Source: Comamonadaceae bacterium
Lineage (GTDB): Bacteria; Pseudomonadota; Gammaproteobacteria; Burkholderiales; Burkholderiaceae_C
NCBI GenBank assembly: GCA_947455465.1
Contig: CANGNS010000001.1
Location: forward strand, 186,001 to 250,000
Reading direction: 5' to 3'
Length of the DNA: 64,000 bases
Below, piece after piece: positions 1-64,000 of this stretch. Under the pieces are notes generated by a model. The model had not been told where the DNA came from and searched no databases. It saw nothing but the letters and a program-made list of their open reading frames with translations. Position numbers and translations under genes: made by a program. Each line of letters begins with the position of its first letter. The first letter of the stretch is position 1.

Positions 1-1545
1 CTCGCCGCCGCAGGATCCGCCTTGGCGGCCAGCGGCTTAGAGGCCTGCGCCAGCCTGCCGCCGGTCTGGCAAGTGGCGCCCGAGTTGGACGCGCTTGCGC
101 CCGCCGCCCCGCGCGAGTTCCGTGCCGCCTGGGTTGCCACCGTCGCCAATATCGACTGGCCCAGCCGCAAAGGCCTGAGCAGCGCTGAGCAGCAGGCGCA
201 AATCCGCGCCATCGTGGACCGTGCAGCCGAGCTCGGCCTCAATGCACTGATCCTGCAAGTGCGCACCAGTGCCGATGCCTTCTACCCCTCAGCGCTCGAG
301 CCCTGGAGCGAGTACCTCACCGGCACCCAAGGCCAGGCGCCCGAGCCGTTTTACGACCCGCTGGCACTGTGGATTGAATTGGCCCACGCACGCGGCATGG
401 AGTTGCACGCCTGGTTCAACCCCTTTCGGGCGCGGCAAAGCGCGGGCCGCTCGGCACCGCATGCCAGCCATGTCAGCCAATCCCAACCGACCTGGGTCAA
501 GACCTATGGCGACCAGCTCTGGATGGACCCGGGCGAACCCGCTGCCGCCGCGCACACCCTGGCTGTCTTCCAAGATGTGCTGCAGCGCTACGACGTGGAC
601 GGCATCCATATCGACGACTACTTTTACCCCTACCCGGTGACCGAGAACGCCCAGTCCAAAACCGAGATCGACTTCCCAGACCAGCCCGCGTGGCAACGCT
701 ACCTGGACGGCGGGGGAACGCTGGAGCGCGCGGACTGGCGTCGCGACAACGTGAACCGCCTGGTGGAACGCATTTACACCATGATCCGCAGCACCAAGCC
801 CTGGGTGCAGTTTGGCATCAGCCCTTTTGGCCTGGGCAGACCAGACTTGCGCCCGCCAGGCATTCAAGGCTTTAGCCAGTACCACAAGCTGTACGCCGAC
901 ATTGAGCGCTGGCTACAGCAAGGCACGCTGGATTATTTGGTGCCCCAGCTCTATTGGCGCATGGACCAGGCGGCGCAGGCTTTTGTGCCCTTGCTGGATT
1001 ATTGGAACCAACAAAACAGCCAAGGCCGCCATGTTTATGCCGGTATGTTTACCAGCCGCATTGCGGCGCCGGGCGCCGACAGCGCCAGCGGCTGGGCACC
1101 GTCCGAAATCAGCAAGCAAATCGCCGCCACGCGCGAGCGCGCGCCGGGCAGCGGCCATGTGCACTTCAGCATGGTGGCGCTGATGCAAAACCGCCAAGGC
1201 CTGGCCGACACTTTGCGCACCCAAACCTACGCTCAGCCCGCGCTGGTGCCCGCCTCACCCTGGCTGGGCCAGGCGCTTGCGGCTCTGCCCGTGGCGCAGG
1301 TACGCGCAGCAGGAGAAAACGCCGTGACGCTGCAAATTGCGCCAACGCCGACCGCCCGCCGCTGGGCTCTGTGGCTGCGCTACGGCGAGAAATGGCAATG
1401 GATGCCGAGCACCCAGCCCATCATCACGATAGCTGCAACTTCGCCGGACGGGCTACTCAATGCCGTGGTGGTGTCGGCACTCAATAGGGCCAGCCAAGAG
1501 TCGCCCCGTTTGGGTTTGCTGCCGCCATCAGGAGGCAAAGAATGA
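1..1545 (+). CDS. GHL10-family (DUF187, YngK-like) glycoside hydrolase, 5'-partial
   Basis: The frame is open to the left edge, so the true start probably lies outside the window; a TTG at 22 is the first internal candidate. The first residues are alanine-rich and end in a Leu-Glu-Ala-Cys stretch, which looks like the end of a lipoprotein or Tat signal peptide. A GHL10 (PF02638-like) TIM-barrel domain follows, beginning near PREFRAAWVATVANIDWPS. It carries LILQVRTSADAFYPS, HAWFNPFRA, and DGIHIDDYFYPYP with its acidic residues. Members act on cell-surface glycans. The ATGA overlap with an amino-sugar kinase, then a dipeptide epimerase and a peptide importer, points to peptidoglycan turnover (inference). 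The family call is solid; the substrate is not proven. Confidence 0.85.
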   Translation, partial: LAAAGSALAASGLEACASLPPVWQVAPELDALAPAAPREFRAAWVATVANIDWPSRKGLSSAEQQAQIRAIVDRAAELGLNALILQVRTSADAFYPSALEPWSEYLTGTQGQAPEPFYDPLALWIELAHARGMELHAWFNPFRARQSAGRSAPHASHVSQSQPTWVKTYGDQLWMDPGEPAAAAHTLAVFQDVLQRYDVDGIHIDDYFYPYPVTENAQSKTEIDFPDQPAWQRYLDGGGTLERADWRRDNVNRLVERIYTMIRSTKPWVQFGISPFGLGRPDLRPPGIQGFSQYHKLYADIERWLQQGTLDYLVPQLYWRMDQAAQAFVPLLDYWNQQNSQGRHVYAGMFTSRIAAPGADSASGWAPSEISKQIAATRERAPGSGHVHFSMVALMQNRQGLADTLRTQTYAQPALVPASPWLGQALAALPVAQVRAAGENAVTLQIAPTPTARRWALWLRYGEKWQWMPSTQPIITIAATSPDGLLNAVVVSALNRASQESPRLGLLPPSGGKE

Positions 1546-2468
1546 GCGCCTCGCAAGCGATGGGCTTGGGCCTAGACGCGGGCGGTAGCCGCACCCGCTG
1601 GGCCTTGGCAGATGCACAAGGCCAAACCCTGGCGCAAGGCGAGGTCGCTGGCATGAGCGGCCTGCAAATGCAATCGGATGCGGGTCGCGCCACCTTGCGC
1701 GCCACGCTGCACGAATTGGCGCAGGCACTGCGCGTTACCGGGCCCGTGGGTGACCTGGGGCTGTATGGTGGCTTTACTGGCCTGGGTGGGCCGGCAGAGG
1801 AGGCCCGCATGCTGGCCTTGATGCACGAATGCTTGCCCTTGGCCCCGGGGCGCGCAACCCTAACCCACGACATGGACATCGCCTACCGCGCAGCCTACGC
1901 GCCGGGCGAAGGCTATTTGGTGTACGCGGGCACCGGCTCGATTGCCGCATTCATCGACGCGCATGGCACCACCCTGCGCGCTGGCGGGCGTGGCCCGGCG
2001 CTCGGTGACGAAGGCGCAGGCTACTGGATCGCCCGCGAGGCGCTGGCCTGGGTTTGGCACCAGGAGGATCGCCGCCCCGGCGCTTACCAAGATTCGCCCA
2101 TGGCCCAGCGCCTTTTGGCCGCCGTAGGCGGCACCGACTGGCAACACAGCCGCAGTTTTATGTACGGCAGCGACCGTGGCCGCATCGGTGCGCTGGCGCT
2201 GGAGGTGGCCGCCACCAGCCATGAGGACACATTTGCCCACGCACTGCTGCTGCGCGCGGGGGGTGCTTTGGCAGAACTGGCCCTGCACCTGATCAGCCGC
2301 TGCGGCCCGCGCCCGGTGACCGCTGCGGGGCGGGCGCTGCTGCTCAGCCCCTTGATAGAGCAAGGCATGCGCGCCGCCCTGCCGCCCGAGGTGCAGTTGC
2401 ATGTGCAGCCTGATTTGCAGGCCCACGTCACGGCGGCGCGCCTTGCCGTGCGCCCTGAGCCCAGATAA
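1542..2468 (+). CDS. BadF/BadG-family amino-sugar kinase (N-acetylglucosamine/N-acetylmuramate kinase-like)
   Basis: This 308-aa protein of the ASKHA fold (BadF/BadG/BcrA/BcrD, PF01869) has phosphate-1 motif DAGGSRTRW at residues 12-20, phosphate-2 motif YAGTGSIAAF, and the conserved RGPALGDEGAGYWIA segment typical of eukaryote-type GlcNAc kinases and MurNAc/GlcNAc kinase MurK. It probably phosphorylates a salvaged amino sugar in the cytoplasm with ATP. The start ATG overlaps the stop of the upstream hydrolase and follows a perfect AGGAGG at 1530-1535, so translation is likely coupled. The context (glycan hydrolase, dipeptide epimerase, peptide importer) favours GlcNAc or MurNAc as substrate; which one cannot be read from the sequence. 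Confidence 0.8.
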   Translation: MSASQAMGLGLDAGGSRTRWALADAQGQTLAQGEVAGMSGLQMQSDAGRATLRATLHELAQALRVTGPVGDLGLYGGFTGLGGPAEEARMLALMHECLPLAPGRATLTHDMDIAYRAAYAPGEGYLVYAGTGSIAAFIDAHGTTLRAGGRGPALGDEGAGYWIAREALAWVWHQEDRRPGAYQDSPMAQRLLAAVGGTDWQHSRSFMYGSDRGRIGALALEVAATSHEDTFAHALLLRAGGALAELALHLISRCGPRPVTAAGRALLLSPLIEQGMRAALPPEVQLHVQPDLQAHVTAARLAVRPEPR

Positions 2469-2494
2469 AAAGTACTTCCAGAGCGAACCAAGCC

Positions 2495-3595
2495 ATGCTT
2501 ATTCAACGCATCACCGTAGGCGACATCGTTTTACCGCTGAAAACGCCCTTCAAGACGGCTTTGCGCACCGTCACCGAGTTGCAGGACTTGGTGCTGTGCA
2601 TAGAGACCGACACCGGGCACACCGGCTATGGCGAGGCCGCGCCCACGGCGGTTATCACCGGCGACACTTTGGGCAGCATGCGCGCGGCGCTGGCGCTGAT
2701 TGCCCCGCGCCTGATCGGCAAAGACCTGCGCAATTTCAACGCACTGCTGGCCATCGTGCACCAGACTTTGCTGCACCACAACAGCCTCAAAGCGGCGCTG
2801 GAAATTGCGCTGTACGACCTGCGCGCCCAGCAGTTTGGCGTGCCGCTGTACCAGTTGCTGGGCGGCGGCACGCCGCGCATCAAGACCGACATCACCATCA
2901 GCCTGAACGATGGCGCCACCATGGTGCAAGACAGTCTGGCAGCGGTGGCGCAAGGCTTTGATGCGCTGAAAATCAAAGTGGGCGCAGCCGATTGGCGCGC
3001 CGATGTAGACAACACGCTGGCCATTTACCGCGCTGTGGGCCCCAAGATCAAGCTGCTTTTGGACGCCAACCAGGCCTGGAGCCCCAAGGAAGCGGTGCGC
3101 ATCATCCAGGCGCTCGAAAATGCCGGTGTAGATTTGGCCTGCGTGGAGCAACCCGTGGCGGCCGACGATGGCGCCGGCCTGGCTTTCGTGACCGCGCACA
3201 CCCGCACGCCGATCTTGGCCGACGAATCGGCGCGCAGTGTGCACGATGTGCTGCAGATTTTTGCCACCCACAGTGCCGACCTGATCAACATCAAACTGAT
3301 GAAAATGGCCGGTATCAGCCAGGCCATCGAGGTGGCCCAACTGGCGCGGCGCCACCAACGCCACTGCATGCTGGGCTGCATGCTCGAGAGCGGCATCAGC
3401 GTCACCGCCGCTGCGCACTTTGCCGTGGCCTTTGCCGATGTTGTGCGGCTGATCGACCTGGACGGCCCGATGCTCTGCCAAGGCAGCGCCATCGAAGGCG
3501 GCATGGGGATGGACGGCCCTTGGATCACCCTGCCCGATACGCCGGGCCTGGGTATCAGCGCCGTGCGGGGTCTGCGCGATGTGCAGCACTATTAG
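2495..3595 (+). CDS. Dipeptide epimerase, L-Ala-D/L-Glu epimerase-like (enolase superfamily)
   Basis: This 366-aa protein of the muconate-lactonizing subgroup has the full catalytic set: KxK at 159-161, metal ligands Asp190 (LLLDANQAW), Glu218 (CVEQP) and Asp243 (ILADES), and the opposite-face base Lys267 (INIKLMKMAG). In this subgroup the arrangement supports 1,1-proton transfer on dipeptides. The expected role is converting L-Ala-D-Glu from murein peptides to L-Ala-L-Glu so that ordinary peptidases can degrade it. It lies 26 bp after the sugar kinase, in the same operon. Other dipeptide specificities exist in this family, so the murein assignment rests on context. Confidence 0.82.
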   Translation: MLIQRITVGDIVLPLKTPFKTALRTVTELQDLVLCIETDTGHTGYGEAAPTAVITGDTLGSMRAALALIAPRLIGKDLRNFNALLAIVHQTLLHHNSLKAALEIALYDLRAQQFGVPLYQLLGGGTPRIKTDITISLNDGATMVQDSLAAVAQGFDALKIKVGAADWRADVDNTLAIYRAVGPKIKLLLDANQAWSPKEAVRIIQALENAGVDLACVEQPVAADDGAGLAFVTAHTRTPILADESARSVHDVLQIFATHSADLINIKLMKMAGISQAIEVAQLARRHQRHCMLGCMLESGISVTAAAHFAVAFADVVRLIDLDGPMLCQGSAIEGGMGMDGPWITLPDTPGLGISAVRGLRDVQHY

Positions 3596-3604
3596 GGGGC
3601 GGCT

Positions 3605-4957
3605 ATGTATGCCACAGCTTTTACCCCACTGCGCAAGCGGTTTTGGCGCGGGGCCCTGCTTGGGGCCTGCATGTTGGCTGGCATGAGCGGCGCCCTGCAA
3701 GCGGCAGAGCCGCCGGTAACGCGCACGCTGCAAGCCATCGTGTCCGCGCCAGACACGCCCTTGGCCAGCATGTCTGCATTGGTTATTCGCGGCGGGCAGG
3801 TGGTCTACGAAGGCCAATTCGGCCTGCGCCAGATGCCCCAAACCGAGGGCGCGCCCGGCCTGCCGGCCGACCACGAAACGCTGTACCGCGTGGCCTCGGT
3901 TTCCAAGCTGGTCACCACCATCGGCCTGATGCGCTTGGTTGAAGCGGGCCAGCTCGACCTGGACGCCGACCTTAGCCAGTACCTGGGCTACGCGCTGCGC
4001 AACCCGCACTTTGCGCAAGCGCCCATCACGGCCCGCATGCTGCTGACGCACACCTCGTCCTTGCGCGACGGCGGTGGGTATTTCATGCCCTTGGGCACCT
4101 CGCTGCAAACGGCACTGCAAGGCGGCAACCCCGCCGCCTGGGCAAGCCCCCAGGCCGACGCAGACCGCGCGCCGGGACGCTATTTTGCGTATTGCAACCT
4201 CAATTTCGTGGTGCTGGGCACGCTCATCGAGCGCATCACCGCCAAGCGTTTTGATGTCTATATGCAAGAGGCCGTGCTGCGCCCGCTGGGCATTGCCGGC
4301 GGCTTTACGCCCGAAACCCTGAACCAAGCCGATATCAGCCACCTGGCCGTGCTCTACCGCAAAGGGCAGGACGGCAAATTCCAGCCCAAGGGCCCGTGGG
4401 TGGCCCAAACCGACAACTTTCAAGGCCAGATGCCCGCACCGCGCGCCGGTTTGCAGGACTATGTGCCCGGCACCAATGCCAGCGGTTTCGGACCGCAAGG
4501 TGGCTTGCGCATCAGTGTGGCCGGCCTGGGGCGCATCATGCAACTGCTGATGAACCAAGGCAGCCTGGACGGGGTGCGCCTGCTGCGCCCAGCATCGGTG
4601 GCCGCCATGCTGCAGCCGCAATGGCGCGCGCAGTCCAACCCGGCCCAGGGCGACACTTTGGACAGCTTATTCCAGTCCTGGGCTTTGGGCGCGCAAGTGT
4701 TTGTCGATGCCAGCGGCCCCAGCAGCGGGGACCGGCTGGCCGCGCGCGGTGGCATTGCCGCGGTGGGGCACCTGGGCTTTGCCTACGGGCTGCACGCCGG
4801 CTTTATTTTTGACCCGGTCAAGCGCAATGGGGTGGTCTATGCCCTGGGCGGCGATGGCGACGACCCGGCGCTGTACCGGGGCCGCTATTCGTCTTTTCCG
4901 CTGTGGGAAGAGCGTGTGCTGGACGCCTTGTGGAGCGTTGCCGATCCGGCGCCTTAG
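3605..4957 (+). CDS. Exported SxxK serine hydrolase (beta-lactamase/AmpH-like, class C fold)
   Basis: This 450-aa protein has a signal peptide: basic start, hydrophobic segment, Ala-x-Ala-type end near residue 34. The beta-lactamase family domain (PF00144) has nucleophile Ser98 and Lys101 in ASVSK, a YxN-type triad Tyr196-Cys197-Asn198, and the LLTHTSSLRDG segment usual in this family. It probably works in the periplasm as a DD-peptidase or esterase; a true beta-lactamase is less likely. It starts 9 bp after the dipeptide epimerase, which suggests trimming of murein peptides before import. Substrate unknown. Confidence 0.8.
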   Translation: MYATAFTPLRKRFWRGALLGACMLAGMSGALQAAEPPVTRTLQAIVSAPDTPLASMSALVIRGGQVVYEGQFGLRQMPQTEGAPGLPADHETLYRVASVSKLVTTIGLMRLVEAGQLDLDADLSQYLGYALRNPHFAQAPITARMLLTHTSSLRDGGGYFMPLGTSLQTALQGGNPAAWASPQADADRAPGRYFAYCNLNFVVLGTLIERITAKRFDVYMQEAVLRPLGIAGGFTPETLNQADISHLAVLYRKGQDGKFQPKGPWVAQTDNFQGQMPAPRAGLQDYVPGTNASGFGPQGGLRISVAGLGRIMQLLMNQGSLDGVRLLRPASVAAMLQPQWRAQSNPAQGDTLDSLFQSWALGAQVFVDASGPSSGDRLAARGGIAAVGHLGFAYGLHAGFIFDPVKRNGVVYALGGDGDDPALYRGRYSSFPLWEERVLDALWSVADPAP

Positions 4958-4963
4958 CGGGAA

Positions 4964-6241
4964 TTAGTCGCGCCGGCTGATGCGCGCACCCAGCGCCAGC
5001 AGCTTTTCCTCGACGCGCTCGTAGCCGCGCTCGATCATGTTGGCGTTTTGCACCGTGCTTTTTCCGCTGGCGCACAGAGCCGCGCCCAACAGCGCCATGC
5101 CGGCCCGGATGTCGGGCGAGACCATGGTGGTGCCGCGCAGGCGCGAGCGTCCGCTGATCACCACGCGGTGCGGGTCGCAAACCACGGCATTGGCGCCCAT
5201 GGCAATCAGGCGGTCCACAAAATACAGACGCGATTCGAACATCTTCTCGAAAAACAGCACATTGCCCTCAACCTGCGTGGCCAGCGTGATCATGCAGCTC
5301 ATCTGGTCGGTGGCAAATTGCGGCCAGGGGCCGTCGCCGATCACGGGCATGGAGCCGTCGTAGTCGCGCAGCACGCGCAAATCTTGCTGCTCGGGCAAAA
5401 AGATGTGGTCTTTGTACAGCTCGATCTTGACGCCCAGCGTGGAAAACACGCGCCGGCACATCCAATAGGAATGCAAATCGGTGCCTTCCACTTTGATTTC
5501 ACCGCCGGTGGCCGCCGCCAGCGCAAGGTAGGAGGCCGCCTCGATATGGTCGTGGCAGACCTGGTGGGTGGTGCCCGAGAGGGATTCCACGCCCTCCACC
5601 GTCAGCTGGTTGGTGCCGATGCCGCTGATTTTTGCGCCCATGGCGTTGAGCATGTGGGCCAGGTCCTGGACGTGCGGCTCGCAGGCGGCGTTGCGGATGA
5701 TGGTGGCGCCTTGGCTGACCACGGCAGCCATCAAAATGTGCTCGGTGCCCGTCACCGAAGGCTCGTCAAAAAACAAATCGGCGCCACGCAGGCCCTGGGG
5801 CACGGCAAAGTCGTAGGTTTCGCCCAATTCCACGCTGGCGCCCAATTTTTGCAGGCCATAAAAATGGGTGTCCAGGCGGCGCCGGCCAATCACGTCACCG
5901 CCCGGCGGGTAGAGCGTGGCTTTGCCCAGGCGGTGCAGCATCGGGGCGACGCACAAAATCGAGGTGCGGGTTTTGTTGCACAGCTCGCGGCTGATCTGGC
6001 TGCTTTGCAGACTGGCCACATGCACGCTGATGCGCTCGCCACTGCGCTCGACCTTGCCGCCCAGGGCGACGATGACGTCCAGCATATGGCGCACGTCGAT
6101 GATGTCGGGCACGTTGTCCAGCACCATCTCCTGGTCGGTCAGGATACAGGCGGCGATCATGGGCAAGATGGCGTTCTTGTTGCCCGATGCACGCACGGTG
6201 CCACGCAGCGCTACGCCGCCTTCGATTTCAAATGTTGACAT
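4964..6241 (-). CDS. murA: UDP-GlcNAc 1-carboxyvinyltransferase homologue (MurA-like) with Asp at the Cys115 position
   Basis: This 425-aa EPSP-synthase-fold protein is colinear with MurA, which transfers enolpyruvate from PEP to UDP-GlcNAc in the first committed step of peptidoglycan synthesis. Lys22 (GNKNAILP), Arg120 region (IGRRRLDTH), Asp312 (FATDQ) and Arg405 (RGYERVEEKL) are present. The loop reads YPPGGDVIGR, so residue 116, which aligns with E. coli Cys115, is Asp. Enzymes with Asp here (M. tuberculosis, Chlamydia) remain active but resist fosfomycin. Start chosen at MSTFEIEGG; the frame runs further upstream without family similarity. It converges on the serine hydrolase and diverges from the peptide importer. 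It may be a second, recycling-linked paralogue. Confidence 0.87.
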   Translation of the reverse strand: MSTFEIEGGVALRGTVRASGNKNAILPMIAACILTDQEMVLDNVPDIIDVRHMLDVIVALGGKVERSGERISVHVASLQSSQISRELCNKTRTSILCVAPMLHRLGKATLYPPGGDVIGRRRLDTHFYGLQKLGASVELGETYDFAVPQGLRGADLFFDEPSVTGTEHILMAAVVSQGATIIRNAACEPHVQDLAHMLNAMGAKISGIGTNQLTVEGVESLSGTTHQVCHDHIEAASYLALAAATGGEIKVEGTDLHSYWMCRRVFSTLGVKIELYKDHIFLPEQQDLRVLRDYDGSMPVIGDGPWPQFATDQMSCMITLATQVEGNVLFFEKMFESRLYFVDRLIAMGANAVVCDPHRVVISGRSRLRGTTMVSPDIRAGMALLGAALCASGKSTVQNANMIERGYERVEEKLLALGARISRRD

Positions 6242-6396
6242 GGATCTGTAGAGATGGGGTAAGGAGGCGGTAATGGAGGCGGTAGTGGGGGTACGGTACG
6301 GCGATACGCCCAAGGACCGCGTTAATGGCGCCGATTTTGCCATGCGCGCTTCCCGTACACTGTTCTGGTCACAGACCACCCAGGAACGTTTAGGCT

Positions 6397-8013
6397 ATGA
6401 AACCATTTTTCTCCCCCTTGCGTCGCCGCAGCCTCCCCCTGGCGCTGGCCGCCTTGCTCAGCGCCGCTGCGGCCGTGCAGCCCGCCGTGGCCGGCACGCC
6501 CAAAGACACTTTGGTGCTGGCCGCCGCCTTTGACGACGTCATCACCATGGACCCGGCCGAGGCCTTTGAGATTTCGACAGGCGAAATTCTGGGCAACACC
6601 TATGACCGTTTGCTGCGCTTTGATATCAACGACCCGTCCAAATTGCTGGGCGACGTGGCCAAGTCCTGGACGGTATCGGCCGACGGCAAGACCTTCACCT
6701 TCACGCTCAAGCCGGGCCTGAAATTTGCCTCGGGCAACCCGCTGGGTGCGGAAGATGTGGCCTTTTCCCTGCAGCGTGCGGTATTGCTGGACAAAACGCC
6801 GGCTTTCATCCTCACGCAGTTCGGCCTGAGCAAAGCCAATGTGCGCGATATGGTCAAAGCCACCGGCCCACTGACGGTGACCGTGGAGACCGACAAAGCC
6901 TACGCCAGCACCTTTGTGCTCAACTGCCTGACGGCCAACATCGCCAGCATCGTAGACAAGCAGTTGCTGCTGTCCAAAGAGCAAAACGGCGACATGGGCT
7001 ACGCCTGGCTCAAGACCAATTACGCGGGCTCAGGCCCCTACAAGCTGCGCGAGTGGCGCGCCAATGAAATCCTCACCCTGGAGCGCAACGAGCAGTACGC
7101 CGGCACCAAAGCCAAGCTGGTGCGGGTGATTTACCGCCACGTCAAAGAATCGGCCACGCAGCGCCTGCTGCTGGAAAAAGGCGATATCGATATCGCCCGT
7201 AACCTCGCACCCCAAGACCTGGCGGCCATGGCCGGCCAGGCGGGCGTCAAGGTGACCTCGACCCCCAAAGGCACTTTGTTCTACATCAGCATGAACATGA
7301 AAAACGCCAACTTCGCCAAGCCCGAAGTGCGCGAGGCCATGAAATACCTGGTCGACTATGGCGCCATTGGCGACACCTTGATGAAAGACATCGGGGTGAT
7401 CCAGCAAAACTTTCTGCCCCTGGGCCTGCTGGGCGCGAGCAAAGTCAACCCTTATAAGTTAGATGTGGCCAAAGCCAAGGCGCTTTTGGCGAAAGCGGGC
7501 TTAGCCGATGGCTTTAAGGTAACCATGGACGTGCGCACCGTGCAGCCGGTGCAAGGCATTGCCGAGGCGGTGCAGCAAACCGCCAAGCGCGCCGGCATCG
7601 ATATCGAAATCCTGCCGGGCGATGGCAAACAAACGCTGACCAAGTACCGCGCCCGCTCCCACGATATGTATATTGGCCAATGGGGTGCCGACTACTGGGA
7701 CCCGCACACCAATGCCGACACCTTCGTACGCAACCCAGACAACGCCGATGACGCCAAGGCCAAACCGCTGACCTGGCGCAATTCCTGGGCCATCCCGGAG
7801 ATGACCAAAAAAGCCGACGCCGCCGTGCTCGAGCGCGACCCGGCCAAACGCCGCGCCATGTACGAGGCGCTGCAAACCGAGTTCCGCAAGACCAGCCCGT
7901 TTGTCATGCTGTTCCAGCAGACCGAGGTGGCCGCCGTGCGCAGCCATGTGGACGGGCTCAAGCTGGGCCCTACCTCCGACACCACCTACCTCTTTGGCGT
8001 CTCCAAACGCTAG
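6397..8013 (+). CDS. Periplasmic peptide-binding protein of an ABC importer (DppA/MppA-type, SBP_bac_5)
   Basis: This 538-aa protein has a clear Sec signal peptide (basic LRRRSLPLALAALL, Ala-rich end near residue 32) and a family 5 solute-binding domain. It carries typical signatures such as NTYDRLLRFD, AKSWTVSADGKTFTFTLKPG and the C-terminal NPDNADD/RNSWAIPEM region. It captures oligopeptides or murein peptides and delivers them to the downstream permease pair. It is the first gene of the five-gene importer, 7 bp before the first permease, and is transcribed divergently from the MurA homologue. The 155-bp divergent region holds short GGAGGCGGTA-like repeats near 6264-6290. A murein-peptide role is inferred from neighbours. 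Confidence 0.88.
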   Translation: MKPFFSPLRRRSLPLALAALLSAAAAVQPAVAGTPKDTLVLAAAFDDVITMDPAEAFEISTGEILGNTYDRLLRFDINDPSKLLGDVAKSWTVSADGKTFTFTLKPGLKFASGNPLGAEDVAFSLQRAVLLDKTPAFILTQFGLSKANVRDMVKATGPLTVTVETDKAYASTFVLNCLTANIASIVDKQLLLSKEQNGDMGYAWLKTNYAGSGPYKLREWRANEILTLERNEQYAGTKAKLVRVIYRHVKESATQRLLLEKGDIDIARNLAPQDLAAMAGQAGVKVTSTPKGTLFYISMNMKNANFAKPEVREAMKYLVDYGAIGDTLMKDIGVIQQNFLPLGLLGASKVNPYKLDVAKAKALLAKAGLADGFKVTMDVRTVQPVQGIAEAVQQTAKRAGIDIEILPGDGKQTLTKYRARSHDMYIGQWGADYWDPHTNADTFVRNPDNADDAKAKPLTWRNSWAIPEMTKKADAAVLERDPAKRRAMYEALQTEFRKTSPFVMLFQQTEVAAVRSHVDGLKLGPTSDTTYLFGVSKR

Positions 8014-8019
8014 GCCGCT

Positions 8020-9111
8020 TTGCCCGATCTGCCCGAACTGCCCGTGGCCCACCGCGCACCCGCATCAGGCCCGCTACCGGCCGGTAGGCGCCTGCGCCAG
8101 GGGCTGCGCGCTGGTGCCCGCTTGTTGCTGGCATTGGTGCTGACTTACCTGGGTTTGCTGGCGGTTACCTTCTTTATCGGGCGGGTCATTCCGGTCGATC
8201 CGGTGCTGGCCATCGTGGGCGACCATGCGCCCGAGCATGTGGTGGCTAGGGTCCGGGAGGACATGGGACTCAATAAGCCTCTGTATATTCAGTTTGGCAT
8301 TTATCTCCACAAAGTTGCGCAAGGCGACTTCGGCACCTCGGTGCTCACGGCCAACCCAGTGATGCAGGACATTGCCCGCGCCTTCCCGGCCACGCTGGAG
8401 CTGGCAACAGCAGGCATCTTGATCGGCGTGTTGGTAGGCGTGCCCTTGGGTGTGTGGAGCGCGGTGGGCCGGGGCAGCCTGGTCGATCACCTGGTGCGTG
8501 TGATGGGCCTCATCGGTTATTCGGTGCCGATTTTTTGGCTGGGGCTGATGGGGCTGCTGGTCTTTTATGCGCGCCTGGGCTGGGTGGCCGGGCCGGGGCG
8601 CATTGATGTGGTTTACCAGTACAGCGTGGAGACGGTCACCGGCTTGCTGCTGCTGGACGCCGCACTGGGCGGGCAATGGGAGGCCTTTGCCAATGCGCTC
8701 TCGCACCTGGCCTTGCCCGCCGCCTTGCTCGGGTATTTTTCGCTGGCCTACATCAGCCGCATGACGCGCTCTTTCATGCTCAAAGAATTGGCGCAGGAGT
8801 ACATCGTCGCCGCGCGGGCCAAGGGCTTGTCCGAGACCCACATTATTTGGCGCCACGCTTTGCGCAACGCCATGGTGCCCCTGGTGACGGTGATCGCCTT
8901 GTCTTACGCGGGCTTGCTGGAAGGCTCGGTACTTACCGAAACCGTGTTCTCCTGGCCGGGCCTGGGCCTGTACCTGACCAACTCCCTGCAAAACGCCGAT
9001 ATGAACGCGGTGCTGGGCTCGACCATCGTGGTGGGCTCGGTGTTTATCGGGCTCAATTTGCTCTCCGATGTGCTCTACCAGTGGCTCGATCCTCGCACCC
9101 ACCGCCGATGA
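8020..9111 (+). CDS. dppB: Peptide ABC transporter permease (DppB-type)
   Basis: This 363-aa integral membrane protein has about six hydrophobic segments. The first lies near residues 36-58, before the characteristic GRVIPVDPV periplasmic loop. The EAA loop for ATPase contact is in the C-terminal half (YIVAARAKGLSETHIIWRHA). It is the DppB/OppB half of the inner-membrane channel. The TTG at 8020 is the first possible start; the N-terminal 30 residues are poorly conserved in appearance, so the true start could be a little downstream. It overlaps the next permease by ATGA. Confidence 0.87.
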   Translation: MPDLPELPVAHRAPASGPLPAGRRLRQGLRAGARLLLALVLTYLGLLAVTFFIGRVIPVDPVLAIVGDHAPEHVVARVREDMGLNKPLYIQFGIYLHKVAQGDFGTSVLTANPVMQDIARAFPATLELATAGILIGVLVGVPLGVWSAVGRGSLVDHLVRVMGLIGYSVPIFWLGLMGLLVFYARLGWVAGPGRIDVVYQYSVETVTGLLLLDAALGGQWEAFANALSHLALPAALLGYFSLAYISRMTRSFMLKELAQEYIVAARAKGLSETHIIWRHALRNAMVPLVTVIALSYAGLLEGSVLTETVFSWPGLGLYLTNSLQNADMNAVLGSTIVVGSVFIGLNLLSDVLYQWLDPRTHRR

Positions 9112-10037
9112 GCCCAAGCCCTACCGCCGCCCAGGCATCCTCGTTGCACGATTGGCTGATGTCCGATCGCCCCGCCTCGCGCCGCCAGGCCGCGCTAGGC
9201 CGTGCCTATGCCAGCTGGCGCAGCTTTGCGCGCAACCGATTGGCTTTGCTGGGCCTGGCGATCGTCATCGCACTGGTGCTGGTCGCGGTGTTTGCCGATG
9301 TGCTGGCGCCCTACTCGGCCTATACCGGCGACCTGCGCACCACGCGGCTTTTGGCGCCCTCGCCAGCGCATTGGTTTGGCACCGACGACCAAGGGCGGGA
9401 TATTTTGTCGCGCGTGCTGGTCGGCTCGCGCATCACCCTGACGGTGGTCGTTTTGGTGGCTGTGCTGGCCGCACCGCTGGGCCTGCTGGTCGGCACGGTG
9501 GCCGGTTATGCCGGGGGCTGGGTGGACGCAGTGCTGATGCGGGTGACCGATGTGTTTTTGGCTTTCCCGCGCCTGATCTTGGCGCTGGCTTTTGTAGCTG
9601 CGCTGGGGCCGGGCATTGCCAACGCCGCACTGGCCATTGCAATCACCTCCTGGCCGCCGTATGCACGCATTGCGCGGGCCGAGACGCTGCAAATTCGCCA
9701 AAGCGACTTTATTGCGGCGGTGCAGTTGCTGGGTGCTTCGCCCTGGCGCATTGTGTGGCGGCACATCATGCCGCTGTGCGTGTCCTCGGTGATTGTGCGG
9801 GTGACGCTGGACATGGCCGGCATCATCTTGACGGCGGCAGGCCTGGGCTTTTTGGGCCTGGGTGCGCAGCCGCCCATGCCGGAATGGGGCGCTCTCATCG
9901 CCAACGGACGCATGTATGTGCTGGACCAATGGTGGGTGGCGGCTGCTCCGGGTGCGGCGATTTTTATCGTTAGCCTGGCCTTTAATCTGCTGGGCGACGG
10001 CTTGCGTGACGCCCTGGACCCCAAGGACGGGCAATGA
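9108..10037 (+). CDS. dppC: Peptide ABC transporter permease (DppC-type)
   Basis: This 309-aa membrane protein pairs with the preceding permease. The DppC/OppC N-terminal motif (SFARNRLALLGLAIV) leads into the first membrane helix. The family hallmark FGTDDQGRDILSRVLVGSR follows, and the EAA loop is at RIARAETLQIRQSDFIAAV. The ATG at 9108 overlaps the DppB stop. An in-frame open stretch upstream of it lies inside dppB and is ignored. It overlaps the first ATPase gene by ATGA. Confidence 0.88.
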   Translation: MSPSPTAAQASSLHDWLMSDRPASRRQAALGRAYASWRSFARNRLALLGLAIVIALVLVAVFADVLAPYSAYTGDLRTTRLLAPSPAHWFGTDDQGRDILSRVLVGSRITLTVVVLVAVLAAPLGLLVGTVAGYAGGWVDAVLMRVTDVFLAFPRLILALAFVAALGPGIANAALAIAITSWPPYARIARAETLQIRQSDFIAAVQLLGASPWRIVWRHIMPLCVSSVIVRVTLDMAGIILTAAGLGFLGLGAQPPMPEWGALIANGRMYVLDQWWVAAAPGAAIFIVSLAFNLLGDGLRDALDPKDGQ

Positions 10038-10903
10038 CTGGCACGCAACATCCGCAAGCCCTGGCTGCCGCACCGATTTTGGTGGTCGAGGGCCTGCAAG
10101 TGGCCTACCCCAACCGCGAGGGGCAGATGGTGCCGGTGGTGCGCGATGTCTCCTTCACCCTGGGCCGCGAGCGTTTGGGCTTGGTGGGTGAGTCGGGCAG
10201 CGGCAAATCGCAAACCGGGCGGGCTATTTTGGGTCTGAGTGCACCCGGCGCCCGCGTTAGCGCCAAGCGCCTGGAGTTTCGGGGCACCAACTTGCTGGCC
10301 TGCACGCCCGCCGAGCGGCGTGCGCTGCGCGGCCAGAAAATGGCCATGGTTTTGCAGGACCCCAAATACTCGCTCAACCCGGTGATGACGATTGGCCAGC
10401 AAATCTGCGAATCATTGCAGGCGCATGCCAGGCTGACCCGCGCGGCAGCCAAGGAAAAAGCCTTAGCCGCCCTGCGCGCGGTGCAGTTGGACGACGCGGA
10501 GCGCGTGTTTTCGCTCTACCCGCACGAGGTTTCGGGTGGCATGGGCCAGCGCGCCATGATCGCCATGATGCTCATTGCCCAGCCCGAGCTGCTGATTGCC
10601 GACGAACCCACCTCAGCGCTGGACGTGACGGTGCAGCTGGAAGTTCTGGCCCTCTTGGACAGCCTGGTCTCGCAAAGTGCGATGGGCCTTTTGTTGATCT
10701 CGCATGACCTGCGCCTGGTCTCGCGCTTTTGTGACCGGGTGCTGGTGATGTACCGCGGAAAAATCGTCGAAGAAATCGCCGCCCACCAGTTGCACCAGGC
10801 CCAGCACCCCTACACGCAAGGCCTGCTCAACTGCCTGCCTCGCCTGGGCCAAAGCCGCCATCCCTTGCCGGTGCTGGACCGGCGCCCGGAGTGGTCGCTG
10901 TGA
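10034..10903 (+). CDS. dppD: Peptide ABC transporter ATP-binding protein (DppD-type)
   Basis: This 289-aa ATPase energises the importer from the cytoplasm. Visible motifs: Walker [13 protein letters not shown]-loop [15 protein letters not shown] signature VSGGMGQR, Walker [13 protein letters not shown], and the H-loop His in [11 protein letters not shown]. The usual C-terminal [12 protein letters not shown] of oligopeptide ATPases is present. It is shorter than many DppD proteins (about 320 aa) and appears to lack the C-terminal Cys cluster seen in some of them. Translation is probably coupled to both neighbours through overlapping stop/start codons. Confidence 0.88.
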
Positions 10904-11685
10904 ACGCGTCGGCCCTGGGTCTGCAAGTACAGGGCCTGCGCGTGGCCTATGGCGATTTTGTGGCCGTGGCCGACGCCAGCTTTCGCGTGGAACCGGGGGC
11001 GAGCTTTGGCATTGTGGGCGAATCCGGCTCGGGCAAATCGACCGTGCTGCGGGCGATTTGCGGCCTGGCGCCGATGCAGGCAGGCCAGGTGCAATTGCTC
11101 GGCACCGATGCGCGCGCGCTTGCGGCGCCGGACAGCAAAGCCTTTAGACGTCAGGTGCAAATGGTTTTTCAGGACCCCTATGGTTCGCTGCATCCGCGCC
11201 AGACGGTAGACCGCATGCTGGCCGAGCCACTAGATATCCACCATCTGGACCGGCCCCAGGCGCGCATCGAAGAGGCCTTGGACCAGGTCGGACTAGGCAG
11301 CGCCTACCGCTTTCGCTACCCGCACCAGCTTTCGGGCGGCCAACGCCAACGCGTGGCCCTGGCCCGCGCGCTGATCTTGCAGCCGCAAGTGCTGCTCTTG
11401 GATGAGCCCACCTCGGCGCTGGACGCCTCGGTGCAGGCCGAAGTGCTCAATGTGCTGGAGAGCCTGCGCGCACACTTGGGCCTTACCTTCTTGATGGTCA
11501 GCCACGACCTGGCAGTCGTCACCCATTTGTGCGACCAGATTTTGGTTATGCAGCACGGCCACAGCGTGGAGCAAGTCTCTGCCGCGGATTTAGCGGCCGG
11601 CCGTGTCAGCCAGGAATACACCCGCAGCCTGATGCGCGCGGCCGAAGGCTTTGTGCGCAGCGGTACCGAATTGCTTACCAATTAA
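10900..11685 (+). CDS. dppF: Peptide ABC transporter ATP-binding protein (DppF-type)
   Basis: This 261-aa second ATPase has Walker [12 protein letters not shown]-loop MVFQDPYGSLHPR, signature LSGGQRQRVALARAL, Walker [12 protein letters not shown] and H-loop SHDLAVV. The GTG at 10900 is preferred over the GTG at 10891: it overlaps the DppD stop as GTGA and has GGAG at 10888-10891 with an 8-nt spacer. It is short for the DppF family (often about 330 aa), because the C-terminal HPYT region is reduced to EYTRSLMRA. Its last 11 bp overlap the convergent oxygenase gene. Confidence 0.87.
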   Translation: MNASALGLQVQGLRVAYGDFVAVADASFRVEPGASFGIVGESGSGKSTVLRAICGLAPMQAGQVQLLGTDARALAAPDSKAFRRQVQMVFQDPYGSLHPRQTVDRMLAEPLDIHHLDRPQARIEEALDQVGLGSAYRFRYPHQLSGGQRQRVALARALILQPQVLLLDEPTSALDASVQAEVLNVLESLRAHLGLTFLMVSHDLAVVTHLCDQILVMQHGHSVEQVSAADLAAGRVSQEYTRSLMRAAEGFVRSGTELLTN

Positions 11686-11694
11686 TATTGGTAA
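11675..11694. repeat. 20-bp perfect inverted repeat at a convergent gene junction
   Basis: TTACCAATTAATATTGGTAA has 8-bp arms around TAAT. It contains both the dppF stop and the stop of the convergent oxygenase gene. No T-run follows, so it is a poor textbook terminator. The sequence resembles GntR-type operators (TTGGT...ACCAA), but its position at gene ends argues against classical promoter control. Confidence 0.5.
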
Positions 11695-12238
11695 ATGTCG
11701 CTTGCTGGTGCAAATTCATGGCGACGACGACACGCCGGCCTTGGGTGGCTGGTACCTCGTGGGTGAGTATGCCGGGAAACATGACCAACATATTGGTCTT
11801 GGGCTGCACCGGGTATTTGCCCGAGAAAATAATCGGCGCGCTGTCCTCATGGGCCTCTAGATAAATAGCGCAGCCAAAATCGGCAGGGAAATGGTTATGT
11901 GGCTGGGTATAACTGGCCTCTTCATAAATAATGCCCCAGCACTCGCTCACGATCATTTCAGTGTCGGGCGGCGGATGGCCTACTGCCAATAATTTAGACG
12001 CCTCTTTGCTCACTTGCAGAACCACTTGCATCAAGGGCCCGAATTTGTCCGAGACCAAATGGCTGCGCCAAGGACTCATATATTCGGCCTTGACATTGGA
12101 CAGCGGCGAGACCGGGTGCGTGACACTGAGATCATCTATCGCCTGGCGGGCCATATCTAAAGCCGGCAGCACGGGTGATAAATCGCACACAAATATCGGC
12201 ACATCGGCGTGGGCAGTAAATGGGCTAAGCGCAACCAT
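11675..12238 (-). CDS. Putative 2OG-Fe(II) oxygenase (TIGR02466-like)
   Basis: This protein of about 187 aa resembles small uncharacterised 2-oxoglutarate/Fe(II) oxygenases. PHNHFPADFGCAIYLE holds the likely first His and Asp ligands. GILTHEVPATQGRRVVVAMN holds the distal His and the Arg that would bind 2-oxoglutarate. ATG at 12238 is chosen; a TTG at 12253 would add five residues, and neither has a strong ribosome-binding site. The gene is visibly less GC-rich than its neighbours. A 14-bp TTGAC-N4-GTCAA palindrome about 90 bp upstream suggests control by an FNR/DNR-like regulator. Substrate unknown. Confidence 0.65.
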   Translation of the reverse strand: MVALSPFTAHADVPIFVCDLSPVLPALDMARQAIDDLSVTHPVSPLSNVKAEYMSPWRSHLVSDKFGPLMQVVLQVSKEASKLLAVGHPPPDTEMIVSECWGIIYEEASYTQPHNHFPADFGCAIYLEAHEDSAPIIFSGKYPVQPKTNMLVMFPGILTHEVPATQGRRVVVAMNLHQQATFTNINW

Positions 12239-12326
12239 AGGCGATAGATGCAATGGCCAAATCCGAAAAATCCGGCCCCAGGGCAGTGGAAAGGGCTGCA
12301 GCTTACAAATCTGCGCGCCGGGCCCA

Positions 12327-12342
12327 TTTGACGTGCGTCAAA
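12327..12342 (-). promoter_or_regulatory. FNR/DNR-like palindrome upstream of the 2OG oxygenase
   Basis: TTTGACGTGCGTCAAA has 7-bp arms around TG and contains the CRP/FNR-superfamily pattern TTGAC-N4-GTCAA. It overlaps the stop of the upstream hydrolase gene. Reading toward the oxygenase, a TAAGCT hexamer at 12305-12300 is placed as a -10 for a class II site centred about 41.5 bp upstream of a start near 12293. Confidence 0.45.
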
Positions 12343-13252
12343 ACCTGTGCAGGGTATTTGCTAAAAACACCGTAATGGCTTTTTCAACGGTATCGGCCTG
12401 GGCTGACCCACGGGCACCCGCGTCTACGCGTACCGCCGGACTGCTGCGGGCATAAAAATGCGGTTTCCCCGGGACCAGGTATCGCTGCAAGGGCATACCA
12501 ACCGCTTGCCCTGCCCGCTCTAATTCTTCGGTGCGGGCTATTGCCTCCGGTAAATCTAATTCGCTGGAGAACAACAAGGCAGGGGCCCGGTGGGAGGACT
12601 GGCCTAAATAATGCGCCGCATCCTCAAAAGCCATGCCGCCCGACAACGAGATAATTGCCGCCGCGGGCGCGCCTAGCGCATAACAGGCATAGCTGGCCGC
12701 AATCGCACCGGAGGAAAACCCGCCAAGCGCCATGCGGGCTGAATCGATATTCCAACGGGCAGCATGCTGCGCGACAAAGGTAAATGCGGCAGCAATATCG
12801 CATATCGCCGCCTCCACGCCGTCTATTAATTGCGCTGAAGTGGCCGGCGGCAAGCCCATGAGATTGCGGACGAAATTAACCCGCTCACTGCTGACACTGC
12901 GGTTTTGCAAAATCGGCGCAGGCTGGGGCGGCGGGCATTCTTGGGTTAGGCGGTAATCCAAACTGAAACATACATAGCCCTGGCGGGCCAGTATTTGGCA
13001 ATATTCGCTTACGGGGGTATTGGGCGAACCATCTTGCGCAAACGCATCGTCCGATTTGGAGCCTCGATGAAAAGCCCCGCCATGGGCCAGGAGCACGGCC
13101 GCGCGCGCAGGCTCCGACGGCGCGCCGGTGGGCGGCAAATACACATCGACCAACAGCGGACGCATCGTGGGTTGCGCGCTGCCGTGGCCTACCGGGACGC
13201 TCCCGCACACGACGTCGCGCTCCATTGGCACACCGATATCCGCTTTTTCCAT
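12338..13252 (-). CDS. Alpha/beta hydrolase (carboxylesterase/lipase-like, HSL type)
   Basis: This 304-aa protein has the oxyanion motif HGGAFHRGSK, a G-x-S-x-G nucleophile elbow (GGFSSGA), and a likely catalytic His in PGKPHFYA. This is the layout of hormone-sensitive-lipase-type esterases. The ATG at 13252 (MEKADIGVP) is preferred because the longer upstream frame has no family-like sequence. No signal peptide, so probably cytoplasmic. Its stop overlaps the FNR-like palindrome in front of the next gene on the same strand. Its start lies 155 bp from the divergent yqjD-type gene. Natural ester substrate unknown. Confidence 0.75.
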   Translation of the reverse strand: MEKADIGVPMERDVVCGSVPVGHGSAQPTMRPLLVDVYLPPTGAPSEPARAAVLLAHGGAFHRGSKSDDAFAQDGSPNTPVSEYCQILARQGYVCFSLDYRLTQECPPPQPAPILQNRSVSSERVNFVRNLMGLPPATSAQLIDGVEAAICDIAAAFTFVAQHAARWNIDSARMALGGFSSGAIAASYACYALGAPAAAIISLSGGMAFEDAAHYLGQSSHRAPALLFSSELDLPEAIARTEELERAGQAVGMPLQRYLVPGKPHFYARSSPAVRVDAGARGSAQADTVEKAITVFLANTLHRF

Positions 13253-13335
13253 GATCCACGCCCCATAAAAATGCAATGAAGCGCAGATTAGCGCAAATTG
13301 GCGTATGAGCGCCCCTTCTGCGCCCCTGCCTGCCA

Positions 13336-13349
13336 TTGATATGCATCAA
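13336..13349 (+). promoter_or_regulatory. Perfect FNR/Anr box before the yqjD-like operon
   Basis: TTGATATGCATCAA matches the FNR consensus TTGAT-N4-ATCAA exactly. A TAGAGT hexamer at 13371-13376 fits a -10 for a class II promoter with the box centred about 41.5 bp before a start near 13384, leaving a leader of about 23 nt to the ATG at 13407. It could also influence the divergent hydrolase. Oxygen-responsive control of the membrane-stress cassette is inferred. Confidence 0.65.
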
Positions 13350-13406
13350 GCCGAGGCTGGTCCAATCCGCTAGAGTCGGGTTTTCCGCCAACCAGGTAGC
13401 CCCAAT

Positions 13407-13718
13407 ATGACCACCAGCCACGAAGCCCAACGCGCCAAAATCATGGAAGACATTCACCTTGTCATCCAGGACACCCAGGCCCTGCTGCGCATGACCGCCC
13501 ACGAGGCCGGCGATGAAGCCGCCGCAGTGCGCGCCCGTGTCCAAGAGCGGCTGGCCCAAGCCATCGCAGAGATGCACGCCCTGCAGGAGTCCGCCCTGCG
13601 CAGCACCAAAGAAGCGGCCGAGGCGACCGAGCAGTTTGTGCAAGACCATCCCTGGAAGTCGGTCGGCATTGCCGCCGTCGCCGGGCTGGCATTAGGCCTT
13701 TTGATCAGCCGGCGTTAA
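13407..13718 (+). CDS. DUF883 family membrane-anchored protein (YqjD/ElaB-like)
   Basis: This 103-aa protein has a long amphipathic, Ala/Glu-rich helical region (residues 1-75). The DUF883 signature QFVQDHPWKSVGIAAVAGLALG follows, with one C-terminal transmembrane helix ending in SRR. Relatives are tail-anchored inner-membrane proteins that bind ribosomes in stationary phase in E. coli. It leads a three-gene cassette with a holin-like protein and a YqjK-like small protein. A perfect FNR-type box lies about 58 bp upstream of its start codon. Confidence 0.88.
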   Translation: MTTSHEAQRAKIMEDIHLVIQDTQALLRMTAHEAGDEAAAVRARVQERLAQAIAEMHALQESALRSTKEAAEATEQFVQDHPWKSVGIAAVAGLALGLLISRR

Positions 13719-13730
13719 GCGGCAACGCCG

Positions 13731-14120
13731 ATGAGCAGCCCGCCTGCAGCCGGAATTTTTGGCTCCCTGCGCCAACTCCTCACCGATTTGCGCGATCTGG
13801 CCATCGTGCGCCTGGAGCTTTTGGGCACCGAGCTGGAGCTGGAAAAGCGCCGCTGGTTGCTGACGCTCTGTCTGGCCGCTTTGGCTTTGGTGTGCCTGGC
13901 GCTGGGCCTGGTCATGGCCAGCATGGCGGTAGTTTTGGTGTTTTGGGACAGCTACCGCATGACAGCGGTCACCGGCCTGGCATTGTTTTTCGGGCTGGCC
14001 GGTGCGGGTTTGCTGTGGACAGCGGTACGCAAAATGCACAACCCGCAGGGCGCATTTCACGCCAGCATCACCGAATTGCGGCGCGATATGGGCGCCAGCG
14101 CGCCCGATAGAAAGCCCTAG
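13731..14120 (+). CDS. Phage-holin-superfamily membrane protein (YqjE-like)
   Basis: This 129-aa protein has a short cytoplasmic N-terminus with FGSLRQLLTDLRDLAIVRLE, then two strong transmembrane segments (about residues 43-70 and 78-100). This is the YqjE layout (PF07332). It sits 12 bp after the YqjD-like gene, the usual pairing in proteobacteria. Molecular role unknown; thought to act with YqjD at the inner membrane. Confidence 0.85.
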   Translation: MSSPPAAGIFGSLRQLLTDLRDLAIVRLELLGTELELEKRRWLLTLCLAALALVCLALGLVMASMAVVLVFWDSYRMTAVTGLALFFGLAGAGLLWTAVRKMHNPQGAFHASITELRRDMGASAPDRKP

Positions 14121-14125
14121 CCGCC

Positions 14126-14383
14126 ATGCGCCAATCCGAACTTTTAGCCCAGCAAGCACGTCTGATCGAACGCAGCACCGCGCTGCGCACCAGCGTCCGT
14201 GCCCATGCTGCAGACATTGCCGCGCCCTTCTCTAGCGCCCGACAGGCCGTGGACGGCATCCGCGCGCTGCCCGTATCCCAGATCGTGGGGCTGCTTGCAC
14301 TGGGGCTGGCAGGCCGCAAGTTCAGCCGGGGCCTGCTGCCCCTTATGCGCTTGTGGGATATGTGGCGGGCATGGAAAACCTAG
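14126..14383 (+). CDS. Small YqjK-like hypothetical protein
   Basis: This 85-aa protein has a helical N-terminal half (SELLAQQARLIERSTALR) and a hydrophobic stretch around residues 52-62, with a basic C-terminus. Its position as third gene, 5 bp after the YqjE-like gene, matches yqjK. Similarity is too weak to be certain. Its last 13 bp overlap the start of the next gene. Confidence 0.7.
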   Translation: MRQSELLAQQARLIERSTALRTSVRAHAADIAAPFSSARQAVDGIRALPVSQIVGLLALGLAGRKFSRGLLPLMRLWDMWRAWKT

Positions 14384-15243
14384 ACTGCCTGGCCTGGGCC
14401 CGGTCACTGGTCCGCAAACCCGATGCACACAAGGGCGACCACGGCAAAATTCTGCTGATAGGCGGCGCACCCGGCATGACCGGCGCCTTGGTCTTGGCTG
14501 GCCAAGCGGCGCTGTACAGCGGCGCGGGCTACACCCAGCTGTTGATGCTGGATGACGCCAGCGCCCATGTCGTACCCAGCCAGCCTGAGCTCATGGTCCA
14601 CAGCGCTGCGCTTTGGCATGGCCGTGCTGCGCAAGCCCTGGCCCAAATCGGCCCCGACCTGATAGCCATCGGGCCGGGGCTGGGCCAAAGTGCCCATGCC
14701 CGCCATTGGCTCCAGGCGGCGCTGCAATGGAACGGGCCCTTGGTGCTGGACGCTGACGCGCTCAATATCCTTGCACAGGACGCCCCATTGCTGCACAGCC
14801 TGGCACAGCGGGCGGCACCCGTCTGCCTGACGCCTCATCCCGGCGAGGCGGCCCGGCTGCTGCAATGGGACGGCGCACAAGTCCAAGCCGACCGCCCAGG
14901 CGCGCTAGGCAGCTTAATCAAGCGCACTGGGAGCACTGTCGTGCTCAAGGGCCAGCACACGCTGGTGGGTGCGCCCAACCAAACACCGCGCCGTTGCCTG
15001 GAGGGCAATCCCGGCATGGCCACCGCCGGGATGGGCGACGTGCTCACAGGCTGCATCGCCGCATTGGCGGGCCAGGGGATACGTGTCGCCCTGAGCCTGT
15101 GGCAGGCCAGCTGCCTGGGCGTGCAGGTGCATGCCCGCGCGGGCGACCAGCTGTGCGCTGCGGGCATCGGACCCATCGGCTTGACGCCCTCCGAGCTGGC
15201 GCGCCAACTGCGCATCGTCATCAACCAGGCCGCCGCGCAATAG
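14371..15243 (+). CDS. nnrD: ADP-dependent NAD(P)H-hydrate dehydratase
   Basis: This 290-aa ribokinase-fold enzyme repairs hydrated NADH/NADPH (NADHX) using ADP. Recognisable features are KGDHGKILLIGGAPGMTGA, the AIGPGLGQS motif, LVLDADALN, LTPHPGEAARLL, and the diagnostic GNPGMATAGMGDVLTG. The N-terminal epimerase domain (NnrE) of bifunctional versions is absent. The ATG at 14371 is inside the previous gene; an in-frame TTG at 14353 is less likely. This is a housekeeping enzyme with no obvious tie to the flanking modules. Confidence 0.9.
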   Translation: MENLDCLAWARSLVRKPDAHKGDHGKILLIGGAPGMTGALVLAGQAALYSGAGYTQLLMLDDASAHVVPSQPELMVHSAALWHGRAAQALAQIGPDLIAIGPGLGQSAHARHWLQAALQWNGPLVLDADALNILAQDAPLLHSLAQRAAPVCLTPHPGEAARLLQWDGAQVQADRPGALGSLIKRTGSTVVLKGQHTLVGAPNQTPRRCLEGNPGMATAGMGDVLTGCIAALAGQGIRVALSLWQASCLGVQVHARAGDQLCAAGIGPIGLTPSELARQLRIVINQAAAQ

Positions 15244-15252
15244 CATATTGAG

Positions 15253-15289
15253 CCGGGTTTGGATACCCCAATTTGGCATGCAAACCCGG
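15253..15289 (+). terminator. Hairpin after nnrD, possible terminator
   Basis: CCGGGTTTG at 15253-15261 pairs perfectly with CAAACCCGG at 15281-15289 across a 19-nt loop, ten bases after the nnrD stop. No T-run follows directly, so it may be a transcript 3' end or another structured element. Confidence 0.4.
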
Positions 15290-15351
15290 TCCTAGAATGG
15301 CTTTTTCCCCACGAACTGGGGGCATGAAAACCGCTTCGGAGCCGCACCACC

Positions 15352-16113
15352 ATGAACCAGATTGACCTGAAAAATTGCCACGCCATCGTCACCGGAGGCG
15401 CGCGCGGCATTGGCTACGCCGTGGCCGAGCGACTGCTCGCCTCGGGCGCCCATGTGGCGCTTTGGGACATGGACGCAAGCAAATTGGCTAGCAGCGTGGC
15501 GGCACTGCAAGTGGCGCATCCCGGTCAGCAAGTAAGCGGGCAGGCGCTGGACATCAGCGACGACGCCAGCGTGCAACGCGAAGCCAATGCCTTAGCCTCG
15601 CGCTGGGGCCGCATCGATATTTTGGTCAATAACGCGGGCATTACCGGTGGCAATGGCCTGACCTGGGAGCTAGAGCCGGCCGTCTGGCGCCAGGTGATCG
15701 AGGTCAACCTGATCGCCCCCTACCTGACCTGCCGCGCCGTGGTGCCGCACATGCTGGCTGGCGGCTGGGGCCGCATCGTCAACATTGCGTCGGTGGCCGG
15801 CAAGGAAGGCAACCCCAACGCCTCGCACTACAGCGCCTCCAAAGCCGGCCTGATCGGGCTGACCAAATCGCTAGGCAAAGAGTTGGCCCAAAAGAATGTC
15901 CTGGTCAACGCCATTACGCCCGGTGCGGCCAAGACAGATATCTTTGACCAAATGACGCAGCAGCAAGTCGACTACATGCTGTCCAAAATGCCCATGGGCC
16001 GCTTCTTGCAGGTGCAAGAGGTGGCGGCCATGGTGGCCTGGCTGGCTTCGGAGGACTGCTCGTTCACCACCGGCGGCGTATTTGACATTTCGGGCGGTCG
16101 GGCGACGTACTGA
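15352..16113 (+). CDS. SDR-family oxidoreductase (FabG-like)
   Basis: This 253-aa classical short-chain dehydrogenase has the cofactor motif TGGARGIG near residues 14-21, LVNNAG, the catalytic Ser in NIASVAG, and YSASK. The Asp in WDMDAS after the second beta strand favours NAD(H). GGAG lies 9-12 bp before the ATG. It precedes the first gene with the steroid-cluster inverted repeat but has no copy itself. A hydroxysteroid or hydroxyacyl-CoA dehydrogenase role is plausible but unproven. Confidence 0.78.
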   Translation: MNQIDLKNCHAIVTGGARGIGYAVAERLLASGAHVALWDMDASKLASSVAALQVAHPGQQVSGQALDISDDASVQREANALASRWGRIDILVNNAGITGGNGLTWELEPAVWRQVIEVNLIAPYLTCRAVVPHMLAGGWGRIVNIASVAGKEGNPNASHYSASKAGLIGLTKSLGKELAQKNVLVNAITPGAAKTDIFDQMTQQQVDYMLSKMPMGRFLQVQEVAAMVAWLASEDCSFTTGGVFDISGGRATY

Positions 16114-16180
16114 GCGCCGCCGACAGGCGCACGCATGCGCGCCCTATGCGCGTAAACCCTTAGCCCACAGCACCCCGTCC

Positions 16181-16198
16181 ATCGTCCGCATGGACGAT
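16181..16198 (+). promoter_or_regulatory. 18-bp inverted repeat, putative LuxR-type (TeiR/TesR) operator, site 1
   Basis: ATCGTCCGCATGGACGAT has 7-bp arms that are perfectly complementary, the best copy of the repeat in the window. A TAGACT hexamer follows at 16220-16225, 21 bp from the repeat, and the MFS ATG is at 16258. The repeat centre would sit near -42.5. Confidence 0.75.
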
Positions 16199-16257
16199 GA
16201 GTGCAGGTGCAGCGCTTCCTAGACTGGAGACCACACACCGCCAGGACTGGAGCAGCT

Positions 16258-17514
16258 ATGTTGAAGCGTAATTGGCCTTTGATCGTACTCACGCTGATCG
16301 CCACCGTGCAGTTCTTCGATCGGGCCATGATGGTCATCGTCATTGAGCCCATCAAACAAGAATTTGGCCTGAGCGACTCCCAGTTGGGCATGGTCTCGGG
16401 CCTGAGCTATGCCGCAGCATTTGCCCTTGCCGGCATTCCGCTGGGCTGGCTGGCTGACCGAGTGAACCGACGCAATTTGCTGGCGGCACTTTTGGCGCTA
16501 TGGAGCGGCTTCGTATTGTTGGCCGGTGGCGCAAGCAGCTTTGTCGGACTGATTGCTGCGCGCATAGGCATCGGCGCCATGGATGCGGGCGGCCAGCCCT
16601 GCTCCGTCTCTATCATTTCAGACCTGGCGAGCCGCGAAAAACGCGCCGGTGCCGTGGCTACTTTCTATGCCGGCGTCCCCCTGGGCATGCTGCTGGGTTT
16701 CATGGGCGGCGGCTTGATTGCCGCCAACTATGGCTGGCGGACTGGCTTTTTTGTCGCAGCCGTCCCTGGGCTGCTGCTGGCAGCGTTGCTTTGGTTTACG
16801 GTGCCAGAACCGGCGCGCGGCGCCACCGAAAAGGCCAGCGCCGAACCGCCACAAAGCGCCCCCAGCCTGGGTGAGTCCTTGCGCTTTATGCTGGGCCAGC
16901 CCTCGTTGCGCATGGTGATTTTGGGCAGCATCTTGGTGACTTCCACCTCCTCGGCCATGATGAGCTGGATTGGCTCTTTGCTGATCCGCACCCACCAACT
17001 CTCCCTGCCCGAAGTGGGCATCATGACCTCTTTGTGCATGGGCGGCTTTGGCGCCATTGGAACCGTATTTTTCGGACGCCTGGCCGACCGCCTGGGTGCC
17101 CAGTCCATGCGCTGGCAGCCGCAGCTCATGGCTGCGGGGGCTGCGTGGATTGCCGTTTTCGGCGCTGCCGTCTGCCTGCTGCCGTCTGTGGCGGGCGTGG
17201 CCGTGGCACTGGCGCTGTTTGCCGCTGGCGTGGCCGGTCTGAACGGCCCGACTTACGCCCTCACCCAAAGCCTGGTACAGGTGCGCATGCGCGGGGTGTC
17301 CATGTCGGTGTTGGTGGTTTTGCTCAATTTGATCGGCGTGGGGCTGGGCCCGACGATTGCCGGCGTGCTTAGCGATGTGTTCTCGGTGCAGTACGGGCCC
17401 GACTCGGTGCGCTGGGCCATGGCTTGCGTGCTGGTGCTCAACCTCCCGGCCATCTTCATTTTCGCCCGTGCCGCCCGCAACATTGAGGCCGATCTGGCCC
17501 GGGCCCAGCAATGA
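16258..17514 (+). CDS. Major facilitator superfamily transporter, probable steroid/bile-acid permease
   Basis: This 418-aa protein has about twelve hydrophobic segments. It shows the MFS loop 2-3 signature (GWLADRVNRRNLLA) and a large central loop around residue 190. The ATG at 16258 has GGAG 5 bp upstream; an in-frame GTG at 16201 would overlap the predicted promoter. The upstream inverted repeat is shared with the TonB receptor gene and ring-degradation genes. This supports inner-membrane import of steroid acids rather than an unrelated substrate. The 162-bp gap after it contains the next copy of the repeat. Confidence 0.82.
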   Translation: MLKRNWPLIVLTLIATVQFFDRAMMVIVIEPIKQEFGLSDSQLGMVSGLSYAAAFALAGIPLGWLADRVNRRNLLAALLALWSGFVLLAGGASSFVGLIAARIGIGAMDAGGQPCSVSIISDLASREKRAGAVATFYAGVPLGMLLGFMGGGLIAANYGWRTGFFVAAVPGLLLAALLWFTVPEPARGATEKASAEPPQSAPSLGESLRFMLGQPSLRMVILGSILVTSTSSAMMSWIGSLLIRTHQLSLPEVGIMTSLCMGGFGAIGTVFFGRLADRLGAQSMRWQPQLMAAGAAWIAVFGAAVCLLPSVAGVAVALALFAAGVAGLNGPTYALTQSLVQVRMRGVSMSVLVVLLNLIGVGLGPTIAGVLSDVFSVQYGPDSVRWAMACVLVLNLPAIFIFARAARNIEADLARAQQ

Positions 17515-17586
17515 CACACCCCCGATTTCCTGACCCCTATGGAGGCTGAAGTACGTAAAAACCCTCCCCTCACTTTTTACAACACT

Positions 17587-17604
17587 CTCGTCCACTTGGA
17601 CGAT
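17587..17604 (+). promoter_or_regulatory. 18-bp inverted repeat, putative LuxR-type operator, site 2
   Basis: CTCGTCCACTTGGACGAT; the distal half differs from the perfect arm at one base. A TACATT hexamer lies at 17626-17631, with 21 bp between. The repeat ends 72 bp before the TonB-receptor ATG. Confidence 0.75.
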
Positions 17605-17676
17605 GTTCGGGCGTTTAGCGGCACCTACATTGCATACACCAGCAGGGCTGCCACCACTATTTTTTAGGAGACATCA

Positions 17677-19986
17677 ATGAAAAAAGCACAGAAAAATCGC
17701 CTCTTTATGCGGGCTGTACCCTTGGCCGTAGCGGCCGCCTTTGCGCCCAGCGTCTGGGCCCAGGCTGCATTGGAAGAGGTCGTGGTAACGGCCCAGCGCC
17801 GCGCGGAGCGCCTGCAGGACATTCCTCTGTCGATTACCACGCTCACTGGCGCAGACATGGAGCAGCGCGGCATGGAGGGATCGTCAAGCCTGCGTGGAGC
17901 CGTGCCTAATTTGAATATGGCCCCAGCGCCAGTGTCGGGCCTGATCGGCGCAATCGCTATGCGTGGCATGTCCTCAGGCCAGCCCTCAATCTGGGCAGAC
18001 CCAGCCGTTGGCATCTACGTCGATGGCGTTTTTGTCGGCAAAAACCAGGGCATCTTGACCGACCTGGTCGACATCGAGCGCCTAGAAGTGCTTCGCGGAC
18101 CGCAAGGCACCTTGTTTGGCCGCAACACCCAGGCCGGCGCGATCAATTTTGTGACCCGCCGCCCCTCGGGCACCTTCATGGGCAACGTAAGCGTCGAGAT
18201 GGGCGACTACGGACGGCACATTGAGCGTGTTTCGGTGGATCTGCCTAAGGCCGATATGCTCAGCGTTAGCCTAGCCGCACGCAATGAGAAGCAAAACGGC
18301 TTCATCACCAACGAGAAAGGCCAGTCCTTCGGTGACAAAAACCGCCAAGGGCAGCGCCTTGCGGTTCGCCTAGAGCCCAACAAAAACACGGTCATCGATT
18401 ACTCCTACGACCGTACAGATATCAATGAAGGCTTGCCCGTAGGCTCCTTGATTGCTTCCACCGGCTATCTAGGCGGGTATTCACCTGCCGTACAGGGCGC
18501 CAACTATTACACCTACTTCCAAACCATGGTGCCCGCTGCCTATGGCGGCCTGGGCCCACAGCTCAAACCCTTGGCCAACCCCGACTACCCAACCACCATC
18601 AACGCCACCGCAGGCGACTTGTACCAACGGATGGGCTTGACTGGTAACACGCTGAGCGTGAGCCATAAGCTTGACGCCCAAAACGCGATCAAATATATCT
18701 ATGGCCAGCGCTCCATGACCTATGGCGATCGCTCTGACTACGATATGACGGCGCTCAATGTTTTCACCGGACAGCGTGACACCGACTACAAAACCACCTC
18801 GCATGAGCTGCAATTAACAGGTAGTAGTGCAGCCTTGAAATACGTTGCAGGCCTGTATTTATTTACCGACAGTGGCACAACGCTACAGCGTCAAAGCGGT
18901 GGATTCTTCAATTTCTCCACCTTCTCACCTGGCTACAAGCTGGCCAACTTCAGTGTCAGCAGTGATGCCCAAGCGGTGTTTGGACAACTCGATTACGACC
19001 TAAGCAAGCAAACCACCCTGACAGGTGGCCTGCGTTGGACGTCTGAGAAAAAGGGCATGCGCACTTGGCGCTTTAATTCCAATGCCAGCTTTGACCCGGT
19101 AACCTCCACCTTGGATGTCAGTGGCGAACAAACATTCGCAGCGACAACGCCCAATATTGCACTGGTTCATAAAATTGATGCCAACACCAATGTATTCGCG
19201 CGTATCGCCAGCGGCTTCAAAGCGGGCGGCTTCCCCGCCGAGGCGCCTGTCACCAGCCTGGGTGGACCTAACACGGCCTTCTTGCCGGAGCGTTCTACCA
19301 GCTATGAAGTGGGAACCAAAATGGGGCTCATGGGCGGCAAGGCGCAACTCAATATTACTGGCTTTGTGACTAAAGTTACCGATATGCAAATGAGTCTGCT
19401 GCCCCCGGGAAGTACAACGCCTACCATGGTGAATGCAGCGCAAGCCACAACCAAGGGCCTAGAGGTTGAGGGTCAAATCCTGCCCGCCAACGGTGTGCGT
19501 CTCTATGTGACCTATGGTTATCTTGATGCCGCTTTAGACCAGTACATGACCTATAGTCCATCGGGCCAATCTATCGACGCGGCCTCCAACACCGTGATGC
19601 CAGCAGCACCGAAGAACACGCTTAATCTGGGTGTAGACGCATTGCTGGGCAATACGGGAATGGGCACCCTGCGCGGAATCGTAGACTTGCGCTATGTCTC
19701 CAGCCGCTACAACTACGCCGGTCAAATTGACCCCTTGGCGGCCAACGCGGCAATTGGCAACTCGGCCGCAGAAGCCGTCATGCCGGCGCTCACCACGGTC
19801 AATGCACGCTTGCTGCTGTCAGACTTGAATGTGGGTGGTCCGGGCTCTGGAAGCGTTTCGCTGTGGGTGAAAAACCTCTTTGATGAGCGCCAAATGGTTG
19901 CCCAAATGGACGTTGGCGGCTACTACCAAGTGGGCTACTGGAGCGAGCCGCGAACAGTGGGCGTGAATTTCAACTACCGCTGGTAA
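17677..19986 (+). CDS. TonB-dependent outer-membrane receptor, probable steroid/bile-acid uptake
   Basis: This 769-aa protein has a Sec signal peptide ending near SVWAQ (residue 29), a TonB-box/plug start EEVVVTAQRRAERLQDIPLS, and plug motifs such as VDGVFVGKNQG, LEVLRGPQGTLFGRNTQAG and INFVTRRPSG. A 22-strand-type barrel follows, ending in GVNFNYRW with a terminal aromatic. TAGGAG lies just before the ATG. Receptors of this Caulobacter-type class carry diverse hydrophobic or aromatic substrates. The shared operator and neighbouring MFS gene point to steroid uptake (inference). Two tandem hairpins follow the stop. Confidence 0.88.
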   Translation: MKKAQKNRLFMRAVPLAVAAAFAPSVWAQAALEEVVVTAQRRAERLQDIPLSITTLTGADMEQRGMEGSSSLRGAVPNLNMAPAPVSGLIGAIAMRGMSSGQPSIWADPAVGIYVDGVFVGKNQGILTDLVDIERLEVLRGPQGTLFGRNTQAGAINFVTRRPSGTFMGNVSVEMGDYGRHIERVSVDLPKADMLSVSLAARNEKQNGFITNEKGQSFGDKNRQGQRLAVRLEPNKNTVIDYSYDRTDINEGLPVGSLIASTGYLGGYSPAVQGANYYTYFQTMVPAAYGGLGPQLKPLANPDYPTTINATAGDLYQRMGLTGNTLSVSHKLDAQNAIKYIYGQRSMTYGDRSDYDMTALNVFTGQRDTDYKTTSHELQLTGSSAALKYVAGLYLFTDSGTTLQRQSGGFFNFSTFSPGYKLANFSVSSDAQAVFGQLDYDLSKQTTLTGGLRWTSEKKGMRTWRFNSNASFDPVTSTLDVSGEQTFAATTPNIALVHKIDANTNVFARIASGFKAGGFPAEAPVTSLGGPNTAFLPERSTSYEVGTKMGLMGGKAQLNITGFVTKVTDMQMSLLPPGSTTPTMVNAAQATTKGLEVEGQILPANGVRLYVTYGYLDAALDQYMTYSPSGQSIDAASNTVMPAAPKNTLNLGVDALLGNTGMGTLRGIVDLRYVSSRYNYAGQIDPLAANAAIGNSAAEAVMPALTTVNARLLLSDLNVGGPGSGSVSLWVKNLFDERQMVAQMDVGGYYQVGYWSEPRTVGVNFNYRW

Positions 19987-19993
19987 TCAAACC

Positions 19994-20024
19994 CGTGCCA
20001 GCCTTATACCGAGGTGCTGGCACG
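19994..20024 (+). terminator. First hairpin after the TonB receptor gene
   Basis: CGTGCCAGC (19994-20002) pairs with GCTGGCACG (20016-20024) across a 13-nt loop, starting 8 bases after the stop codon. No T-run follows. It is followed directly by a second, stronger hairpin and may protect or help end the transcript. Confidence 0.55.
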
Positions 20025-20031
20025 AATTTCC

Positions 20032-20083
20032 AAAAAAGGCTGCTTGTACCTGCACAAAATGTGGGCCCAAGCAGCCTTTTTTT
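20032..20083 (+). terminator. Rho-independent terminator after the TonB receptor gene
   Basis: AAAAAAGGCTGCTTG (20032-20046) is perfectly complementary to CAAGCAGCCTTTTTT (20068-20082), with a 21-nt loop. The T-run at 20077-20083 makes it an intrinsic terminator. The matching A-run on the other side means it could also stop transcription from the right. Confidence 0.85.
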
Positions 20084-20197
20084 ATATGTCCTGGAAAAGC
20101 GGCTTGTACACGCTTGATTGCCTGGAGATACATGAAACTCTTGCGTTTTACGATATTTAACCTACGGTAAATTTCTTTTTTTTGCACAGCAAATACC

Positions 20198-21637
20198 ATG
20201 AACACATCTGACCACGCGACCCCAGACATTGCGCATCTACTGGAGCGCATGAAGCTTGCGCAGCAATCCCAGGGGTTTGTGCCTGCGGCATTGCGTATCG
20301 ATCGTCTCCATCGGCTAATGCGTTTGCTCCAAAATAATGTAGAAGAATTTTGCTCAACGCTGAATGCGGACTTTGGTCAGCGCTCACGCGAAACCACATT
20401 AATGAACGATATTTTGGCGACCTTCAGCAGCATGAAATATGCTCGCAGTCAAGTTCCAAACTGGATGCGGCAGGACCAACGCGCCGGCGTTTTCCCATTT
20501 AATCTTTTTGGCGCCCGGGTAGAGGTTCGGCATGATCCAAAAGGCGTGGTTGGAATTTTGGGAACCTGGAACGTTCCCTTGTTTACATCGCTGGCGCCAC
20601 TGGCATCCGTACTGGCTGCTGGCAATCGGGCGATGATTAAGCCATCGGAACACACACCACAAACGGCAGCGCTGCTGGCCCGTTTAGTGGCTAATTTTTT
20701 TGATGAAGATGAGCTCGCCGTAGTCAATGGTGGGGTCGAAGTATCCACAGCCTTTAGTCAGCTGCACTTTGACCATATTGTCCTCACCGGCAGTGCGCGC
20801 ATTGGGCGCTCCGTCATGCGTGCAGCGGCCGATAAGCTGGTTCCTGTTACCTTGGAATTGGGCGGCAAATCGCCAGTCCTCATTGGCAAGTCCGCATCTA
20901 TCGAAAAAGCCGCCCACCGGATAGTGCTAGGCAAGACCATGAATGCCGGACAAATCTGCGTAACGCCAGATACGGTTTATTTGCCAGAAAACAAATTGGA
21001 AGAATTCATTCATGCCTGTATCCGGGAACATCAAGCCATGTACCCCACTGGTGCGCAAGATGCAGGTGTCACCTCGATCATCAATGCCTCACACCAACAA
21101 CGATTAGAAAAATACCTGCAAGAACTAGCGTCGCGCCAAGTTCGGGTCATTGCATGCGGGCGCCATGTGACGGATACGGCCGAAGCCATCAAACAAAAAT
21201 GCTGGCCTTTGCATTTGGTTATTTCGCCCCCTGCCGACTCCAGCATTGCACAAGACGAAATTTTTGGACCTTTGCTTCAAATTGAAACTTATTCAGATAT
21301 CCGTGATGCAGTAGGCAAAATCAACGCTGGCGATCTTCCTTTGGCCTTGTATTACTTTGGTCACGATGCCCAGGAAGAGCGATGGGTATTAGATAACACC
21401 CGCTCAGGCGGGGTGACGATCAATGATGTACTTATTCACGTTGCTGCGCATGATGCACCCTTTGGTGGCGTTGGCGCCTCGGGCATGGGCAAGTACCATG
21501 GCAAGGAAGGATTCCTGGAGTTTAGCCATGCAAGAACGGTTTATCGAAGCGGGTGGTGGGACCCGCGCAAAACCTTTGGCCTGGTGCCCCCCTATAGCGA
21601 GAAAGTATTTTCACAACTTAGAAAATCGATTCGCTGA
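20198..21637 (+). CDS. Aldehyde dehydrogenase, coniferyl-aldehyde-dehydrogenase-like (ALDH3 group)
   Basis: This 479-aa protein oxidises an aldehyde to the acid with NAD(P)+. The general base Glu220 is in VTLELGGKSP, the nucleophile Cys254 in NAGQICVTPD, and the cofactor-binding segment is GTWNVPL. The C-terminal VAAHDAPFGGVGASGMGKYHG resembles CalB-type enzymes. Codon use is visibly more AT-rich than in the flanking steroid genes. It is followed 39 bp later by an alcohol oxidoreductase, so the two may run alcohol to aldehyde to acid. In a bile-acid context it could oxidise the side-chain aldehyde left by a retro-aldol cleavage (inference). Confidence 0.83.
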   Translation: MNTSDHATPDIAHLLERMKLAQQSQGFVPAALRIDRLHRLMRLLQNNVEEFCSTLNADFGQRSRETTLMNDILATFSSMKYARSQVPNWMRQDQRAGVFPFNLFGARVEVRHDPKGVVGILGTWNVPLFTSLAPLASVLAAGNRAMIKPSEHTPQTAALLARLVANFFDEDELAVVNGGVEVSTAFSQLHFDHIVLTGSARIGRSVMRAAADKLVPVTLELGGKSPVLIGKSASIEKAAHRIVLGKTMNAGQICVTPDTVYLPENKLEEFIHACIREHQAMYPTGAQDAGVTSIINASHQQRLEKYLQELASRQVRVIACGRHVTDTAEAIKQKCWPLHLVISPPADSSIAQDEIFGPLLQIETYSDIRDAVGKINAGDLPLALYYFGHDAQEERWVLDNTRSGGVTINDVLIHVAAHDAPFGGVGASGMGKYHGKEGFLEFSHARTVYRSGWWDPRKTFGLVPPYSEKVFSQLRKSIR

Positions 21638-21676
21638 CTAAGTTCAAAAAAGGCAATCGGCTACAGCAGACGCACC

Positions 21677-23317
21677 ATGTCCGACACAGCTTACGATTAC
21701 ATCATCATTGGCGCAGGTTCGGCCGGCGGAACGCTGGCTTCGCGCTTGAGTGAGAACGGTCAACACCAAGTCTTGCTCCTGGAGGCTGGGCAAACCCACA
21801 AGCGTTTTATGGTCACAATGCCCGCGGGCTGGGGCGCGATGACTTACGACCCGCGCTACTCTTGGATGCACATGACCGAGCCAGAGACCTGGGCCGGAGG
21901 ACGACGTCTATCCATGCCACGCGGCAAAATGCTGGGCGGGTGCTCGTCAATTAACGGAATGATTTATATCCGTGGCCATAAAAATGACTATGCCGATTGG
22001 GTTAGTGCAGGAGCAAGCTCATGGGGGTGGGATGACTTACTGCCCTACTTCAAACGTACCGAAGATCAGCTGCACATAGCCAATGATTTACATGGTAACG
22101 GAGGCCCCCTGACCGTAGCCAACAATGAAAATGTGCACCCCATAACGCAGGCCATGCTCGATGCCGCTCAGCAAGCGGGGCTTTCATTGGTGGATGATTT
22201 CAATGACGGGTGGGCACAAGGGGCCGGAATTTACCAACTAAATTACAAAGGCGGCGAACGCTCGTCGATTGCACGCAATGCCCTAGAGCCCGCTATGCAT
22301 CGGTCTAATTTGCATGTCATCACGGGCGCGATGGCTCAGCAAATATTATTTGACGGCACGCTGGCCATGGGCGTCATTTTTAAACGTGACGATGGCAGTA
22401 TCCACACAGCGCGCGCCCGAAGGGAAGTCTTGTTGTGCGCCGGTGCGATTCAATCCCCCCAATTATTGATGTGTTCGGGCCTAGGTCCTGCGGACCATTT
22501 GCAAGCCCATGGAATAAAGGTGATAGCGCCGCTGGTTGGCGTTGGAGCCAATTTACAAGACCATGTCTGTGCGCCTATGTCTTGGCGCCTCAAGTCCATG
22601 GTGCGAAGTCGCAACCCCGACTTTCAGGGCATGGGCTTGGTTCGCTCCATGCTCCAATACCTGATTCGCAGGGCGGGCCCAATGGTCAGCCCGCCAGCGG
22701 AATTTGGCGCCTATCTGCAAAGTGATCCGGCACTTCCCTATAACGATATTCAGGTTTTTGGTTTACCGGTGACCGGTCAACCACCCAAGGACGCCAAGGG
22801 CACCAAAGCACCACGTCCCGATGATTTTGACGGTTTCACCTTGGCGCCCTTTCAGGTTCGCCCGTTTTCGCGCGGGCATATCCGTCTCAAAAGCCGCGAT
22901 GCCAACGATCATCCCGCAATTACGATGAATTATTTGACCGACCCCCGAGACCGACGTGCTTTGCTGTGGGCCTTGCGCCAGTTGCGCGTAATCGCAAAGC
23001 AGCCGGCACTAGCCGCCTTAACCGATTTTGAATGTCGGCCAGGCGCCGATATCCAGACGGACGAGGACTGGCTCTCGTGGATTCAGCCCATGCTTTCTAC
23101 CGGCTACCACCCGGTAGGCACATGCCGAATGGGTCGGTCCTCTGACCCTTTGGCGGTTTGCACGCCAGATCTGCGTGTGCGAGGCGTGTCTGGCCTGCGG
23201 GTGATTGATGCATCCGTCATGCCCAACATTATTTGCGGCAATACCCATGCAACAGCAGTTGTTATTGGCGATAAAGGTGCAGATTTGGTACTTGGCCAAG
23301 AAAGACACCTTCATTAG
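21677..23317 (+). CDS. GMC-family FAD-dependent alcohol/choline dehydrogenase
   Basis: This 546-aa flavoprotein has the dinucleotide motif IIGAGSAGGTLASRL near residues 10-24, the GMC signature 1 region (RGKMLGGCSSINGMIYIRG), signature 2 (GAIQSPQLLMCSGLGP), and the C-terminal catalytic His region STGYHPVGTCRMG plus NTHATAVVIGDKGAD. It would oxidise a primary alcohol, handing electrons to a quinone or oxygen. Like the aldehyde dehydrogenase before it, the base composition is lower in GC than the neighbourhood. Substrate unknown; a steroid side-chain or aryl alcohol is possible. Confidence 0.85.
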   Translation: MSDTAYDYIIIGAGSAGGTLASRLSENGQHQVLLLEAGQTHKRFMVTMPAGWGAMTYDPRYSWMHMTEPETWAGGRRLSMPRGKMLGGCSSINGMIYIRGHKNDYADWVSAGASSWGWDDLLPYFKRTEDQLHIANDLHGNGGPLTVANNENVHPITQAMLDAAQQAGLSLVDDFNDGWAQGAGIYQLNYKGGERSSIARNALEPAMHRSNLHVITGAMAQQILFDGTLAMGVIFKRDDGSIHTARARREVLLCAGAIQSPQLLMCSGLGPADHLQAHGIKVIAPLVGVGANLQDHVCAPMSWRLKSMVRSRNPDFQGMGLVRSMLQYLIRRAGPMVSPPAEFGAYLQSDPALPYNDIQVFGLPVTGQPPKDAKGTKAPRPDDFDGFTLAPFQVRPFSRGHIRLKSRDANDHPAITMNYLTDPRDRRALLWALRQLRVIAKQPALAALTDFECRPGADIQTDEDWLSWIQPMLSTGYHPVGTCRMGRSSDPLAVCTPDLRVRGVSGLRVIDASVMPNIICGNTHATAVVIGDKGADLVLGQERHLH

Positions 23318-23329
23318 AAAGCTTGCGCA

Positions 23330-23620
23330 ATGAATCTGTTGGCGATTGCTCCTTGGATGGGGCTTATTGGGTTGCTCGGTCTGGCTGGATTGATGGCGAT
23401 TAAACAACCGATCGGACCCCATGTTGCGGGTGCAGGTATTCGAAAGCTAGGCGTTCTTGGTTTACTAGGGCTGTCTGGCTTTTGGTTTGACGGCGCGGGC
23501 GCTATGGGTGCTTTCGGTGCCCTGGGTTTATGGAATCACCCGAATATTCGATACAAAATCTTCGGGTATTTGGGGCCGCTGGGGGTAACAGGAATTCCAT
23601 TTTTGGTGTTCGCGCGGTAA
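23330..23620 (+). CDS. Small hydrophobic Gly/Leu-rich membrane protein, unknown
   Basis: This 96-aa frame starts 13 bp after the GMC gene. It is made largely of Gly-Leu-rich hydrophobic blocks (MGLIGLLGLAGLMA, LGVLGLLGLSGFW, MGAFGALGLW), suggesting two to four short membrane segments. I do not recognise a family. Close spacing and codon style like the preceding gene support it being real. It may be a membrane partner of the GMC enzyme. Confidence 0.5.
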   Translation: MNLLAIAPWMGLIGLLGLAGLMAIKQPIGPHVAGAGIRKLGVLGLLGLSGFWFDGAGAMGAFGALGLWNHPNIRYKIFGYLGPLGVTGIPFLVFAR

Positions 23621-23736
23621 ATTGGATCTCGGGGCCTATATCGAAACAATCTAAAATAAGTCTATGGCTTCTGTGCAAAACACAAAGCCAACAGCGTTTT
23701 TTATCCCCAAGCGCCGGCTTGTCGTAGCCGCAGCGC

Positions 23737-25008
23737 TTGTTTTTTTGGGCGCCTACCTTGCAAAATCTATCCTTTATCAGCGCAGGCTTGCGCCTAGTGT
23801 CTTTATCTCTGGTGCTGCTTTGCGGCGGCGCAGCAATTTCAGCCGATGAGGCCGTGCGCCCGGATGTGGCCAAGTTACTGATCAAAGCCCAGGAGTTGCA
23901 TGGCCAAAAGCAGTATGCACAAGCCTTGGGGCAAATTGCCGAAGTGGAGAAATTTGCGCCCTCTAATGCGCTGGAGCGTTTTCACACCGAGCGCATGCGC
24001 GCCATGGTGCTCCTGTCCAATAACGACCAGGCAGGCGCTGCGCAGGCCTTAGAGGCAGCCTTGGCCAGCGAGCGCGGTGATGCCGCAGACCGCATGGCCA
24101 TCATGGAGAACCTGGTGCTGGTGCACTACCGCGCCACCGCCTACGAGAAGTCCGCCGTCTGGGCTGAACGCTACCTCGCGCAAGGCGGCACCAACGCAGG
24201 AATCGCCAATGTGCAGATCCAGGCACTGTACCTTTCCAAGCAGTACCCCAGCGCGGCCACCTTGCTCAGTAAGCAAGTCAACGAGACCATCGCAGCCAAG
24301 CGTGCACCCACCGAGGTTCAGATGCGTATGCTCGCCAGCGCTTACCAGCAGAGCAAAGACGACGCCAATTACCTCAAAACGGTCAAGATCATCGCCCGCT
24401 TTTACCCCAAGCCGGAAATTTGGCAAGAGCTGATTTACCGCGTTCTAGCCCGCAATGACTTTCCCGATGCCTTGGAGACCGACAGCAACCGTCTGCTGCG
24501 GGCCACCAAGTCGCCCATCAAAACCGCCGAGCTCATGGAGCAAGCCCAGTTGACGCTCAAGACGGGTTATGCCGGCGAGGCTTTTGACATTCTCTCGGCC
24601 ATAGACCGCAAAGACCCCGCTATAGCCGCCACGGAGCTTGCCCGCTTGGACCAAATGCTCGGCAAGGTCACCCGCATGCGCCAGGAAGATGAAGCTGGCT
24701 TGGCCAGTCTGGACGCCCGCATGGATGCGGCCAAAGACCCCAACTTGCTGGTCAACGCTGCCCTGAGCCTGTCTTTTCTGGGGCAACATGCCCGGGCCGT
24801 GGCCATGGTCGACAAAGCCTTGGCCAAGCCCGCGCTGCGCCAAACCGAGATCGCCAAACTGCGCAAAGTCTATGTATTGGTACGCGCCGACAAGCGTGAT
24901 GACGCGCTGGCGCTGCTAGACACGTTTACCGGCGCGAGCGCCGAGGCGGAGCTGGCCGGCCTGTGGCGTCTGTTCCTGCAAAGCAGCGCCGAGCTGGCCA
25001 AGCAGTAG
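23737..25008 (+). CDS. Exported tetratricopeptide-like repeat protein, start uncertain
   Basis: The mature part is almost entirely alpha-helical repeats of TPR type from about residue 40 (AKLLIKAQELHGQKQYAQALGQ) to the end. A signal peptide core (LRLVSLSLVLLCGGAAISA) precedes it. The frame has no ATG before the signal peptide; candidate starts are TTG at 23737, 23758 or 23788, none with a clear ribosome-binding site. An ATG at 23664 in another frame opens a basic-plus-hydrophobic N-terminus and runs into the same region across a seven-T run, so a frameshift or indel is possible. It converges on the TauD-type gene with 7 bp between. Confidence 0.65.
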   Translation: MFFWAPTLQNLSFISAGLRLVSLSLVLLCGGAAISADEAVRPDVAKLLIKAQELHGQKQYAQALGQIAEVEKFAPSNALERFHTERMRAMVLLSNNDQAGAAQALEAALASERGDAADRMAIMENLVLVHYRATAYEKSAVWAERYLAQGGTNAGIANVQIQALYLSKQYPSAATLLSKQVNETIAAKRAPTEVQMRMLASAYQQSKDDANYLKTVKIIARFYPKPEIWQELIYRVLARNDFPDALETDSNRLLRATKSPIKTAELMEQAQLTLKTGYAGEAFDILSAIDRKDPAIAATELARLDQMLGKVTRMRQEDEAGLASLDARMDAAKDPNLLVNAALSLSFLGQHARAVAMVDKALAKPALRQTEIAKLRKVYVLVRADKRDDALALLDTFTGASAEAELAGLWRLFLQSSAELAKQ

Positions 25009-25015
25009 AGGCCCC

Positions 25016-25945
25016 CTAGCCCGTCAAACTGCCGCCCTTGAGCACGGTTTGGTTGACCGTATCGCCCTCGGTGTGGGCATCGGGCTGGTTGAAGGTGACG
25101 CGCTGGTTCACCCGACGGTGCGGCCAGTAATCGGCCAAGGCGTAATGTTGGGTGCTGCGGTTGTCCCACACGGCGATAGCGCCGGCCTCCCAGGCATGGT
25201 GGATCATGAATTCGGGCTTTTTGAGCCATTGCAGCAGGAAATGCAGCACGCCTGCGGCCTCCTCGCGGTCCACACCCAGGATTTTTCGGGTGAAGTCGGC
25301 ATTCACAAAAATGCATTTACGGCCCGAGCCCGGATGCAGGCGTACCACCGGATGGATCACCGGTTTGAAGGCCCGAATTGCATTGACCAAAGCCTCCTCG
25401 CCTGCGCGCCCTAGGGCATCGCGAAAGCCCGAGGTCTCCCAAGTGTGCTCGGCACTGAGTGTCTCCAGGTAGGTTTGCATCGCCGGCGAGAGCCATTCAT
25501 AGGCCTTGCTGGTGCTGATCCAGCAGGTGTTGCCACCGGCCGGGGGGATCTCGGTAATCTGGATGGCAGTGCCCAGCGGGGGCTGGGGCTTCCAGCTGAT
25601 GTCGGTGTGCCAGCTGTCAATCGAGGGCGGGCGGGCGCGGTCCGACACGATCATCTCCAACTCGGGTACGCCGGGCATGCGGTCAAAAAACGAACCCTGT
25701 GAAACCGGTCCGAATACGCGGGCCAGCGCCACATGCTGCTGGGGCGTGATGGTTTGGGGCCGGAAGAAAATCACTTCAAAATCATCCAAAGCCTGGCGCA
25801 GTTCAGCCTCGACTTGCGGGGTGAAGGGCTGGGTGAGGTCCACATCCTCAATCCAGGCGGCAAAGTTGGGCATACGCGGCACCGGACGGATGTGGTGGTA
25901 GCGCGCGGGAATATCGATAAGTTCCAATTCACGGGAGTTAGCCAT
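25016..25945 (-). CDS. TauD/TfdA-family 2-oxoglutarate-dependent dioxygenase
   Basis: This 309-aa protein has the iron triad His113 and Asp115 (SWHTDISW) and His267 (NRSTQHYAL), with Arg277/278 eleven residues later for 2-oxoglutarate. The N-terminus LTQPFTPQVEAELRQALDDFEVIFFR is typical of the family. Members oxidise taurine, aryloxyalkanoates and other small acids with decarboxylation of 2-oxoglutarate. It diverges from an SDR-SnoaL-OYE operon across 165 bp. A copy of the steroid inverted repeat sits in the middle of that gap, 73 bp from this start. Taurine from conjugated bile salts is one candidate substrate (inference). Confidence 0.83.
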   Translation of the reverse strand: MANSRELELIDIPARYHHIRPVPRMPNFAAWIEDVDLTQPFTPQVEAELRQALDDFEVIFFRPQTITPQQHVALARVFGPVSQGSFFDRMPGVPELEMIVSDRARPPSIDSWHTDISWKPQPPLGTAIQITEIPPAGGNTCWISTSKAYEWLSPAMQTYLETLSAEHTWETSGFRDALGRAGEEALVNAIRAFKPVIHPVVRLHPGSGRKCIFVNADFTRKILGVDREEAAGVLHFLLQWLKKPEFMIHHAWEAGAIAVWDNRSTQHYALADYWPHRRVNQRVTFNQPDAHTEGDTVNQTVLKGGSLTG

Positions 25946-26018
25946 GCTTTGCCTCGGTTAGATGGGGTTATACAAGGATGATTGGACACCATTGGAGCGG
26001 ATCAAGGCACCAATAGCA

Positions 26019-26036
26019 ATAGTCTTTTTGGACGAT
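26019..26036. promoter_or_regulatory. 18-bp inverted repeat between divergent genes, putative LuxR-type operator, site 3
   Basis: ATAGTCTTTTTGGACGAT lies 74 bp before the SDR start (26111) and 73 bp before the TauD-type start (25945), an almost symmetrical position. Toward the SDR, TATGCT at 26058-26063 is a good -10 at the standard spacing. Toward the dioxygenase only a weak TCCAAT is placed comparably. Confidence 0.72.
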
Positions 26037-26110
26037 TGAGGCCCCCGGCCCGGTGCCTATGCTAGCCACCTAAAGGCCTGAGCCCTTCCCCCACCGACAC
26101 AGGAGTACGT

Positions 26111-26845
26111 ATGCGACTGAAGAACAAAGTAGCGCTGGTCACCGGCGCAGGACAAGGCATGGGCCGCGCCATTGCGCGCCGTTTTGCCGCCGAGGGCGCG
26201 ACCGTGGTGGCGCTGGACGTCAACCTGGAGGCGGCCCAAGAAACACTGGCGGGCCTGTCAGGCAAGAGCATCGCCCGCAAAGTCAACATCGCCAACAGCG
26301 CCGAAGTGGCCGCCCTGGTCGCAGAGGTGGTGGACACGCTGGGCAGTGTGGACGTGCTGGTCAATAACGCCGGCGTGGGCTCGGTCGACGCTTTCGCCGA
26401 CATCCCGGACGCCACCTGGGAGCGCGTCATTGGCGTGAACCTGACGGGCGCTTTTTACTGCGCACGCGAAGCGGTGCGCGCCATGCAAAAAGCCGGTACG
26501 CAGGGCGTGGTTATCAATGTCGCCAGCACAGCCGCTGTCTCGGGCGACGGTCCGGCCCACTACTGCGCCTCCAAAGCCGCCCTGATGGGCCTGACGCGCA
26601 GCATGGCCAAGGAACTGGCCAGCCAAGGCATTCGGGTCAACACGCTGGTTCCCGGCCCGACCAACACGCCGATGATGCAAAGCATCCCGCAGGAATGGAC
26701 CGACGCCATTATCAAAGGCGTGCCCATGGGCCGCATGGCTGAGCCCGAAGACATTGCCGATGTGGCCCTGTTTTTGGCCAGCGACGACAGCCGCTTTGTC
26801 ACGGGCCAAAACCTGGCCGTGAACGGCGGCAGCGCCTTTATTTAA
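26111..26845 (+). CDS. SDR-family oxidoreductase, candidate hydroxysteroid dehydrogenase
   Basis: This 244-aa classical SDR has TGAGQGMG near residues 12-19, LDVN after the second strand (NAD preference), LVNNAG, a Ser in NVASTAAVSG, and YCASK (HYCASKAALMGL). It is the first gene of a four-gene operon (SDR, SDR, SnoaL-like, OYE) whose promoter carries the shared inverted repeat. AGGAG lies 8-12 bp before the ATG. The combination suggests oxidation or reduction of a ring hydroxyl of a steroid, for example C7 or C12 of bile acids (inference). Confidence 0.78.
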   Translation: MRLKNKVALVTGAGQGMGRAIARRFAAEGATVVALDVNLEAAQETLAGLSGKSIARKVNIANSAEVAALVAEVVDTLGSVDVLVNNAGVGSVDAFADIPDATWERVIGVNLTGAFYCAREAVRAMQKAGTQGVVINVASTAAVSGDGPAHYCASKAALMGLTRSMAKELASQGIRVNTLVPGPTNTPMMQSIPQEWTDAIIKGVPMGRMAEPEDIADVALFLASDDSRFVTGQNLAVNGGSAFI

Positions 26846-26858
26846 ATTAGGAGACAGC

Positions 26859-27629
26859 ATGGCACACGGTCGATTGCACAACAAAGTCGCCTTCATCACC
26901 GGTGGGGGCAGCGGCATTGGCGAAGCCACTGCGCTGCGTTTTGCCGAGGAAGGCGCCCACGTCGTCGTCTGCGGGCGCCGCTTGGAGCCCCTGGCACAGG
27001 TGGTGGCGCGCATCGAGGCCGCTGGCGGACAAGCGCGGGCCATGCAAGTGGACGTCTCGGACGAGGCAGCGCTGACCAGTGCCATCGAAAAAACGGCTAC
27101 CGAGCTGGGCGGCTTGGATATTTTGGTCAACAACGCCATGGCTTATAGCTGGGGCACGATTGACGCCACCAGCACCGCAGACTGGCACAGCAACTTTGCC
27201 ACCTCGGTAGACGGCACTTTTTGGGGCACTCGGGCTGCCATGAAGCGCATGAAATCCAAAGGCGGCTCCATCATCAATGTGTCCTCGATTTGCGGGCTCT
27301 TGGGCACGCACTCCATGGCCGGTTACTCGGCGGCCAAGGCTGCCATCATCAACTTCAGCCGTGCCGCGGCCGCCGAGGGAGCCAGCAACGGCATCCGGGT
27401 CAATGTGGTGATCCCGGCCGTCGTTGAAACCCCCGCCACCGCCGGCATGCTCTCGGACGCCGGCGCGCGCCAAAACACCGAAAAACTCATTCCCATGGGC
27501 CGTGTCGGCCAGCCGCGCGAACTGGCCAACGCCATTTTGTTTCTGGCCAGCGACGAGTCCAGCTACGTTACCGGCGCCGCCCTGCCCGTCGACGGTGGCC
27601 GCTCGGCCGTACTGACCACTGCGCTGTGA
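26859..27629 (+). CDS. SDR-family oxidoreductase, second of the operon
   Basis: This 256-aa classical SDR has TGGGSGIGEA, CGRRLEP after the second strand (Arg-rich, suggesting NADP(H)), ILVNNAM, a Ser in NVSSICG, and YSAAK. AGGAGACAGC precedes the ATG. The opposite cofactor hint from the preceding SDR would let the pair oxidise one hydroxyl and reduce a ketone, as needed for epimerisation (inference). It overlaps the next start as GTGA. Confidence 0.78.
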   Translation: MAHGRLHNKVAFITGGGSGIGEATALRFAEEGAHVVVCGRRLEPLAQVVARIEAAGGQARAMQVDVSDEAALTSAIEKTATELGGLDILVNNAMAYSWGTIDATSTADWHSNFATSVDGTFWGTRAAMKRMKSKGGSIINVSSICGLLGTHSMAGYSAAKAAIINFSRAAAAEGASNGIRVNVVIPAVVETPATAGMLSDAGARQNTEKLIPMGRVGQPRELANAILFLASDESSYVTGAALPVDGGRSAVLTTAL

Positions 27630-28273
27630 GCCAGCCTACGCCCGCCTGGCCGGCCACACTGGAAGAACGCGTAGACCGCCTGGAATCCTTGGACGCCATC
27701 CGCCAACTGGCGGGTAAATACGCACTCTCCTTGGACATGCGCGACATGGACGCGCACGTCAACCTGTTCGCCCCTGACATCCGGGTGGGTAAGGACAAAG
27801 TGGGGCGTGACCATTTCAAGGCCTGGCAAACCGACACTTTGCGCGACCAATTTACCGGTACCTCGCACCATTTGGGCCAGCACATCATCGAGTTTGTGGA
27901 CGCGCACCATGCCACCGGGCTGGTGTACTCCAAAAACGAGCATGAGTGCGGCGCCGAGTGGGTGATCATGCAAATGCTGTACTGGGACGACTACGAGCGC
28001 ATCGGCGGCCAGTGGTTTTTCCGCCGCCGCCTGCCCTGCTACTGGTATGCCACCGACCTGAACAAGCCGCCCCTGGGCGACATGAAGATGCGCTGGCCCG
28101 GCCGCCAGCCCTACCACGGCACGTTTCACGACCTGTTTCCCAGCTGGAACGAGTTTTGGGCCGAGCGCCAGGACAAAGACAGCCTGCCCCAAGTGGCAGC
28201 ACCGGCGCCGCTGGAGCAGTTTTTGCGCACCATGCGCCGGGGCACGCCCACACCCAAGATCCGGGTGCGCTGA
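27626..28273 (+). CDS. SnoaL-like/NTF2-fold protein, candidate steroid hydroxyl dehydratase
   Basis: This 215-aa SnoaL_4-type protein has a coiled N-terminal helix (LEERVDRLESLDAIRQL) followed by GKYALSLDMRD. Tyr32 and Asp37, five residues apart, and a His cluster at 81, 82 and 86 mirror the Tyr-Asp-His set of bile-acid 7-alpha-dehydratase BaiE and related steroid dehydratases. The C-terminal 60 residues are an extension rich in Pro and aromatic residues (PGRQPYHGTFHDLFPSW). It is translationally coupled to the SDR before it (GTGA) and 1 bp from the OYE gene. Dehydratase activity is an inference from fold and context; many SnoaL-like proteins act on other substrates. Confidence 0.7.
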   Translation: MSQPTPAWPATLEERVDRLESLDAIRQLAGKYALSLDMRDMDAHVNLFAPDIRVGKDKVGRDHFKAWQTDTLRDQFTGTSHHLGQHIIEFVDAHHATGLVYSKNEHECGAEWVIMQMLYWDDYERIGGQWFFRRRLPCYWYATDLNKPPLGDMKMRWPGRQPYHGTFHDLFPSWNEFWAERQDKDSLPQVAAPAPLEQFLRTMRRGTPTPKIRVR

Positions 28274-28274
28274 G

Positions 28275-29333
28275 ATGGACAAATTGTTTAGCCCACTGCA
28301 GCTGGGCGCCTTGCACCTGCAAAACCGCATCGTCATGGCACCCATGACGCGCAACCGCGCCGAGCCCGACGGCTGCGCCAATGCCCTGATGGCCCAGTAC
28401 TACCGCCAGCGCGGCGACGCTGGCCTGGTCATCGCCGAAGGCACCTGGCCCAGCGCGGACGGGCAGGCCTATTGCCGCCAACCGGGCATTGCCAACGAGG
28501 CGCACGTCCGGGCCTGGAAGCCGGTGTGCGCCGCGGTGCATGCGCGTGGCGGCCTGATCGCCTTGCAAATCATGCATGGCGGGCGCATTGGCAGTGTGCA
28601 CATCAAAGGTGCGGGCAGTCGCAGCCTTGCGCCTTCGGCCCTGCAGGCGCAAGGCGAGGTGTTTACCGACCGCAGCGGCATGCAAGCCTATGACCTGCCC
28701 GAGGCGCTCAGCACCGAGGAGGTGCGTGCGGTCATCGCCGAGCATGGCGCAGCAGCCAAGCGGGCCCGCGAAGCCGGATTTGATGCCGTGGAGCTGCATT
28801 GCACCAGCGGCTACCTGCCTATGCAGTTTTTGTGCTCGGGCACCAATGTGCGCACCGACGCCTACGGGGGCGACGCCGCCGCGCGCGCGCGCTTTGCCAT
28901 CGAGTGCCTGCAAGCCATGGGCGCAGCCATCGGCATCGACCGGGTGGGCTTGCGCATCAACCCGGGCAACACTTTTAACGACACCTCGGACGACAACTCC
29001 GCAGCTACCCACGCCACTTTGTTGGGCCTGGCGGCACCGCTGGGCCTCGCTTATGTGCATGTAATGCGCGCGCCCCTGCCTGAGATCGACGCCTTTGGTA
29101 TGGCTGCGCAGGTTCTGCCCAGGCGGCTGATCCTGAACGACGGCTTTGGCCCGGACACCTGCGCATCGGCGCTAGACCAGTACCCGGGTGCCGCCTTGTC
29201 CTTTGCGCGGCACTTTGTGGGCAACCCCGATTTGGTGCAGCGCCTGCGCCAAGGCCTGCCCTTGGCGCGCTTTGACCGCAAGACCTTGTACACGCCCGGC
29301 GCCAGCGGATACACCGACTACCCTTGCGCCTAG
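28275..29333 (+). CDS. Old yellow enzyme-type alkene reductase, FMN-dependent
   Basis: This 352-aa TIM-barrel flavoprotein has the FMN-binding N-terminus (LQNRIVMAPMTRNRA), QIMHGGRIG, GFDAVELHCTSGYLPMQFL and LILNDGFGPDTC. Family enzymes reduce activated C=C bonds with NAD(P)H. The substrate-anion pair, normally His-x-x-Asn or His-x-x-His, is His175 and Ser178 here, with Tyr180 kept. It follows a putative dehydratase by one base pair, so it may saturate the double bond that the dehydratase creates, as OYE-type enzymes do in bile-acid dehydroxylation (inference). Confidence 0.83.
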   Translation: MDKLFSPLQLGALHLQNRIVMAPMTRNRAEPDGCANALMAQYYRQRGDAGLVIAEGTWPSADGQAYCRQPGIANEAHVRAWKPVCAAVHARGGLIALQIMHGGRIGSVHIKGAGSRSLAPSALQAQGEVFTDRSGMQAYDLPEALSTEEVRAVIAEHGAAAKRAREAGFDAVELHCTSGYLPMQFLCSGTNVRTDAYGGDAAARARFAIECLQAMGAAIGIDRVGLRINPGNTFNDTSDDNSAATHATLLGLAAPLGLAYVHVMRAPLPEIDAFGMAAQVLPRRLILNDGFGPDTCASALDQYPGAALSFARHFVGNPDLVQRLRQGLPLARFDRKTLYTPGASGYTDYPCA

Positions 29334-29366
29334 CGCCCGCGCAGCGGCGAGCCCAACCACTGGCCG

Positions 29367-29384
29367 TTAGTCCCAACGGACGAT
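29367..29384 (+). promoter_or_regulatory. 18-bp inverted repeat, putative LuxR-type operator, site 4
   Basis: TTAGTCCCAACGGACGAT ends 74 bp before the tesB start. CACAAT at 29407-29412, 22 bp downstream of the repeat, is the matching -10-like element. It would drive the long tesB-ipd operon. Confidence 0.73.
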
Positions 29385-29458
29385 GTTCTAGAGCGCCGCG
29401 CCCACCCACAATGGGCATCTGATCGGCCCCCTTGTGTGCAGGGCCTGGGAGTGTGCCC

Positions 29459-30367
29459 ATGATGACTATTTCCGGACTCGCGTATGTAGTGGCCCAATCG
29501 ACCGACCTGGCCCGCTGGACCACCTATGCCCATGAGGTGCTGGGCATGATGACGGAGGCAGCACCTGACGGCGGTCTGTACCTGCGCATGGACGAGCGCC
29601 AGTTCCGCATCGCCGTGCAACCCGGCACCCGCGACAGCTATGTCTGCTCTGGCTGGGAAGTGGCCAACCAGGCCGCGTTTGAGCAAGCCATTGCCACCTT
29701 GGAGCAGCACAAGGTGCCATTTGAGCGCGGCGACGCGGCGCTTTGCGCGCTGCGCAAAGCCAATGGCCTGGTGCGCTTTAGCGACCCCTCGGGCAACTGC
29801 CATGAGGTGATTTGGGGGTTTCAGTCGGACTTTGCGCATTTCAATTCGCCGGTGGGCGTGCAACGCTTTGTCACCGGCAACATCGGCATGGGGCACACCG
29901 TGCTACCGGCAGAGGCCTTTGCGCAAACCCACCAGTTCGTCACCGAGGTGATGGGCTTTGGCTTGTCGGACATGTTTAACTTCAAGCCCGCAGGTGACGC
30001 GGGGCCGACGCTGCCGATTTATTTCTACCACTGCAACAATGGTCGTCACCACAGCCTGGCCATCGCCGGCTTCCCGGTGGAAAGCGGTTGCGTGCACATC
30101 ATGGTCGAGGTGCCCGACGTGCCCGAAGTGGGCCGCGCGCTGGACCGCATGCAAAGCCACAAGGTAACGCAAACGGCCACGCTGGGCCAGCACAGCAATG
30201 ACAAGATGATCTCGTTTTACATGCGCTGCCCCTCCAACTTTGACATCGAATACGGCTGCGGTGGCGCGGTACACGACTGGCAGTCGCATATCGCGCACGA
30301 GTTCACCCGTGTGAGCCTGTGGGGCCACGACTTCAGCATTGGCCAAGCGGCCCCGGCCAAAGACTGA
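29459..30367 (+). CDS. tesB: Extradiol dioxygenase for 3,4-DHSA (TesB/HsaC)
   Basis: This 302-aa type I extradiol dioxygenase has two vicinal-oxygen-chelate halves. Iron ligands are His146 (MGHTVLP), His197/198 (NGRHHSLA) and Glu264 (FDIEYG). In steroid degraders this enzyme cleaves the aromatised A ring of 3,4-dihydroxy-9,10-seco-androsta-1,3,5(10)-triene-9,17-dione (meta cleavage). The ATG at 29459 is chosen for its GGGAG at 29447-29451; an in-frame GTG at 29432 lies nearer the promoter. It heads an uninterrupted run of ring C/D genes starting with ipdA 6 bp downstream. Confidence 0.9.
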   Translation: MMTISGLAYVVAQSTDLARWTTYAHEVLGMMTEAAPDGGLYLRMDERQFRIAVQPGTRDSYVCSGWEVANQAAFEQAIATLEQHKVPFERGDAALCALRKANGLVRFSDPSGNCHEVIWGFQSDFAHFNSPVGVQRFVTGNIGMGHTVLPAEAFAQTHQFVTEVMGFGLSDMFNFKPAGDAGPTLPIYFYHCNNGRHHSLAIAGFPVESGCVHIMVEVPDVPEVGRALDRMQSHKVTQTATLGQHSNDKMISFYMRCPSNFDIEYGCGGAVHDWQSHIAHEFTRVSLWGHDFSIGQAAPAKD

Positions 30368-30373
30368 ACACCC

Positions 30374-31258
30374 ATGAGCGCTAGCAACAAACTCATGCAG
30401 GCCCGCGATGTCGTGGCCACCCTGCGCGACGGCATGACCATCGGCATTGGCGGCTGGGGCCCCCGGCGCAAGCCCATGGCCCTGGTGCGCGAAATACTGC
30501 GCAGCAATCTGCGCGACCTGACCATCGTGAGCTATGGCGGCGCCGATGTAGGCATGTTGTGCGCTGCGGGCAAAGTGAAGAAATTGGTGTTTGCCTTTGT
30601 GTCATTGGACTTTATTCCCCTGGAGCCTTACTTTCGTATCGCCCGCCAAAGCGGCGCCCTGGAGGTCATGGAGATAGACGAAGGCATGCTGATGCTGGGC
30701 CTGCAAGCGGCAGGCATGCGCATACCGTTTATTCCTACGCGCATTGGCCTGGGCACGGATGTGCTCCAGCGCAACCCCGGCATCACCTTGGTGGATTCGC
30801 CCTACGATGCACGCCAATGGGTCGCCATGCCGGCTTTGCCCTTGGACGCAGCCTTGCTGCACGCCGACCGGGCCGACGTGCGAGGCGTTTGCCAAGTTAA
30901 AGGTCCGGACCTGTACATGGACGCGCTCTATGCCCGCGCCGCGACCCACACCTATGTCAGCTGCGACGAGCTGGTCGACAGCAGCTACTTCGCCCAAGGC
31001 GACGAAGCACGCTATGTGTTTTGGGAACGGGCGCAGACCACTGGTGTGGTGCATATTCCGGGCGGCGCACACCCCAGTTCGTGCGCGCCGCTGTACGGCT
31101 TTGACACGGCACATTTCAAGGAATACGCCGCCAGCGCCAAAGACCCCGAAGGCTGGAGCAACTACACGCAGCGCTATGTGCACTGCGACGCCGACGAGTA
31201 TTTGCAGCGCGTGGGCGGCCTGCAGGCGGTGCAAAAGCTGCCCTTGCCGGTATTTTGA
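30374..31258 (+). CDS. ipdA: CoA-transferase-fold hydrolase subunit IpdA
   Basis: This 294-aa alpha subunit of the CoA-transferase family has an N-terminal glycine-rich segment (MTIGIGGWGPRRKPMALVRE), then SYGGADVGMLCAAGKV and EIDEGMLMLGLQAAG. With IpdB it opens the last steroid ring (COCHEA-CoA) by hydrolysis, not CoA transfer, in actinobacterial and proteobacterial steroid degraders. It lies between tesB and ipdB (11-bp gap to the latter). The pairing and position in a steroid operon make this assignment strong. Confidence 0.9.
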   Translation: MSASNKLMQARDVVATLRDGMTIGIGGWGPRRKPMALVREILRSNLRDLTIVSYGGADVGMLCAAGKVKKLVFAFVSLDFIPLEPYFRIARQSGALEVMEIDEGMLMLGLQAAGMRIPFIPTRIGLGTDVLQRNPGITLVDSPYDARQWVAMPALPLDAALLHADRADVRGVCQVKGPDLYMDALYARAATHTYVSCDELVDSSYFAQGDEARYVFWERAQTTGVVHIPGGAHPSSCAPLYGFDTAHFKEYAASAKDPEGWSNYTQRYVHCDADEYLQRVGGLQAVQKLPLPVF

Positions 31259-31269
31259 GGATCGCCCCG

Positions 31270-32034
31270 ATGCAAGAATTTACCCTGGTTGACCGTGTCA
31301 TCTGCGCCGCTGCCCGCGCCTGGGCGCAGGACGGCGAAGTACTGGCCACGGGCATAGGCATCGTGCCGCGCCTGGCCGCTTCGCTGTGCATGCGCTCGCT
31401 CAACCCCGATCTGATGATGACCGACTCGGAGGCCTGGCTGGTCAGCACACCAGTGCCCGTGGGCCCGCGTGGCAGCTATGTGCCACAGCGGGAAACCTGG
31501 ATGGGCTTTACCCGCATCTTTGACAATGTTTGGAGTGGCAAGCGCCATGCCATGGTGGGGCCAACGCAAATCGACCGCTTCGGCCAGGCCAATATCTCCA
31601 TGATCGGTGCCGACTACGCCAAACCCAAATCGATGATGCTGGGGGTGCGCGGCTTTCCGGGCAACTCTATCAACCATGCCAATTCGTTTTTTGTGCCCAA
31701 CCACAGCAGCAAAGTGTTTGTTGCCGGCGAAGTCGACATGGTGGCATCGGCCGGCTACAACCCGGCGCGCATGGCGCGGGGCTGGAGCACGGACGACATT
31801 GACATCCGCTGGATTTTCAGCAACCTGGCGGTGATGGACTTTAGCGGCCCCAAGCACCAGATCGCCTTGCGCGCCCTGCACCCAGGCGTTACCGTGGAAC
31901 AAGTCCAAGAGGCCACTGGTTTTGACCTTCACCTTCCGGCTCATATCGACACGACCGCAGACCCGACTGCCGCGCAAATGGAACTGTTGCAGCAACTAGA
32001 CCCTCACAACCTGCGCGCCAGCGCACTCGGATAG
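31270..32034 (+). CDS. ipdB: CoA-transferase-fold hydrolase subunit IpdB
   Basis: This 254-aa beta subunit is the partner of IpdA. Family segments include ATGIGIVPRLAASL, GPTQIDRFGQANIS, GVRGFPGNSINHAN and the C-terminal LHPGVTVEQVQEATGFDL. The ATG at 31270 is chosen; a start at 31255 overlaps the ipdA stop and lacks similarity. The next hydratase gene begins 8 bp later. Confidence 0.9.
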   Translation: MQEFTLVDRVICAAARAWAQDGEVLATGIGIVPRLAASLCMRSLNPDLMMTDSEAWLVSTPVPVGPRGSYVPQRETWMGFTRIFDNVWSGKRHAMVGPTQIDRFGQANISMIGADYAKPKSMMLGVRGFPGNSINHANSFFVPNHSSKVFVAGEVDMVASAGYNPARMARGWSTDDIDIRWIFSNLAVMDFSGPKHQIALRALHPGVTVEQVQEATGFDLHLPAHIDTTADPTAAQMELLQQLDPHNLRASALG

Positions 32035-32042
32035 GCCAGCCC

Positions 32043-32951
32043 ATGAATAGCACCGACCCCGGCGACCAGTTTGTCCAGCGCCCTGACACGGCCCAGTACG
32101 AGACCCAGGAGCCCGTGCTCTACGAGGCTAAGGACGGCATTGCGACGCTGACGATGAACCGGCCGGACTTTCACAACGCGCAAAACTCGCAAATGACCTA
32201 TGCGCTGGACGCTGGTTTTCGCCGCGCTGTGGACGATGATGCGGTCAAAGTCATTGTGCTGCGGGGCGCGGGCAAACACTTCAGCGCCGGCCACGACATT
32301 GGCACACCGGGGCGTGACATCAACAAGCCCTTTGAGCGCCAGAGCCTGTGGTGGGACCACACCAATAAACCCGGCGCGGAGCAGCTTTTTGTGCGCGAGC
32401 AAGAGGTCTATCTGGGCATGTGCCGGCGCTGGCACGACCTGCCCAAACCCACGATTGCCATGGTGCATGGCGCCTGCATCGCCGGCGGTCTGATGCTGGC
32501 CTGGGTCTGCGACATGATTGTCGCCAGCGAAGACGCCTTCTTCCAGGACCCAGTGGTGCGCATGGGCATACCCGGCGTGGAGTATTTTGCGCATGTGCAT
32601 GAGCTCAATCCGCGCATCGCCAAAGAGTTTTTGTTCTTGGGTGAACGCATGGCGGCAGATCGGGCCTACATGATGGGCATGGTCAACCGCGTGGTGCCGC
32701 GCGAGGACCTGCAAAGCACCACCTACGATATCGCCGCCCGTATCGCTAAACAGCCACGCTTGGGCCTGGCGCTGACCAAAACCGTGATCAACCGCATTGA
32801 AGAGCTGCAAGGCCTGCGCACCTCTATGGACATCGCTTTTGGCCACCACCATTTTGCGCACGCGCACAGCCAGGTACTGGGCGCCGGCCATCTGGGCGGG
32901 CACGACGCCAAGTCCATGGTCCAGGCCAATAAAAAGGACGGCGCGGCGTGA
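32043..32951 (+). CDS. Enoyl-CoA hydratase/isomerase family protein in the ipd operon
   Basis: This 302-aa crotonase-fold enzyme has an oxyanion-hole segment GAGKHFSAGHDIG and MVHGACIAGGLMLAWVCD. An N-terminal extension of about 25 residues and a His-rich tail (FGHHHFAHAHSQ near residue 270) lengthen it beyond the usual 260 aa. The position between ipdB and ipdC is typical of steroid C/D-ring clusters. It probably hydrates or hydrolyses a CoA thioester after ring opening; the exact step is not readable. GTG of ipdC overlaps its stop. Confidence 0.82.
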   Translation: MNSTDPGDQFVQRPDTAQYETQEPVLYEAKDGIATLTMNRPDFHNAQNSQMTYALDAGFRRAVDDDAVKVIVLRGAGKHFSAGHDIGTPGRDINKPFERQSLWWDHTNKPGAEQLFVREQEVYLGMCRRWHDLPKPTIAMVHGACIAGGLMLAWVCDMIVASEDAFFQDPVVRMGIPGVEYFAHVHELNPRIAKEFLFLGERMAADRAYMMGMVNRVVPREDLQSTTYDIAARIAKQPRLGLALTKTVINRIEELQGLRTSMDIAFGHHHFAHAHSQVLGAGHLGGHDAKSMVQANKKDGAA

Positions 32952-34036
32952 GTACCCCCGACGGTTTTGATACGCCTCTGTGCACGCTGCTGGGCTGCAA
33001 GTACCCCGTGATTCAAACGGCTATGGGCTGGGTGGCTGGCTCCAGCCTGGTCGCCGCCGCCACCAATGCGGGGGGCTTTGGATTTTTGGCCGGCGCCACT
33101 ATCGACGCCGACAAGATCGAAGCCGAGATTGTGCGCGTCAAAACACTCACCCAAGACCGCCCCTTTGGCCTGAACTTTCATATGTTTCAGCCCAACGCGC
33201 AGCAACTGCTGGACCTGGCCGTGAAACACAAAGTGCGCGCCGTAAGCTACGGACGTGGCCCGGACAAAAAAACCATTGGCCGCCTGCGCGATGCTGGCAT
33301 CGTCTGCATGCCGACAGTGGGCGCGCTCAAGCATGCGCAAAAAGCCGTCGAGATGGGCGCCAATGCCGTCACCGTCCAAGGCGGTGAAGGCGGTGGCCAT
33401 ACCGGTGCTGTACCGACCACGGTGCTCTTACCCCAAGTGGTAGATGCGGTGTCGGTGCCGGTGGTGGCCGCAGGCGGCTTTTACGATGGGCGCGGCCTGG
33501 TGGCGGCGCTGGCATACGGCGCCCAGGGCATTGCCATGGGCACGCGTTTTTTGATGACCAGCGATTCAGGCGTGCCCGCCGTAACGCTGGAGCGCTACTT
33601 GCAAGCGCGTGACCCCGAAAAAATCCAGATCTCCTACCTGGTCGACGGCATGCCCCAGCGCATGATTCCTAACGAATACCTCAGCATGCTCGAGCGTGCG
33701 CCGCCCTGGCAACGTCTGGGCCTGGCATTGCGCCTGGCCTTGCAGTGGAAAGCCCAAACCGGCATGACCCTGGCCCACGCCTTGCGCGTGCTGTGGCAGG
33801 GCCTGCGCGAAGACGCCGGCAGCGCCGCCCAAACGGTGATGGCTGCCAGTGCCCCTATGCTGCTACAGCGCTCCATGGTAGATGGCGCACCCGCCCAGGG
33901 CGTGATGTCCTCGGGCCAGGTGGCAGCCCTCATCGGCGAGCTGCAATCGTGCGAACAAGTCATCGCCGGCATCATGGCGCAGGCCCAAGTCCGCCGCGCC
34001 ACCCTCTTCCCGGCCGCTGCGCCGCAGCCCCACTAA
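32948..34036 (+). CDS. ipdC: IpdC-type FMN-dependent steroid reductase (nitronate monooxygenase family)
   Basis: This 362-aa TIM-barrel flavoprotein (NMO/2-nitropropane dioxygenase family, PF03060) has VIQTAMGWVAG at the N-terminus, VTVQGGEGGGHTG, the phosphate-binding PVVAAGGFYDGRG and AQGIAMGTRF. In steroid clusters IpdC handles oxidation state in indanone-propionyl-CoA ring C/D intermediates, rather than nitroalkanes. GTG start overlaps the preceding stop (GTGA). A C-terminal extension of about 90 residues is typical of this clade. Confidence 0.87.
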   Translation: MSTPDGFDTPLCTLLGCKYPVIQTAMGWVAGSSLVAAATNAGGFGFLAGATIDADKIEAEIVRVKTLTQDRPFGLNFHMFQPNAQQLLDLAVKHKVRAVSYGRGPDKKTIGRLRDAGIVCMPTVGALKHAQKAVEMGANAVTVQGGEGGGHTGAVPTTVLLPQVVDAVSVPVVAAGGFYDGRGLVAALAYGAQGIAMGTRFLMTSDSGVPAVTLERYLQARDPEKIQISYLVDGMPQRMIPNEYLSMLERAPPWQRLGLALRLALQWKAQTGMTLAHALRVLWQGLREDAGSAAQTVMAASAPMLLQRSMVDGAPAQGVMSSGQVAALIGELQSCEQVIAGIMAQAQVRRATLFPAAAPQPH

Positions 34037-34048
34037 AGCATTTCTGTC

Positions 34049-34804
34049 ATGTCCACACCTTTTTCCTCCACAGTCCATGCCGACGGCGTGGCTGAAGTCG
34101 TTCTTGACGCGCCGCCGGTCAATGCCCTCAATAGCGCTGGCTGGTATGCCCTGGCCGCCGAGATCGAGGCCCTGGGCCGGCGCGCCGAGGTACGCGTCAT
34201 CGTCATCCGAGCACAGGGCCGGGGCTTTTGCGCGGGGGTGGACATCAAAGAACTGGCCGCCGATCAAAGCCTGATCGTGCATGTGAACGCGGGCAACTAC
34301 GCCACCTTCAAAGCCATCCACCTCAACCCGGTGCCGGTCATTGTGGCGGTGCACGGTTTTGTGCTGGGTGGGGGCATCGGCATGTGCGGCGCGGCCGACA
34401 TCGTCATCGCTGCGGACAACGCCAGCTTTGGGCTGCCCGAAGTCGACCGCGGCGCCATGGGGGGTGCAGCCCATTTGCAGCGCATGTTTGGTGTCCAAAA
34501 AACGCGCTACTTGTTTTTCACCGGCGAGATGATTGGCGCGCCAGAAGCACTTCGTCTTGGCGCTATTGAGCGTGTGGTCGCGCCCGAGCAGTTGCGCGAG
34601 ACCGCCATGGGCATCGCCGCCAAAATCGCAGCCAAAAGCCCAGCCATGATCCGCATTGCCAAAGAGGCACTCACCGGCATCGAGGACGGCAACCTCGAGG
34701 CCAAATACCGATGGGAGCAAGGCTTTACTTTGCAGGCCTATATGAGCCCGGACTCGGCAGAGACCCGAGCCGCCTTTGTCCAAAAGCGGGACGCCAAGTT
34801 CTGA
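34049..34804 (+). CDS. echA20: EchA20-type ring-D hydrolase (crotonase fold)
   Basis: This 251-aa protein has the EchA20-like features DAPPVNALNSAGWYAL, GFCAGVDIKELAA, VHGFVLGGGIGMCGAAD and FGLPEVDRGAMGGAAHL. EchA20 hydrolytically opens steroid ring D in 5-OH-HIP-derived CoA thioesters, despite its hydratase fold. Adjacent IpdA, IpdB, IpdC and an acyl-CoA dehydrogenase pair fully match that pathway. The next gene has AGGAGA 6 bp before its start in the short gap. Confidence 0.87.
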   Translation: MSTPFSSTVHADGVAEVVLDAPPVNALNSAGWYALAAEIEALGRRAEVRVIVIRAQGRGFCAGVDIKELAADQSLIVHVNAGNYATFKAIHLNPVPVIVAVHGFVLGGGIGMCGAADIVIAADNASFGLPEVDRGAMGGAAHLQRMFGVQKTRYLFFTGEMIGAPEALRLGAIERVVAPEQLRETAMGIAAKIAAKSPAMIRIAKEALTGIEDGNLEAKYRWEQGFTLQAYMSPDSAETRAAFVQKRDAKF

Positions 34805-34821
34805 CCGGCCAGGAGACCGCC

Positions 34822-35982
34822 ATGCAGCTCAGTTACACCCCCGAACAAAATGCTTTCCGCGCCGAAGTGCGTGCCTGGCTAGAGACCCATGCGCCAAGCA
34901 GTCCGCTGGCCAGCTACGACACCCGCGAAGGCTTTGAACAACACCGCCAATGGGAAGCACGCCTGGCCCAGGGCGGATGGAGCAGCGTCACCTGGCCCAA
35001 AGAGCTGGGCGGGCGCGGCAGTGACCTCGTTGAATGGCTTATTTTTGAGGAAGAGTACGCCCGCGCCGATTGTCCGCTGCGGGTCAACCAAAACGGTATT
35101 TTGCTGCTCGGACCCACGCTCATGGAGTTTGGCACCGCCGCGCAAAAAGCGCGCTTTTTGCCGCGCATGGCCCGCTGCGACGATATGTGGGCCCAAGGCT
35201 GGAGCGAACCCAATGCCGGCTCAGACATGGCCAATATCAGCAGCCGCGCGCTGCTCAATGCGGCAGGCGACCACTATGTACTGAACGGCCAAAAAACCTG
35301 GTCTACCCGCGCGGTATTTGCCAACTGGCTTTTTGGCCTGTTTCGCAGCGACCCGGACTCCAGCCGTCACCATGGCCTGAGCTATTTGCTGGTGCCACTG
35401 GACGCGCCGGGCATCACCATCCGCCCCATCCGCGCGCTCAATGGCAAAGAGGCGTTTGCAGAAATATTTTTTGACAACGTGCAAGTGCCCGTCGAGAACC
35501 GGCTGGGCACCGAAGGCCAGGGCTGGAGCGTGGCCATGGCCACGGCTGGGTTTGAGCGCGCCTTGCTGCTGCGCTCGCCCGCACGCTACCAGCGCACCGC
35601 CGACAAATTGATTGCTTTGTACCAAAGCCAGCGCGAATCCCTGGCCCACGACCCTTCCATCCGCGACGCCGTGATGCGCGCCTGGATGGCGGCGCAGGCC
35701 TACACGCTGGCGTCCTACCACACGGTGGGCCGCTTGCAAGGCGGCGCCAAGATAGGCGCGGAATCGAGCACCAACAAAATCTTCTGGTCCGAGCTGGACT
35801 TGTTGCTGCATGAAACGGCGATGCGCATATTGGGTGCGCGGGCCGAACTGTGCGACGACCCGCTGGTGCACGACTGGCTCGAGGGATTTTTGTTTGCCCA
35901 GGCCGGCCCGATTTACGCCGGTAGCAACGAAATCCAGCGCAACATCATCGCCGAGCGCTTGCTTGGCCTGCCCAAAAACTGA
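34822..35982 (+). CDS. Acyl-CoA dehydrogenase, large-type subunit of a steroid ACAD pair (IpdE1-like)
   Basis: This 386-aa FAD enzyme has WSEPNAGSDMAN for substrate/FAD binding, LNGQKTWSTRA, and the C-terminal FAD-contact motif IYAGSNEIQRNIIAERLLGLPK. The Glu found in canonical enzymes at Y-E-G-T is Ala here, as in heteromeric steroid acyl-CoA dehydrogenases, where the base lies elsewhere. ATG at 34822 follows AGGAGA; the frame extends upstream into echA20 without relevance. It pairs with the next gene 14 bp downstream to form a likely alpha2beta2 enzyme for an indanone-propionyl-CoA intermediate. Confidence 0.87.
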   Translation: MQLSYTPEQNAFRAEVRAWLETHAPSSPLASYDTREGFEQHRQWEARLAQGGWSSVTWPKELGGRGSDLVEWLIFEEEYARADCPLRVNQNGILLLGPTLMEFGTAAQKARFLPRMARCDDMWAQGWSEPNAGSDMANISSRALLNAAGDHYVLNGQKTWSTRAVFANWLFGLFRSDPDSSRHHGLSYLLVPLDAPGITIRPIRALNGKEAFAEIFFDNVQVPVENRLGTEGQGWSVAMATAGFERALLLRSPARYQRTADKLIALYQSQRESLAHDPSIRDAVMRAWMAAQAYTLASYHTVGRLQGGAKIGAESSTNKIFWSELDLLLHETAMRILGARAELCDDPLVHDWLEGFLFAQAGPIYAGSNEIQRNIIAERLLGLPKN

Positions 35983-35996
35983 TCGGGGACGCCACC

Positions 35997-37064
35997 ATGG
36001 ACTTCACTTTCAGCAAAGACGAGCTGCTGTTTCGCGACGCAGTCAGCCGCTTTCTCATGACCGAAGCAGCCCCCGAGATGCTGCGCGAAATTTGGGAAAC
36101 CGACTCGGGCCGCTCGCCCGAGATGCGCAGCAAAATCGCCGCCCAGGGCCTTACCGCGCTGTCCGTGCCTGAAGCCGAAGGCGGCCTGGGCATGGGCGAT
36201 GTCGCTTGGGCGCTGATGACGCAGGAGCTGGGTTACTTCGCCATCCCCGATTCGCTGGCCGATACCGCCTACCTCGCCACCGGCCTGCTGTGCGCCCTGC
36301 CCCCTAGCCACGCCCTGCGCAGCACCTGGCTGCCCCGCATTGCGGACGGCAGTTGCCGCATTGCGCTGGGCCACCCAATCAACCCGCTGGTGGCCGACGC
36401 ACACCTGGCCGATTTGCTGCTGCTCGCCCACCCCACACCGCAAGGCCCTGAACTGCACGCCGTGGCGCGCGACGCGGTCCATGTGACGCAGCACCGCAGC
36501 ATCGACGCCTCGCGCCGCCTGGGCGCTGTGCAGTGGGCGCCCAGCCCAGCCACTTTGGTCGTGTCGGGCGCTGACGGCCAAGCCCTGTGGGACCAGGCCC
36601 AAGAGCGCGGCGCGCTGTCCGTGGCCGGCCAATTGATTGGCTTGGCCCAACGCATGCTCAATGTCTCGGTGGATTACGCCGCCCAGCGCACGCAGTTTGG
36701 CAAACCTATTGGCTCCTTCCAAGCCGTCAAACACCACCTGGCCGATGTGGTGACCAAGATCGAATTTGCCAAGCCGGTGCTCTACCGCGCCGTGTATGCG
36801 CTAGAGCATGGCGAACCGGGCCTGGCTGCGCTGGTATCGCATGCCAAGCTGGTCTGCGGCGAGGCTGCCTTGCTGGCAGCGCGCAAAGGCATTCAAGTGC
36901 ACGGCGCCATGGGCTACACCTGGGAAGTGGACCTGCAAATGTTCATGAAACGCGCCTGGGCGCTGGATTCGGCCTGGGGCGACCGTGCTTACCACCAGGC
37001 CCGTCTGTGCAGCGCCTTGCTGGAGTCGCCCGCCCGTCCGGTGGCTTTTGCCCACCCTCTTTAA
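35997..37064 (+). CDS. Acyl-CoA dehydrogenase, divergent partner subunit (IpdE2-like)
   Basis: This 355-aa protein has the N-terminal ACAD helical domain (FTFSKDELLFRDAVSRF) and the C-terminal helical domain YAAQRTQFGKPIGSFQAVKH and QVHGAMGYTWEVDLQMFMKRA. The middle beta domain is poorly conserved, and the EIQR FAD motif is missing. This is the pattern of the non-FAD-binding partner in heteromeric steroid acyl-CoA dehydrogenases. It likely has no function without the preceding subunit. Confidence 0.85.
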   Translation: MDFTFSKDELLFRDAVSRFLMTEAAPEMLREIWETDSGRSPEMRSKIAAQGLTALSVPEAEGGLGMGDVAWALMTQELGYFAIPDSLADTAYLATGLLCALPPSHALRSTWLPRIADGSCRIALGHPINPLVADAHLADLLLLAHPTPQGPELHAVARDAVHVTQHRSIDASRRLGAVQWAPSPATLVVSGADGQALWDQAQERGALSVAGQLIGLAQRMLNVSVDYAAQRTQFGKPIGSFQAVKHHLADVVTKIEFAKPVLYRAVYALEHGEPGLAALVSHAKLVCGEAALLAARKGIQVHGAMGYTWEVDLQMFMKRAWALDSAWGDRAYHQARLCSALLESPARPVAFAHPL

Positions 37065-37075
37065 GCGAAGTATTT

Positions 37076-38227
37076 ATGCCCCAAGCCTATATTGTTGATG
37101 CCTTGCGCACGCCCACCGGTAAACGCCGGGGCTCGCTGGCCCATGTGCATGGCGCTGATCTGGGCGCCCATGTCATCAAAGCGCTGGTCGAGCGCAATGA
37201 CATTCCGCCAGCCGACTATGACGATGTGATCTTTGGCTGCGTGGACACCATAGGCGCGCTGGCGGGCGACATCGCCCGCACCTCCTGGCTGGCCGCCGGC
37301 ATGCCTTTGAGCGTGCCCGGCACAACCGTAGACCGCCAATGCGGCTCCTCACAGCAAGCGGTGCACTTTGCCGCCCAGGCCGTCATGAGCGGAACGCAAG
37401 ACGTGGTGCTCGCCGGCGGCGTGCAAACCATGAGCAGTATTCCGATCGGCTCAGCCATGTTGGCAGGCCAGCCGCTGGGTTTTAGTACGCCTTTTGCCGA
37501 GAGCATCGGCTGGCAGGCGCGCTTTGGCAATGCGCCCGTCAACCAGTTTTACGCCGCCCAGCGCATCGCCGACCACTGGAATTTGTCGCGCGAAGCCATG
37601 GAAATCTTTGCCAAAGAAAGCCACGACCGGGCCTTGCGCGCCATGGCCGAGGGCCGCTTTGACCGCGAAATCCTGCCCTATGGCGACTTTCGCATGGACG
37701 AAACCGCACGCGCCAGCACCTTAGACAAGCTCGCCACCCTGGCACCGGTGGACCCGACCTACCCCAAGATTACCGCTGCGGTTTCCAGCAGCACCTGCGA
37801 CGCGGCCAGCGCGCTGCTGATCGTGTCGGAGGCCGCGCTGCACCGCTACAAGCTCACGCCCCGCGCCCGCATTGCGCACCTGAGCGTGCGCGCCGACGAC
37901 CCGATCTGGCACCTGACCGCACCGATTGCTGCCACCGCCCACGCCCTGAAAAAATCGGGCATGAAGATGCAAGACATCGACCTGGTGGAAATCAACGAGG
38001 CTTTTGCCTCGGTGGTTATGGCCTGGCTGCATGAGACCGGTTACGACCATGCCCGCACCAATGTCAACGGCGGCGCTCTGGCGCTGGGCCACCCTTTAGG
38101 CGCATCGGGCGCGAAGTTAATGACTACCTTGTTGCACGAACTGGAGCGCACCGGCGGCCGCTACGGCCTGCAAACCATGTGCGAGGGCGGCGGCCAGGCC
38201 AATGTGACTATTTTGGAAAGACTGTAA
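37076..38227 (+). CDS. fadA6: Acetyl-CoA acyltransferase (thiolase), FadA6-like
   Basis: This 383-aa thiolase has the acylation Cys in [20 protein letters not shown], the His in [11 protein letters not shown] and the second Cys in MCEGGGQAN. In C/D-ring pathways a thiolase cleaves the last ring fragment after IpdAB opens it. The ATG at 37076 is 11 bp after the ACAD partner. The next SDR starts 4 bp after the stop. Confidence 0.86.
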
Positions 38228-38231
38228 AACC

Positions 38232-39110
38232 ATGCTGCTTTGCGAAAACCGCTCCGTCATCATCACCGGCGCAGGCAGCGGCCTGGGTCGCTCCTATGCC
38301 CTGGCCTTCGCGGCTGAGGGCGCGCAGGTGCTGGTCAACGACATCCGCATGGACGCCGCGCAGGCGGTGGTTCAAGAGATCAGCGCGCTCGGTGGCCAAG
38401 CTGTGGCCAACAGCGATGACATCACCAGCATGCAAGGCGCGCAGTCCATCATGGCGCAAGCCCTTGAGGCTTTCGGCGCGGTGCACGTGCTGGTCAACAA
38501 CGCAGGCATCTTGCGTGACCGGATGTTCGTTAGTCTGAGCGAGGACGACTGGGACCAGGTCATGCGCGTGCACCTTAAAGGCCACTTTTGCCTGGCCAAC
38601 ACCTTGGGCCGCCACTGGCGCGACCTGAGCAAAGCGGGCCAGCGGCCCGATGCGCGCATTATCAACACCAGCTCGGGCGCGGGCCTGCAAGGCTCGGTGG
38701 GCCAGTCCAACTACGCTGCAGCCAAGGCCGGCATTGCCGCACTCACCTTGGTGCAAGCCGTGGAGATGGCGCGCTATGGCGTCACCGCCAACGCGCTTGC
38801 CCCGGCTGCCCGCACGGCCATGACCGAAAGCGCCATGCCCGAAACCGTCAAAGCCCCCAGTGACGGCAGTTTTGACGCCTGGGCCCCGGACAACGTGGCG
38901 CCGCTGGTCGTCTGGCTGGGCAGCAGTGCCTCGGCCCACATCACTGGCAAAGTTTTCGAGAGCCAAGGCGGGCGCATTTCGCTTTGCGATGGCTGGCGCA
39001 CCGATGCCACCGTCGACAAGCAGGCCCGCTGGCTGCCCGGCGAGTTGGGACCGGTGATCGATCAGCTGATCGAACGCGGCGTGCCGGCGCAGCGCGTCTG
39101 GGGCGCTTAA
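38232..39110 (+). CDS. SDR-family hydroxyacyl-CoA dehydrogenase (MFE-2/HSD17B4-like)
   Basis: This 292-aa SDR has TGAGSGLGRSYALAFAAEGA, VNDIRMD (NAD preference), LVNNAGILRD, INTSSGAGL and YAAAKAGIAAL. The RDRMF and late WDRTDAT-like segments resemble the dehydrogenase domain of peroxisomal multifunctional enzyme 2. A roughly 40-residue C-terminal tail follows the core. In this operon it would oxidise a 3-hydroxyacyl-CoA to the ketone ahead of thiolysis. The next gene begins directly after its stop. Confidence 0.83.
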   Translation: MLLCENRSVIITGAGSGLGRSYALAFAAEGAQVLVNDIRMDAAQAVVQEISALGGQAVANSDDITSMQGAQSIMAQALEAFGAVHVLVNNAGILRDRMFVSLSEDDWDQVMRVHLKGHFCLANTLGRHWRDLSKAGQRPDARIINTSSGAGLQGSVGQSNYAAAKAGIAALTLVQAVEMARYGVTANALAPAARTAMTESAMPETVKAPSDGSFDAWAPDNVAPLVVWLGSSASAHITGKVFESQGGRISLCDGWRTDATVDKQARWLPGELGPVIDQLIERGVPAQRVWGA

Positions 39111-40577
39111 ATGGCCCCCACACCCAGTGCCTTGCCATTGCCCGACTACGAGCAGCTTGATGCCACCGCCTTAGCGGACCTCATTCGCAACGGTGCGCTG
39201 CACCCCGGCGAAGTACTGGAGGCCGCCATCGCCCGCCTAGAGCGCGCTCGCCCGCTCAACGCGATCGCCATGACGCATTTCGAGATGGCCCGCGCCGAGG
39301 CTGCACGCTTAGGCGAACGAAGTGCAGCCCAAAGACAAACCGATGCAACGCAGGCGCCGCTCAGTGGGGTTCCCTTTTTGCTCAAAGACCTGGGCCTGGC
39401 GCTAGAGGGTACGGTCACCACCCAGGGCTGCGCATTTTTTAAAGACGCTGTGGCCGACCACGATTCGACCCTGGTGCAGCGTTACCGCGCCGCCGGGCTC
39501 AACATTTTTGGCAAAACCACCTCGCCGGAGTTTGGGCAAACCGCGACCACCGAATCGCGCCTGTTTGGCCTGACGCGCAACCCCTGGAACCACGAAATCA
39601 GCGCGGGTGGATCGTCGGGTGGCGCCGCCGTGGCGGTGGCCAGCGGCATCGTGCCCGTGGCCCATGCCAGCGATGGCGGTGGCTCCATCCGTATTCCGGC
39701 CTCGCACTGCGGCGTTTTCGGGCTCAAACCCAGCCGGGGACGCGTGCCCATGGGCCCCAAAATTCAGGAAGGCTGGATGGGCCTGTCGTCGCAAAACGTC
39801 ATCAGCCGCACCGTGCGTGACAGTGCGCTGTTGCTGCAACTAAGCCAAGGCCCCGAGGCGGGCAGCCGCGCACGCCCGCCCGAACACGATGTGCTGCAGG
39901 CCATCGTCCAGCCACCGCGCGCGCTGCGCATCGCCTTGATGCTCAACAACCCCTTTGGCATGCCGGTGCACCCCGACTGCCTGGCCGCCACACAATTTGC
40001 AGCAGCATGCTGCGAGGCCCTGGGCCACAAAGTCGATCTAGCGCAACCCACGCTGGCCGTGGGAGACTTGTTCCAGGGCATGGGGGTGGCCACCGCCACA
40101 GGCATGCTCAGCAGCGTTCGCGCCCGCGAAGCCGCTCTTGGGCGCGCCGCACGCGAAGACGAGTTCGAGGCCCTGAACTGGCGCAGCCTGCAACTGGCCC
40201 AAGGCTATAAGGCCGAACAGGTGTTCCAGGCACGCCAGGCCTTTGACACCGCCGGGCGCACGCTGGACTTGTTCTTCGAAGAATTCGATGTCATCTTGAG
40301 CCCGGTCACAGCCGCGCCGGCACCGGCCTTGGGCGCGATGTCGCTGGACCAGCCCTACGAGTCCTTTGTGCAGTCGGCCATGATGGCCTCGCCTTTTACC
40401 GCGCTTTTCAATATGAGCGGGCACCCGGCCATGTCGGTCCCACTGCACTGGAATGCGGCAGGCATGCCTTTTGGCGCGCATTTTGCGGGTGGCTACGGGC
40501 AAGAAGCCCTGTTGCTGGCGCTGGCGGCGCAGCTCGAAGCGGCCCACCCTTGGGCACATCGGCGCCCGCCGGTCTAG
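39111..40577 (+). CDS. Amidase-signature family hydrolase
   Basis: This 488-aa protein has the complete amidase-signature triad: Lys92 (PFLLKDLG), cis-Ser168 ([10 protein letters not shown]) and nucleophile Ser192 ([13 protein letters not shown]). It has no signal peptide, so it works in the cytoplasm. The ATG follows the SDR stop with no gap, placing it firmly inside the C/D-ring operon, where an amidase has no recognised step. It could deconjugate glycine or taurine conjugates of bile acids, hydrolyse an ester or amide by-product, or be unrelated (all inference). Thirty-odd bp downstream begins ipdF. Confidence 0.85.
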
Positions 40578-40619
40578 GCCGCAGAGCCGCCTTTTCACTT
40601 TTTTCGAAAATCACCCCCT

Positions 40620-41405
40620 ATGCAAACTGCACCCACCTACGTTCCGCCCCATGGCCTGCTGCGCGGCAAATCCGTGCTGGTCACCGCCGCAGCCGGCGCG
40701 GGCATCGGCTTTGCCATCGCCAAACGCGCTGCCGAAGAAGGCTGCCGCGCCTTGTTTATCTCCGACGTCCACGAAAAGCGCCTGGCTGCTGCTGCCCAAG
40801 CCATCCGGGAGGAGACTGGCTTGCAATCTGTCTATACCCGGCTGTGCAATGTCAGCGCACAAGACCAAGTCAGTGCCTTGGTCAGCGAGGCCGACCAGTC
40901 CATGGACGGCATCGACGTGCTGGTCAATAACGCGGGCTTGGGGACCAGCCAAAAAGTGGTGGACATGGCAGACCAGGAATGGGACCAGGTCATCGGCGTG
41001 ACGCTGACCGGCACCTTTCGGATGATGCGCGCTGCGCTGGCGGTCATGCAGCCCCGGGGGCGCGGCGTCATCATCAACAATGCGTCGGTGCTAGGCTGGC
41101 GCGCCCAGGCCGAGCAGGCGCACTACGCCGCCGCTAAAGCTGGGGTGATGGCGCTGACGCGCTGCGCCGCTTTGGAGGCGGCCGAGTTTGGGATACGTAT
41201 CAACGCCGTGGCGCCCTCGATTGCCATCCACGCCTTCCTCAAAAAATCGGCACCGCAGGAGCTGCTGGACCAACTGTCGGCGCGTGAAGCCTTTGGCCGC
41301 GCTGCCGAGCCCTGGGAAGTGGCCAACGTGATGGTGTTTTTAGCCAGCGATTACTCCTCCTACATGACCGGCGAAGTGATTTCGGTCAGCTCGCAGCGGG
41401 CCTGA
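40620..41405 (+). CDS. ipdF: IpdF-type hydroxy-HIP-CoA dehydrogenase (SDR)
   Basis: This 261-aa SDR has the unusual cofactor motif TAAAGAGIGFAIAKRAAEEG typical of IpdF, ISDVHEKRL, LVNNAGLG, the highly specific NNASVLGWRAQ, HYAAAKAGVMALTRC, and the C-terminal EAFGRAAEPWEVAN and DYSSYMTGEVISVSS. IpdF oxidises the 5-hydroxy group on the indane ring of the propionyl-CoA intermediate. Of the SDRs in the window it is the one whose function can be called with most certainty. Confidence 0.9.
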   Translation: MQTAPTYVPPHGLLRGKSVLVTAAAGAGIGFAIAKRAAEEGCRALFISDVHEKRLAAAAQAIREETGLQSVYTRLCNVSAQDQVSALVSEADQSMDGIDVLVNNAGLGTSQKVVDMADQEWDQVIGVTLTGTFRMMRAALAVMQPRGRGVIINNASVLGWRAQAEQAHYAAAKAGVMALTRCAALEAAEFGIRINAVAPSIAIHAFLKKSAPQELLDQLSAREAFGRAAEPWEVANVMVFLASDYSSYMTGEVISVSSQRA

Positions 41406-41407
41406 CC

Positions 41408-41872
41408 ATGAACAGCCCCGTCACCTTCCATTCGGTGGACAGTGTGCTGCAGGCGCAAGGTTTGGCGCTGGGCCACACCGACTGGCTGCTGATCGATCAA
41501 CAGCGCATTGACACTTTTGCTACCGCCACCGGCGACCACCAATGGATCCATGTCGATCCGGTACGTGCCCAAGCCGGGCCCTTTGGCGTGTGCATCGCAC
41601 ACGGCTTTTTGACGCTGGCCTTGGCCAACCTGTTTTTGCCGCAACTGGTGCGCTACGAAGGCCTGCGCATGGGCGTGAACTATGGCTGCGACAAAGTGCG
41701 TTTTCCTGCGCCCGTGCCCGTGGGCGCGCGCGTTCGGGGCCAGGGTTTGCTGACCGAGGCCAAGGCCTTGGCCGATGGCGGCGTACACATGGTGGTGCGT
41801 ATCACCGTCGAGATAGAGAACGCCCCCAAACCCGGCTGTGTGGCCGACACCATCAGCCGCCTGTATTTCTGA
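41408..41872 (+). CDS. MaoC-like (R)-specific enoyl-CoA hydratase
   Basis: This 154-aa single hot-dog domain has the catalytic Asp/His signature FATATGDHQWIHVDPVRAQ, followed by GPFGVCIAHGFLTLAL, as in PhaJ/MaoC hydratases. It hydrates a trans-2-enoyl-CoA or runs the reverse reaction. It is 2 bp after ipdF and 29 bp before a thiolase, so it fits a beta-oxidation step of a ring-opened product. A housekeeping fatty-acid role is less likely given the operon. Confidence 0.84.
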   Translation: MNSPVTFHSVDSVLQAQGLALGHTDWLLIDQQRIDTFATATGDHQWIHVDPVRAQAGPFGVCIAHGFLTLALANLFLPQLVRYEGLRMGVNYGCDKVRFPAPVPVGARVRGQGLLTEAKALADGGVHMVVRITVEIENAPKPGCVADTISRLYF

Positions 41873-41901
41873 CCATTACATAGATTTCCGAGAACACCAC
41901 C

Positions 41902-43110
41902 ATGTCCCTGCAAGAAGCTGTCATCGTTTCCACCGCGCGCACGCCCATTGGCAAAGCCTACCGAGGCGCATTTAACGACACCGAGGCCCCCGTGATCGGC
42001 GGCCACGTGATTGCCGCCGCCTTGGCCAAAGCGGGCGTTGAAGGCAAAGAAGTGGACGATGTCATCCTGGGCATTGCCGCACAGCAAGGCAACCAGGGCT
42101 ACAACCTGGGCCGCCTGTGCGTCTACACCGCCGGCCTGCCCGACACCGTTAGCGGCATGACGATAGACCGCATGTGCAGCTCCGGCCTCATGAGCATCGC
42201 CACCGCCGCCAAAGGCATCATGACCGGCGAGATGGACATTGCCGTAGCCGGTGGCCTGGAATCGATTTCGCTGGTGCAAAACAAGTACAAAAATGGCTAC
42301 CGCGCCCAATCGCAATCGGTCCTCGACCGTGCGCCAGATGCCTATATCCAGATGATCGAGACCGCCGAGGTCGTCAGCCGCCGCTACCAGATCAGCCGCC
42401 AGGCCCAGGACGACTACGCCTTGCGCAGCCAGCAACGCACCGCTGCGGCCCAGGCGCAAGGCTTGTTTGACCAAGAAATTGTGCCCCTGACCACCACCAA
42501 ACTGCTGTACGACAAGGAAGCCAATGTGACCGGCAGCGAAAGCGTCACGCTGCGCCAGGACGAAGGCAGCCGCGCCGACACCAGCGCCCAAAGCCTGTCC
42601 AAGCTGGCACCGGTCTGGAAAGGTGGCACCTGGGCGCCTGCGGGCGAATTCATCACAGCGGGCAATGCCTCGCAGCTATCGGACGGCGCCAGCGCCTGCG
42701 TCATGATGAGCGCCAGCCAGGCGCGCCAGCGCGGGCTCACGCCCCTGGGCACCTACCGGGGCATGGCGGTAGCCGGCTGCGGCGCCGACGAAATGGGCAT
42801 CGGCCCGGTTTTTGCCATTCCCAAACTGCTGCAACGCCACGGCCTGACGGTGGCCGACATTGGCCTGTGGGAGATCAATGAGGCTTTTGCCTGCCAGGTA
42901 CTGCACTGCCGCGACACCCTGGGCATTGCAGACGATCGGCTCAATGTCAACGGCGGCGCCATCGCCATCGGCCACCCCTTTGGCATGTCGGGCTCCCGCC
43001 TGGTGGGCCACGCCCTGCTGGAGGCGCGCCGGCGCAAGGTTCGCTATGCCGTGGTCAGCATGTGCATCGGCGGGGGCATGGGCGCGGCCGGTCTGTTCGA
43101 AATCGCCTGA
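41902..43110 (+). CDS. Acetyl-CoA C-acetyltransferase (thiolase), FadA type
   Basis: This 402-aa thiolase has the nucleophile Cys in [32 protein letters not shown] and the second Cys in [12 protein letters not shown]. It differs from the earlier FadA6-like enzyme (SSG in place of CGSS, different loop lengths), so the operon has two thiolases of different specificity. It is the last gene of the tesB operon before the regulator. It may release acetyl-CoA or propionyl-CoA from side chain or ring remnants. Confidence 0.86.
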
Positions 43111-43120
43111 ACGATATACT
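43092..43120 (+). promoter_or_regulatory. Possible promoter of the LuxR-family regulator gene
   Basis: TATACT at 43115-43120 is a good -10. At a 17-bp spacer the -35 would be a weak TCTGTT at 43092-43097. It lies around the end of the upstream thiolase gene and 49 bp before the regulator ATG. No copy of the inverted repeat is seen here. Confidence 0.35.
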
Positions 43121-43169
43121 GCGCCGACGCTACGCCGAGCGCGCATAACGATTCGTTTTGGAAGATCAG

Positions 43170-44318
43170 ATGCCGGCAACTTTGCAGAACGAGCGTCGAT
43201 CGCTCGACCTTTTAAGCCAGATTTTGGGCGGCATTTACGATGCGGCGCTCGATGAGGCGGGCTGGGTAGCCTGCCTGGAGGCTATCCGCCTTGAAATGGA
43301 TGCCAACTACGCCTCGCTGATCGTACGCACCGAAACCACCAATGACGTGGGCCTGATTGTTTCAGCCGGCAATGACCAGACCAATCTGGACCCGGGCAAT
43401 CCCTATATCGCGCTGAGCCCTTTCACCGGCATGAAGCCGGACCAACTGGTCACCGTGACCGATGTGCTCTCCGAGCGCGAGTGGCGCGAGTCCACCTACT
43501 ACCGCGACTATTGCGCGCCCCAGGGCGTTTTCCATGTGCTGGCGGCGGACATTGCCACCCGCAACGGGGGCGTTTATGGCTTTCGGGTAACGCGCCCGGA
43601 GACCGCGCCTGATTTTTCTAAGTCAGATATCGATTTTTGCCGGCTAATCATTCCGCACATCAAGCGGGCGCTCAATTTGCACCTGTCGATCAACCAGGAC
43701 CGCAAAGTCAGCACGCTCTACCACCATGCCATGGCGCAAATGATGGTAGGCGTGGTCATCCTGGACCAAAACGGGCTGGTCATTGAGTCCAACTCGGCAG
43801 GCAAGGCGATTTTGGACCTACAAGATGGCCTGCGCGTGGTCGATCAGCAACTTGAAGCCAGCTACGCCAATGAAAACCGCAAGCTCCACGGCTTGGTGCG
43901 CAATGCGCTGGAGCATCCGCACGCGGCCAAAGTCACGCTGACCGAGGCCATGTCGGTCAGCCGCCCCAGCGGCAAACTCAGCTGGGGGCTGATCGTGCAG
44001 AGCATTTCCTCGGACCAATGGACCGAGGGCAAGCAGCGCCCCAGCGTGGCGGTGTTTGTCCGCGACGCCGAGGGCAAAGTCGACCCGCCTGTGCGCCTGG
44101 CGCAGCAGCTGTTTCAGCTGACTCCGGCCGAGACAGCGCTGGCCATCCAAATGGCCAACGGCTTGTCGCTCGAAGAGGCCGCCGAGGTGCTGGGCATCCG
44201 GCGCAACACCGCACGCGCCCATTTGCGCTCGATTTTTTCCAAGACCGGCGTGCGCCGCCAGACCGAGCTGGTGCGCCTCTTCCTCAACAGCGTGGCCTGG
44301 CTCAGCGCCACGGACTGA
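43170..44318 (+). CDS. LuxR-family transcriptional activator with PAS-like region (TeiR/TesR-like)
   Basis: This 382-aa protein has a C-terminal LuxR helix-turn-helix (LTPAETALAIQMANGLSLEEAA, then NTARAHLRSIFSKTGVRRQTELVRL). A PAS-like stretch in the middle (VVILDQNGLVIESNSAGKAIL, about residues 195-215) probably senses a ligand. The N-terminal 170 residues form another sensor-like region. Size and layout match TeiR/TesR, activators of steroid genes in Comamonas testosteroni. GGAAG lies 5 bp before the ATG at 43170. It sits centrally among units that carry the 18-bp inverted repeat and is their likely activator (inference). Its own promoter lacks a clear copy. Confidence 0.8.
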   Translation: MPATLQNERRSLDLLSQILGGIYDAALDEAGWVACLEAIRLEMDANYASLIVRTETTNDVGLIVSAGNDQTNLDPGNPYIALSPFTGMKPDQLVTVTDVLSEREWRESTYYRDYCAPQGVFHVLAADIATRNGGVYGFRVTRPETAPDFSKSDIDFCRLIIPHIKRALNLHLSINQDRKVSTLYHHAMAQMMVGVVILDQNGLVIESNSAGKAILDLQDGLRVVDQQLEASYANENRKLHGLVRNALEHPHAAKVTLTEAMSVSRPSGKLSWGLIVQSISSDQWTEGKQRPSVAVFVRDAEGKVDPPVRLAQQLFQLTPAETALAIQMANGLSLEEAAEVLGIRRNTARAHLRSIFSKTGVRRQTELVRLFLNSVAWLSATD

Positions 44319-44334
44319 GCACCCGCGCGTCCGG

Positions 44335-44352
44335 CTAGTCCCCTTGGACGAT
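44335..44352 (+). promoter_or_regulatory. 18-bp inverted repeat, putative LuxR-type operator, site 5
   Basis: CTAGTCCCCTTGGACGAT starts 16 bp after the regulator stop and ends 72 bp before the Ltp2-like gene start. GACAAT at 44374-44379 follows at the standard 21-bp spacing. Confidence 0.73.
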
Positions 44353-44424
44353 GGGTGCGGCGGCCCGCCTGGGGACAATGCACACTGCATTGCATCGCAC
44401 AAAACCTCAGCACAAAAGGATCCC

Positions 44425-45639
44425 ATGGGACTTCAAGGGCAAGCGGCGCTGGTAGGCGCTGCGCAATACCGACCTGAAAAATACGCCAGCGCGCCGCGCA
44501 TGTTCCACCTCGAGCAAGTCGCTGACCTGGCCACGCAAGCGCTGGACGACGCCGGCCTGTCACTCTCGGACGTGGACGGTCTGATCACGCTGGGCCCGCA
44601 GTTCCATGAGGCCAGCATGTTTGTACCCGCCATGGCCGGCGAATATCTGGGAGTGCGCCTGAACTTTGCCGAAGTGGTGGATTTGGGCGGTGCCAGTTCG
44701 GTTGGCATGGTGTGGCGCGCTGCGGCGGCCATCGAAATGGGCATGTGCGACACCGTGGTGTGCGTCATCCCCTCGCGCATGGCGCCCACGGCGCACGATG
44801 ACGACCATGCCGCGCAGGTCATGCGCGCTTCGCGCTTTGGCGGGCACAGCACCCGCTTTGGCGCCCCCGAGGCCGAAATGGACCTGCCCTATGGCCACAT
44901 GGCCCAAAACACCGGCTACGCCATGATCGCCCAGCGCTATGCCGCCATCCACGGCTACGACGCAGCTGCGCTGGCCCGTATTGCGGTGGACCAACGTTTT
45001 AACGCCTGCCACAACCCGCAAGCCATGTTTTACGGCCAAGCCATCACGGTGGACGATGTGCTGTCCTCGCGCATGGTGGCCGAGCCGCTGCGGATGCTTG
45101 AAATCGTGATGCCCGTGGCCGGTGGCGGCGCGATGGTGCTTACCCGCGCAGACAAAGCGGCCCACTGTCGCCACCGCGCCGTGAAAGTCACCGGTTGTGG
45201 CGAGCACATCCACTCCAAATCGCCCACCTACGCCGCCGACATGCTGGCCACGCCGATTGGCCCGGCCTCGCGGCGCGCTTTTGCCATGGCGGGTCGCACA
45301 CCCCAAGACATGCACATGGCGCAGATTTACGACTGCTACACCATCACCGTGCTGCTCACGCTCGAGGACGCTGGCTTTTGCCCTAAAGGCCAAGGCCTGC
45401 AGTTTTTGCGCGAGCATGACTTCACCTTCAAGGGCAACTTCCCGATGAACACCCACGGCGGGCAACTGAGCTTTGGCCAAACCGGCAGCGCCGGCGGCAT
45501 GACGCAGGTCATCGAAGCCATGCAGCAAATCCAGGGCCGCGCCGGCACCCGCCAACTGGCACGCCATGACCTGGCCTATGTCTCGGGCACCGGCGGCGTG
45601 ATGAGCGAGCAAGGTGCGCTGATTTTGGAAGGAGCCTGA
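44425..45639 (+). CDS. Thiolase-fold lipid-transfer-type protein, Ltp2-like steroid aldolase
   Basis: This 404-aa SCP2/thiolase-like protein lacks the thiolase nucleophile Cys motif. It has VDLGGASSVGMVWRAAAAIE where that would be, the YDCYTITVLLTLEDAGF segment and NTHGGQLSFGQTGSAGG. This is the pattern of Ltp2-type enzymes that cleave steroid side chains by retro-aldol reaction when bound to a DUF35 partner. Such a partner is encoded 2 bp downstream. The ATG at 44425 follows AAGGA. In bile-acid degraders the comparable step releases the side chain as a CoA thioester plus a steroid aldehyde or ketone. Confidence 0.84.
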   Translation: MGLQGQAALVGAAQYRPEKYASAPRMFHLEQVADLATQALDDAGLSLSDVDGLITLGPQFHEASMFVPAMAGEYLGVRLNFAEVVDLGGASSVGMVWRAAAAIEMGMCDTVVCVIPSRMAPTAHDDDHAAQVMRASRFGGHSTRFGAPEAEMDLPYGHMAQNTGYAMIAQRYAAIHGYDAAALARIAVDQRFNACHNPQAMFYGQAITVDDVLSSRMVAEPLRMLEIVMPVAGGGAMVLTRADKAAHCRHRAVKVTGCGEHIHSKSPTYAADMLATPIGPASRRAFAMAGRTPQDMHMAQIYDCYTITVLLTLEDAGFCPKGQGLQFLREHDFTFKGNFPMNTHGGQLSFGQTGSAGGMTQVIEAMQQIQGRAGTRQLARHDLAYVSGTGGVMSEQGALILEGA

Positions 45640-45641
45640 GC

Positions 45642-46586
45642 ATGGCCTGGAACAAACCCCTGCCCCAGGTCACCGAGATTTCGGCGCCTTTTTGGGATGG
45701 CTTACGCGCCCACACCGTACGCATTCAGCAGTGCGACCAAGACCACTGGATCTTTTTCCCGCGTACCCACTGCCCGCACTGCGGCTCGCGCAGCCTGCAA
45801 TGGCGCAGCGTCAGCGGCGCGGCTACGCTGTACAGCTTTACCGTGGCGCGGGTGCCTACGCTGCCCGAATTCACCGACGAAATGCCGCAGTTGCTGGCCG
45901 TGGTGGAGCTCGCTGAGGGCGTGCACATCAACACCACACTGGTGGGCATGGAGCCTGCGGATATTCACATTGGCCAGGCCTTGCGCCCGGTTTTTGACGA
46001 GCGCCCGGGCAGCCACGTGTTGTTGCGCTACACGGCTGTGGACAGCGCCGCACCCACCGTATTGCAAGCGCATGCCCCTGCTGCCCCGAGCCTGGAACCG
46101 GCACCAGCGGCCCCAGTGGCACGCAGGCAAATTTCCTGCAAAGACAGCGCGGCCATGCAGTCGCTGGTAAGTGATGCTTTTTCAGACTGGTCCAACCAGA
46201 TTGAAGTGACCCAGGCGCTCATCGACCAATTTGCCGCCCTGAGTGGTGACGACTATTGGATCCATACCGACCCCGCCAAGGCGCGCACCGACAGCCCGTT
46301 TGGCACCACCATCGCCCAAGGCTCCCTGGTGCAGGTGCTGATCAGCCGCTTGCAGTTGCCGCTGGACTACGAAATTACCGGCTCCAACAATATGGTCAAT
46401 TACGGCTCGGACCGGCTGCGCTTTGCCAACCCGGTGCCCTCGGGCTGCCGCATCCATGCGCGCTACCGGGTCAAGGCAGTGCAGGCGGTCAAAAGCGGCA
46501 TGCAGCTGACCATGGAGATCAACATCCACGTCGTTGGCCAGGAGCGCCCGTCGGTCATCAATGACCTTGTTATTTTGTATATGTAA
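45642..46586 (+). CDS. DUF35-MaoC didomain protein, partner of the Ltp2-like aldolase
   Basis: The 314-aa fusion has an N-terminal DUF35 zinc-ribbon plus OB fold (residues 1-140; TLYSFTVARVP, GQALRPVFDE). A Pro/Ala linker (about 143-165) leads to a C-terminal MaoC hot-dog domain (SGDDYWIHTDPAKARTD). The zinc ribbon reads CDQDHWIFFPRTHCPHC, so the first C-x-x-C pair has lost its second Cys, unlike typical DUF35 ribbons. The domain order is the reverse of ChsH2-type MaoC-DUF35 fusions, one of which lies at 61725. Probably hydratase plus aldolase scaffold for side-chain removal. Confidence 0.83.
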   Translation: MAWNKPLPQVTEISAPFWDGLRAHTVRIQQCDQDHWIFFPRTHCPHCGSRSLQWRSVSGAATLYSFTVARVPTLPEFTDEMPQLLAVVELAEGVHINTTLVGMEPADIHIGQALRPVFDERPGSHVLLRYTAVDSAAPTVLQAHAPAAPSLEPAPAAPVARRQISCKDSAAMQSLVSDAFSDWSNQIEVTQALIDQFAALSGDDYWIHTDPAKARTDSPFGTTIAQGSLVQVLISRLQLPLDYEITGSNNMVNYGSDRLRFANPVPSGCRIHARYRVKAVQAVKSGMQLTMEINIHVVGQERPSVINDLVILYM

Positions 46587-46615
46587 GCCACCATAAAAAC
46601 CCCAAGGAGACACCC

Positions 46616-47767
46616 ATGAACCACCACCCCGTGCCCGCAGGCGGCATGTTTGCCTTTGTGCTAGCCGCCAGCCTGGCCTCGACCATTGGCGGCCTGCCGT
46701 TTAATGCCCTGCCCGTGTTGCTCGGCAGCCTGGCCGACTCATTTGCCCTGGAGCCGCAGGTGGTGGGCATGATTGGCTCCATCTGCTTTGCTGGCTATTT
46801 GGTGGGCACGCTGGGCGCGCCCTTTTGGATGGACCGTCTCAATTGGCGCACCCTGACCGTGATCAGTGCGTTTGGCACGGCCGCCTCCTTCGCGCTGAGC
46901 GCGCGCGAGCATGAAGTGCTGCCGCTGTATGTGATGTGGGCTTTGATCGGCTTTTTCGCCTCGACCATGACCTGCCTGGGTATGCGTATCCTGTCAGACC
47001 TGCCCAACAAAGTGCAGGCCTTTGGTACGCGCCAGGGCGTAGAGCTATCGGTCACCGCCGCCGTGCTCTTTGGGCTGCCACCCCTGGTGATTGCGCAATA
47101 CCAATACCCCGGAGCGGCGCTGGCCTTGGCCGGCGTGGTAGCCGTGCTGGGCATTTCCGCCTTTTGGGTACCGCAGCATCCGCTGGTGCCGGTCACCACC
47201 GAAAGCGGTGAACGCCCACCCATGCCAGCGCGTGCATGGTTGACGCTGGGCGTGTTCTTTGTTTTCCTCGCGGGCAATATTGCCTTGTGGGCCTTTTTAG
47301 AGCGCATCGGCAAAGGCCTGGCCATTGAGGCGGCGCAAATGGGAACGGTCTTTGCCGTCCTGAAACTGCTTGGTGGCGCTGCGGCCTTTAGCGTGGCCTT
47401 CTTTGGTGAACGCCTGGGACCACGGCGGCCTTTCTGGCTGGTGCTGGCAGTGATTTTGCTCGGCCTGGGTTTGCTCGATCACGGCAAAACTTTTGTGCCC
47501 TTCGCCCTGGGCGCCTGGATTTGGGAATTTGCCTTTACCTGCGGCTGCGTGTTCCAGGCTGCGCTGATCGCACGCGCCGACCCCACAGGGCGCGCCGTAG
47601 TGCTGATTCCGGCGGTGTTTGCGCTCAGCTCTATGGTGGGCCCGGGTGTGGCGGGGCAGATGATCGCGGGCTCCTCGGTCTCGGCCGTGCTGGCGCTGGC
47701 AGCAGTGTGCTCGGTTTTGCCGGCGGTGCTGTACCAGTTTTGGCAGCCAGAGCAATCGGCGCAGTAA
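46616..47767 (+). CDS. Major facilitator superfamily transporter
   Basis: This 383-aa polytopic protein has about twelve hydrophobic segments. Its MFS loop (GTLGAPFWMDRLNWRTLTV) carries a weak copy of the usual motif. AAGGAGA precedes the ATG. It is last in the operon that starts with the Ltp2-like gene, so it may import or export steroid intermediates. Substrate unknown; it differs from the MFS protein at 16258, giving the cluster two inner-membrane carriers. Confidence 0.78.
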   Translation: MNHHPVPAGGMFAFVLAASLASTIGGLPFNALPVLLGSLADSFALEPQVVGMIGSICFAGYLVGTLGAPFWMDRLNWRTLTVISAFGTAASFALSAREHEVLPLYVMWALIGFFASTMTCLGMRILSDLPNKVQAFGTRQGVELSVTAAVLFGLPPLVIAQYQYPGAALALAGVVAVLGISAFWVPQHPLVPVTTESGERPPMPARAWLTLGVFFVFLAGNIALWAFLERIGKGLAIEAAQMGTVFAVLKLLGGAAAFSVAFFGERLGPRRPFWLVLAVILLGLGLLDHGKTFVPFALGAWIWEFAFTCGCVFQAALIARADPTGRAVVLIPAVFALSSMVGPGVAGQMIAGSSVSAVLALAAVCSVLPAVLYQFWQPEQSAQ

Positions 47768-47791
47768 TGACAGGAAGCGGGAAGCGACCGC

Positions 47792-48370
47792 TCAGGTCAG
47801 CGTACCACTGAATCCCGGGTTGCGGATGGCGAACATGATGTGGTCGCGCCAAGCGCCGTCAATAAACAGGTATTCGCGGGCGAAGCCTTCGCGCTCGAAG
47901 CCCGCTTGCTCTAGGAGGCGCAGACTGCGCGCGTTTTCAGGTCGCACATTGGCCTGAACACGGTGCAGCATCACGGCTGGCGAAAACGCGTGCGCCAGCA
48001 CGGCCTGCAAAGCCTCGCGCATCAGGCCTTGGCCCTGCGCTTGCCCGTCTAGGCCATAGCCCATCAAGGCATTTTGGAAGGGGCCACGGGCGATTGCGCT
48101 CAGTGCGATGTTGCCCAACAAGACCTCGGGCTGTCCGCGCAGGCACAACCACCAGCGCAAACCCGTGCCCGCAACCGCTTCAGCTTGGCCTTTGACTAAG
48201 CGGGCGCGCTGAAACGCCAGGGTCTGCGAATCCTCGGGCCAGGGCGGGCTCCAGGGCGCCAAGTGGGCGTCGTTACGGGCGTAAAAATCGATCACTTGCG
48301 GGGCTAAATCAGGGTGGGCCGGCCAAAGCGCTAGCCGCTCTGTGACCAAGGTGCAGTGCATGTTTTCCAT
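47792..48370 (-). CDS. GNAT-family N-acetyltransferase (RimJ/RimL-like)
   Basis: This 192-aa protein starts with LVTERLALWPAHPDLAPQV and has MGYGLDGQAQGQGLMREALQAVL with the acetyl-CoA-binding Q-x-x-G-x-G/A region. VQANVRPENARSLRLLEQAGFEREG is typical of ribosomal-protein or related acetyltransferases. An internal ATG at 48361 is an alternative start. It converges on the MFS gene with 24 bp between. It seems unrelated to steroid breakdown. Confidence 0.82.
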   Translation of the reverse strand: MENMHCTLVTERLALWPAHPDLAPQVIDFYARNDAHLAPWSPPWPEDSQTLAFQRARLVKGQAEAVAGTGLRWWLCLRGQPEVLLGNIALSAIARGPFQNALMGYGLDGQAQGQGLMREALQAVLAHAFSPAVMLHRVQANVRPENARSLRLLEQAGFEREGFAREYLFIDGAWRDHIMFAIRNPGFSGTLT

Positions 48371-48402
48371 GGGGCGATCCTAACTTTGGTATACCTGCGC
48401 CT

Positions 48403-49032
48403 ATGTTCACCCGCCGCCACCTTCTTTGCGCCCTGCCCGCTTGGGGCATGTCACTGGCCAGTTGCAGCAGCCCAGGCCCCATGGCTGCGGGCCCGCAGCC
48501 CACCATCGTATCGGTGGTGCAATGGGGCGGCACACCCACGCCCCTGCCTGCGCGGGCGCAAACTATCAGCCACATCACCATCCACCACCAGGGCGAAATC
48601 TGGGATCCGGCCGCTGCAGTACCCGCCTACCTGGTGCGCCTGCAAAACTGGTCGCGCGGCATCAAGGGCTGGAGCGACATCCCCTACCACTACATCGTCG
48701 CCCCGGATGGCAGCGTGTATGCCGGGCGCCCCTGGCAAATAGCCGGTGACACCAACACCGAGTATCAGCCGCAAGGCCACGCGCTGCTGATGCTGCTGGG
48801 TAATTTTGAAGTCCAGCACCCCACTGAGGCCCAGATGCACGCCACCGCCTGGCTGCTGGCGCGGCTGCAAAACCGGTTCCAACTGGGCAGCAACACCATC
48901 GCCTCTCACCTGGACTATTCCAGCCAGACTGTCTGCCCGGGGGCGCATTTGTATGCGCGGCTAGGCGAGCTCAAAGCCGAGGCCGAAAAACTGCGCTTGG
49001 CGCAGACTGTTCAGATGGGCCCCGCACTTTAG
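48403..49032 (+). CDS. Lipoprotein N-acetylmuramoyl-L-alanine amidase (PGRP/amidase_2 domain)
   Basis: This 209-aa protein starts with a short basic-hydrophobic signal and a lipobox Leu-Ala-Ser-Cys near residue 21. The amidase_2/PGRP domain has zinc ligands His in ITIHHQGEI, His in SHLDYSSQTVCPG and the Cys of the same motif, giving the His-His-Cys set. It would cleave the lactyl-amide bond of murein at the envelope. Its stop overlaps the convergent tesE stop by 4 bp. It sits alone among steroid genes, far from the murein-salvage cluster at the left. Confidence 0.82.
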   Translation: MFTRRHLLCALPAWGMSLASCSSPGPMAAGPQPTIVSVVQWGGTPTPLPARAQTISHITIHHQGEIWDPAAAVPAYLVRLQNWSRGIKGWSDIPYHYIVAPDGSVYAGRPWQIAGDTNTEYQPQGHALLMLLGNFEVQHPTEAQMHATAWLLARLQNRFQLGSNTIASHLDYSSQTVCPGAHLYARLGELKAEAEKLRLAQTVQMGPAL

Positions 49033-49820
49033 GCCGCAAACTGCACCTTGCACTCCCCCATGCCCGCAATCTCCATCCAAAAGCTGTCACCCGGTGCGGC
49101 CGGGAACAAAGGGCCCAGCGAACCCGACAGGATGATCTCCCCGGCCTTAAACGGAATGCCATAAGCGCCCAGGGTATTGGCCAGCCAGGCGACGGCTTGT
49201 GCCGGGTGGCCTTGGACCGCCGAACCCAGACCGCGGGCGACGACTTCGCCGTTTTTGGTCATGACCATGGCCGCTTGTGCCAGGTCCAGCGCCTGCGGGT
49301 CGATGCGCGCATCGCCGATCACAAACACCCCACACGAGGCGTTGTCGGACACGGTATCGCCAATCTTGATTTTCCAGTCGCGGATGCGCGAATCAACGAT
49401 CTCAAAACAGGGCGCCACCCAGTCGGTGGCCGCCAGCACGTCCTCCAACGTTACGCCCGGGCCCTGCAGGTCCGCTTTGAGCATGAAGGCAATCTCGGCC
49501 TCGGCGCGCGGCTGGATGAGCTTGTCATGCTGCAGCGAAAGCGTCTGTCCATTGGCCACCTGCATAGTATTGGTCAAAAAGCCAAAGTCGGGCTGGAACA
49601 CGCCCAGCATGTCCTGTACGGCTTTGGAAGTGACCCCAATCTTTTTGCCCACCACGCGCTCCCCGTAGGCTAGGCGGCGCTGCAGCATGTGCAGCGAGAT
49701 TTGGTAAGCATCCTCTACCTGGATGTCGGGGTGGCGCTTGCTGAGCGGTTCGACGGTATGGCAGGCGCGCAAGGCGGCAAACAGCTCGTCGCCCAAGGTT
49801 TGGATCAGCGCTTTGTCCAT
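49029..49820 (-). CDS. tesE: 2-hydroxypenta-2,4-dienoate hydratase-type enzyme (TesE/HsaE)
   Basis: This 263-aa MhpD-family protein has VVGKKIGVTSKAVQDMLGV, AEIAFMLKADLQGPG, APCFEIVDSRI and the C-terminal FKAGEIILSGSLGPL. It hydrates the 2-hydroxydienoate released when TesD cleaves the A-ring product, forming a 4-hydroxy-2-oxo acid. It follows tesD by 3 bp on the same strand. The next enzymes (aldolase and acylating aldehyde dehydrogenase, HsaF/HsaG) are not in the window. Confidence 0.88.
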   Translation of the reverse strand: MDKALIQTLGDELFAALRACHTVEPLSKRHPDIQVEDAYQISLHMLQRRLAYGERVVGKKIGVTSKAVQDMLGVFQPDFGFLTNTMQVANGQTLSLQHDKLIQPRAEAEIAFMLKADLQGPGVTLEDVLAATDWVAPCFEIVDSRIRDWKIKIGDTVSDNASCGVFVIGDARIDPQALDLAQAAMVMTKNGEVVARGLGSAVQGHPAQAVAWLANTLGAYGIPFKAGEIILSGSLGPLFPAAPGDSFWMEIAGMGECKVQFAA

Positions 49821-49823
49821 GGC

Positions 49824-50663
49824 TTATCCCTTTTGCAAAAAGTCGATACAGGCGCGGTTAAACATATCGCGGTGCTCCACCTGCACCCAGTGGCCACATT
49901 GGTTCACCAAAATCATGCGCGCTTGCGGGCAGTTGTCCACCACTTTCATGGCGCCGCCAACCGGATTGAACTGGTCATTCACGCCCCAAAAGCCAAACAC
50001 CGGGCAGCGCAGCGCGTGCAACTCGGTGGTCATATTGCGCACCTTGAGGATGGAGCGGGCTGCCTGCGTTTGCGTTGCGGCAATCGGCGCACGCTCGTTA
50101 ATGATGTCGTCGGTCAGCAGGCTCGAATCAAACAGCTGCATGTTCATCACGGCACGCATGGCCTCGGCGCCGGTTTTACCCGACTGGTAGACCTTGAACA
50201 TATTGGCCACACCGGGCATGGCCAAATAGGTGTCCAGGTCTTCCACGCCACCAGGGGCCATCAAAATAAGTCGGCTGACATCCTCGGGGTGCGCCAGCGC
50301 ATACCCCAGGGCAACCGCGCCGCCCAGGGAGTTGCCCAGCAGAGTGACCTTTTTAAGCCCCAGCGCGTCGACCAGCCCTTTGACGCCAGCGACAAAAAAG
50401 TCCAGGTCGTACTGCGGGATATCGGGTTTGCTCGACAGACCATAGCCCAGCAAATCGGGCACGATGGTACGAAAGCCCGCTGCTGCAAAGGCTGGGTAAT
50501 TGCCTTTGAAATTGCTGTAGCCACTGGCACCGCCACCTGCGCCATGCAAAAAAATCACCACTTCGCCACTGCCTTGGTCGTGGTAGTGCACGCGCTGGGC
50601 AGCACCGGCCACCGGTGCGATATCGACATAGTGGCCTTCAGGGATAGAAAAAGGGGACGTCAT
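49824..50663 (-). CDS. tesD: 4,9-DSHA hydrolase (TesD/HsaD, meta-cleavage product hydrolase)
   Basis: This 279-aa alpha/beta hydrolase of the MhpC/BphD type has the oxyanion region IFLHGAGGGASGYSNF, nucleophile Ser112 in GNSLGGAVALG, an Asp in WGVNDQFNP and the catalytic His in CGHWVQVEH. It cuts the C-C bond of the ring-opened secosteroid to yield HIP and a 2-hydroxydienoate. It lies between hsaB and tesE in a three-gene minus-strand operon, the order of the catabolic steps. Confidence 0.9.
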   Translation of the reverse strand: MTSPFSIPEGHYVDIAPVAGAAQRVHYHDQGSGEVVIFLHGAGGGASGYSNFKGNYPAFAAAGFRTIVPDLLGYGLSSKPDIPQYDLDFFVAGVKGLVDALGLKKVTLLGNSLGGAVALGYALAHPEDVSRLILMAPGGVEDLDTYLAMPGVANMFKVYQSGKTGAEAMRAVMNMQLFDSSLLTDDIINERAPIAATQTQAARSILKVRNMTTELHALRCPVFGFWGVNDQFNPVGGAMKVVDNCPQARMILVNQCGHWVQVEHRDMFNRACIDFLQKG

Positions 50664-50696
50664 GCAGGGCTCCTGGTCAATGAATAGGGGGCAAAC

Positions 50697-51692
50697 TCAA
50701 GGCGCGGTGGGCGAGCGCCAAAGCTTGGGCAGGCCGGGGTCGGTGGCCAAAATCAGGTGTTTGAGCAAATTGCGCAGCGCAGCGGCCTCGATCTCGCCCA
50801 GGCGCGCCACCAAAGCCTCCTCGGCTTGTGTGGCCAGCGCCAGCACAGCGGCAACGGCTTGGCGTCCGTGCGCGCTCGCTTGCCAGCGGCTGGCCTGACC
50901 CGCCTCCTGCGGCGCGGCCTCGAGCAGCTGGCGGGCCACCATGGCCTGGCACAGGGCCGCATCAAAATGCACGCCGGTATAACTGAGGTAGGCGGCCAAA
51001 TCTACTTGCGACAGCGGCGAACGCACGCTGAGCAAGGACAGCACAAAGAAATCCGCATCGCTGAGCTGGTAGGCCTGCAGCGCCGGACGCAAATGGTGCA
51101 TGAACTGAAAATGCGCCCGCCCCAGCAAATAGCCCAGCAGGTCCTCAGAATAAGAAGCCCCGGCCATATCGGCCTGTGGCTCGGTCGACACCGGCGCCGC
51201 CTTGCGCGAGGCCAGCGCGTATTCGCCCGTCAGGTACAAGAGCGGCGGCAAGGCGCAGCTGTCATAGGCCACTACTTCGCCCACAAAAATCGTGTGGTCG
51301 CCCCCTTCGTACTGAAAGGCGCTGCGGCACTCAAAGCGGGCGCTGCAACCTTGCAGCAGCGGTGCGCCGAAGGCCGACTCGTCCAGCGCCAGGCCGGCAA
51401 ACTTGTCCTCGCCAGCGCGGGCAAAGCGGTTGGACAGATGCTCTTGCGCATTGGACAGAATATGCACATTCCAGTGCGTGCTGGTGCTAAAGACCTCGCG
51501 GGTGCGCGCTGTATTGGCCAGGCTCCACAGCACCATGGGCGGCTGCAGCGATACCGAATTGAAGCTATTGGCCGTGATGCCCACGGGCGTGCCGTCCGGG
51601 GCCCGGGCGGTGACAATGGTCACGCCGGTCGCAAACGTGCCCAGCGCGCGGCGAAAGTCGCGGGGGTCAAAGCTCGAAGTGGCGGTTGGCAA
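50697..51692 (-). CDS. hsaB: Flavin reductase of 3-HSA hydroxylase fused to a MarR-like domain (HsaB type)
   Basis: This 331-aa protein has a flavin reductase domain at residues 1-165 (FDPRDFRRALGTFATGVTIV, NSFNSVSLQPPMVLWS, FVGEVVAYDSC) that feeds reduced flavin to HsaA. A C-terminal winged-helix MarR-like domain follows (about 195-325, LSQVDLAAYLSYTGVHFDAAL). Actinobacterial HsaB is only about 190 aa. The TTG at 51692 is chosen over the longer frame: a GGAG lies 7 bp upstream, and the start then sits 74 bp from a degenerate operator copy, the same spacing as other units. It diverges from hsaA. Confidence 0.84.
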   Translation of the reverse strand: MPTATSSFDPRDFRRALGTFATGVTIVTARAPDGTPVGITANSFNSVSLQPPMVLWSLANTARTREVFSTSTHWNVHILSNAQEHLSNRFARAGEDKFAGLALDESAFGAPLLQGCSARFECRSAFQYEGGDHTIFVGEVVAYDSCALPPLLYLTGEYALASRKAAPVSTEPQADMAGASYSEDLLGYLLGRAHFQFMHHLRPALQAYQLSDADFFVLSLLSVRSPLSQVDLAAYLSYTGVHFDAALCQAMVARQLLEAAPQEAGQASRWQASAHGRQAVAAVLALATQAEEALVARLGEIEAAALRNLLKHLILATDPGLPKLWRSPTAP

Positions 51693-51766
51693 TCGATGTC
51701 TCCAAGGAATCTGGCCAGCGGCCTGGCAAGGTAGTGTGCAGCATGCCCCCGGCCCGGCGCCCTGCA

Positions 51767-51784
51767 ATCCCTCACTCGGACTAG
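51767..51784 (-). promoter_or_regulatory. Degenerate inverted repeat before hsaB, putative operator, site 6
   Basis: On the minus strand it reads CTAGTCCGAGTGAGGGAT: the left arm matches, while the right arm keeps only G....GAT. A CATGCT hexamer at 51745-51740 has the standard offset, and the TTG start is 74 bp away. Spacing is what supports it; the sequence alone is weak. Confidence 0.45.
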
Positions 51785-51810
51785 GGGCCTGCGCACCGGC
51801 GGCGCAGACG

Positions 51811-51828
51811 TTAGTCTGATTGGACGAT
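51811..51828 (+). promoter_or_regulatory. 18-bp inverted repeat before hsaA, putative LuxR-type operator, site 7
   Basis: TTAGTCTGATTGGACGAT precedes GATACT at 51851-51856, with 22 bp between. The hsaA ATG at 51931 is 102 bp away; an in-frame ATG at 51871 is nearer but lacks a ribosome-binding site. Confidence 0.7.
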
Positions 51829-51930
51829 GATTGAGATCTGCCCCGCTACGGATACTCGCAGCACGGGACAATGATCTCGCAGGCCCTTAGTAGACCGCAG
51901 CGCCCTGTGCGCCGCACCCGGAGACCCACC

Positions 51931-53127
51931 ATGCCAGCCACGACCGACGATTACCTGACCCCCTTGGCCCAAACCCTGATCGAGCGCGCCCGCGCCATGA
52001 TCCCCACCCTGGCCGCACGCGCCCGCGCCAGCGAGGACACAGGCCTGATTTCGGCCGACACCATCGCCGAGATGAAAGAGGCCGGTTTTTTCAAAGTACT
52101 GCAACCCAAGCGCTGGGGCGGCTACGAGATGGACCCCAGAGTGTTCTACCAAGTTCAGATGGCCCTGGCCGAAGGCTGCATGGCTACCGCCTGGGTTTAT
52201 GGCGTGGTGGGCGTACACAACTGGCAAATTCCGCTCTTCCCGGAGCAAGCGCAGCAAGAGGTGTGGGGCCAAGATTCCAACATCCTGACCGCCTCCACCT
52301 ACATGCCTGTGGGCAAGGCCGAACCGGTCGAGGGCGGCTACCGCTTTAGCGGCCATTGGAGCTGGAGCAGCGGCGTCGAGTTTTGCGACTGGATTTTGCT
52401 AGGCGGCCTGCTGCCCAAGAAAAATGGCTCGGGCGAGATCGAACACTGCACTTTTTTGCTGCCCAAGGCTGATTTCCAGGTCGTCAAGAACTTTGATGTG
52501 CTCGGTCTGCGCGCCACCGGCAGCCATGACATCGTGGTCAAAGACGCCTTCGTCCCCGAGCACCGCACCCAGCGCACCAACGACCACAGCGACGCGGGCT
52601 GCCCTGGCCGGGCCACCAACCCGGGCTGGCTCTACCGTATTCCGTTTACCCAGGTGTTCCAGCGTGCGGTGTCCACCGCTTGTATTGGGGCGACCGAGGG
52701 CGCGATTGCCAGCTTTCGCCAGCGCGCGGCCAGCTTTGTGGGCAAACACGGCTCCAAGACGGCCGAGGACGTCAACGCCCAAATGGCCGTCAGCCAGGCC
52801 ATGATGCTGACCGACCAGCTGCGTTTGGTGCTACTGCGCAACTACCAGCGCGTGGTCGATTGCGCCCAAAGCCAAGAAAAAATGCCCGTGGAAGAGCGTC
52901 TGATGCAGCGCGCCCAGTCGGCCATCGTGCCCAAGCTGTGTGCCGAGGCGGTGAACGAAATCATGCGCGCCTGCGCCGCCGGCGGCGTGTTCAAAACCAA
53001 TCCGATTGAGCGCATTTTTAGGGACTTGCATGTGGCGCGTGGCCACATCGCCAACAATGCCGACGCTTTTGCGCGCGCCCATGGCTCGGTCATGCTGGGC
53101 TTGCCCAATACCGATCCCTTCGTCTGA
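51931..53127 (+). CDS. hsaA: Flavin-dependent 3-HSA hydroxylase, oxygenase component (HsaA type)
   Basis: This 398-aa acyl-CoA-dehydrogenase-fold monooxygenase (HpaH/HsaA group) has an N-terminal helical domain (LAARARASEDTGLISADTIAEM), GHWSWSSGVEFCDWILLGG, FDVLGLRATGSHDIVVKDAFVPEHR and a C-terminal helix ending in HGSVMLGLPNTDP. With HsaB it hydroxylates 3-HSA to the catechol cleaved by TesB. ATG at 51931 has GGAG 7 bp upstream. It is the first gene of a kstD-kshB-fadD3 operon. Confidence 0.89.
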   Translation: MPATTDDYLTPLAQTLIERARAMIPTLAARARASEDTGLISADTIAEMKEAGFFKVLQPKRWGGYEMDPRVFYQVQMALAEGCMATAWVYGVVGVHNWQIPLFPEQAQQEVWGQDSNILTASTYMPVGKAEPVEGGYRFSGHWSWSSGVEFCDWILLGGLLPKKNGSGEIEHCTFLLPKADFQVVKNFDVLGLRATGSHDIVVKDAFVPEHRTQRTNDHSDAGCPGRATNPGWLYRIPFTQVFQRAVSTACIGATEGAIASFRQRAASFVGKHGSKTAEDVNAQMAVSQAMMLTDQLRLVLLRNYQRVVDCAQSQEKMPVEERLMQRAQSAIVPKLCAEAVNEIMRACAAGGVFKTNPIERIFRDLHVARGHIANNADAFARAHGSVMLGLPNTDPFV

Positions 53128-53138
53128 TCGGCCGCGCC

Positions 53139-54860
53139 ATGGATTACGACCTTATCGTGGTCGGGTCGGGCGCGGGCGCCCTGCTCGCAGCCATTGCCGC
53201 CCACGACGGCGGCCTGCGCCCACTGGTGATTGAGAAAACCAATTTGGTCGGCGGCACCTCGGCGCTGTCGGGTGGTGGCATCTGGATTCCTGTCAATGAC
53301 GACATGGCCAAGGCCGGCATCCCAGACAGCACCGACACCGCTTTTGGCTACGTCAAACGCTGCGCACGCGGCCTGGCCAGCGACCGGCGCATCCTGGCCT
53401 ATGTGGAAACAGCGCGCACCCTGGCGCGCACGCTGGCGCAAATCGGTGTGCCTTACCGCTGCATGCCGCACTATTCGGACTATTACCCGGCCACCGAAGG
53501 CGCACTGCCCGGCGGGCGCACCATGGACCCGGTCGATTTCAATGCCGGCCGCCTGGGCCTGCAAGGCCTGGAGCTGCTGCGCCCAACCAACCCAGGCCAG
53601 CTGATTTTGGGGCGCATGCAAATCAACGCCTTCGAGGCGCGCTCCATGCTGGCGCGCGAGCGCAAGTCCAAATGGGTGCTGATGTGGATCATGGCACGCT
53701 ATTTTCTGGACTACCCCTGGCGCAACAAAACCCGCCGCGACCGGCGCCTGACCGGCGGCCAGGCCCTGGTCGGCGGTCTGCTGACCGCCGCGCGCAAGCG
53801 CAATATTCCGATCTGGACCGAGACCACGCTGCAGTCTCTGCAACACAAAGACGGCCGGGTGTGCGGCGTCACCGTGCTGCGTGACGGGCAAACCCAGTCT
53901 ATTTCGGCTGCCAAAGCCGTTTTGCTGGCCGCAGGCGGATTCGAGCGCAACCAAGAAATGCGCGAGCGCCACCTGCCCCAACCCACCAACCAGGCCTGGA
54001 CCGCCACGCCCCCGGGCGCCAACACGGGCGACGCCATCCGCGCCGGTGCCGAGGTAGGCGCGCAGCTGCACCTGATGGAACACACCTGGGGCGCGCCTAC
54101 GCTGGCCGTCCCCAAGGAAGAAAAGTTTCGGGCCATGTTTGTGGAGCGATCGCTGCCCGGTTGCATGGTGGTCAATGGGCGTGGCGAGCGCTTCCTCAAT
54201 GAATCGGGGCCCTACCCCGAGTTCCAGCAAGCCATGTTTGCCAACCATGCCAAAACCGGCAGCGCCATTCCGGCCTGGATCGTGTTTGATGCGCGCTTTC
54301 GGTCCAAATACCCCATCGGCCCGATGATGCCGGCCAGCGCCGTGCCCGACAGCCGACTGCGCAAAAGCTGGCTCGGCCAGGTGTACTGGAAAGGCGAAAC
54401 CCTGCAAGAACTGGCGGCGCACATCGGCGTTGACCCGCAAGGCCTGGCTGCCAGTGCGGCGCGCATGAGCCAGTTTGCCCAAACCGGCAAAGACCTGGAC
54501 TTTGACCGGGGCGGCAACAGCTTTGACCGCTACTACGGCGACATCCACGTGCACCCCAACCCGAATTTGGCCCCGATCGACCAAGGCCCGTTTTACGCCA
54601 TGCAGCTGTGGCCCGGCGACATCGGCACCAAAGGCGGCCTGCTGACCGACGAAGACGCCCGCGTGCTCGACACCCAGGGCCAGCCCATCGAAGGCCTGTA
54701 CTGCGTGGGCAATAACGCCGCCTCGGTCATGGGCCCGTCTTACCCGGGCGCAGGCTCTACGCTGGGCCCGGCCATGACCTTTGCGCTGCGGGCGGTGGCG
54801 CACCTGCGCGGCCAAAGCATGGCTTTACAACGGACCGATTTGCTGGACAGCGCCGTATGA
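53139..54860 (+). CDS. kstD: 3-ketosteroid delta-1-dehydrogenase (KstD/TesH)
   Basis: This 573-aa flavoprotein has the FAD motif VVGSGAGALLAAIAAHDGG and VIEKTNLVGGTSALSGGGIW. Active-site region PHYSDYYPATEG has Tyr112, Tyr115 and Tyr116. The C-terminal SYPGAGSTLGPAM supplies the Tyr-Gly pair that polarises the 3-keto group. It inserts the C1-C2 double bond, a prerequisite for B-ring opening with KshAB. It overlaps the next FAD protein by ATGA and follows hsaA by 11 bp. Confidence 0.9.
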   Translation: MDYDLIVVGSGAGALLAAIAAHDGGLRPLVIEKTNLVGGTSALSGGGIWIPVNDDMAKAGIPDSTDTAFGYVKRCARGLASDRRILAYVETARTLARTLAQIGVPYRCMPHYSDYYPATEGALPGGRTMDPVDFNAGRLGLQGLELLRPTNPGQLILGRMQINAFEARSMLARERKSKWVLMWIMARYFLDYPWRNKTRRDRRLTGGQALVGGLLTAARKRNIPIWTETTLQSLQHKDGRVCGVTVLRDGQTQSISAAKAVLLAAGGFERNQEMRERHLPQPTNQAWTATPPGANTGDAIRAGAEVGAQLHLMEHTWGAPTLAVPKEEKFRAMFVERSLPGCMVVNGRGERFLNESGPYPEFQQAMFANHAKTGSAIPAWIVFDARFRSKYPIGPMMPASAVPDSRLRKSWLGQVYWKGETLQELAAHIGVDPQGLAASAARMSQFAQTGKDLDFDRGGNSFDRYYGDIHVHPNPNLAPIDQGPFYAMQLWPGDIGTKGGLLTDEDARVLDTQGQPIEGLYCVGNNAASVMGPSYPGAGSTLGPAMTFALRAVAHLRGQSMALQRTDLLDSAV

Positions 54861-56536
54861 GCACCAGCCCGCGCATCTCCACCGTCACCCCGGTGGAGCC
54901 TGCCCTGCTGGTTGAAGACGCCAACAGCCTGGATTGGAGCGAAAGCGCCGACGTGCTAGTCATCGGCTGGGGCGCTGCCGGTGCCTGCGCGGCCATTGAG
55001 GCACGCAGCCAGGGCGCCAGCGTGTTGGTGATCGACCGTTTTGAGGGCGGCGGCGCCAGCACCTTGTCCGGCGGCGTGGTCTATGCCGGGGGCGGCACGC
55101 CCTACCAACAAGAGGCGGGTTTTAGTGACACGCCCCAGGCCATGGCGCGCTATCTGGCCAAGGAAGTGCAAGGCGCGGTCAGCGAAGCGACGATTTCGCG
55201 CTTTTGCGCTGATAGCGTGGCCAATTTGCGCTGGCTCGAGGATCAAGGTCTGCGCTTTGACGCGCGCATGCCGGCACACAAAACCTCCTACCCACCGAAA
55301 GACAAATTTCTCTACTACTCGGGCAACGAGCAGGTGCCGGCCTACCAGGACGGCATCAGCGCGCCGGCCCCGCGCGGCCACCGCACCCTGGGCCAGGGGC
55401 AATCGGGCAAAGAGCTCTACACCGCCTTGCGTGCGGCCACGCTGCGCGCAGGCGCCGTGCCGCTGACGCAAACCACCGTGCGCCGCTTGGTGCGCCAGCG
55501 AAGTGCAGACGGCCAGGACGGTCCGGTGCTGGGCGTGCAAGTCTGGGCTTTGCCAAAAGACCACCCAGAGACCCTGCGTCATGCGCAATTGCATGCGCAG
55601 GTAGCGCGCTGGCGCCTGGTGCGCCCGGCCAAGGCCATGGCCTGCCGACGCGAGGCAGCGGCCATCGAGCAGCGCATCGCGCAGCCGCGCTTTATCCGTG
55701 CGCTGCGCGCCGTGGTGCTGACCACCGGCGGCTTTATCTACAACCCCGAGATGATGGCCGCCCACGCGCCACACGCCAAGCGCGGCTGGCCCGTAGGCGC
55801 TGCCGGCTGCGACGGCAGCGGTATCCGGCTAGGGCAAAGCGTCGGGGGCCAAACCCAGGGCATGGACAACATCTCGGCCTGGCGCTTTATTACGCCGCCC
55901 TCAGCCTGGCCGCGCGGCCTGGTAGTCAACACCCAAGGCGCACGTTTTTGCAATGAAGAGGTCTATGGCGCCACCCTGGGCCATGAAATGATTACCCACC
56001 AAGGCGGCCGCGCTTGGTTGATTTTGGACCGCAAGCTGCGCGCGCAAGCCACGCGCCAATGCCTGTGGGGCGGCTTGTGGGCGTTCCAGGCGGTGCCTGC
56101 GCTCACGCTCATGTGGCTACACGCGCGCAAAGCGCCCACCATCGCCGCGCTGGCGGCGCGCATTGGCGCAGACCCGCAAACCTTGCAAAACAGCCTGGAC
56201 CAGGCCAATGCCGCTGCCCAAGGCCGGGGCGAAGATCCGGTGGGCAAATCCACCGGCATGCGCCAAGCCATGCCCGAGGGCCCGTATTTCGCGCTGGATA
56301 TCTCCGTTGGCTCGCCGGTATTTCCGCTGGCAACCCTCACCTTGGGCGGTTTGCTTGTGGATGAAAGCAGCGGCTTGGTACTCGATGCCCAAGGCGCGCC
56401 TATTGCCGGCCTGTATGGCGCGGGCCGGGCGGCCGTGGGCTTGGCCTCCGGGCGCTACGTCAGCGGCCTGTCTCTGGCAGACTGCGTGTTTTCAGGGCGG
56501 CGGGCCGGCAAGGCAGCGGCCAGTGGCATGGCTTAA
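54857..56536 (+). CDS. FAD-binding KstD-like/fumarate-reductase-type flavoprotein, function uncertain
   Basis: The 559-aa flavoprotein has an extended N-terminus (about 30 residues), VLVIGWGAAGACAAIEARSQG, FEGGGASTLSGGVVYAGGG, VVLTTGGFIYNPEM, GLVVNTQGARFCNEE and the C-terminal GRAAVGLASGRYVSGLSLA. It has no SYPGAGSTLG segment like that of the true KstD upstream, so it is not a plain second KstD or TesI. It may reduce or desaturate a steroid ring, perhaps a delta-4 or 5-beta step. It is translationally coupled to kstD. Roughly 70 residues in the middle (Arg/Ala-rich, about 230-280) are poorly conserved in appearance. Confidence 0.75.
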   Translation: MSTSPRISTVTPVEPALLVEDANSLDWSESADVLVIGWGAAGACAAIEARSQGASVLVIDRFEGGGASTLSGGVVYAGGGTPYQQEAGFSDTPQAMARYLAKEVQGAVSEATISRFCADSVANLRWLEDQGLRFDARMPAHKTSYPPKDKFLYYSGNEQVPAYQDGISAPAPRGHRTLGQGQSGKELYTALRAATLRAGAVPLTQTTVRRLVRQRSADGQDGPVLGVQVWALPKDHPETLRHAQLHAQVARWRLVRPAKAMACRREAAAIEQRIAQPRFIRALRAVVLTTGGFIYNPEMMAAHAPHAKRGWPVGAAGCDGSGIRLGQSVGGQTQGMDNISAWRFITPPSAWPRGLVVNTQGARFCNEEVYGATLGHEMITHQGGRAWLILDRKLRAQATRQCLWGGLWAFQAVPALTLMWLHARKAPTIAALAARIGADPQTLQNSLDQANAAAQGRGEDPVGKSTGMRQAMPEGPYFALDISVGSPVFPLATLTLGGLLVDESSGLVLDAQGAPIAGLYGAGRAAVGLASGRYVSGLSLADCVFSGRRAGKAAASGMA

Positions 56537-56547
56537 AGGAATGTGAC

Positions 56548-57312
56548 ATGCAAGGTCTCGCGGACAAAACGATTTTGATTACCGGCGGTGCCGGTGGCTT
56601 GGGCAGTGCTGCGGTGGCTTTGTTTATTGAACAAGGTGCGCGCGTCGTCATCAGCGATCTCCAGGTGGACGCGGGCAAGGCTTTGGCGGCGCGTTACGGC
56701 AAGCAAGCCGCTTTTGTTGTACATGACGTCACCAGCGAGGCCGCCTGGACGCAGGCCATGGCCTTTGTGGCCCAGCAGTTCGGGCGTCTGGATGTACTCA
56801 TCAATAACGCGGGCATCTTGCAGTCCGGCAATATCGAGACGGCCACCTTGGCCCAATGGCGCCAGCTGATGCAGGTCAACGCCGACTCCTGTTTTTTGGG
56901 CTGCCAGCAGGGCATTTTGGCCATGAAGGCGCATGGTGGCAGCATCGTCAATGTCGCATCCGTCGCGTCTTGGATGCCCATGCAGGACTTTCCTGCCTAT
57001 GGCGCCAGCAAAGCGGCCGTCGCCTCGCTGACGCGCACGGCGGCCCTACACTGCCGCAAAAAAGGCTATGCCATTCGCGTCAATTCGCTGCACCCGGACG
57101 GCATTTACACGCCCATGATGCAGGCCAGTGCGCCCGGTATCACGCCCGAGCAAATTTTGTTTGACCCGGCGCGCAACCCCAAAGGCCGCGCCCGCATGCC
57201 CGATGACATCGCCCGCCTCTTGGTGTTTTTGGCCAGCGACGAGGCCCAGGCCGTCAGCGGCTGCGCGCTGCAAGCGGACAACGCCATCTTGGGCATGGGT
57301 TTGTGGCCATGA
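56548..57312 (+). CDS. SDR-family hydroxysteroid dehydrogenase-like protein
   Basis: This 254-aa classical SDR has TGGAGGLGSAAVALFIEQGA, ISDLQVD (NAD preference), LINNAGILQ, a Ser in NVASVASW and YGASKAAVASL. The loop LHPDGIYTPMM before the substrate helix resembles 3-alpha- and 3-beta/17-beta-hydroxysteroid dehydrogenases. It sits between two KstD-like genes and kshB. The natural job is likely reversible oxidation of a steroid hydroxyl. The next gene overlaps it by ATGA. Confidence 0.8.
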   Translation: MQGLADKTILITGGAGGLGSAAVALFIEQGARVVISDLQVDAGKALAARYGKQAAFVVHDVTSEAAWTQAMAFVAQQFGRLDVLINNAGILQSGNIETATLAQWRQLMQVNADSCFLGCQQGILAMKAHGGSIVNVASVASWMPMQDFPAYGASKAAVASLTRTAALHCRKKGYAIRVNSLHPDGIYTPMMQASAPGITPEQILFDPARNPKGRARMPDDIARLLVFLASDEAQAVSGCALQADNAILGMGLWP

Positions 57313-58343
57313 GCGCTTTTCACACGCTGCGCGTGGCCGCGCTGAGCGCCGAGACGGCAGACGCTTGCTCCATCCATTTGGACATACCCCCCGCGCTGGC
57401 CAGCGCGTTTAGCTACCGGCCCGGCCAGTTTTTGACGCTGCGGGTGCAGGCGGGCAGTGAGACACTTTTGCGCTGCTACTCCATGTCCAGTACGCTGGGC
57501 CTGGACGCGGGTCTGCGCGTCACCGTCAAGCGGGTTGCCGGCGGGCGTGGCTCCAACGCTTTGTGCGACACGCTGCGCGCGGGCGACAGCATCGAGGTCA
57601 TGCCACCGGCAGGCCTTTTTAGCCCGCCGGACGTTCAGGGTGATTTTTTGCTCTTCGCCGGGGGCAGCGGCATTACGCCGGTGTTCTCGATATTGCGCGC
57701 GGCCTTGGCCCAGGGTACCGGCCAGGTGCGCCTGATTTATGCCAACCGCGACGCGGCATCCATCATCTTTGCCGATGCCCTCACCCAGCTACAAGCCCAA
57801 TACCACCCGCGTCTGCAGGTGCTGCATTGGCTAGATGCGCAGCAGGGCTTTGCCAACGCCAGCCAGCTCGCTGACATGGCTGCACCGCTGCGCCATGCCC
57901 CCGCCTATATTTGCGGGCCGGCGCCATTTATGGATATGGCGGTGCAGGCCTTGCACAGCCTGGGCGTGGCGCCAGAGCACATTCACCTGGAACGGTTTAC
58001 CGCCACGGCGCCAGCCCTGGCACCGGCAAACGCCGCCGACAACGCCCCTGCGCTGCCCGAGCTCATGGACGATGCCCAGCTGCACATCGAACTGGACGGC
58101 CAGCATTACCAGATGGACTGCGGACCCAACGAAACGGTGCTCGAAGCCGCGCTGCGCCACAAAGTGGCCGCGCCCTATTCCTGCCAGGCGGGCATGTGCG
58201 CCTCTTGCATGTGCCAGGTAACCGAAGGCGCGGTGCATCTGCGCCACAACGACGCCCTGGACGCCAAAGACCTGGCCCGCGCCTGGACGCTGAGCTGCCA
58301 GGCCGTGCCACGCAGCACGGTGCTGCGCGTGAAATTTCCCTGA
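57309..58343 (+). CDS. kshB: 3-ketosteroid 9-alpha-hydroxylase reductase component (KshB)
   Basis: This 344-aa class I reductase has an FAD domain ([18 protein letters not shown]), an NAD domain ([31 protein letters not shown]), and a C-terminal plant-type 2Fe-2S ferredoxin with Cys in [12 protein letters not shown] and a fourth Cys in TLSCQAVP. KshB passes electrons from NADH to the Rieske oxygenase KshA for 9-alpha hydroxylation, which opens ring B. KshA itself is not in the window, so it must lie elsewhere. ATG at 57309 overlaps the SDR stop; a GTG two codons earlier is in frame but unneeded. Confidence 0.88.
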
Positions 58344-58350
58344 CTTCGCC

Positions 58351-59970
58351 ATGCTCTCCGACGCCCCAAGCCTAGCCAGCACCTTGCCCGCCATGCTGCG
58401 CGCCAGTGCTGCGCAATTTGGCGCGCAGGCGGCCATCATCGATGGTCCGGTGCAGATCAGCTATGCCCAGCTGCTGGCGCGCAGCACACAAGCGGCGCGC
58501 GCGCTCATCAGCCTGGGCGTGCAGTCGGGCGACCGGGTGGCGATTTGGGCGCCCAATGTGTACGAATGGATCGTCGCGGCCTGCGGCTTGCAAACGGCGG
58601 GCGCAATTTTGGTGCCGCTCAATACCCGCATGAAGGGCGCCGAGGCGGCCGACATTCTGGAGCGCAGCGGCGCCAAAGTCTTGTTTTGCATCGGCGATTT
58701 TTTAGGCCAGTACGTGCCTGCACTGCTGGACGGTTTACGCCCCGCCAGCCTCCAAACCCTGGTGGTGCTGCGCCCCGGCGCCCAAACGCCAATCCAAGCA
58801 CCCGCCACCCTCACCTGGGACGCATTTGTGGCCCTGGCAGATGCCACCGAGCCCAGCGCCGTTTTGGCGCGCGAGCAGGCCCTGCATGCGCAATCCACGT
58901 CCGATATTTTGTTCACCTCGGGTACCACCGGACGCCCCAAAGGCGTGATGGCCGCGCATGGACCCACGATTGCGGCCTTCAAGGCCTGGGCGACCGCAGT
59001 AGGTTTGCAAGCCGGCGACCGCTACCTAATCGTCAATCCGTTTTTTCATGCCTTTGGCTACAAAGCCGGCTGGGTGGCCGCGCTGATGCAAGGCGCCACG
59101 ATTTACCCCCAGGCCGTTTTTGATGCCGAAACCGTACTCTCGGGCATTGCGCGTGAGCGCATCAGCTTTTTGCCCGGACCGCCCACCTTGTTTCACAGCA
59201 TGCTGTCGCACCCGGGACTGGCCCAGCACGACATTTCTTCCTTGCGGGTTTCGGTGACCGGCGCCGCCTCGGTGCCGCCCGCGCTCATCAGGCGCATGCG
59301 CGAGGAATTGCGCATTGCCAAAGTCACCACCGCCTACGGCCTGACCGAATGCGGCGGTTGCGCCACTTTGTGCGACCCCACCGACAGCGTGGAGACGGTC
59401 AGCAGCACCTGCGGCAAAGCCCTGCCCGGTACCGAGATGTGCTGCGTTGACGAACACGGCGCACGCGTGCCGGTGGGCGAACCCGGTGAGGTGCTGCTGC
59501 GCGGCTACCATGTGATGCAAGGCTATTTTGATGACCCCGAGGCGACCGCCCAGGCCATCGACCCCGAGGGCTGGCTTCACACCGGCGACATCGGCGTGAT
59601 CGATGCGCGCGGCTACCTGCGCATTACCGACCGGCTCAAAGACATGTTCATCGTGGGCGGCTTTAACTGCTACCCGGCCGAAATCGAGCGCCAGCTCAAC
59701 GAGCACCCGGCCATTGCCCAGGTGGCCGTGGTGGGCGTGCCCGACGAGCGCATGGGCGAGGTAGGCTGTGCCTGCGTGCTCTTGCGCGCCGGCCATACAC
59801 TGACGGCCCCTGATTTACTCGCCTGGGCCAAGCCGCGCATGGCCAACTACAAACTGCCGCGCCACGTGCTGTTTTTGGACAGTTTGCCGCTAAACGCCTC
59901 CAACAAAGTGCTCAAGCGGGAACTGGCGCAAAGCGCGCTGGCCCTGCTGGCGCAAGCGCCTGCCGCCTGA
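58351..59970 (+). CDS. fadD3: Acyl-CoA ligase for HIP (FadD3-like)
   Basis: This 539-aa ANL-superfamily adenylating enzyme has P-loop [52 protein letters not shown] and the hinge [20 protein letters not shown]. It activates a carboxylic acid to its CoA thioester via an AMP intermediate. In this operon (hsaA, kstD, kshB) the likely substrate is the C/D-ring acid HIP left by TesD. It is 7 bp after kshB and is the last gene of its operon. Confidence 0.86.
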
Positions 59971-59997
59971 GGCGCAGGGCTTTAGCGACCCACAGCT

Positions 59998-60813
59998 TTA
60001 GCGGCCCTCAAACTGCGCTTTGCGCTTTTCAATAAAGGCCTGCATGCCCTCTTTTTGGTCGCGTGTGGCAAACAGCAGCTGGTTGGCCTTGCGCTCGAGC
60101 ATCAACGCAGTCTCGAGCGAAGCGTCAACACCAGCGAGCACCACTTCTTTGATCTGCATCGCCGCCAGGGGCGGCATGGCGGCAATCTGGCGCGCCATCT
60201 TGAGCGCCTCGTCCAGCAATTGCGCGTCGGGGAAGACCTGGCTGACCAGGCCCATGGCGCAGGCCTCTTGGGCGCTGACGGCTTTGCCGGTGAGCAGCAT
60301 GCGCATGGCGTTGAATTTGCCCACCGCGCGCACCAGACGTTGGGTGCCGCCAATGCCCGGCATGATGCCGATGCGGATCTCGGGCTGCGAAAAGCTGGCG
60401 CCCTCGCCGGCCAAAATAATGTCGCAGTGCATGGCCAGCTCGGCCCCGCCCCCAAAAGCGTAGCCGCAGACCGCCGCAATAATGGGCTTGGGGCAGCGCT
60501 CGATAGGCGCCCACACCCGCTCGGTATGCCGGCGCATGATCTCGATCGGGCCCGCGCCTTCTAAGGTCTTGATGTCGCCGCCAGCGGCAAAGACTTTGTC
60601 CCCGCCAGTGAGCACAATAGCGCGCACCGCCTCGTTGGCGCTCAGGTCGGTAAAGGCCTGCGAGAGCGCGGCCTGCAAAGACAGGCTTAGCGCATTGGCC
60701 GCCTCGGGCCGGTTCAGACGCACCAGGGCGACACCGTCATCTAGGATCTGCACCAGCACTTGCGTGCCAGGTTCAGCCGCGCCAGGGGCCACAAGGGGGT
60801 TTTCAATCGACAT
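59998..60813 (-). CDS. Enoyl-CoA hydratase (PaaF/EchA19-type crotonase)
   Basis: The 271-aa crotonase fold has the two oxyanion segments GGDKVFAAGGDIKTLEG and AAVCGYAFGGGAELAMHCD. Catalytic Glu residues are in FSQPEIRIGIMPGIGGTQRL, as in true hydratases. It would hydrate an enoyl-CoA of a steroid side chain or ring product. The ATG at 60813 is preceded by GGGAA; the frame extends far upstream through the divergent promoter, which is ignored. Its promoter shares a copy of the inverted repeat with the divergent SDR. Confidence 0.86.
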   Translation of the reverse strand: MSIENPLVAPGAAEPGTQVLVQILDDGVALVRLNRPEAANALSLSLQAALSQAFTDLSANEAVRAIVLTGGDKVFAAGGDIKTLEGAGPIEIMRRHTERVWAPIERCPKPIIAAVCGYAFGGGAELAMHCDIILAGEGASFSQPEIRIGIMPGIGGTQRLVRAVGKFNAMRMLLTGKAVSAQEACAMGLVSQVFPDAQLLDEALKMARQIAAMPPLAAMQIKEVVLAGVDASLETALMLERKANQLLFATRDQKEGMQAFIEKRKAQFEGR

Positions 60814-60869
60814 GGGCAGTTCCCGCAAATGCAATGGGGTGCATGGTGGTTTTTCGGGGGCGCCGTTAC

Positions 60870-60887
60870 ATCGTCCTTTTGGACGTA
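60870..60887. promoter_or_regulatory. 18-bp inverted repeat between divergent genes, putative LuxR-type operator, site 8
   Basis: ATCGTCCTTTTGGACGTA (plus strand) carries the perfect half toward the minus-strand hydratase. Toward the hydratase a weak CACCAT lies at 60848-60843. Toward the SDR, TAGATT at 60909-60914 is also at the standard spacing; its transcript would start about at the ATG (60922). Confidence 0.72.
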
Positions 60888-60921
60888 TTGGCCAGCGCCC
60901 GGCTCGCGTAGATTCTCCCCC

Positions 60922-61695
60922 ATGACACAAGCGCCCGCATTTGCACAGCACGTGGTCCTGGTGACCGGTGGCACCAAGGGCATTGGGCGCGCCATTGCCG
61001 AGGGCTTTTTGCAGGAAGGCGCCCAGGTCGTGGTGTGCGCCCGCACCCCGGTGGCGCATATGCCCCAAGCTGGTGAACGCCGGGCCGAATTCATAGCCTG
61101 CGATGTGCGCGAGGCCGACGCGCTGCGCGCCCTGGTGGCCGACATCGTGGCGCGCCACGGGCGCCTCGATGTGCTGATCCACAACGCCGGTGGCAGCCCG
61201 CCGGTCCAAGCGGCCACCGTCTCACCCCGCTTTCACGAAGGCGTGATCCGTCTGAACCTGAGCGCGGCCATGCACGCAGCGCAGGCGGCCAATGCGGTCA
61301 TGCAAACCCAGGAGCGTGGCGGCGTCATTGTTTTTATCGGCAGCGTCAGCGGCTTGCGACCCTCGCCCGGCAGCGCGGTCTACGGCGCGGCCAAGGCAGC
61401 GGTGATCAGCCTGGCCAGCTCGCTGGCCGTGGAGTGGGCCCCCAAGGTACGGGTGCTGGCAGTCAGCCCCGGCTTGGTGCGCACCGAGCAATCGCACATC
61501 CACTATGGCGATGAAAAAGGCATTGCGGCAGTGAGCGCCACCATTCCGCTGGGCCGCATGGCGGACCCGGCCGATGTCGCGCAAGCCTGCCTGTACGCGG
61601 CCTCCTCCCGCGCCAGTTATTTGAGCGGCACCAATATTTTGTTGCACGGCGGCGGCGAGCGGCCGGCCTTTCTCGATGCAGCCCAAGGACCTTGA
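60922..61695 (+). CDS. SDR-family oxidoreductase, steroid cluster
   Basis: This 257-aa SDR has TGGTKGIGRAIAEGFLQEGA, a VCARTP segment after the second strand (NADP hint), LIHNAGG in place of NNAG, FIGSVSG for the catalytic Ser and YGAAKAAV. Only 34 bp separate its ATG from the inverted repeat, so its transcript may be leaderless. It heads the side-chain operon with the MaoC-DUF35 protein and an acyl-CoA dehydrogenase. It probably oxidises a hydroxyacyl or ring hydroxyl. Confidence 0.78.
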   Translation: MTQAPAFAQHVVLVTGGTKGIGRAIAEGFLQEGAQVVVCARTPVAHMPQAGERRAEFIACDVREADALRALVADIVARHGRLDVLIHNAGGSPPVQAATVSPRFHEGVIRLNLSAAMHAAQAANAVMQTQERGGVIVFIGSVSGLRPSPGSAVYGAAKAAVISLASSLAVEWAPKVRVLAVSPGLVRTEQSHIHYGDEKGIAAVSATIPLGRMADPADVAQACLYAASSRASYLSGTNILLHGGGERPAFLDAAQGP

Positions 61696-61724
61696 CACCA
61701 TGAACCAGAAGCAGGAGTACGCGC

Positions 61725-62675
61725 GTGGCTGAACCTTCATGGATGGACAGCGCCCGCGCGCTGGTCGGAAAAGAATACGGGCGTGTTTATGCCTGGGACA
61801 AAGTCAACGCGCCCATGATCCGCCAATGGTGCGAAATCATGGGGGTCGACGCGGCGCCATACCTGGTCGAGGGTGCCGTCCATGCGCCCGAGGCCATGCT
61901 GCAAGTGTGGTGCATGGAGGGCTTTACGCTCAACAACTACCCGCCTGGCTCCACCACCGAGAACCCCTACGAAGTCCTCAAACTGATGGAGGCCCAGGGC
62001 CTGGCCTCGGTGGTCGCTGTCAATTCCGAGCTCCAATTTAGCCGCGCCGTGCGCGAGGGCGAACGCCTGTACTACACCACGCGTTTGGACACCATCAGCC
62101 CCGAGAAAACCACCGCGCTGGGCACTGGCTACTTTGTTACTTTGGTAATGCGCTATTTCTCGGAAATCGCCAGCGGCGACGAAGAGGTCGGCCAACTGTT
62201 GTTCCGCGTTTTTAAATTCAAGCCTGCGCAGGCTGCAGCGCCTAGCGCGCCGGCCAGCGCACCAGCCAAGCCCAAGCGCCCGGCGCCCGGCATCAGCGAC
62301 GACACCCGGTTTTTCTGGGAAGGCGCGCGCGCGGGCCAGTTGCGTATTCAGCGCTGCACAGCCTGCGGCACCCTGCGCCACCCACCCGGCCCGGTTTGCC
62401 CGCAGTGCCACTCGTTTGAGTGGGACGCCGTCACCGCCAGCGGGCGGGGGACGGTGTATTCCTTTGTGGTCATGCATTACCCCGAGGTGCCGCCTTTTGA
62501 GCACCCCAACCCGATTGCGCTGATCGAACTCGAAGAAGGCACGCGCCTGATCACCCAACTGGTCGGCGTAGCCCCAGGCGATGTGCGCATCGGCCAAAAA
62601 GTACAGGTGGAATTTCACACCTATGACGGCGACCTGGTGCTGCCGCAATTTCGGCCCGTGCCGGACGCCCGCTAA
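61725..62675 (+). CDS. MaoC-DUF35 didomain steroid enoyl-CoA hydratase (ChsH2-like)
   Basis: The 316-aa fusion has an N-terminal FAS1/MaoC-like hot-dog domain (about residues 1-160; MIRQWCEIMGVDAAPYLVEG). A Pro/Ala linker (about 165-190) leads to a C-terminal DUF35 domain with an intact zinc ribbon CTACGTLRHPPGPVCPQC and the OB fold GRGTVYSFVVMHYPEV. ChsH2 forms a hydratase with the single-domain ChsH1 and also supplies the DUF35 scaffold for Ltp2. A ChsH1-like gene begins at the window end. The GTG at 61725 has AGGAG 7 bp upstream. Its domain order is the reverse of that at 45642. Confidence 0.85.
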   Translation: MAEPSWMDSARALVGKEYGRVYAWDKVNAPMIRQWCEIMGVDAAPYLVEGAVHAPEAMLQVWCMEGFTLNNYPPGSTTENPYEVLKLMEAQGLASVVAVNSELQFSRAVREGERLYYTTRLDTISPEKTTALGTGYFVTLVMRYFSEIASGDEEVGQLLFRVFKFKPAQAAAPSAPASAPAKPKRPAPGISDDTRFFWEGARAGQLRIQRCTACGTLRHPPGPVCPQCHSFEWDAVTASGRGTVYSFVVMHYPEVPPFEHPNPIALIELEEGTRLITQLVGVAPGDVRIGQKVQVEFHTYDGDLVLPQFRPVPDAR

Positions 62676-62702
62676 GCCCCTCTGCCCCCACCAAGCCATC
62701 CC

Positions 62703-63860
62703 ATGAACTTTGAACTGACAGACGACCAAAAAGCCTTTGCCGACATGGCCGCAGGCCTGTTTGCCGATTACTGCAGCGACGATCAACTGCGCGCGCATGA
62801 CAGCGGCCAAGCACCCTTTATGCAGGACTTGTGGAAGCAGTGCCTTGCTGCGGGCCTGCATACCGTCTTGGTGCCAGAGCAACGCAGTGGCCTTGGCCTG
62901 GGGTTGACCGAGCTGATGGGCATTCTGGAACAACAAGGCCACGCTTTGGCCCATGTGCCCTTGTGGGAACAACAAGTAGGCCTGGCCGCGCTCGCGCATT
63001 TTGGCGTTGCCGCACCGGACGGACTGTGGCAGGCCTTGATGCAGGACGGCAGCCCGCTGGCGCTGTCCTTGGCGGCACTGTCTGACAGCCGAGGCGCTGC
63101 CCTGCAGGTGCACAAAATAGATACGGGATGGCGCTTGCGCGGCCACGCCCCGGCGGTGAATCTGGGCCAAAGCGCACGCTTTGCGCTGCTGGCTGGCGCG
63201 CTTGACGGCCAGATGCGACTGCTCATGGTGGACCTGGACGCCGCCGGCGTGGCCCGCACTACGGGCCGCAGCCAGCACCACCTGGAGGTGGCCGACCTGG
63301 ACTTTCACGACTGCCCCCTGGCTGCCTGGCAGGTGCTGCCCCAAGCCGCCCTGCCCTGGGTGAACGAGCGCGCCGCAGCCTGCCTGGCAGCCCTGCAACT
63401 GGGCGTCACCCAAGCGCATTTGCGCCGCACCGTGGACTACGTCAGCGAGCGCCAGCAATTTGGCCGGGCCATTGGCAGCTTTCAATTGGTCAGCGGCCAA
63501 ATGGCCGATGGCTACATCGCCTTAGAGGCGCTGCGCAGTGCGCTGTGGCAACTGGTGTACCGCCTCGATGCCGGTCTGGGCGCCGCGCCGCAAGCCTTGG
63601 CCACCCGCGTGCTGGCCAACGATGCCGGCCACTTTGCCGGCCATATGGCCCAGCATGTCCACGGGGGTATTGGCGTGGACCTGACCTACCCTATCCACCG
63701 CTTTTTGTACTGGAGCCGCGCTTTGGGCGCCGCTTTAGGCGGCAGCGAGCACCCGTTGGCCGCTTTGGGCGACTGGCTGGCCAGCCACGACGCGCTGGGC
63801 TGGAAATACGACGCGCCCGAAGATGGCGCAGCACAGGAGGCCGTGCATGCAAGTGTTTGA
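62703..63860 (+). CDS. Acyl-CoA dehydrogenase, steroid side-chain type subunit
   Basis: This 385-aa protein has the ACAD N-terminus (LTDDQKAFADMAAGLFADY), a weak middle domain, and the C-terminal domain YVSERQQFGRAIGSFQLVSGQ and QHVHGGIGVDLTYPIHRFLYW. It lacks the S-E-P-x-x-G-S-D motif, so it looks like the non-FAD-contacting partner of a heteromeric enzyme. That partner may lie past the right edge. It is wedged between a ChsH2-like and a ChsH1-like gene, overlapping the latter by 14 bp. It probably acts on the steroid side chain. Confidence 0.82.
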   Translation: MNFELTDDQKAFADMAAGLFADYCSDDQLRAHDSGQAPFMQDLWKQCLAAGLHTVLVPEQRSGLGLGLTELMGILEQQGHALAHVPLWEQQVGLAALAHFGVAAPDGLWQALMQDGSPLALSLAALSDSRGAALQVHKIDTGWRLRGHAPAVNLGQSARFALLAGALDGQMRLLMVDLDAAGVARTTGRSQHHLEVADLDFHDCPLAAWQVLPQAALPWVNERAAACLAALQLGVTQAHLRRTVDYVSERQQFGRAIGSFQLVSGQMADGYIALEALRSALWQLVYRLDAGLGAAPQALATRVLANDAGHFAGHMAQHVHGGIGVDLTYPIHRFLYWSRALGAALGGSEHPLAALGDWLASHDALGWKYDAPEDGAAQEAVHASV

Positions 63861-64000
63861 TGCCATTGAAGTAGGCCAGGCCATGGAGGCCCTGGACGTG
63901 CCGATCACGGCAGCCCTGATCACCGGCGGTGCTATTGCCACGCGCGACTATTTTCCTGGCCATATTGATCTGGAAGCTGCGCGCGCGCTGGGCTCGCAGG
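63847..64000 (+). CDS. MaoC-like hydratase (ChsH1-like), 3'-partial
   Basis: The first 51 residues are visible (MQVFDAIEVGQAMEALDVPI onward). They carry TRDYFPGHIDLEAARALGS, the hot-dog-hydratase segment with the Asp/His pair (D-Y-F-P-G-H). It starts inside the end of the acyl-CoA dehydrogenase gene and runs off the window. Pairing with the MaoC-DUF35 protein two genes upstream would form a ChsH1-ChsH2-type hydratase. Confidence 0.7.
   Translation, partial: MQVFDAIEVGQAMEALDVPITAALITGGAIATRDYFPGHIDLEAARALGSQ

Follow-up and report, generated by a model that had tools for sequence, protein, structure and literature searches.

The window, that is, the whole 64,000-nucleotide stretch that was analysed (G000:C1:186001-250000), is a region of steroid degradation and encodes HsaC/TesB (from 29432), HsaA (51871), HsaB (50697), and a LuxR-type regulator (43158); we take the names tesA1 and tesA2 to stand for HsaA and HsaB. 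Two flavoprotein dehydrogenase genes follow hsaA, and the first of them, at 53139, is called KstD-like here. Residues 208-337 of the HsaB-like reductase gave a weak match (E 4.8e-4) to a regulator family, as if they formed a C-terminal regulatory domain. Seven strong copies of an inverted repeat, termed boxes below, lie next to these genes and their neighbours (Table 1).

Table 1. Boxes, their -10-like hexamers, and the associated genes (window positions unless a contig is given)
Feature	Position	Strand	-10-like hexamer	Genes and remarks
MFS transporter	16201-17514			Gene after Box 1
TonB-dependent receptor	17677-19986			Gene after Box 2
steABCD-like operon	26111..29333	+		SDR, SDR, SnoaL-like, flavin oxidoreductase
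tesB/hsaC and ring-degradation genes	29432..43110	+		Running to tesR
LuxR-type regulator, TesR/TeiR counterpart	43158..44318	+		Predicted GAF-like, PAS-like, and helix-turn-helix parts
Sal-like thiolase and Shy-like genes	44344..46586	+		Thiolase from 44344; Shy-like (MaoC plus OB-fold) from 45642
hsaB/tesA2-like flavin reductase	50697..51767	-
hsaA/tesA1-like gene and two flavoprotein dehydrogenase genes	51871..56536	+
Box 1, TCGTCCGCATGGACGA	16182..16197	+	TAGACT 16220-16225	Upstream of MFS transporter, probable ATG 16258
Box 2, TCGTCCACTTGGACGA	17588..17603	+	TACATT 17626-17631	Upstream of TonB-dependent receptor, ATG 17677
Box 3, TAGTCTTTTTGGACGA	26020..26035	+	TATGCT 26058-26063	Upstream of steABCD-like operon, ATG 26111
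Box 4, TAGTCCCAACGGACGA	29368..29383	+	CACAAT 29407-29412, one base more than usual	Upstream of tesB/hsaC, ATG 29459
Box 5, TAGTCCCCTTGGACGA	44336..44351	+	GACAAT 44374-44379	Upstream of Sal-like thiolase and Shy-like genes, ATG 44425
Box 6, TAGTCTGATTGGACGA	51812..51827	+	GATACT 51851-51856, one base more than usual	Upstream of hsaA/tesA1, ORF from 51871
Box 7, ACGTCCAAAAGGACGA on the - strand, one mismatch	60871..60886	.	CACCAT 60843-60848 (-); TAGATT 60909-60914 (+)	Hexamers in both directions; enoyl-CoA hydratase gene on one side, SDR gene on the other
Weak copy, TAGTCCGAGTGAGGGA, three mismatches, uncertain	51768..51783	-	CATGCT 51740-51745	Possible hsaB/tesA2 box
Box outside the window	G000:C1:271408-271423 (L168 1408-1423)		TAGCAT at usual spacing	Before aldehyde dehydrogenase, SDR, flavin oxidoreductase run

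A sequence-only reading of this DNA had placed the 17-bp pattern NTMGTCY-N4-GGACGAT at seven intergenic positions, with an eighth, degenerate copy before hsaB. A pattern search of the window returned Boxes 1 to 6 as exact matches on the plus strand, whereas Box 7 carries one mismatch on the minus strand and two on the plus strand. The degenerate copy does have its CATGCT at 21 bp and a TTG start in the hsaB frame 74 nt away, but it contains three mismatches on the minus strand and is weak; matches with up to three mismatches numbered 59 against 21.5 expected, so that a lone three-mismatch copy carries no meaning. The same reading had described a -10-like hexamer 21-22 bp from the repeat, and this was borne out at 21 bp for Boxes 1, 2, 3, 5, and 7 and at 22 bp for Boxes 4 and 6. 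The gaps to five proposed gene starts measured 72, 74, 74, 72, and 73 nt as claimed, but one of these starts, that of the leftward gene at 25945, belongs to a promoter without a spaced hexamer. This gene is probably no member of the regulon; the sequence facing it has no NANNNT hexamer at 21-23 nt from the core, and the arm nearest to it, GACTA, is seldom used. At Box 7, the plus-strand TAGATT lies 7 nt upstream of the SDR gene ATG at 60922, so the SDR transcript might be leaderless. The placement of the boxes before steroid-type genes holds for the main operons, but the first two precede the transporter and the receptor, for which a part in taking up or exporting steroids is suggested by position only.

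A symmetric 16-bp core, TMGTCYN4RGACKA, was used alongside the original pattern. The exact core of the original pattern occurs at six places in the 3.06 Mb genome, all inside the window, a confinement that is partly circular because the pattern was derived from window sites. The symmetric core occurs at seven sites genome-wide, six in the window and one 21 kb beyond its end, and all lie within a single 70-kb segment that surrounds the steroid cluster (C1:202182-271423). One-mismatch copies were present at 31 places in this genome outside the window; among the 13 of these that were inspected, both arms were intact and a spaced hexamer was present at C1:271408 alone. The copy at C4:135788, which has one mismatch, carries AAGTTT at the spacing. 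When the window was scored with a matrix built solely from other genomes, the 11 top-scoring positions corresponded to the seven strong sites; one of 20 Markov controls reached a score of 15 and the rest stayed below 12. This result and the count of symmetric cores are less affected by the circularity noted above.

Spacing between box and hexamer was compared in stretches from five other genomes, namely those of Comamonas testosteroni ATCC 11996, Caldimonas tepidiphila, Azohydromonas caseinilytica, Rhodoferax lacus, and G004. NANNNT stood exactly 22 nt after the core at 36 of 44 symmetric sites and within 21-23 nt at all 44, some of the stretches having been chosen because a site had already been located there; the set comprises symmetric cores only, and four degenerate C. 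testosteroni cores with a hexamer at 22 nt were excluded. In the ATCC 11996 cluster, the hexamer lay at 22 nt for eight of ten core matches and at 21 nt for one, and the remaining match had none at 21-23 nt. At loci near tesR relatives, 48 of 58 sites had NANNNT exactly 22 nt past the 16-bp core, compared with a mean of 2.9 over 50 offsets; this set includes six window sites (four of them at 22 nt) and leaves out L036 and L037, which are near-identical to the window. The exact 22-nt hexamer was absent at 17 of 102 unique symmetric sites. Regulator-free genomes, by contrast, had NANNNT at 22 nt in 1 of 31 sites and at 21-23 nt in 5 of 31, approximately the chance level, and a separate count gave 1 of 52 site-orientations with a hexamer at 22 nt.

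Taking the hexamer as positions -12 to -7, a core 22 nt away puts the centre of the palindrome at -42.5. The site is nearly fixed relative to the -10-like hexamer and would be centred near -42.5 of the start if that hexamer is the -10 element. Class II activators bind at sites centred near -41.5 to -42.5, and in the lux-box geometry of LuxR-type activators of this class the palindrome runs into the -35 region. The box would share this centre and likewise enter the -35 region; it differs in that the palindrome is another one, its arms are strongly polar, and the regulator has no acyl-homoserine-lactone domain detectable by Pfam. The class II geometry predicted for a regulon-wide operator, as first proposed, is supported by a spacing that recurs in other genera. 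A repressor site for TesR or another protein would be a very improbable reading of the same boxes: according to excerpts of the literature, one hydroxysteroid dehydrogenase gene of C. testosteroni is reported to be repressed by a LuxR-type protein, but the box keeps a near-constant distance upstream of the hexamer without overlapping it, as for an activator, and excerpts of a 2026 paper describe tesR as a positive regulator of steroid genes (PMC13101464).

Orthologous promoters were compared in six genomes, the window's own and the five named above. A box was found before tesB, the Sal-like gene, and hsaA in all six, and also before the aldehyde dehydrogenase gene in all six, the copy of the window's genome being the one at C1:271408. 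A box precedes steA in five of the six; the ste box of R. lacus stands instead before a ste-type flavin oxidoreductase gene. The run of SDR, MaoC, and thiolase genes is preceded by a box in five genomes, the window's genome being the exception, and tesR comes next in four of those five; in Azohydromonas, tesR does not follow the run directly. No box was found before the SDR-MaoC-thiolase-tesR run of the window, either in the sequence 40561-40640 or in whole-window scans. In ATCC 11996, boxes lie before tesB, in the hsaA/hsaB gap facing hsaA, and before the run ending in tesR. The arms were identical across the compared genomes in five of the six promoter groups and averaged 0.90 identity in the aldehyde dehydrogenase group, while ungapped flanks were 28-38% identical. 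The tesB run of A. caseinilytica comes in two separate parts, and the one that starts from the CoA-transferase gene carries its own box, with CAGAAT at 22 nt (L181, G412:C4:18649).

Could the repeats be chance matches or a dispersed non-regulatory element? Bare core matches are common, with at least one exact match to the original core in 304 of 399 family genomes (positions of core matches across genomes being those among the matches listed). On the other hand, spaced hexamers occur with the regulator and not without it, the boxes keep orthologous placement despite diverged flanks, and the matrix built from other genomes picks out the sites of the window. Based on matrix recovery, spacing contrast, and orthologous placement, we rejected this reading, to which we assign a negligible probability.

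Among the 399 family genomes, 14 carry a relative of the regulator (E 1e-60 or better) and 11 carry tesB (E 1e-80 or better). A box with a spaced hexamer precedes tesB in all 11. No tesB genome without tesR was found among the 399; because all 11 are among the 14 regulator carriers, the effects of regulator and cluster are poorly separable, apart from three exceptions. These exceptions (G094, G116, and G131) have a regulator 59, 39, and 72% identical, respectively, no tesB match, and boxes on the contig of the regulator. In G116 (L033, G116:C102) a box lies directly beside the 39%-identical regulator, and its hexamer, AAGAAT at 22 nt, is on the flank that faces away from the gene; regulator and box perhaps represent a related regulon for another substrate. 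Symmetric sites averaged 9.1 per genome in the 14 carriers versus 2.9 in 26 genomes without the regulator (Mann-Whitney p 8e-7), the latter having been hand-picked as four of the window's genus and 22 of the genera of other carriers. One genome, G052, has no regulator yet contains 11 symmetric sites, above most carriers.

Closer comparison disclosed that the box is polar. The promoter-side arm is GACGATG and reaches the -35 position, and the far arm is TAGTC or TCGTC depending on the promoter. A set of 68 oriented sites may hold reversed duplicates, and polarity was therefore taken from duplicate-free sets. Among 45 unique sites with mixed arms (one TAGTC, one TCGTC), the GACGA arm lay beside the hexamer in 34, the arrangement was the opposite in two, both sides had a hexamer in one, and neither side had one at exactly 22 nt in eight; of 49 sites with two TCGTC arms, ten had a hexamer on both sides. 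The -35 region itself lacks a consensus hexamer, a 17-bp spacer giving ATGNNN. In the 73 of 102 sites that are one-sided, the two bases just past the promoter-side arm are T (0.96) and then G (0.96), with both present in 67; the mirror CA outside the far arm occurs in 21 of the 73. This TG would fall at -34/-33, where TTGACA has its TG at a 17-bp spacer. Operator arm and -35 are probably one element, in which the ATG of the arm would occupy -35 to -33 in place of TTG if the hexamer is the -10 element; such a fusion would account for the fixed promoter side and the free far side.

The far side, though free, is not random, and its second base differs by promoter. Promoters of tesB, ste, sal, and tesA1 have A there (24 of 24 sites in six genomes, not counting the Azohydromonas box at C4:18649), and those of the aldehyde dehydrogenase operon and the run before tesR have C (11 of 11). 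We tentatively propose, at somewhat less than even odds, a polar operator fused to the -35 with a per-promoter A/C code kept across genera, in which this base would determine how strongly or in which direction a promoter fires, the symmetric form being capable of both directions and the A form of a single one, and in which TesR would act on the DNA directly and not via a kinase cascade.

The LuxR-family gene had been put forward as the natural candidate activator, and the present data argue for it. Its product is 386 aa long and ends in a LuxR-type helix-turn-helix (Pfam GerE, 25.3 bits against a cut-off of 23.5). GerE and a weak HTH_30 were the only Pfam matches in the protein; neither an autoinducer-binding domain nor a kinase family was found by Pfam. 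A Pfam scan of 50 window frames gave no DNA-binding family besides that of the regulator. An ATCC 11996 gene 64% identical to it likewise closes the tesB run, with SDR, MaoC, and thiolase genes ahead of it in the same order. Judged by this shared neighbourhood and helix-turn-helix, the window regulator is the syntenic counterpart of tesR/teiR of C. testosteroni. The nearest regulator genes with a named source, at 96-99% identity, are those of assemblies labelled Comamonas sp. lk, and the best matches in plasmid records were below 60% identity. Another tesR-like gene, with 55% identity, is present in C. testosteroni and is likewise preceded by a box and a spaced hexamer (L075 9704; L165, G414:C15:18762). 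Giving the gene the name TesR/TeiR, the polarity of the box, and the member outside the window at C1:271408 go beyond what had been described for this stretch.

Structure models of the regulator had a mean pLDDT of 66 (first) and 71 (second) and suggest, at the domain level only, the order GAF-like (11-184), PAS-like, and helix-turn-helix. Foldseek matched the model to PAS plus helix-turn-helix regulators of the VqmA and EL222 type, from which TesR differs by an added N-terminal GAF-like part, and TM-scores were low, the comparison behind the GAF-like assignment covering mainly residues 11-184; a TesR profile found no match among the sequences of solved structures. The VqmA site is given as GG-N6-CC in excerpts of PMC8284805.

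Taken together, we consider the palindrome to be the predicted operator of TesR (TeiR), with a probability of roughly four in five: a TesR dimer would bind near -42.5 and switch on the steroid operons by recruiting RNA polymerase to promoters with a poor -35. The class II operator reading is the best one because the geometry recurs across genera, the sites track regulator-carrying genomes, and the gene is the syntenic counterpart of TesR/TeiR. A palindromic site suits a dimeric LuxR-type domain. TesR/TeiR has reportedly been known since 2004 as a factor required for steroid breakdown in Comamonas. Excerpts of PMC6895838 state that TesR is necessary for induction of tesB-tesR, tesA1-tesG, and tesA2-ORF18. 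Less likely by a wide measure, the boxes could be bound by another regulator encoded elsewhere, with TesR acting upstream of it. In excerpts of reviews, TeiR is presented as a polar membrane kinase that sets off a cascade of phosphorylation, and several other regulators of steroid genes have been reported for C. testosteroni (HsdR, RepA, TetR, PhaR, and a LuxR repressor), as would fit such an arrangement. Against it, the sites track the regulator gene across genomes, even for the 39%-identical relative without tesB, and the protein combines a LuxR-type helix-turn-helix with the missing kinase family and a highest 19-residue hydropathy of 1.47, less than the 2.38 of a transporter control. These last two features do not disprove the reported membrane-kinase role.

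In the preferred reading, that of TesR as a class II activator at its own operator, the protein would sense a steroid or a breakdown product through its N-terminal GAF-like and PAS-like parts, and the dimer would then bind the box and bring in RNA polymerase. A box ahead of the gene run that closes with tesR would produce positive feedback on tesR; in the window, tesR could be transcribed from the tesB promoter.

Dedicated regulators of steroid catabolism are also found in actinobacteria, where KstR and KstR2 are TetR-type repressors according to literature excerpts, whereas here the regulator is LuxR-type and a probable activator. Relative to TesR/TeiR of C. testosteroni, the box, its spacing, and its polarity are additions of this study; the excerpts of the literature searched give no TesR operator, and the original TeiR, 2004 tesR, and 2008 kinase papers lie outside that search and may describe one. 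A defined box at a set promoter distance makes direct action of TesR testable. The box also predicts regulon members from sequence, such as the transporters after Boxes 1 and 2, and it is a possible part for steroid biosensors.
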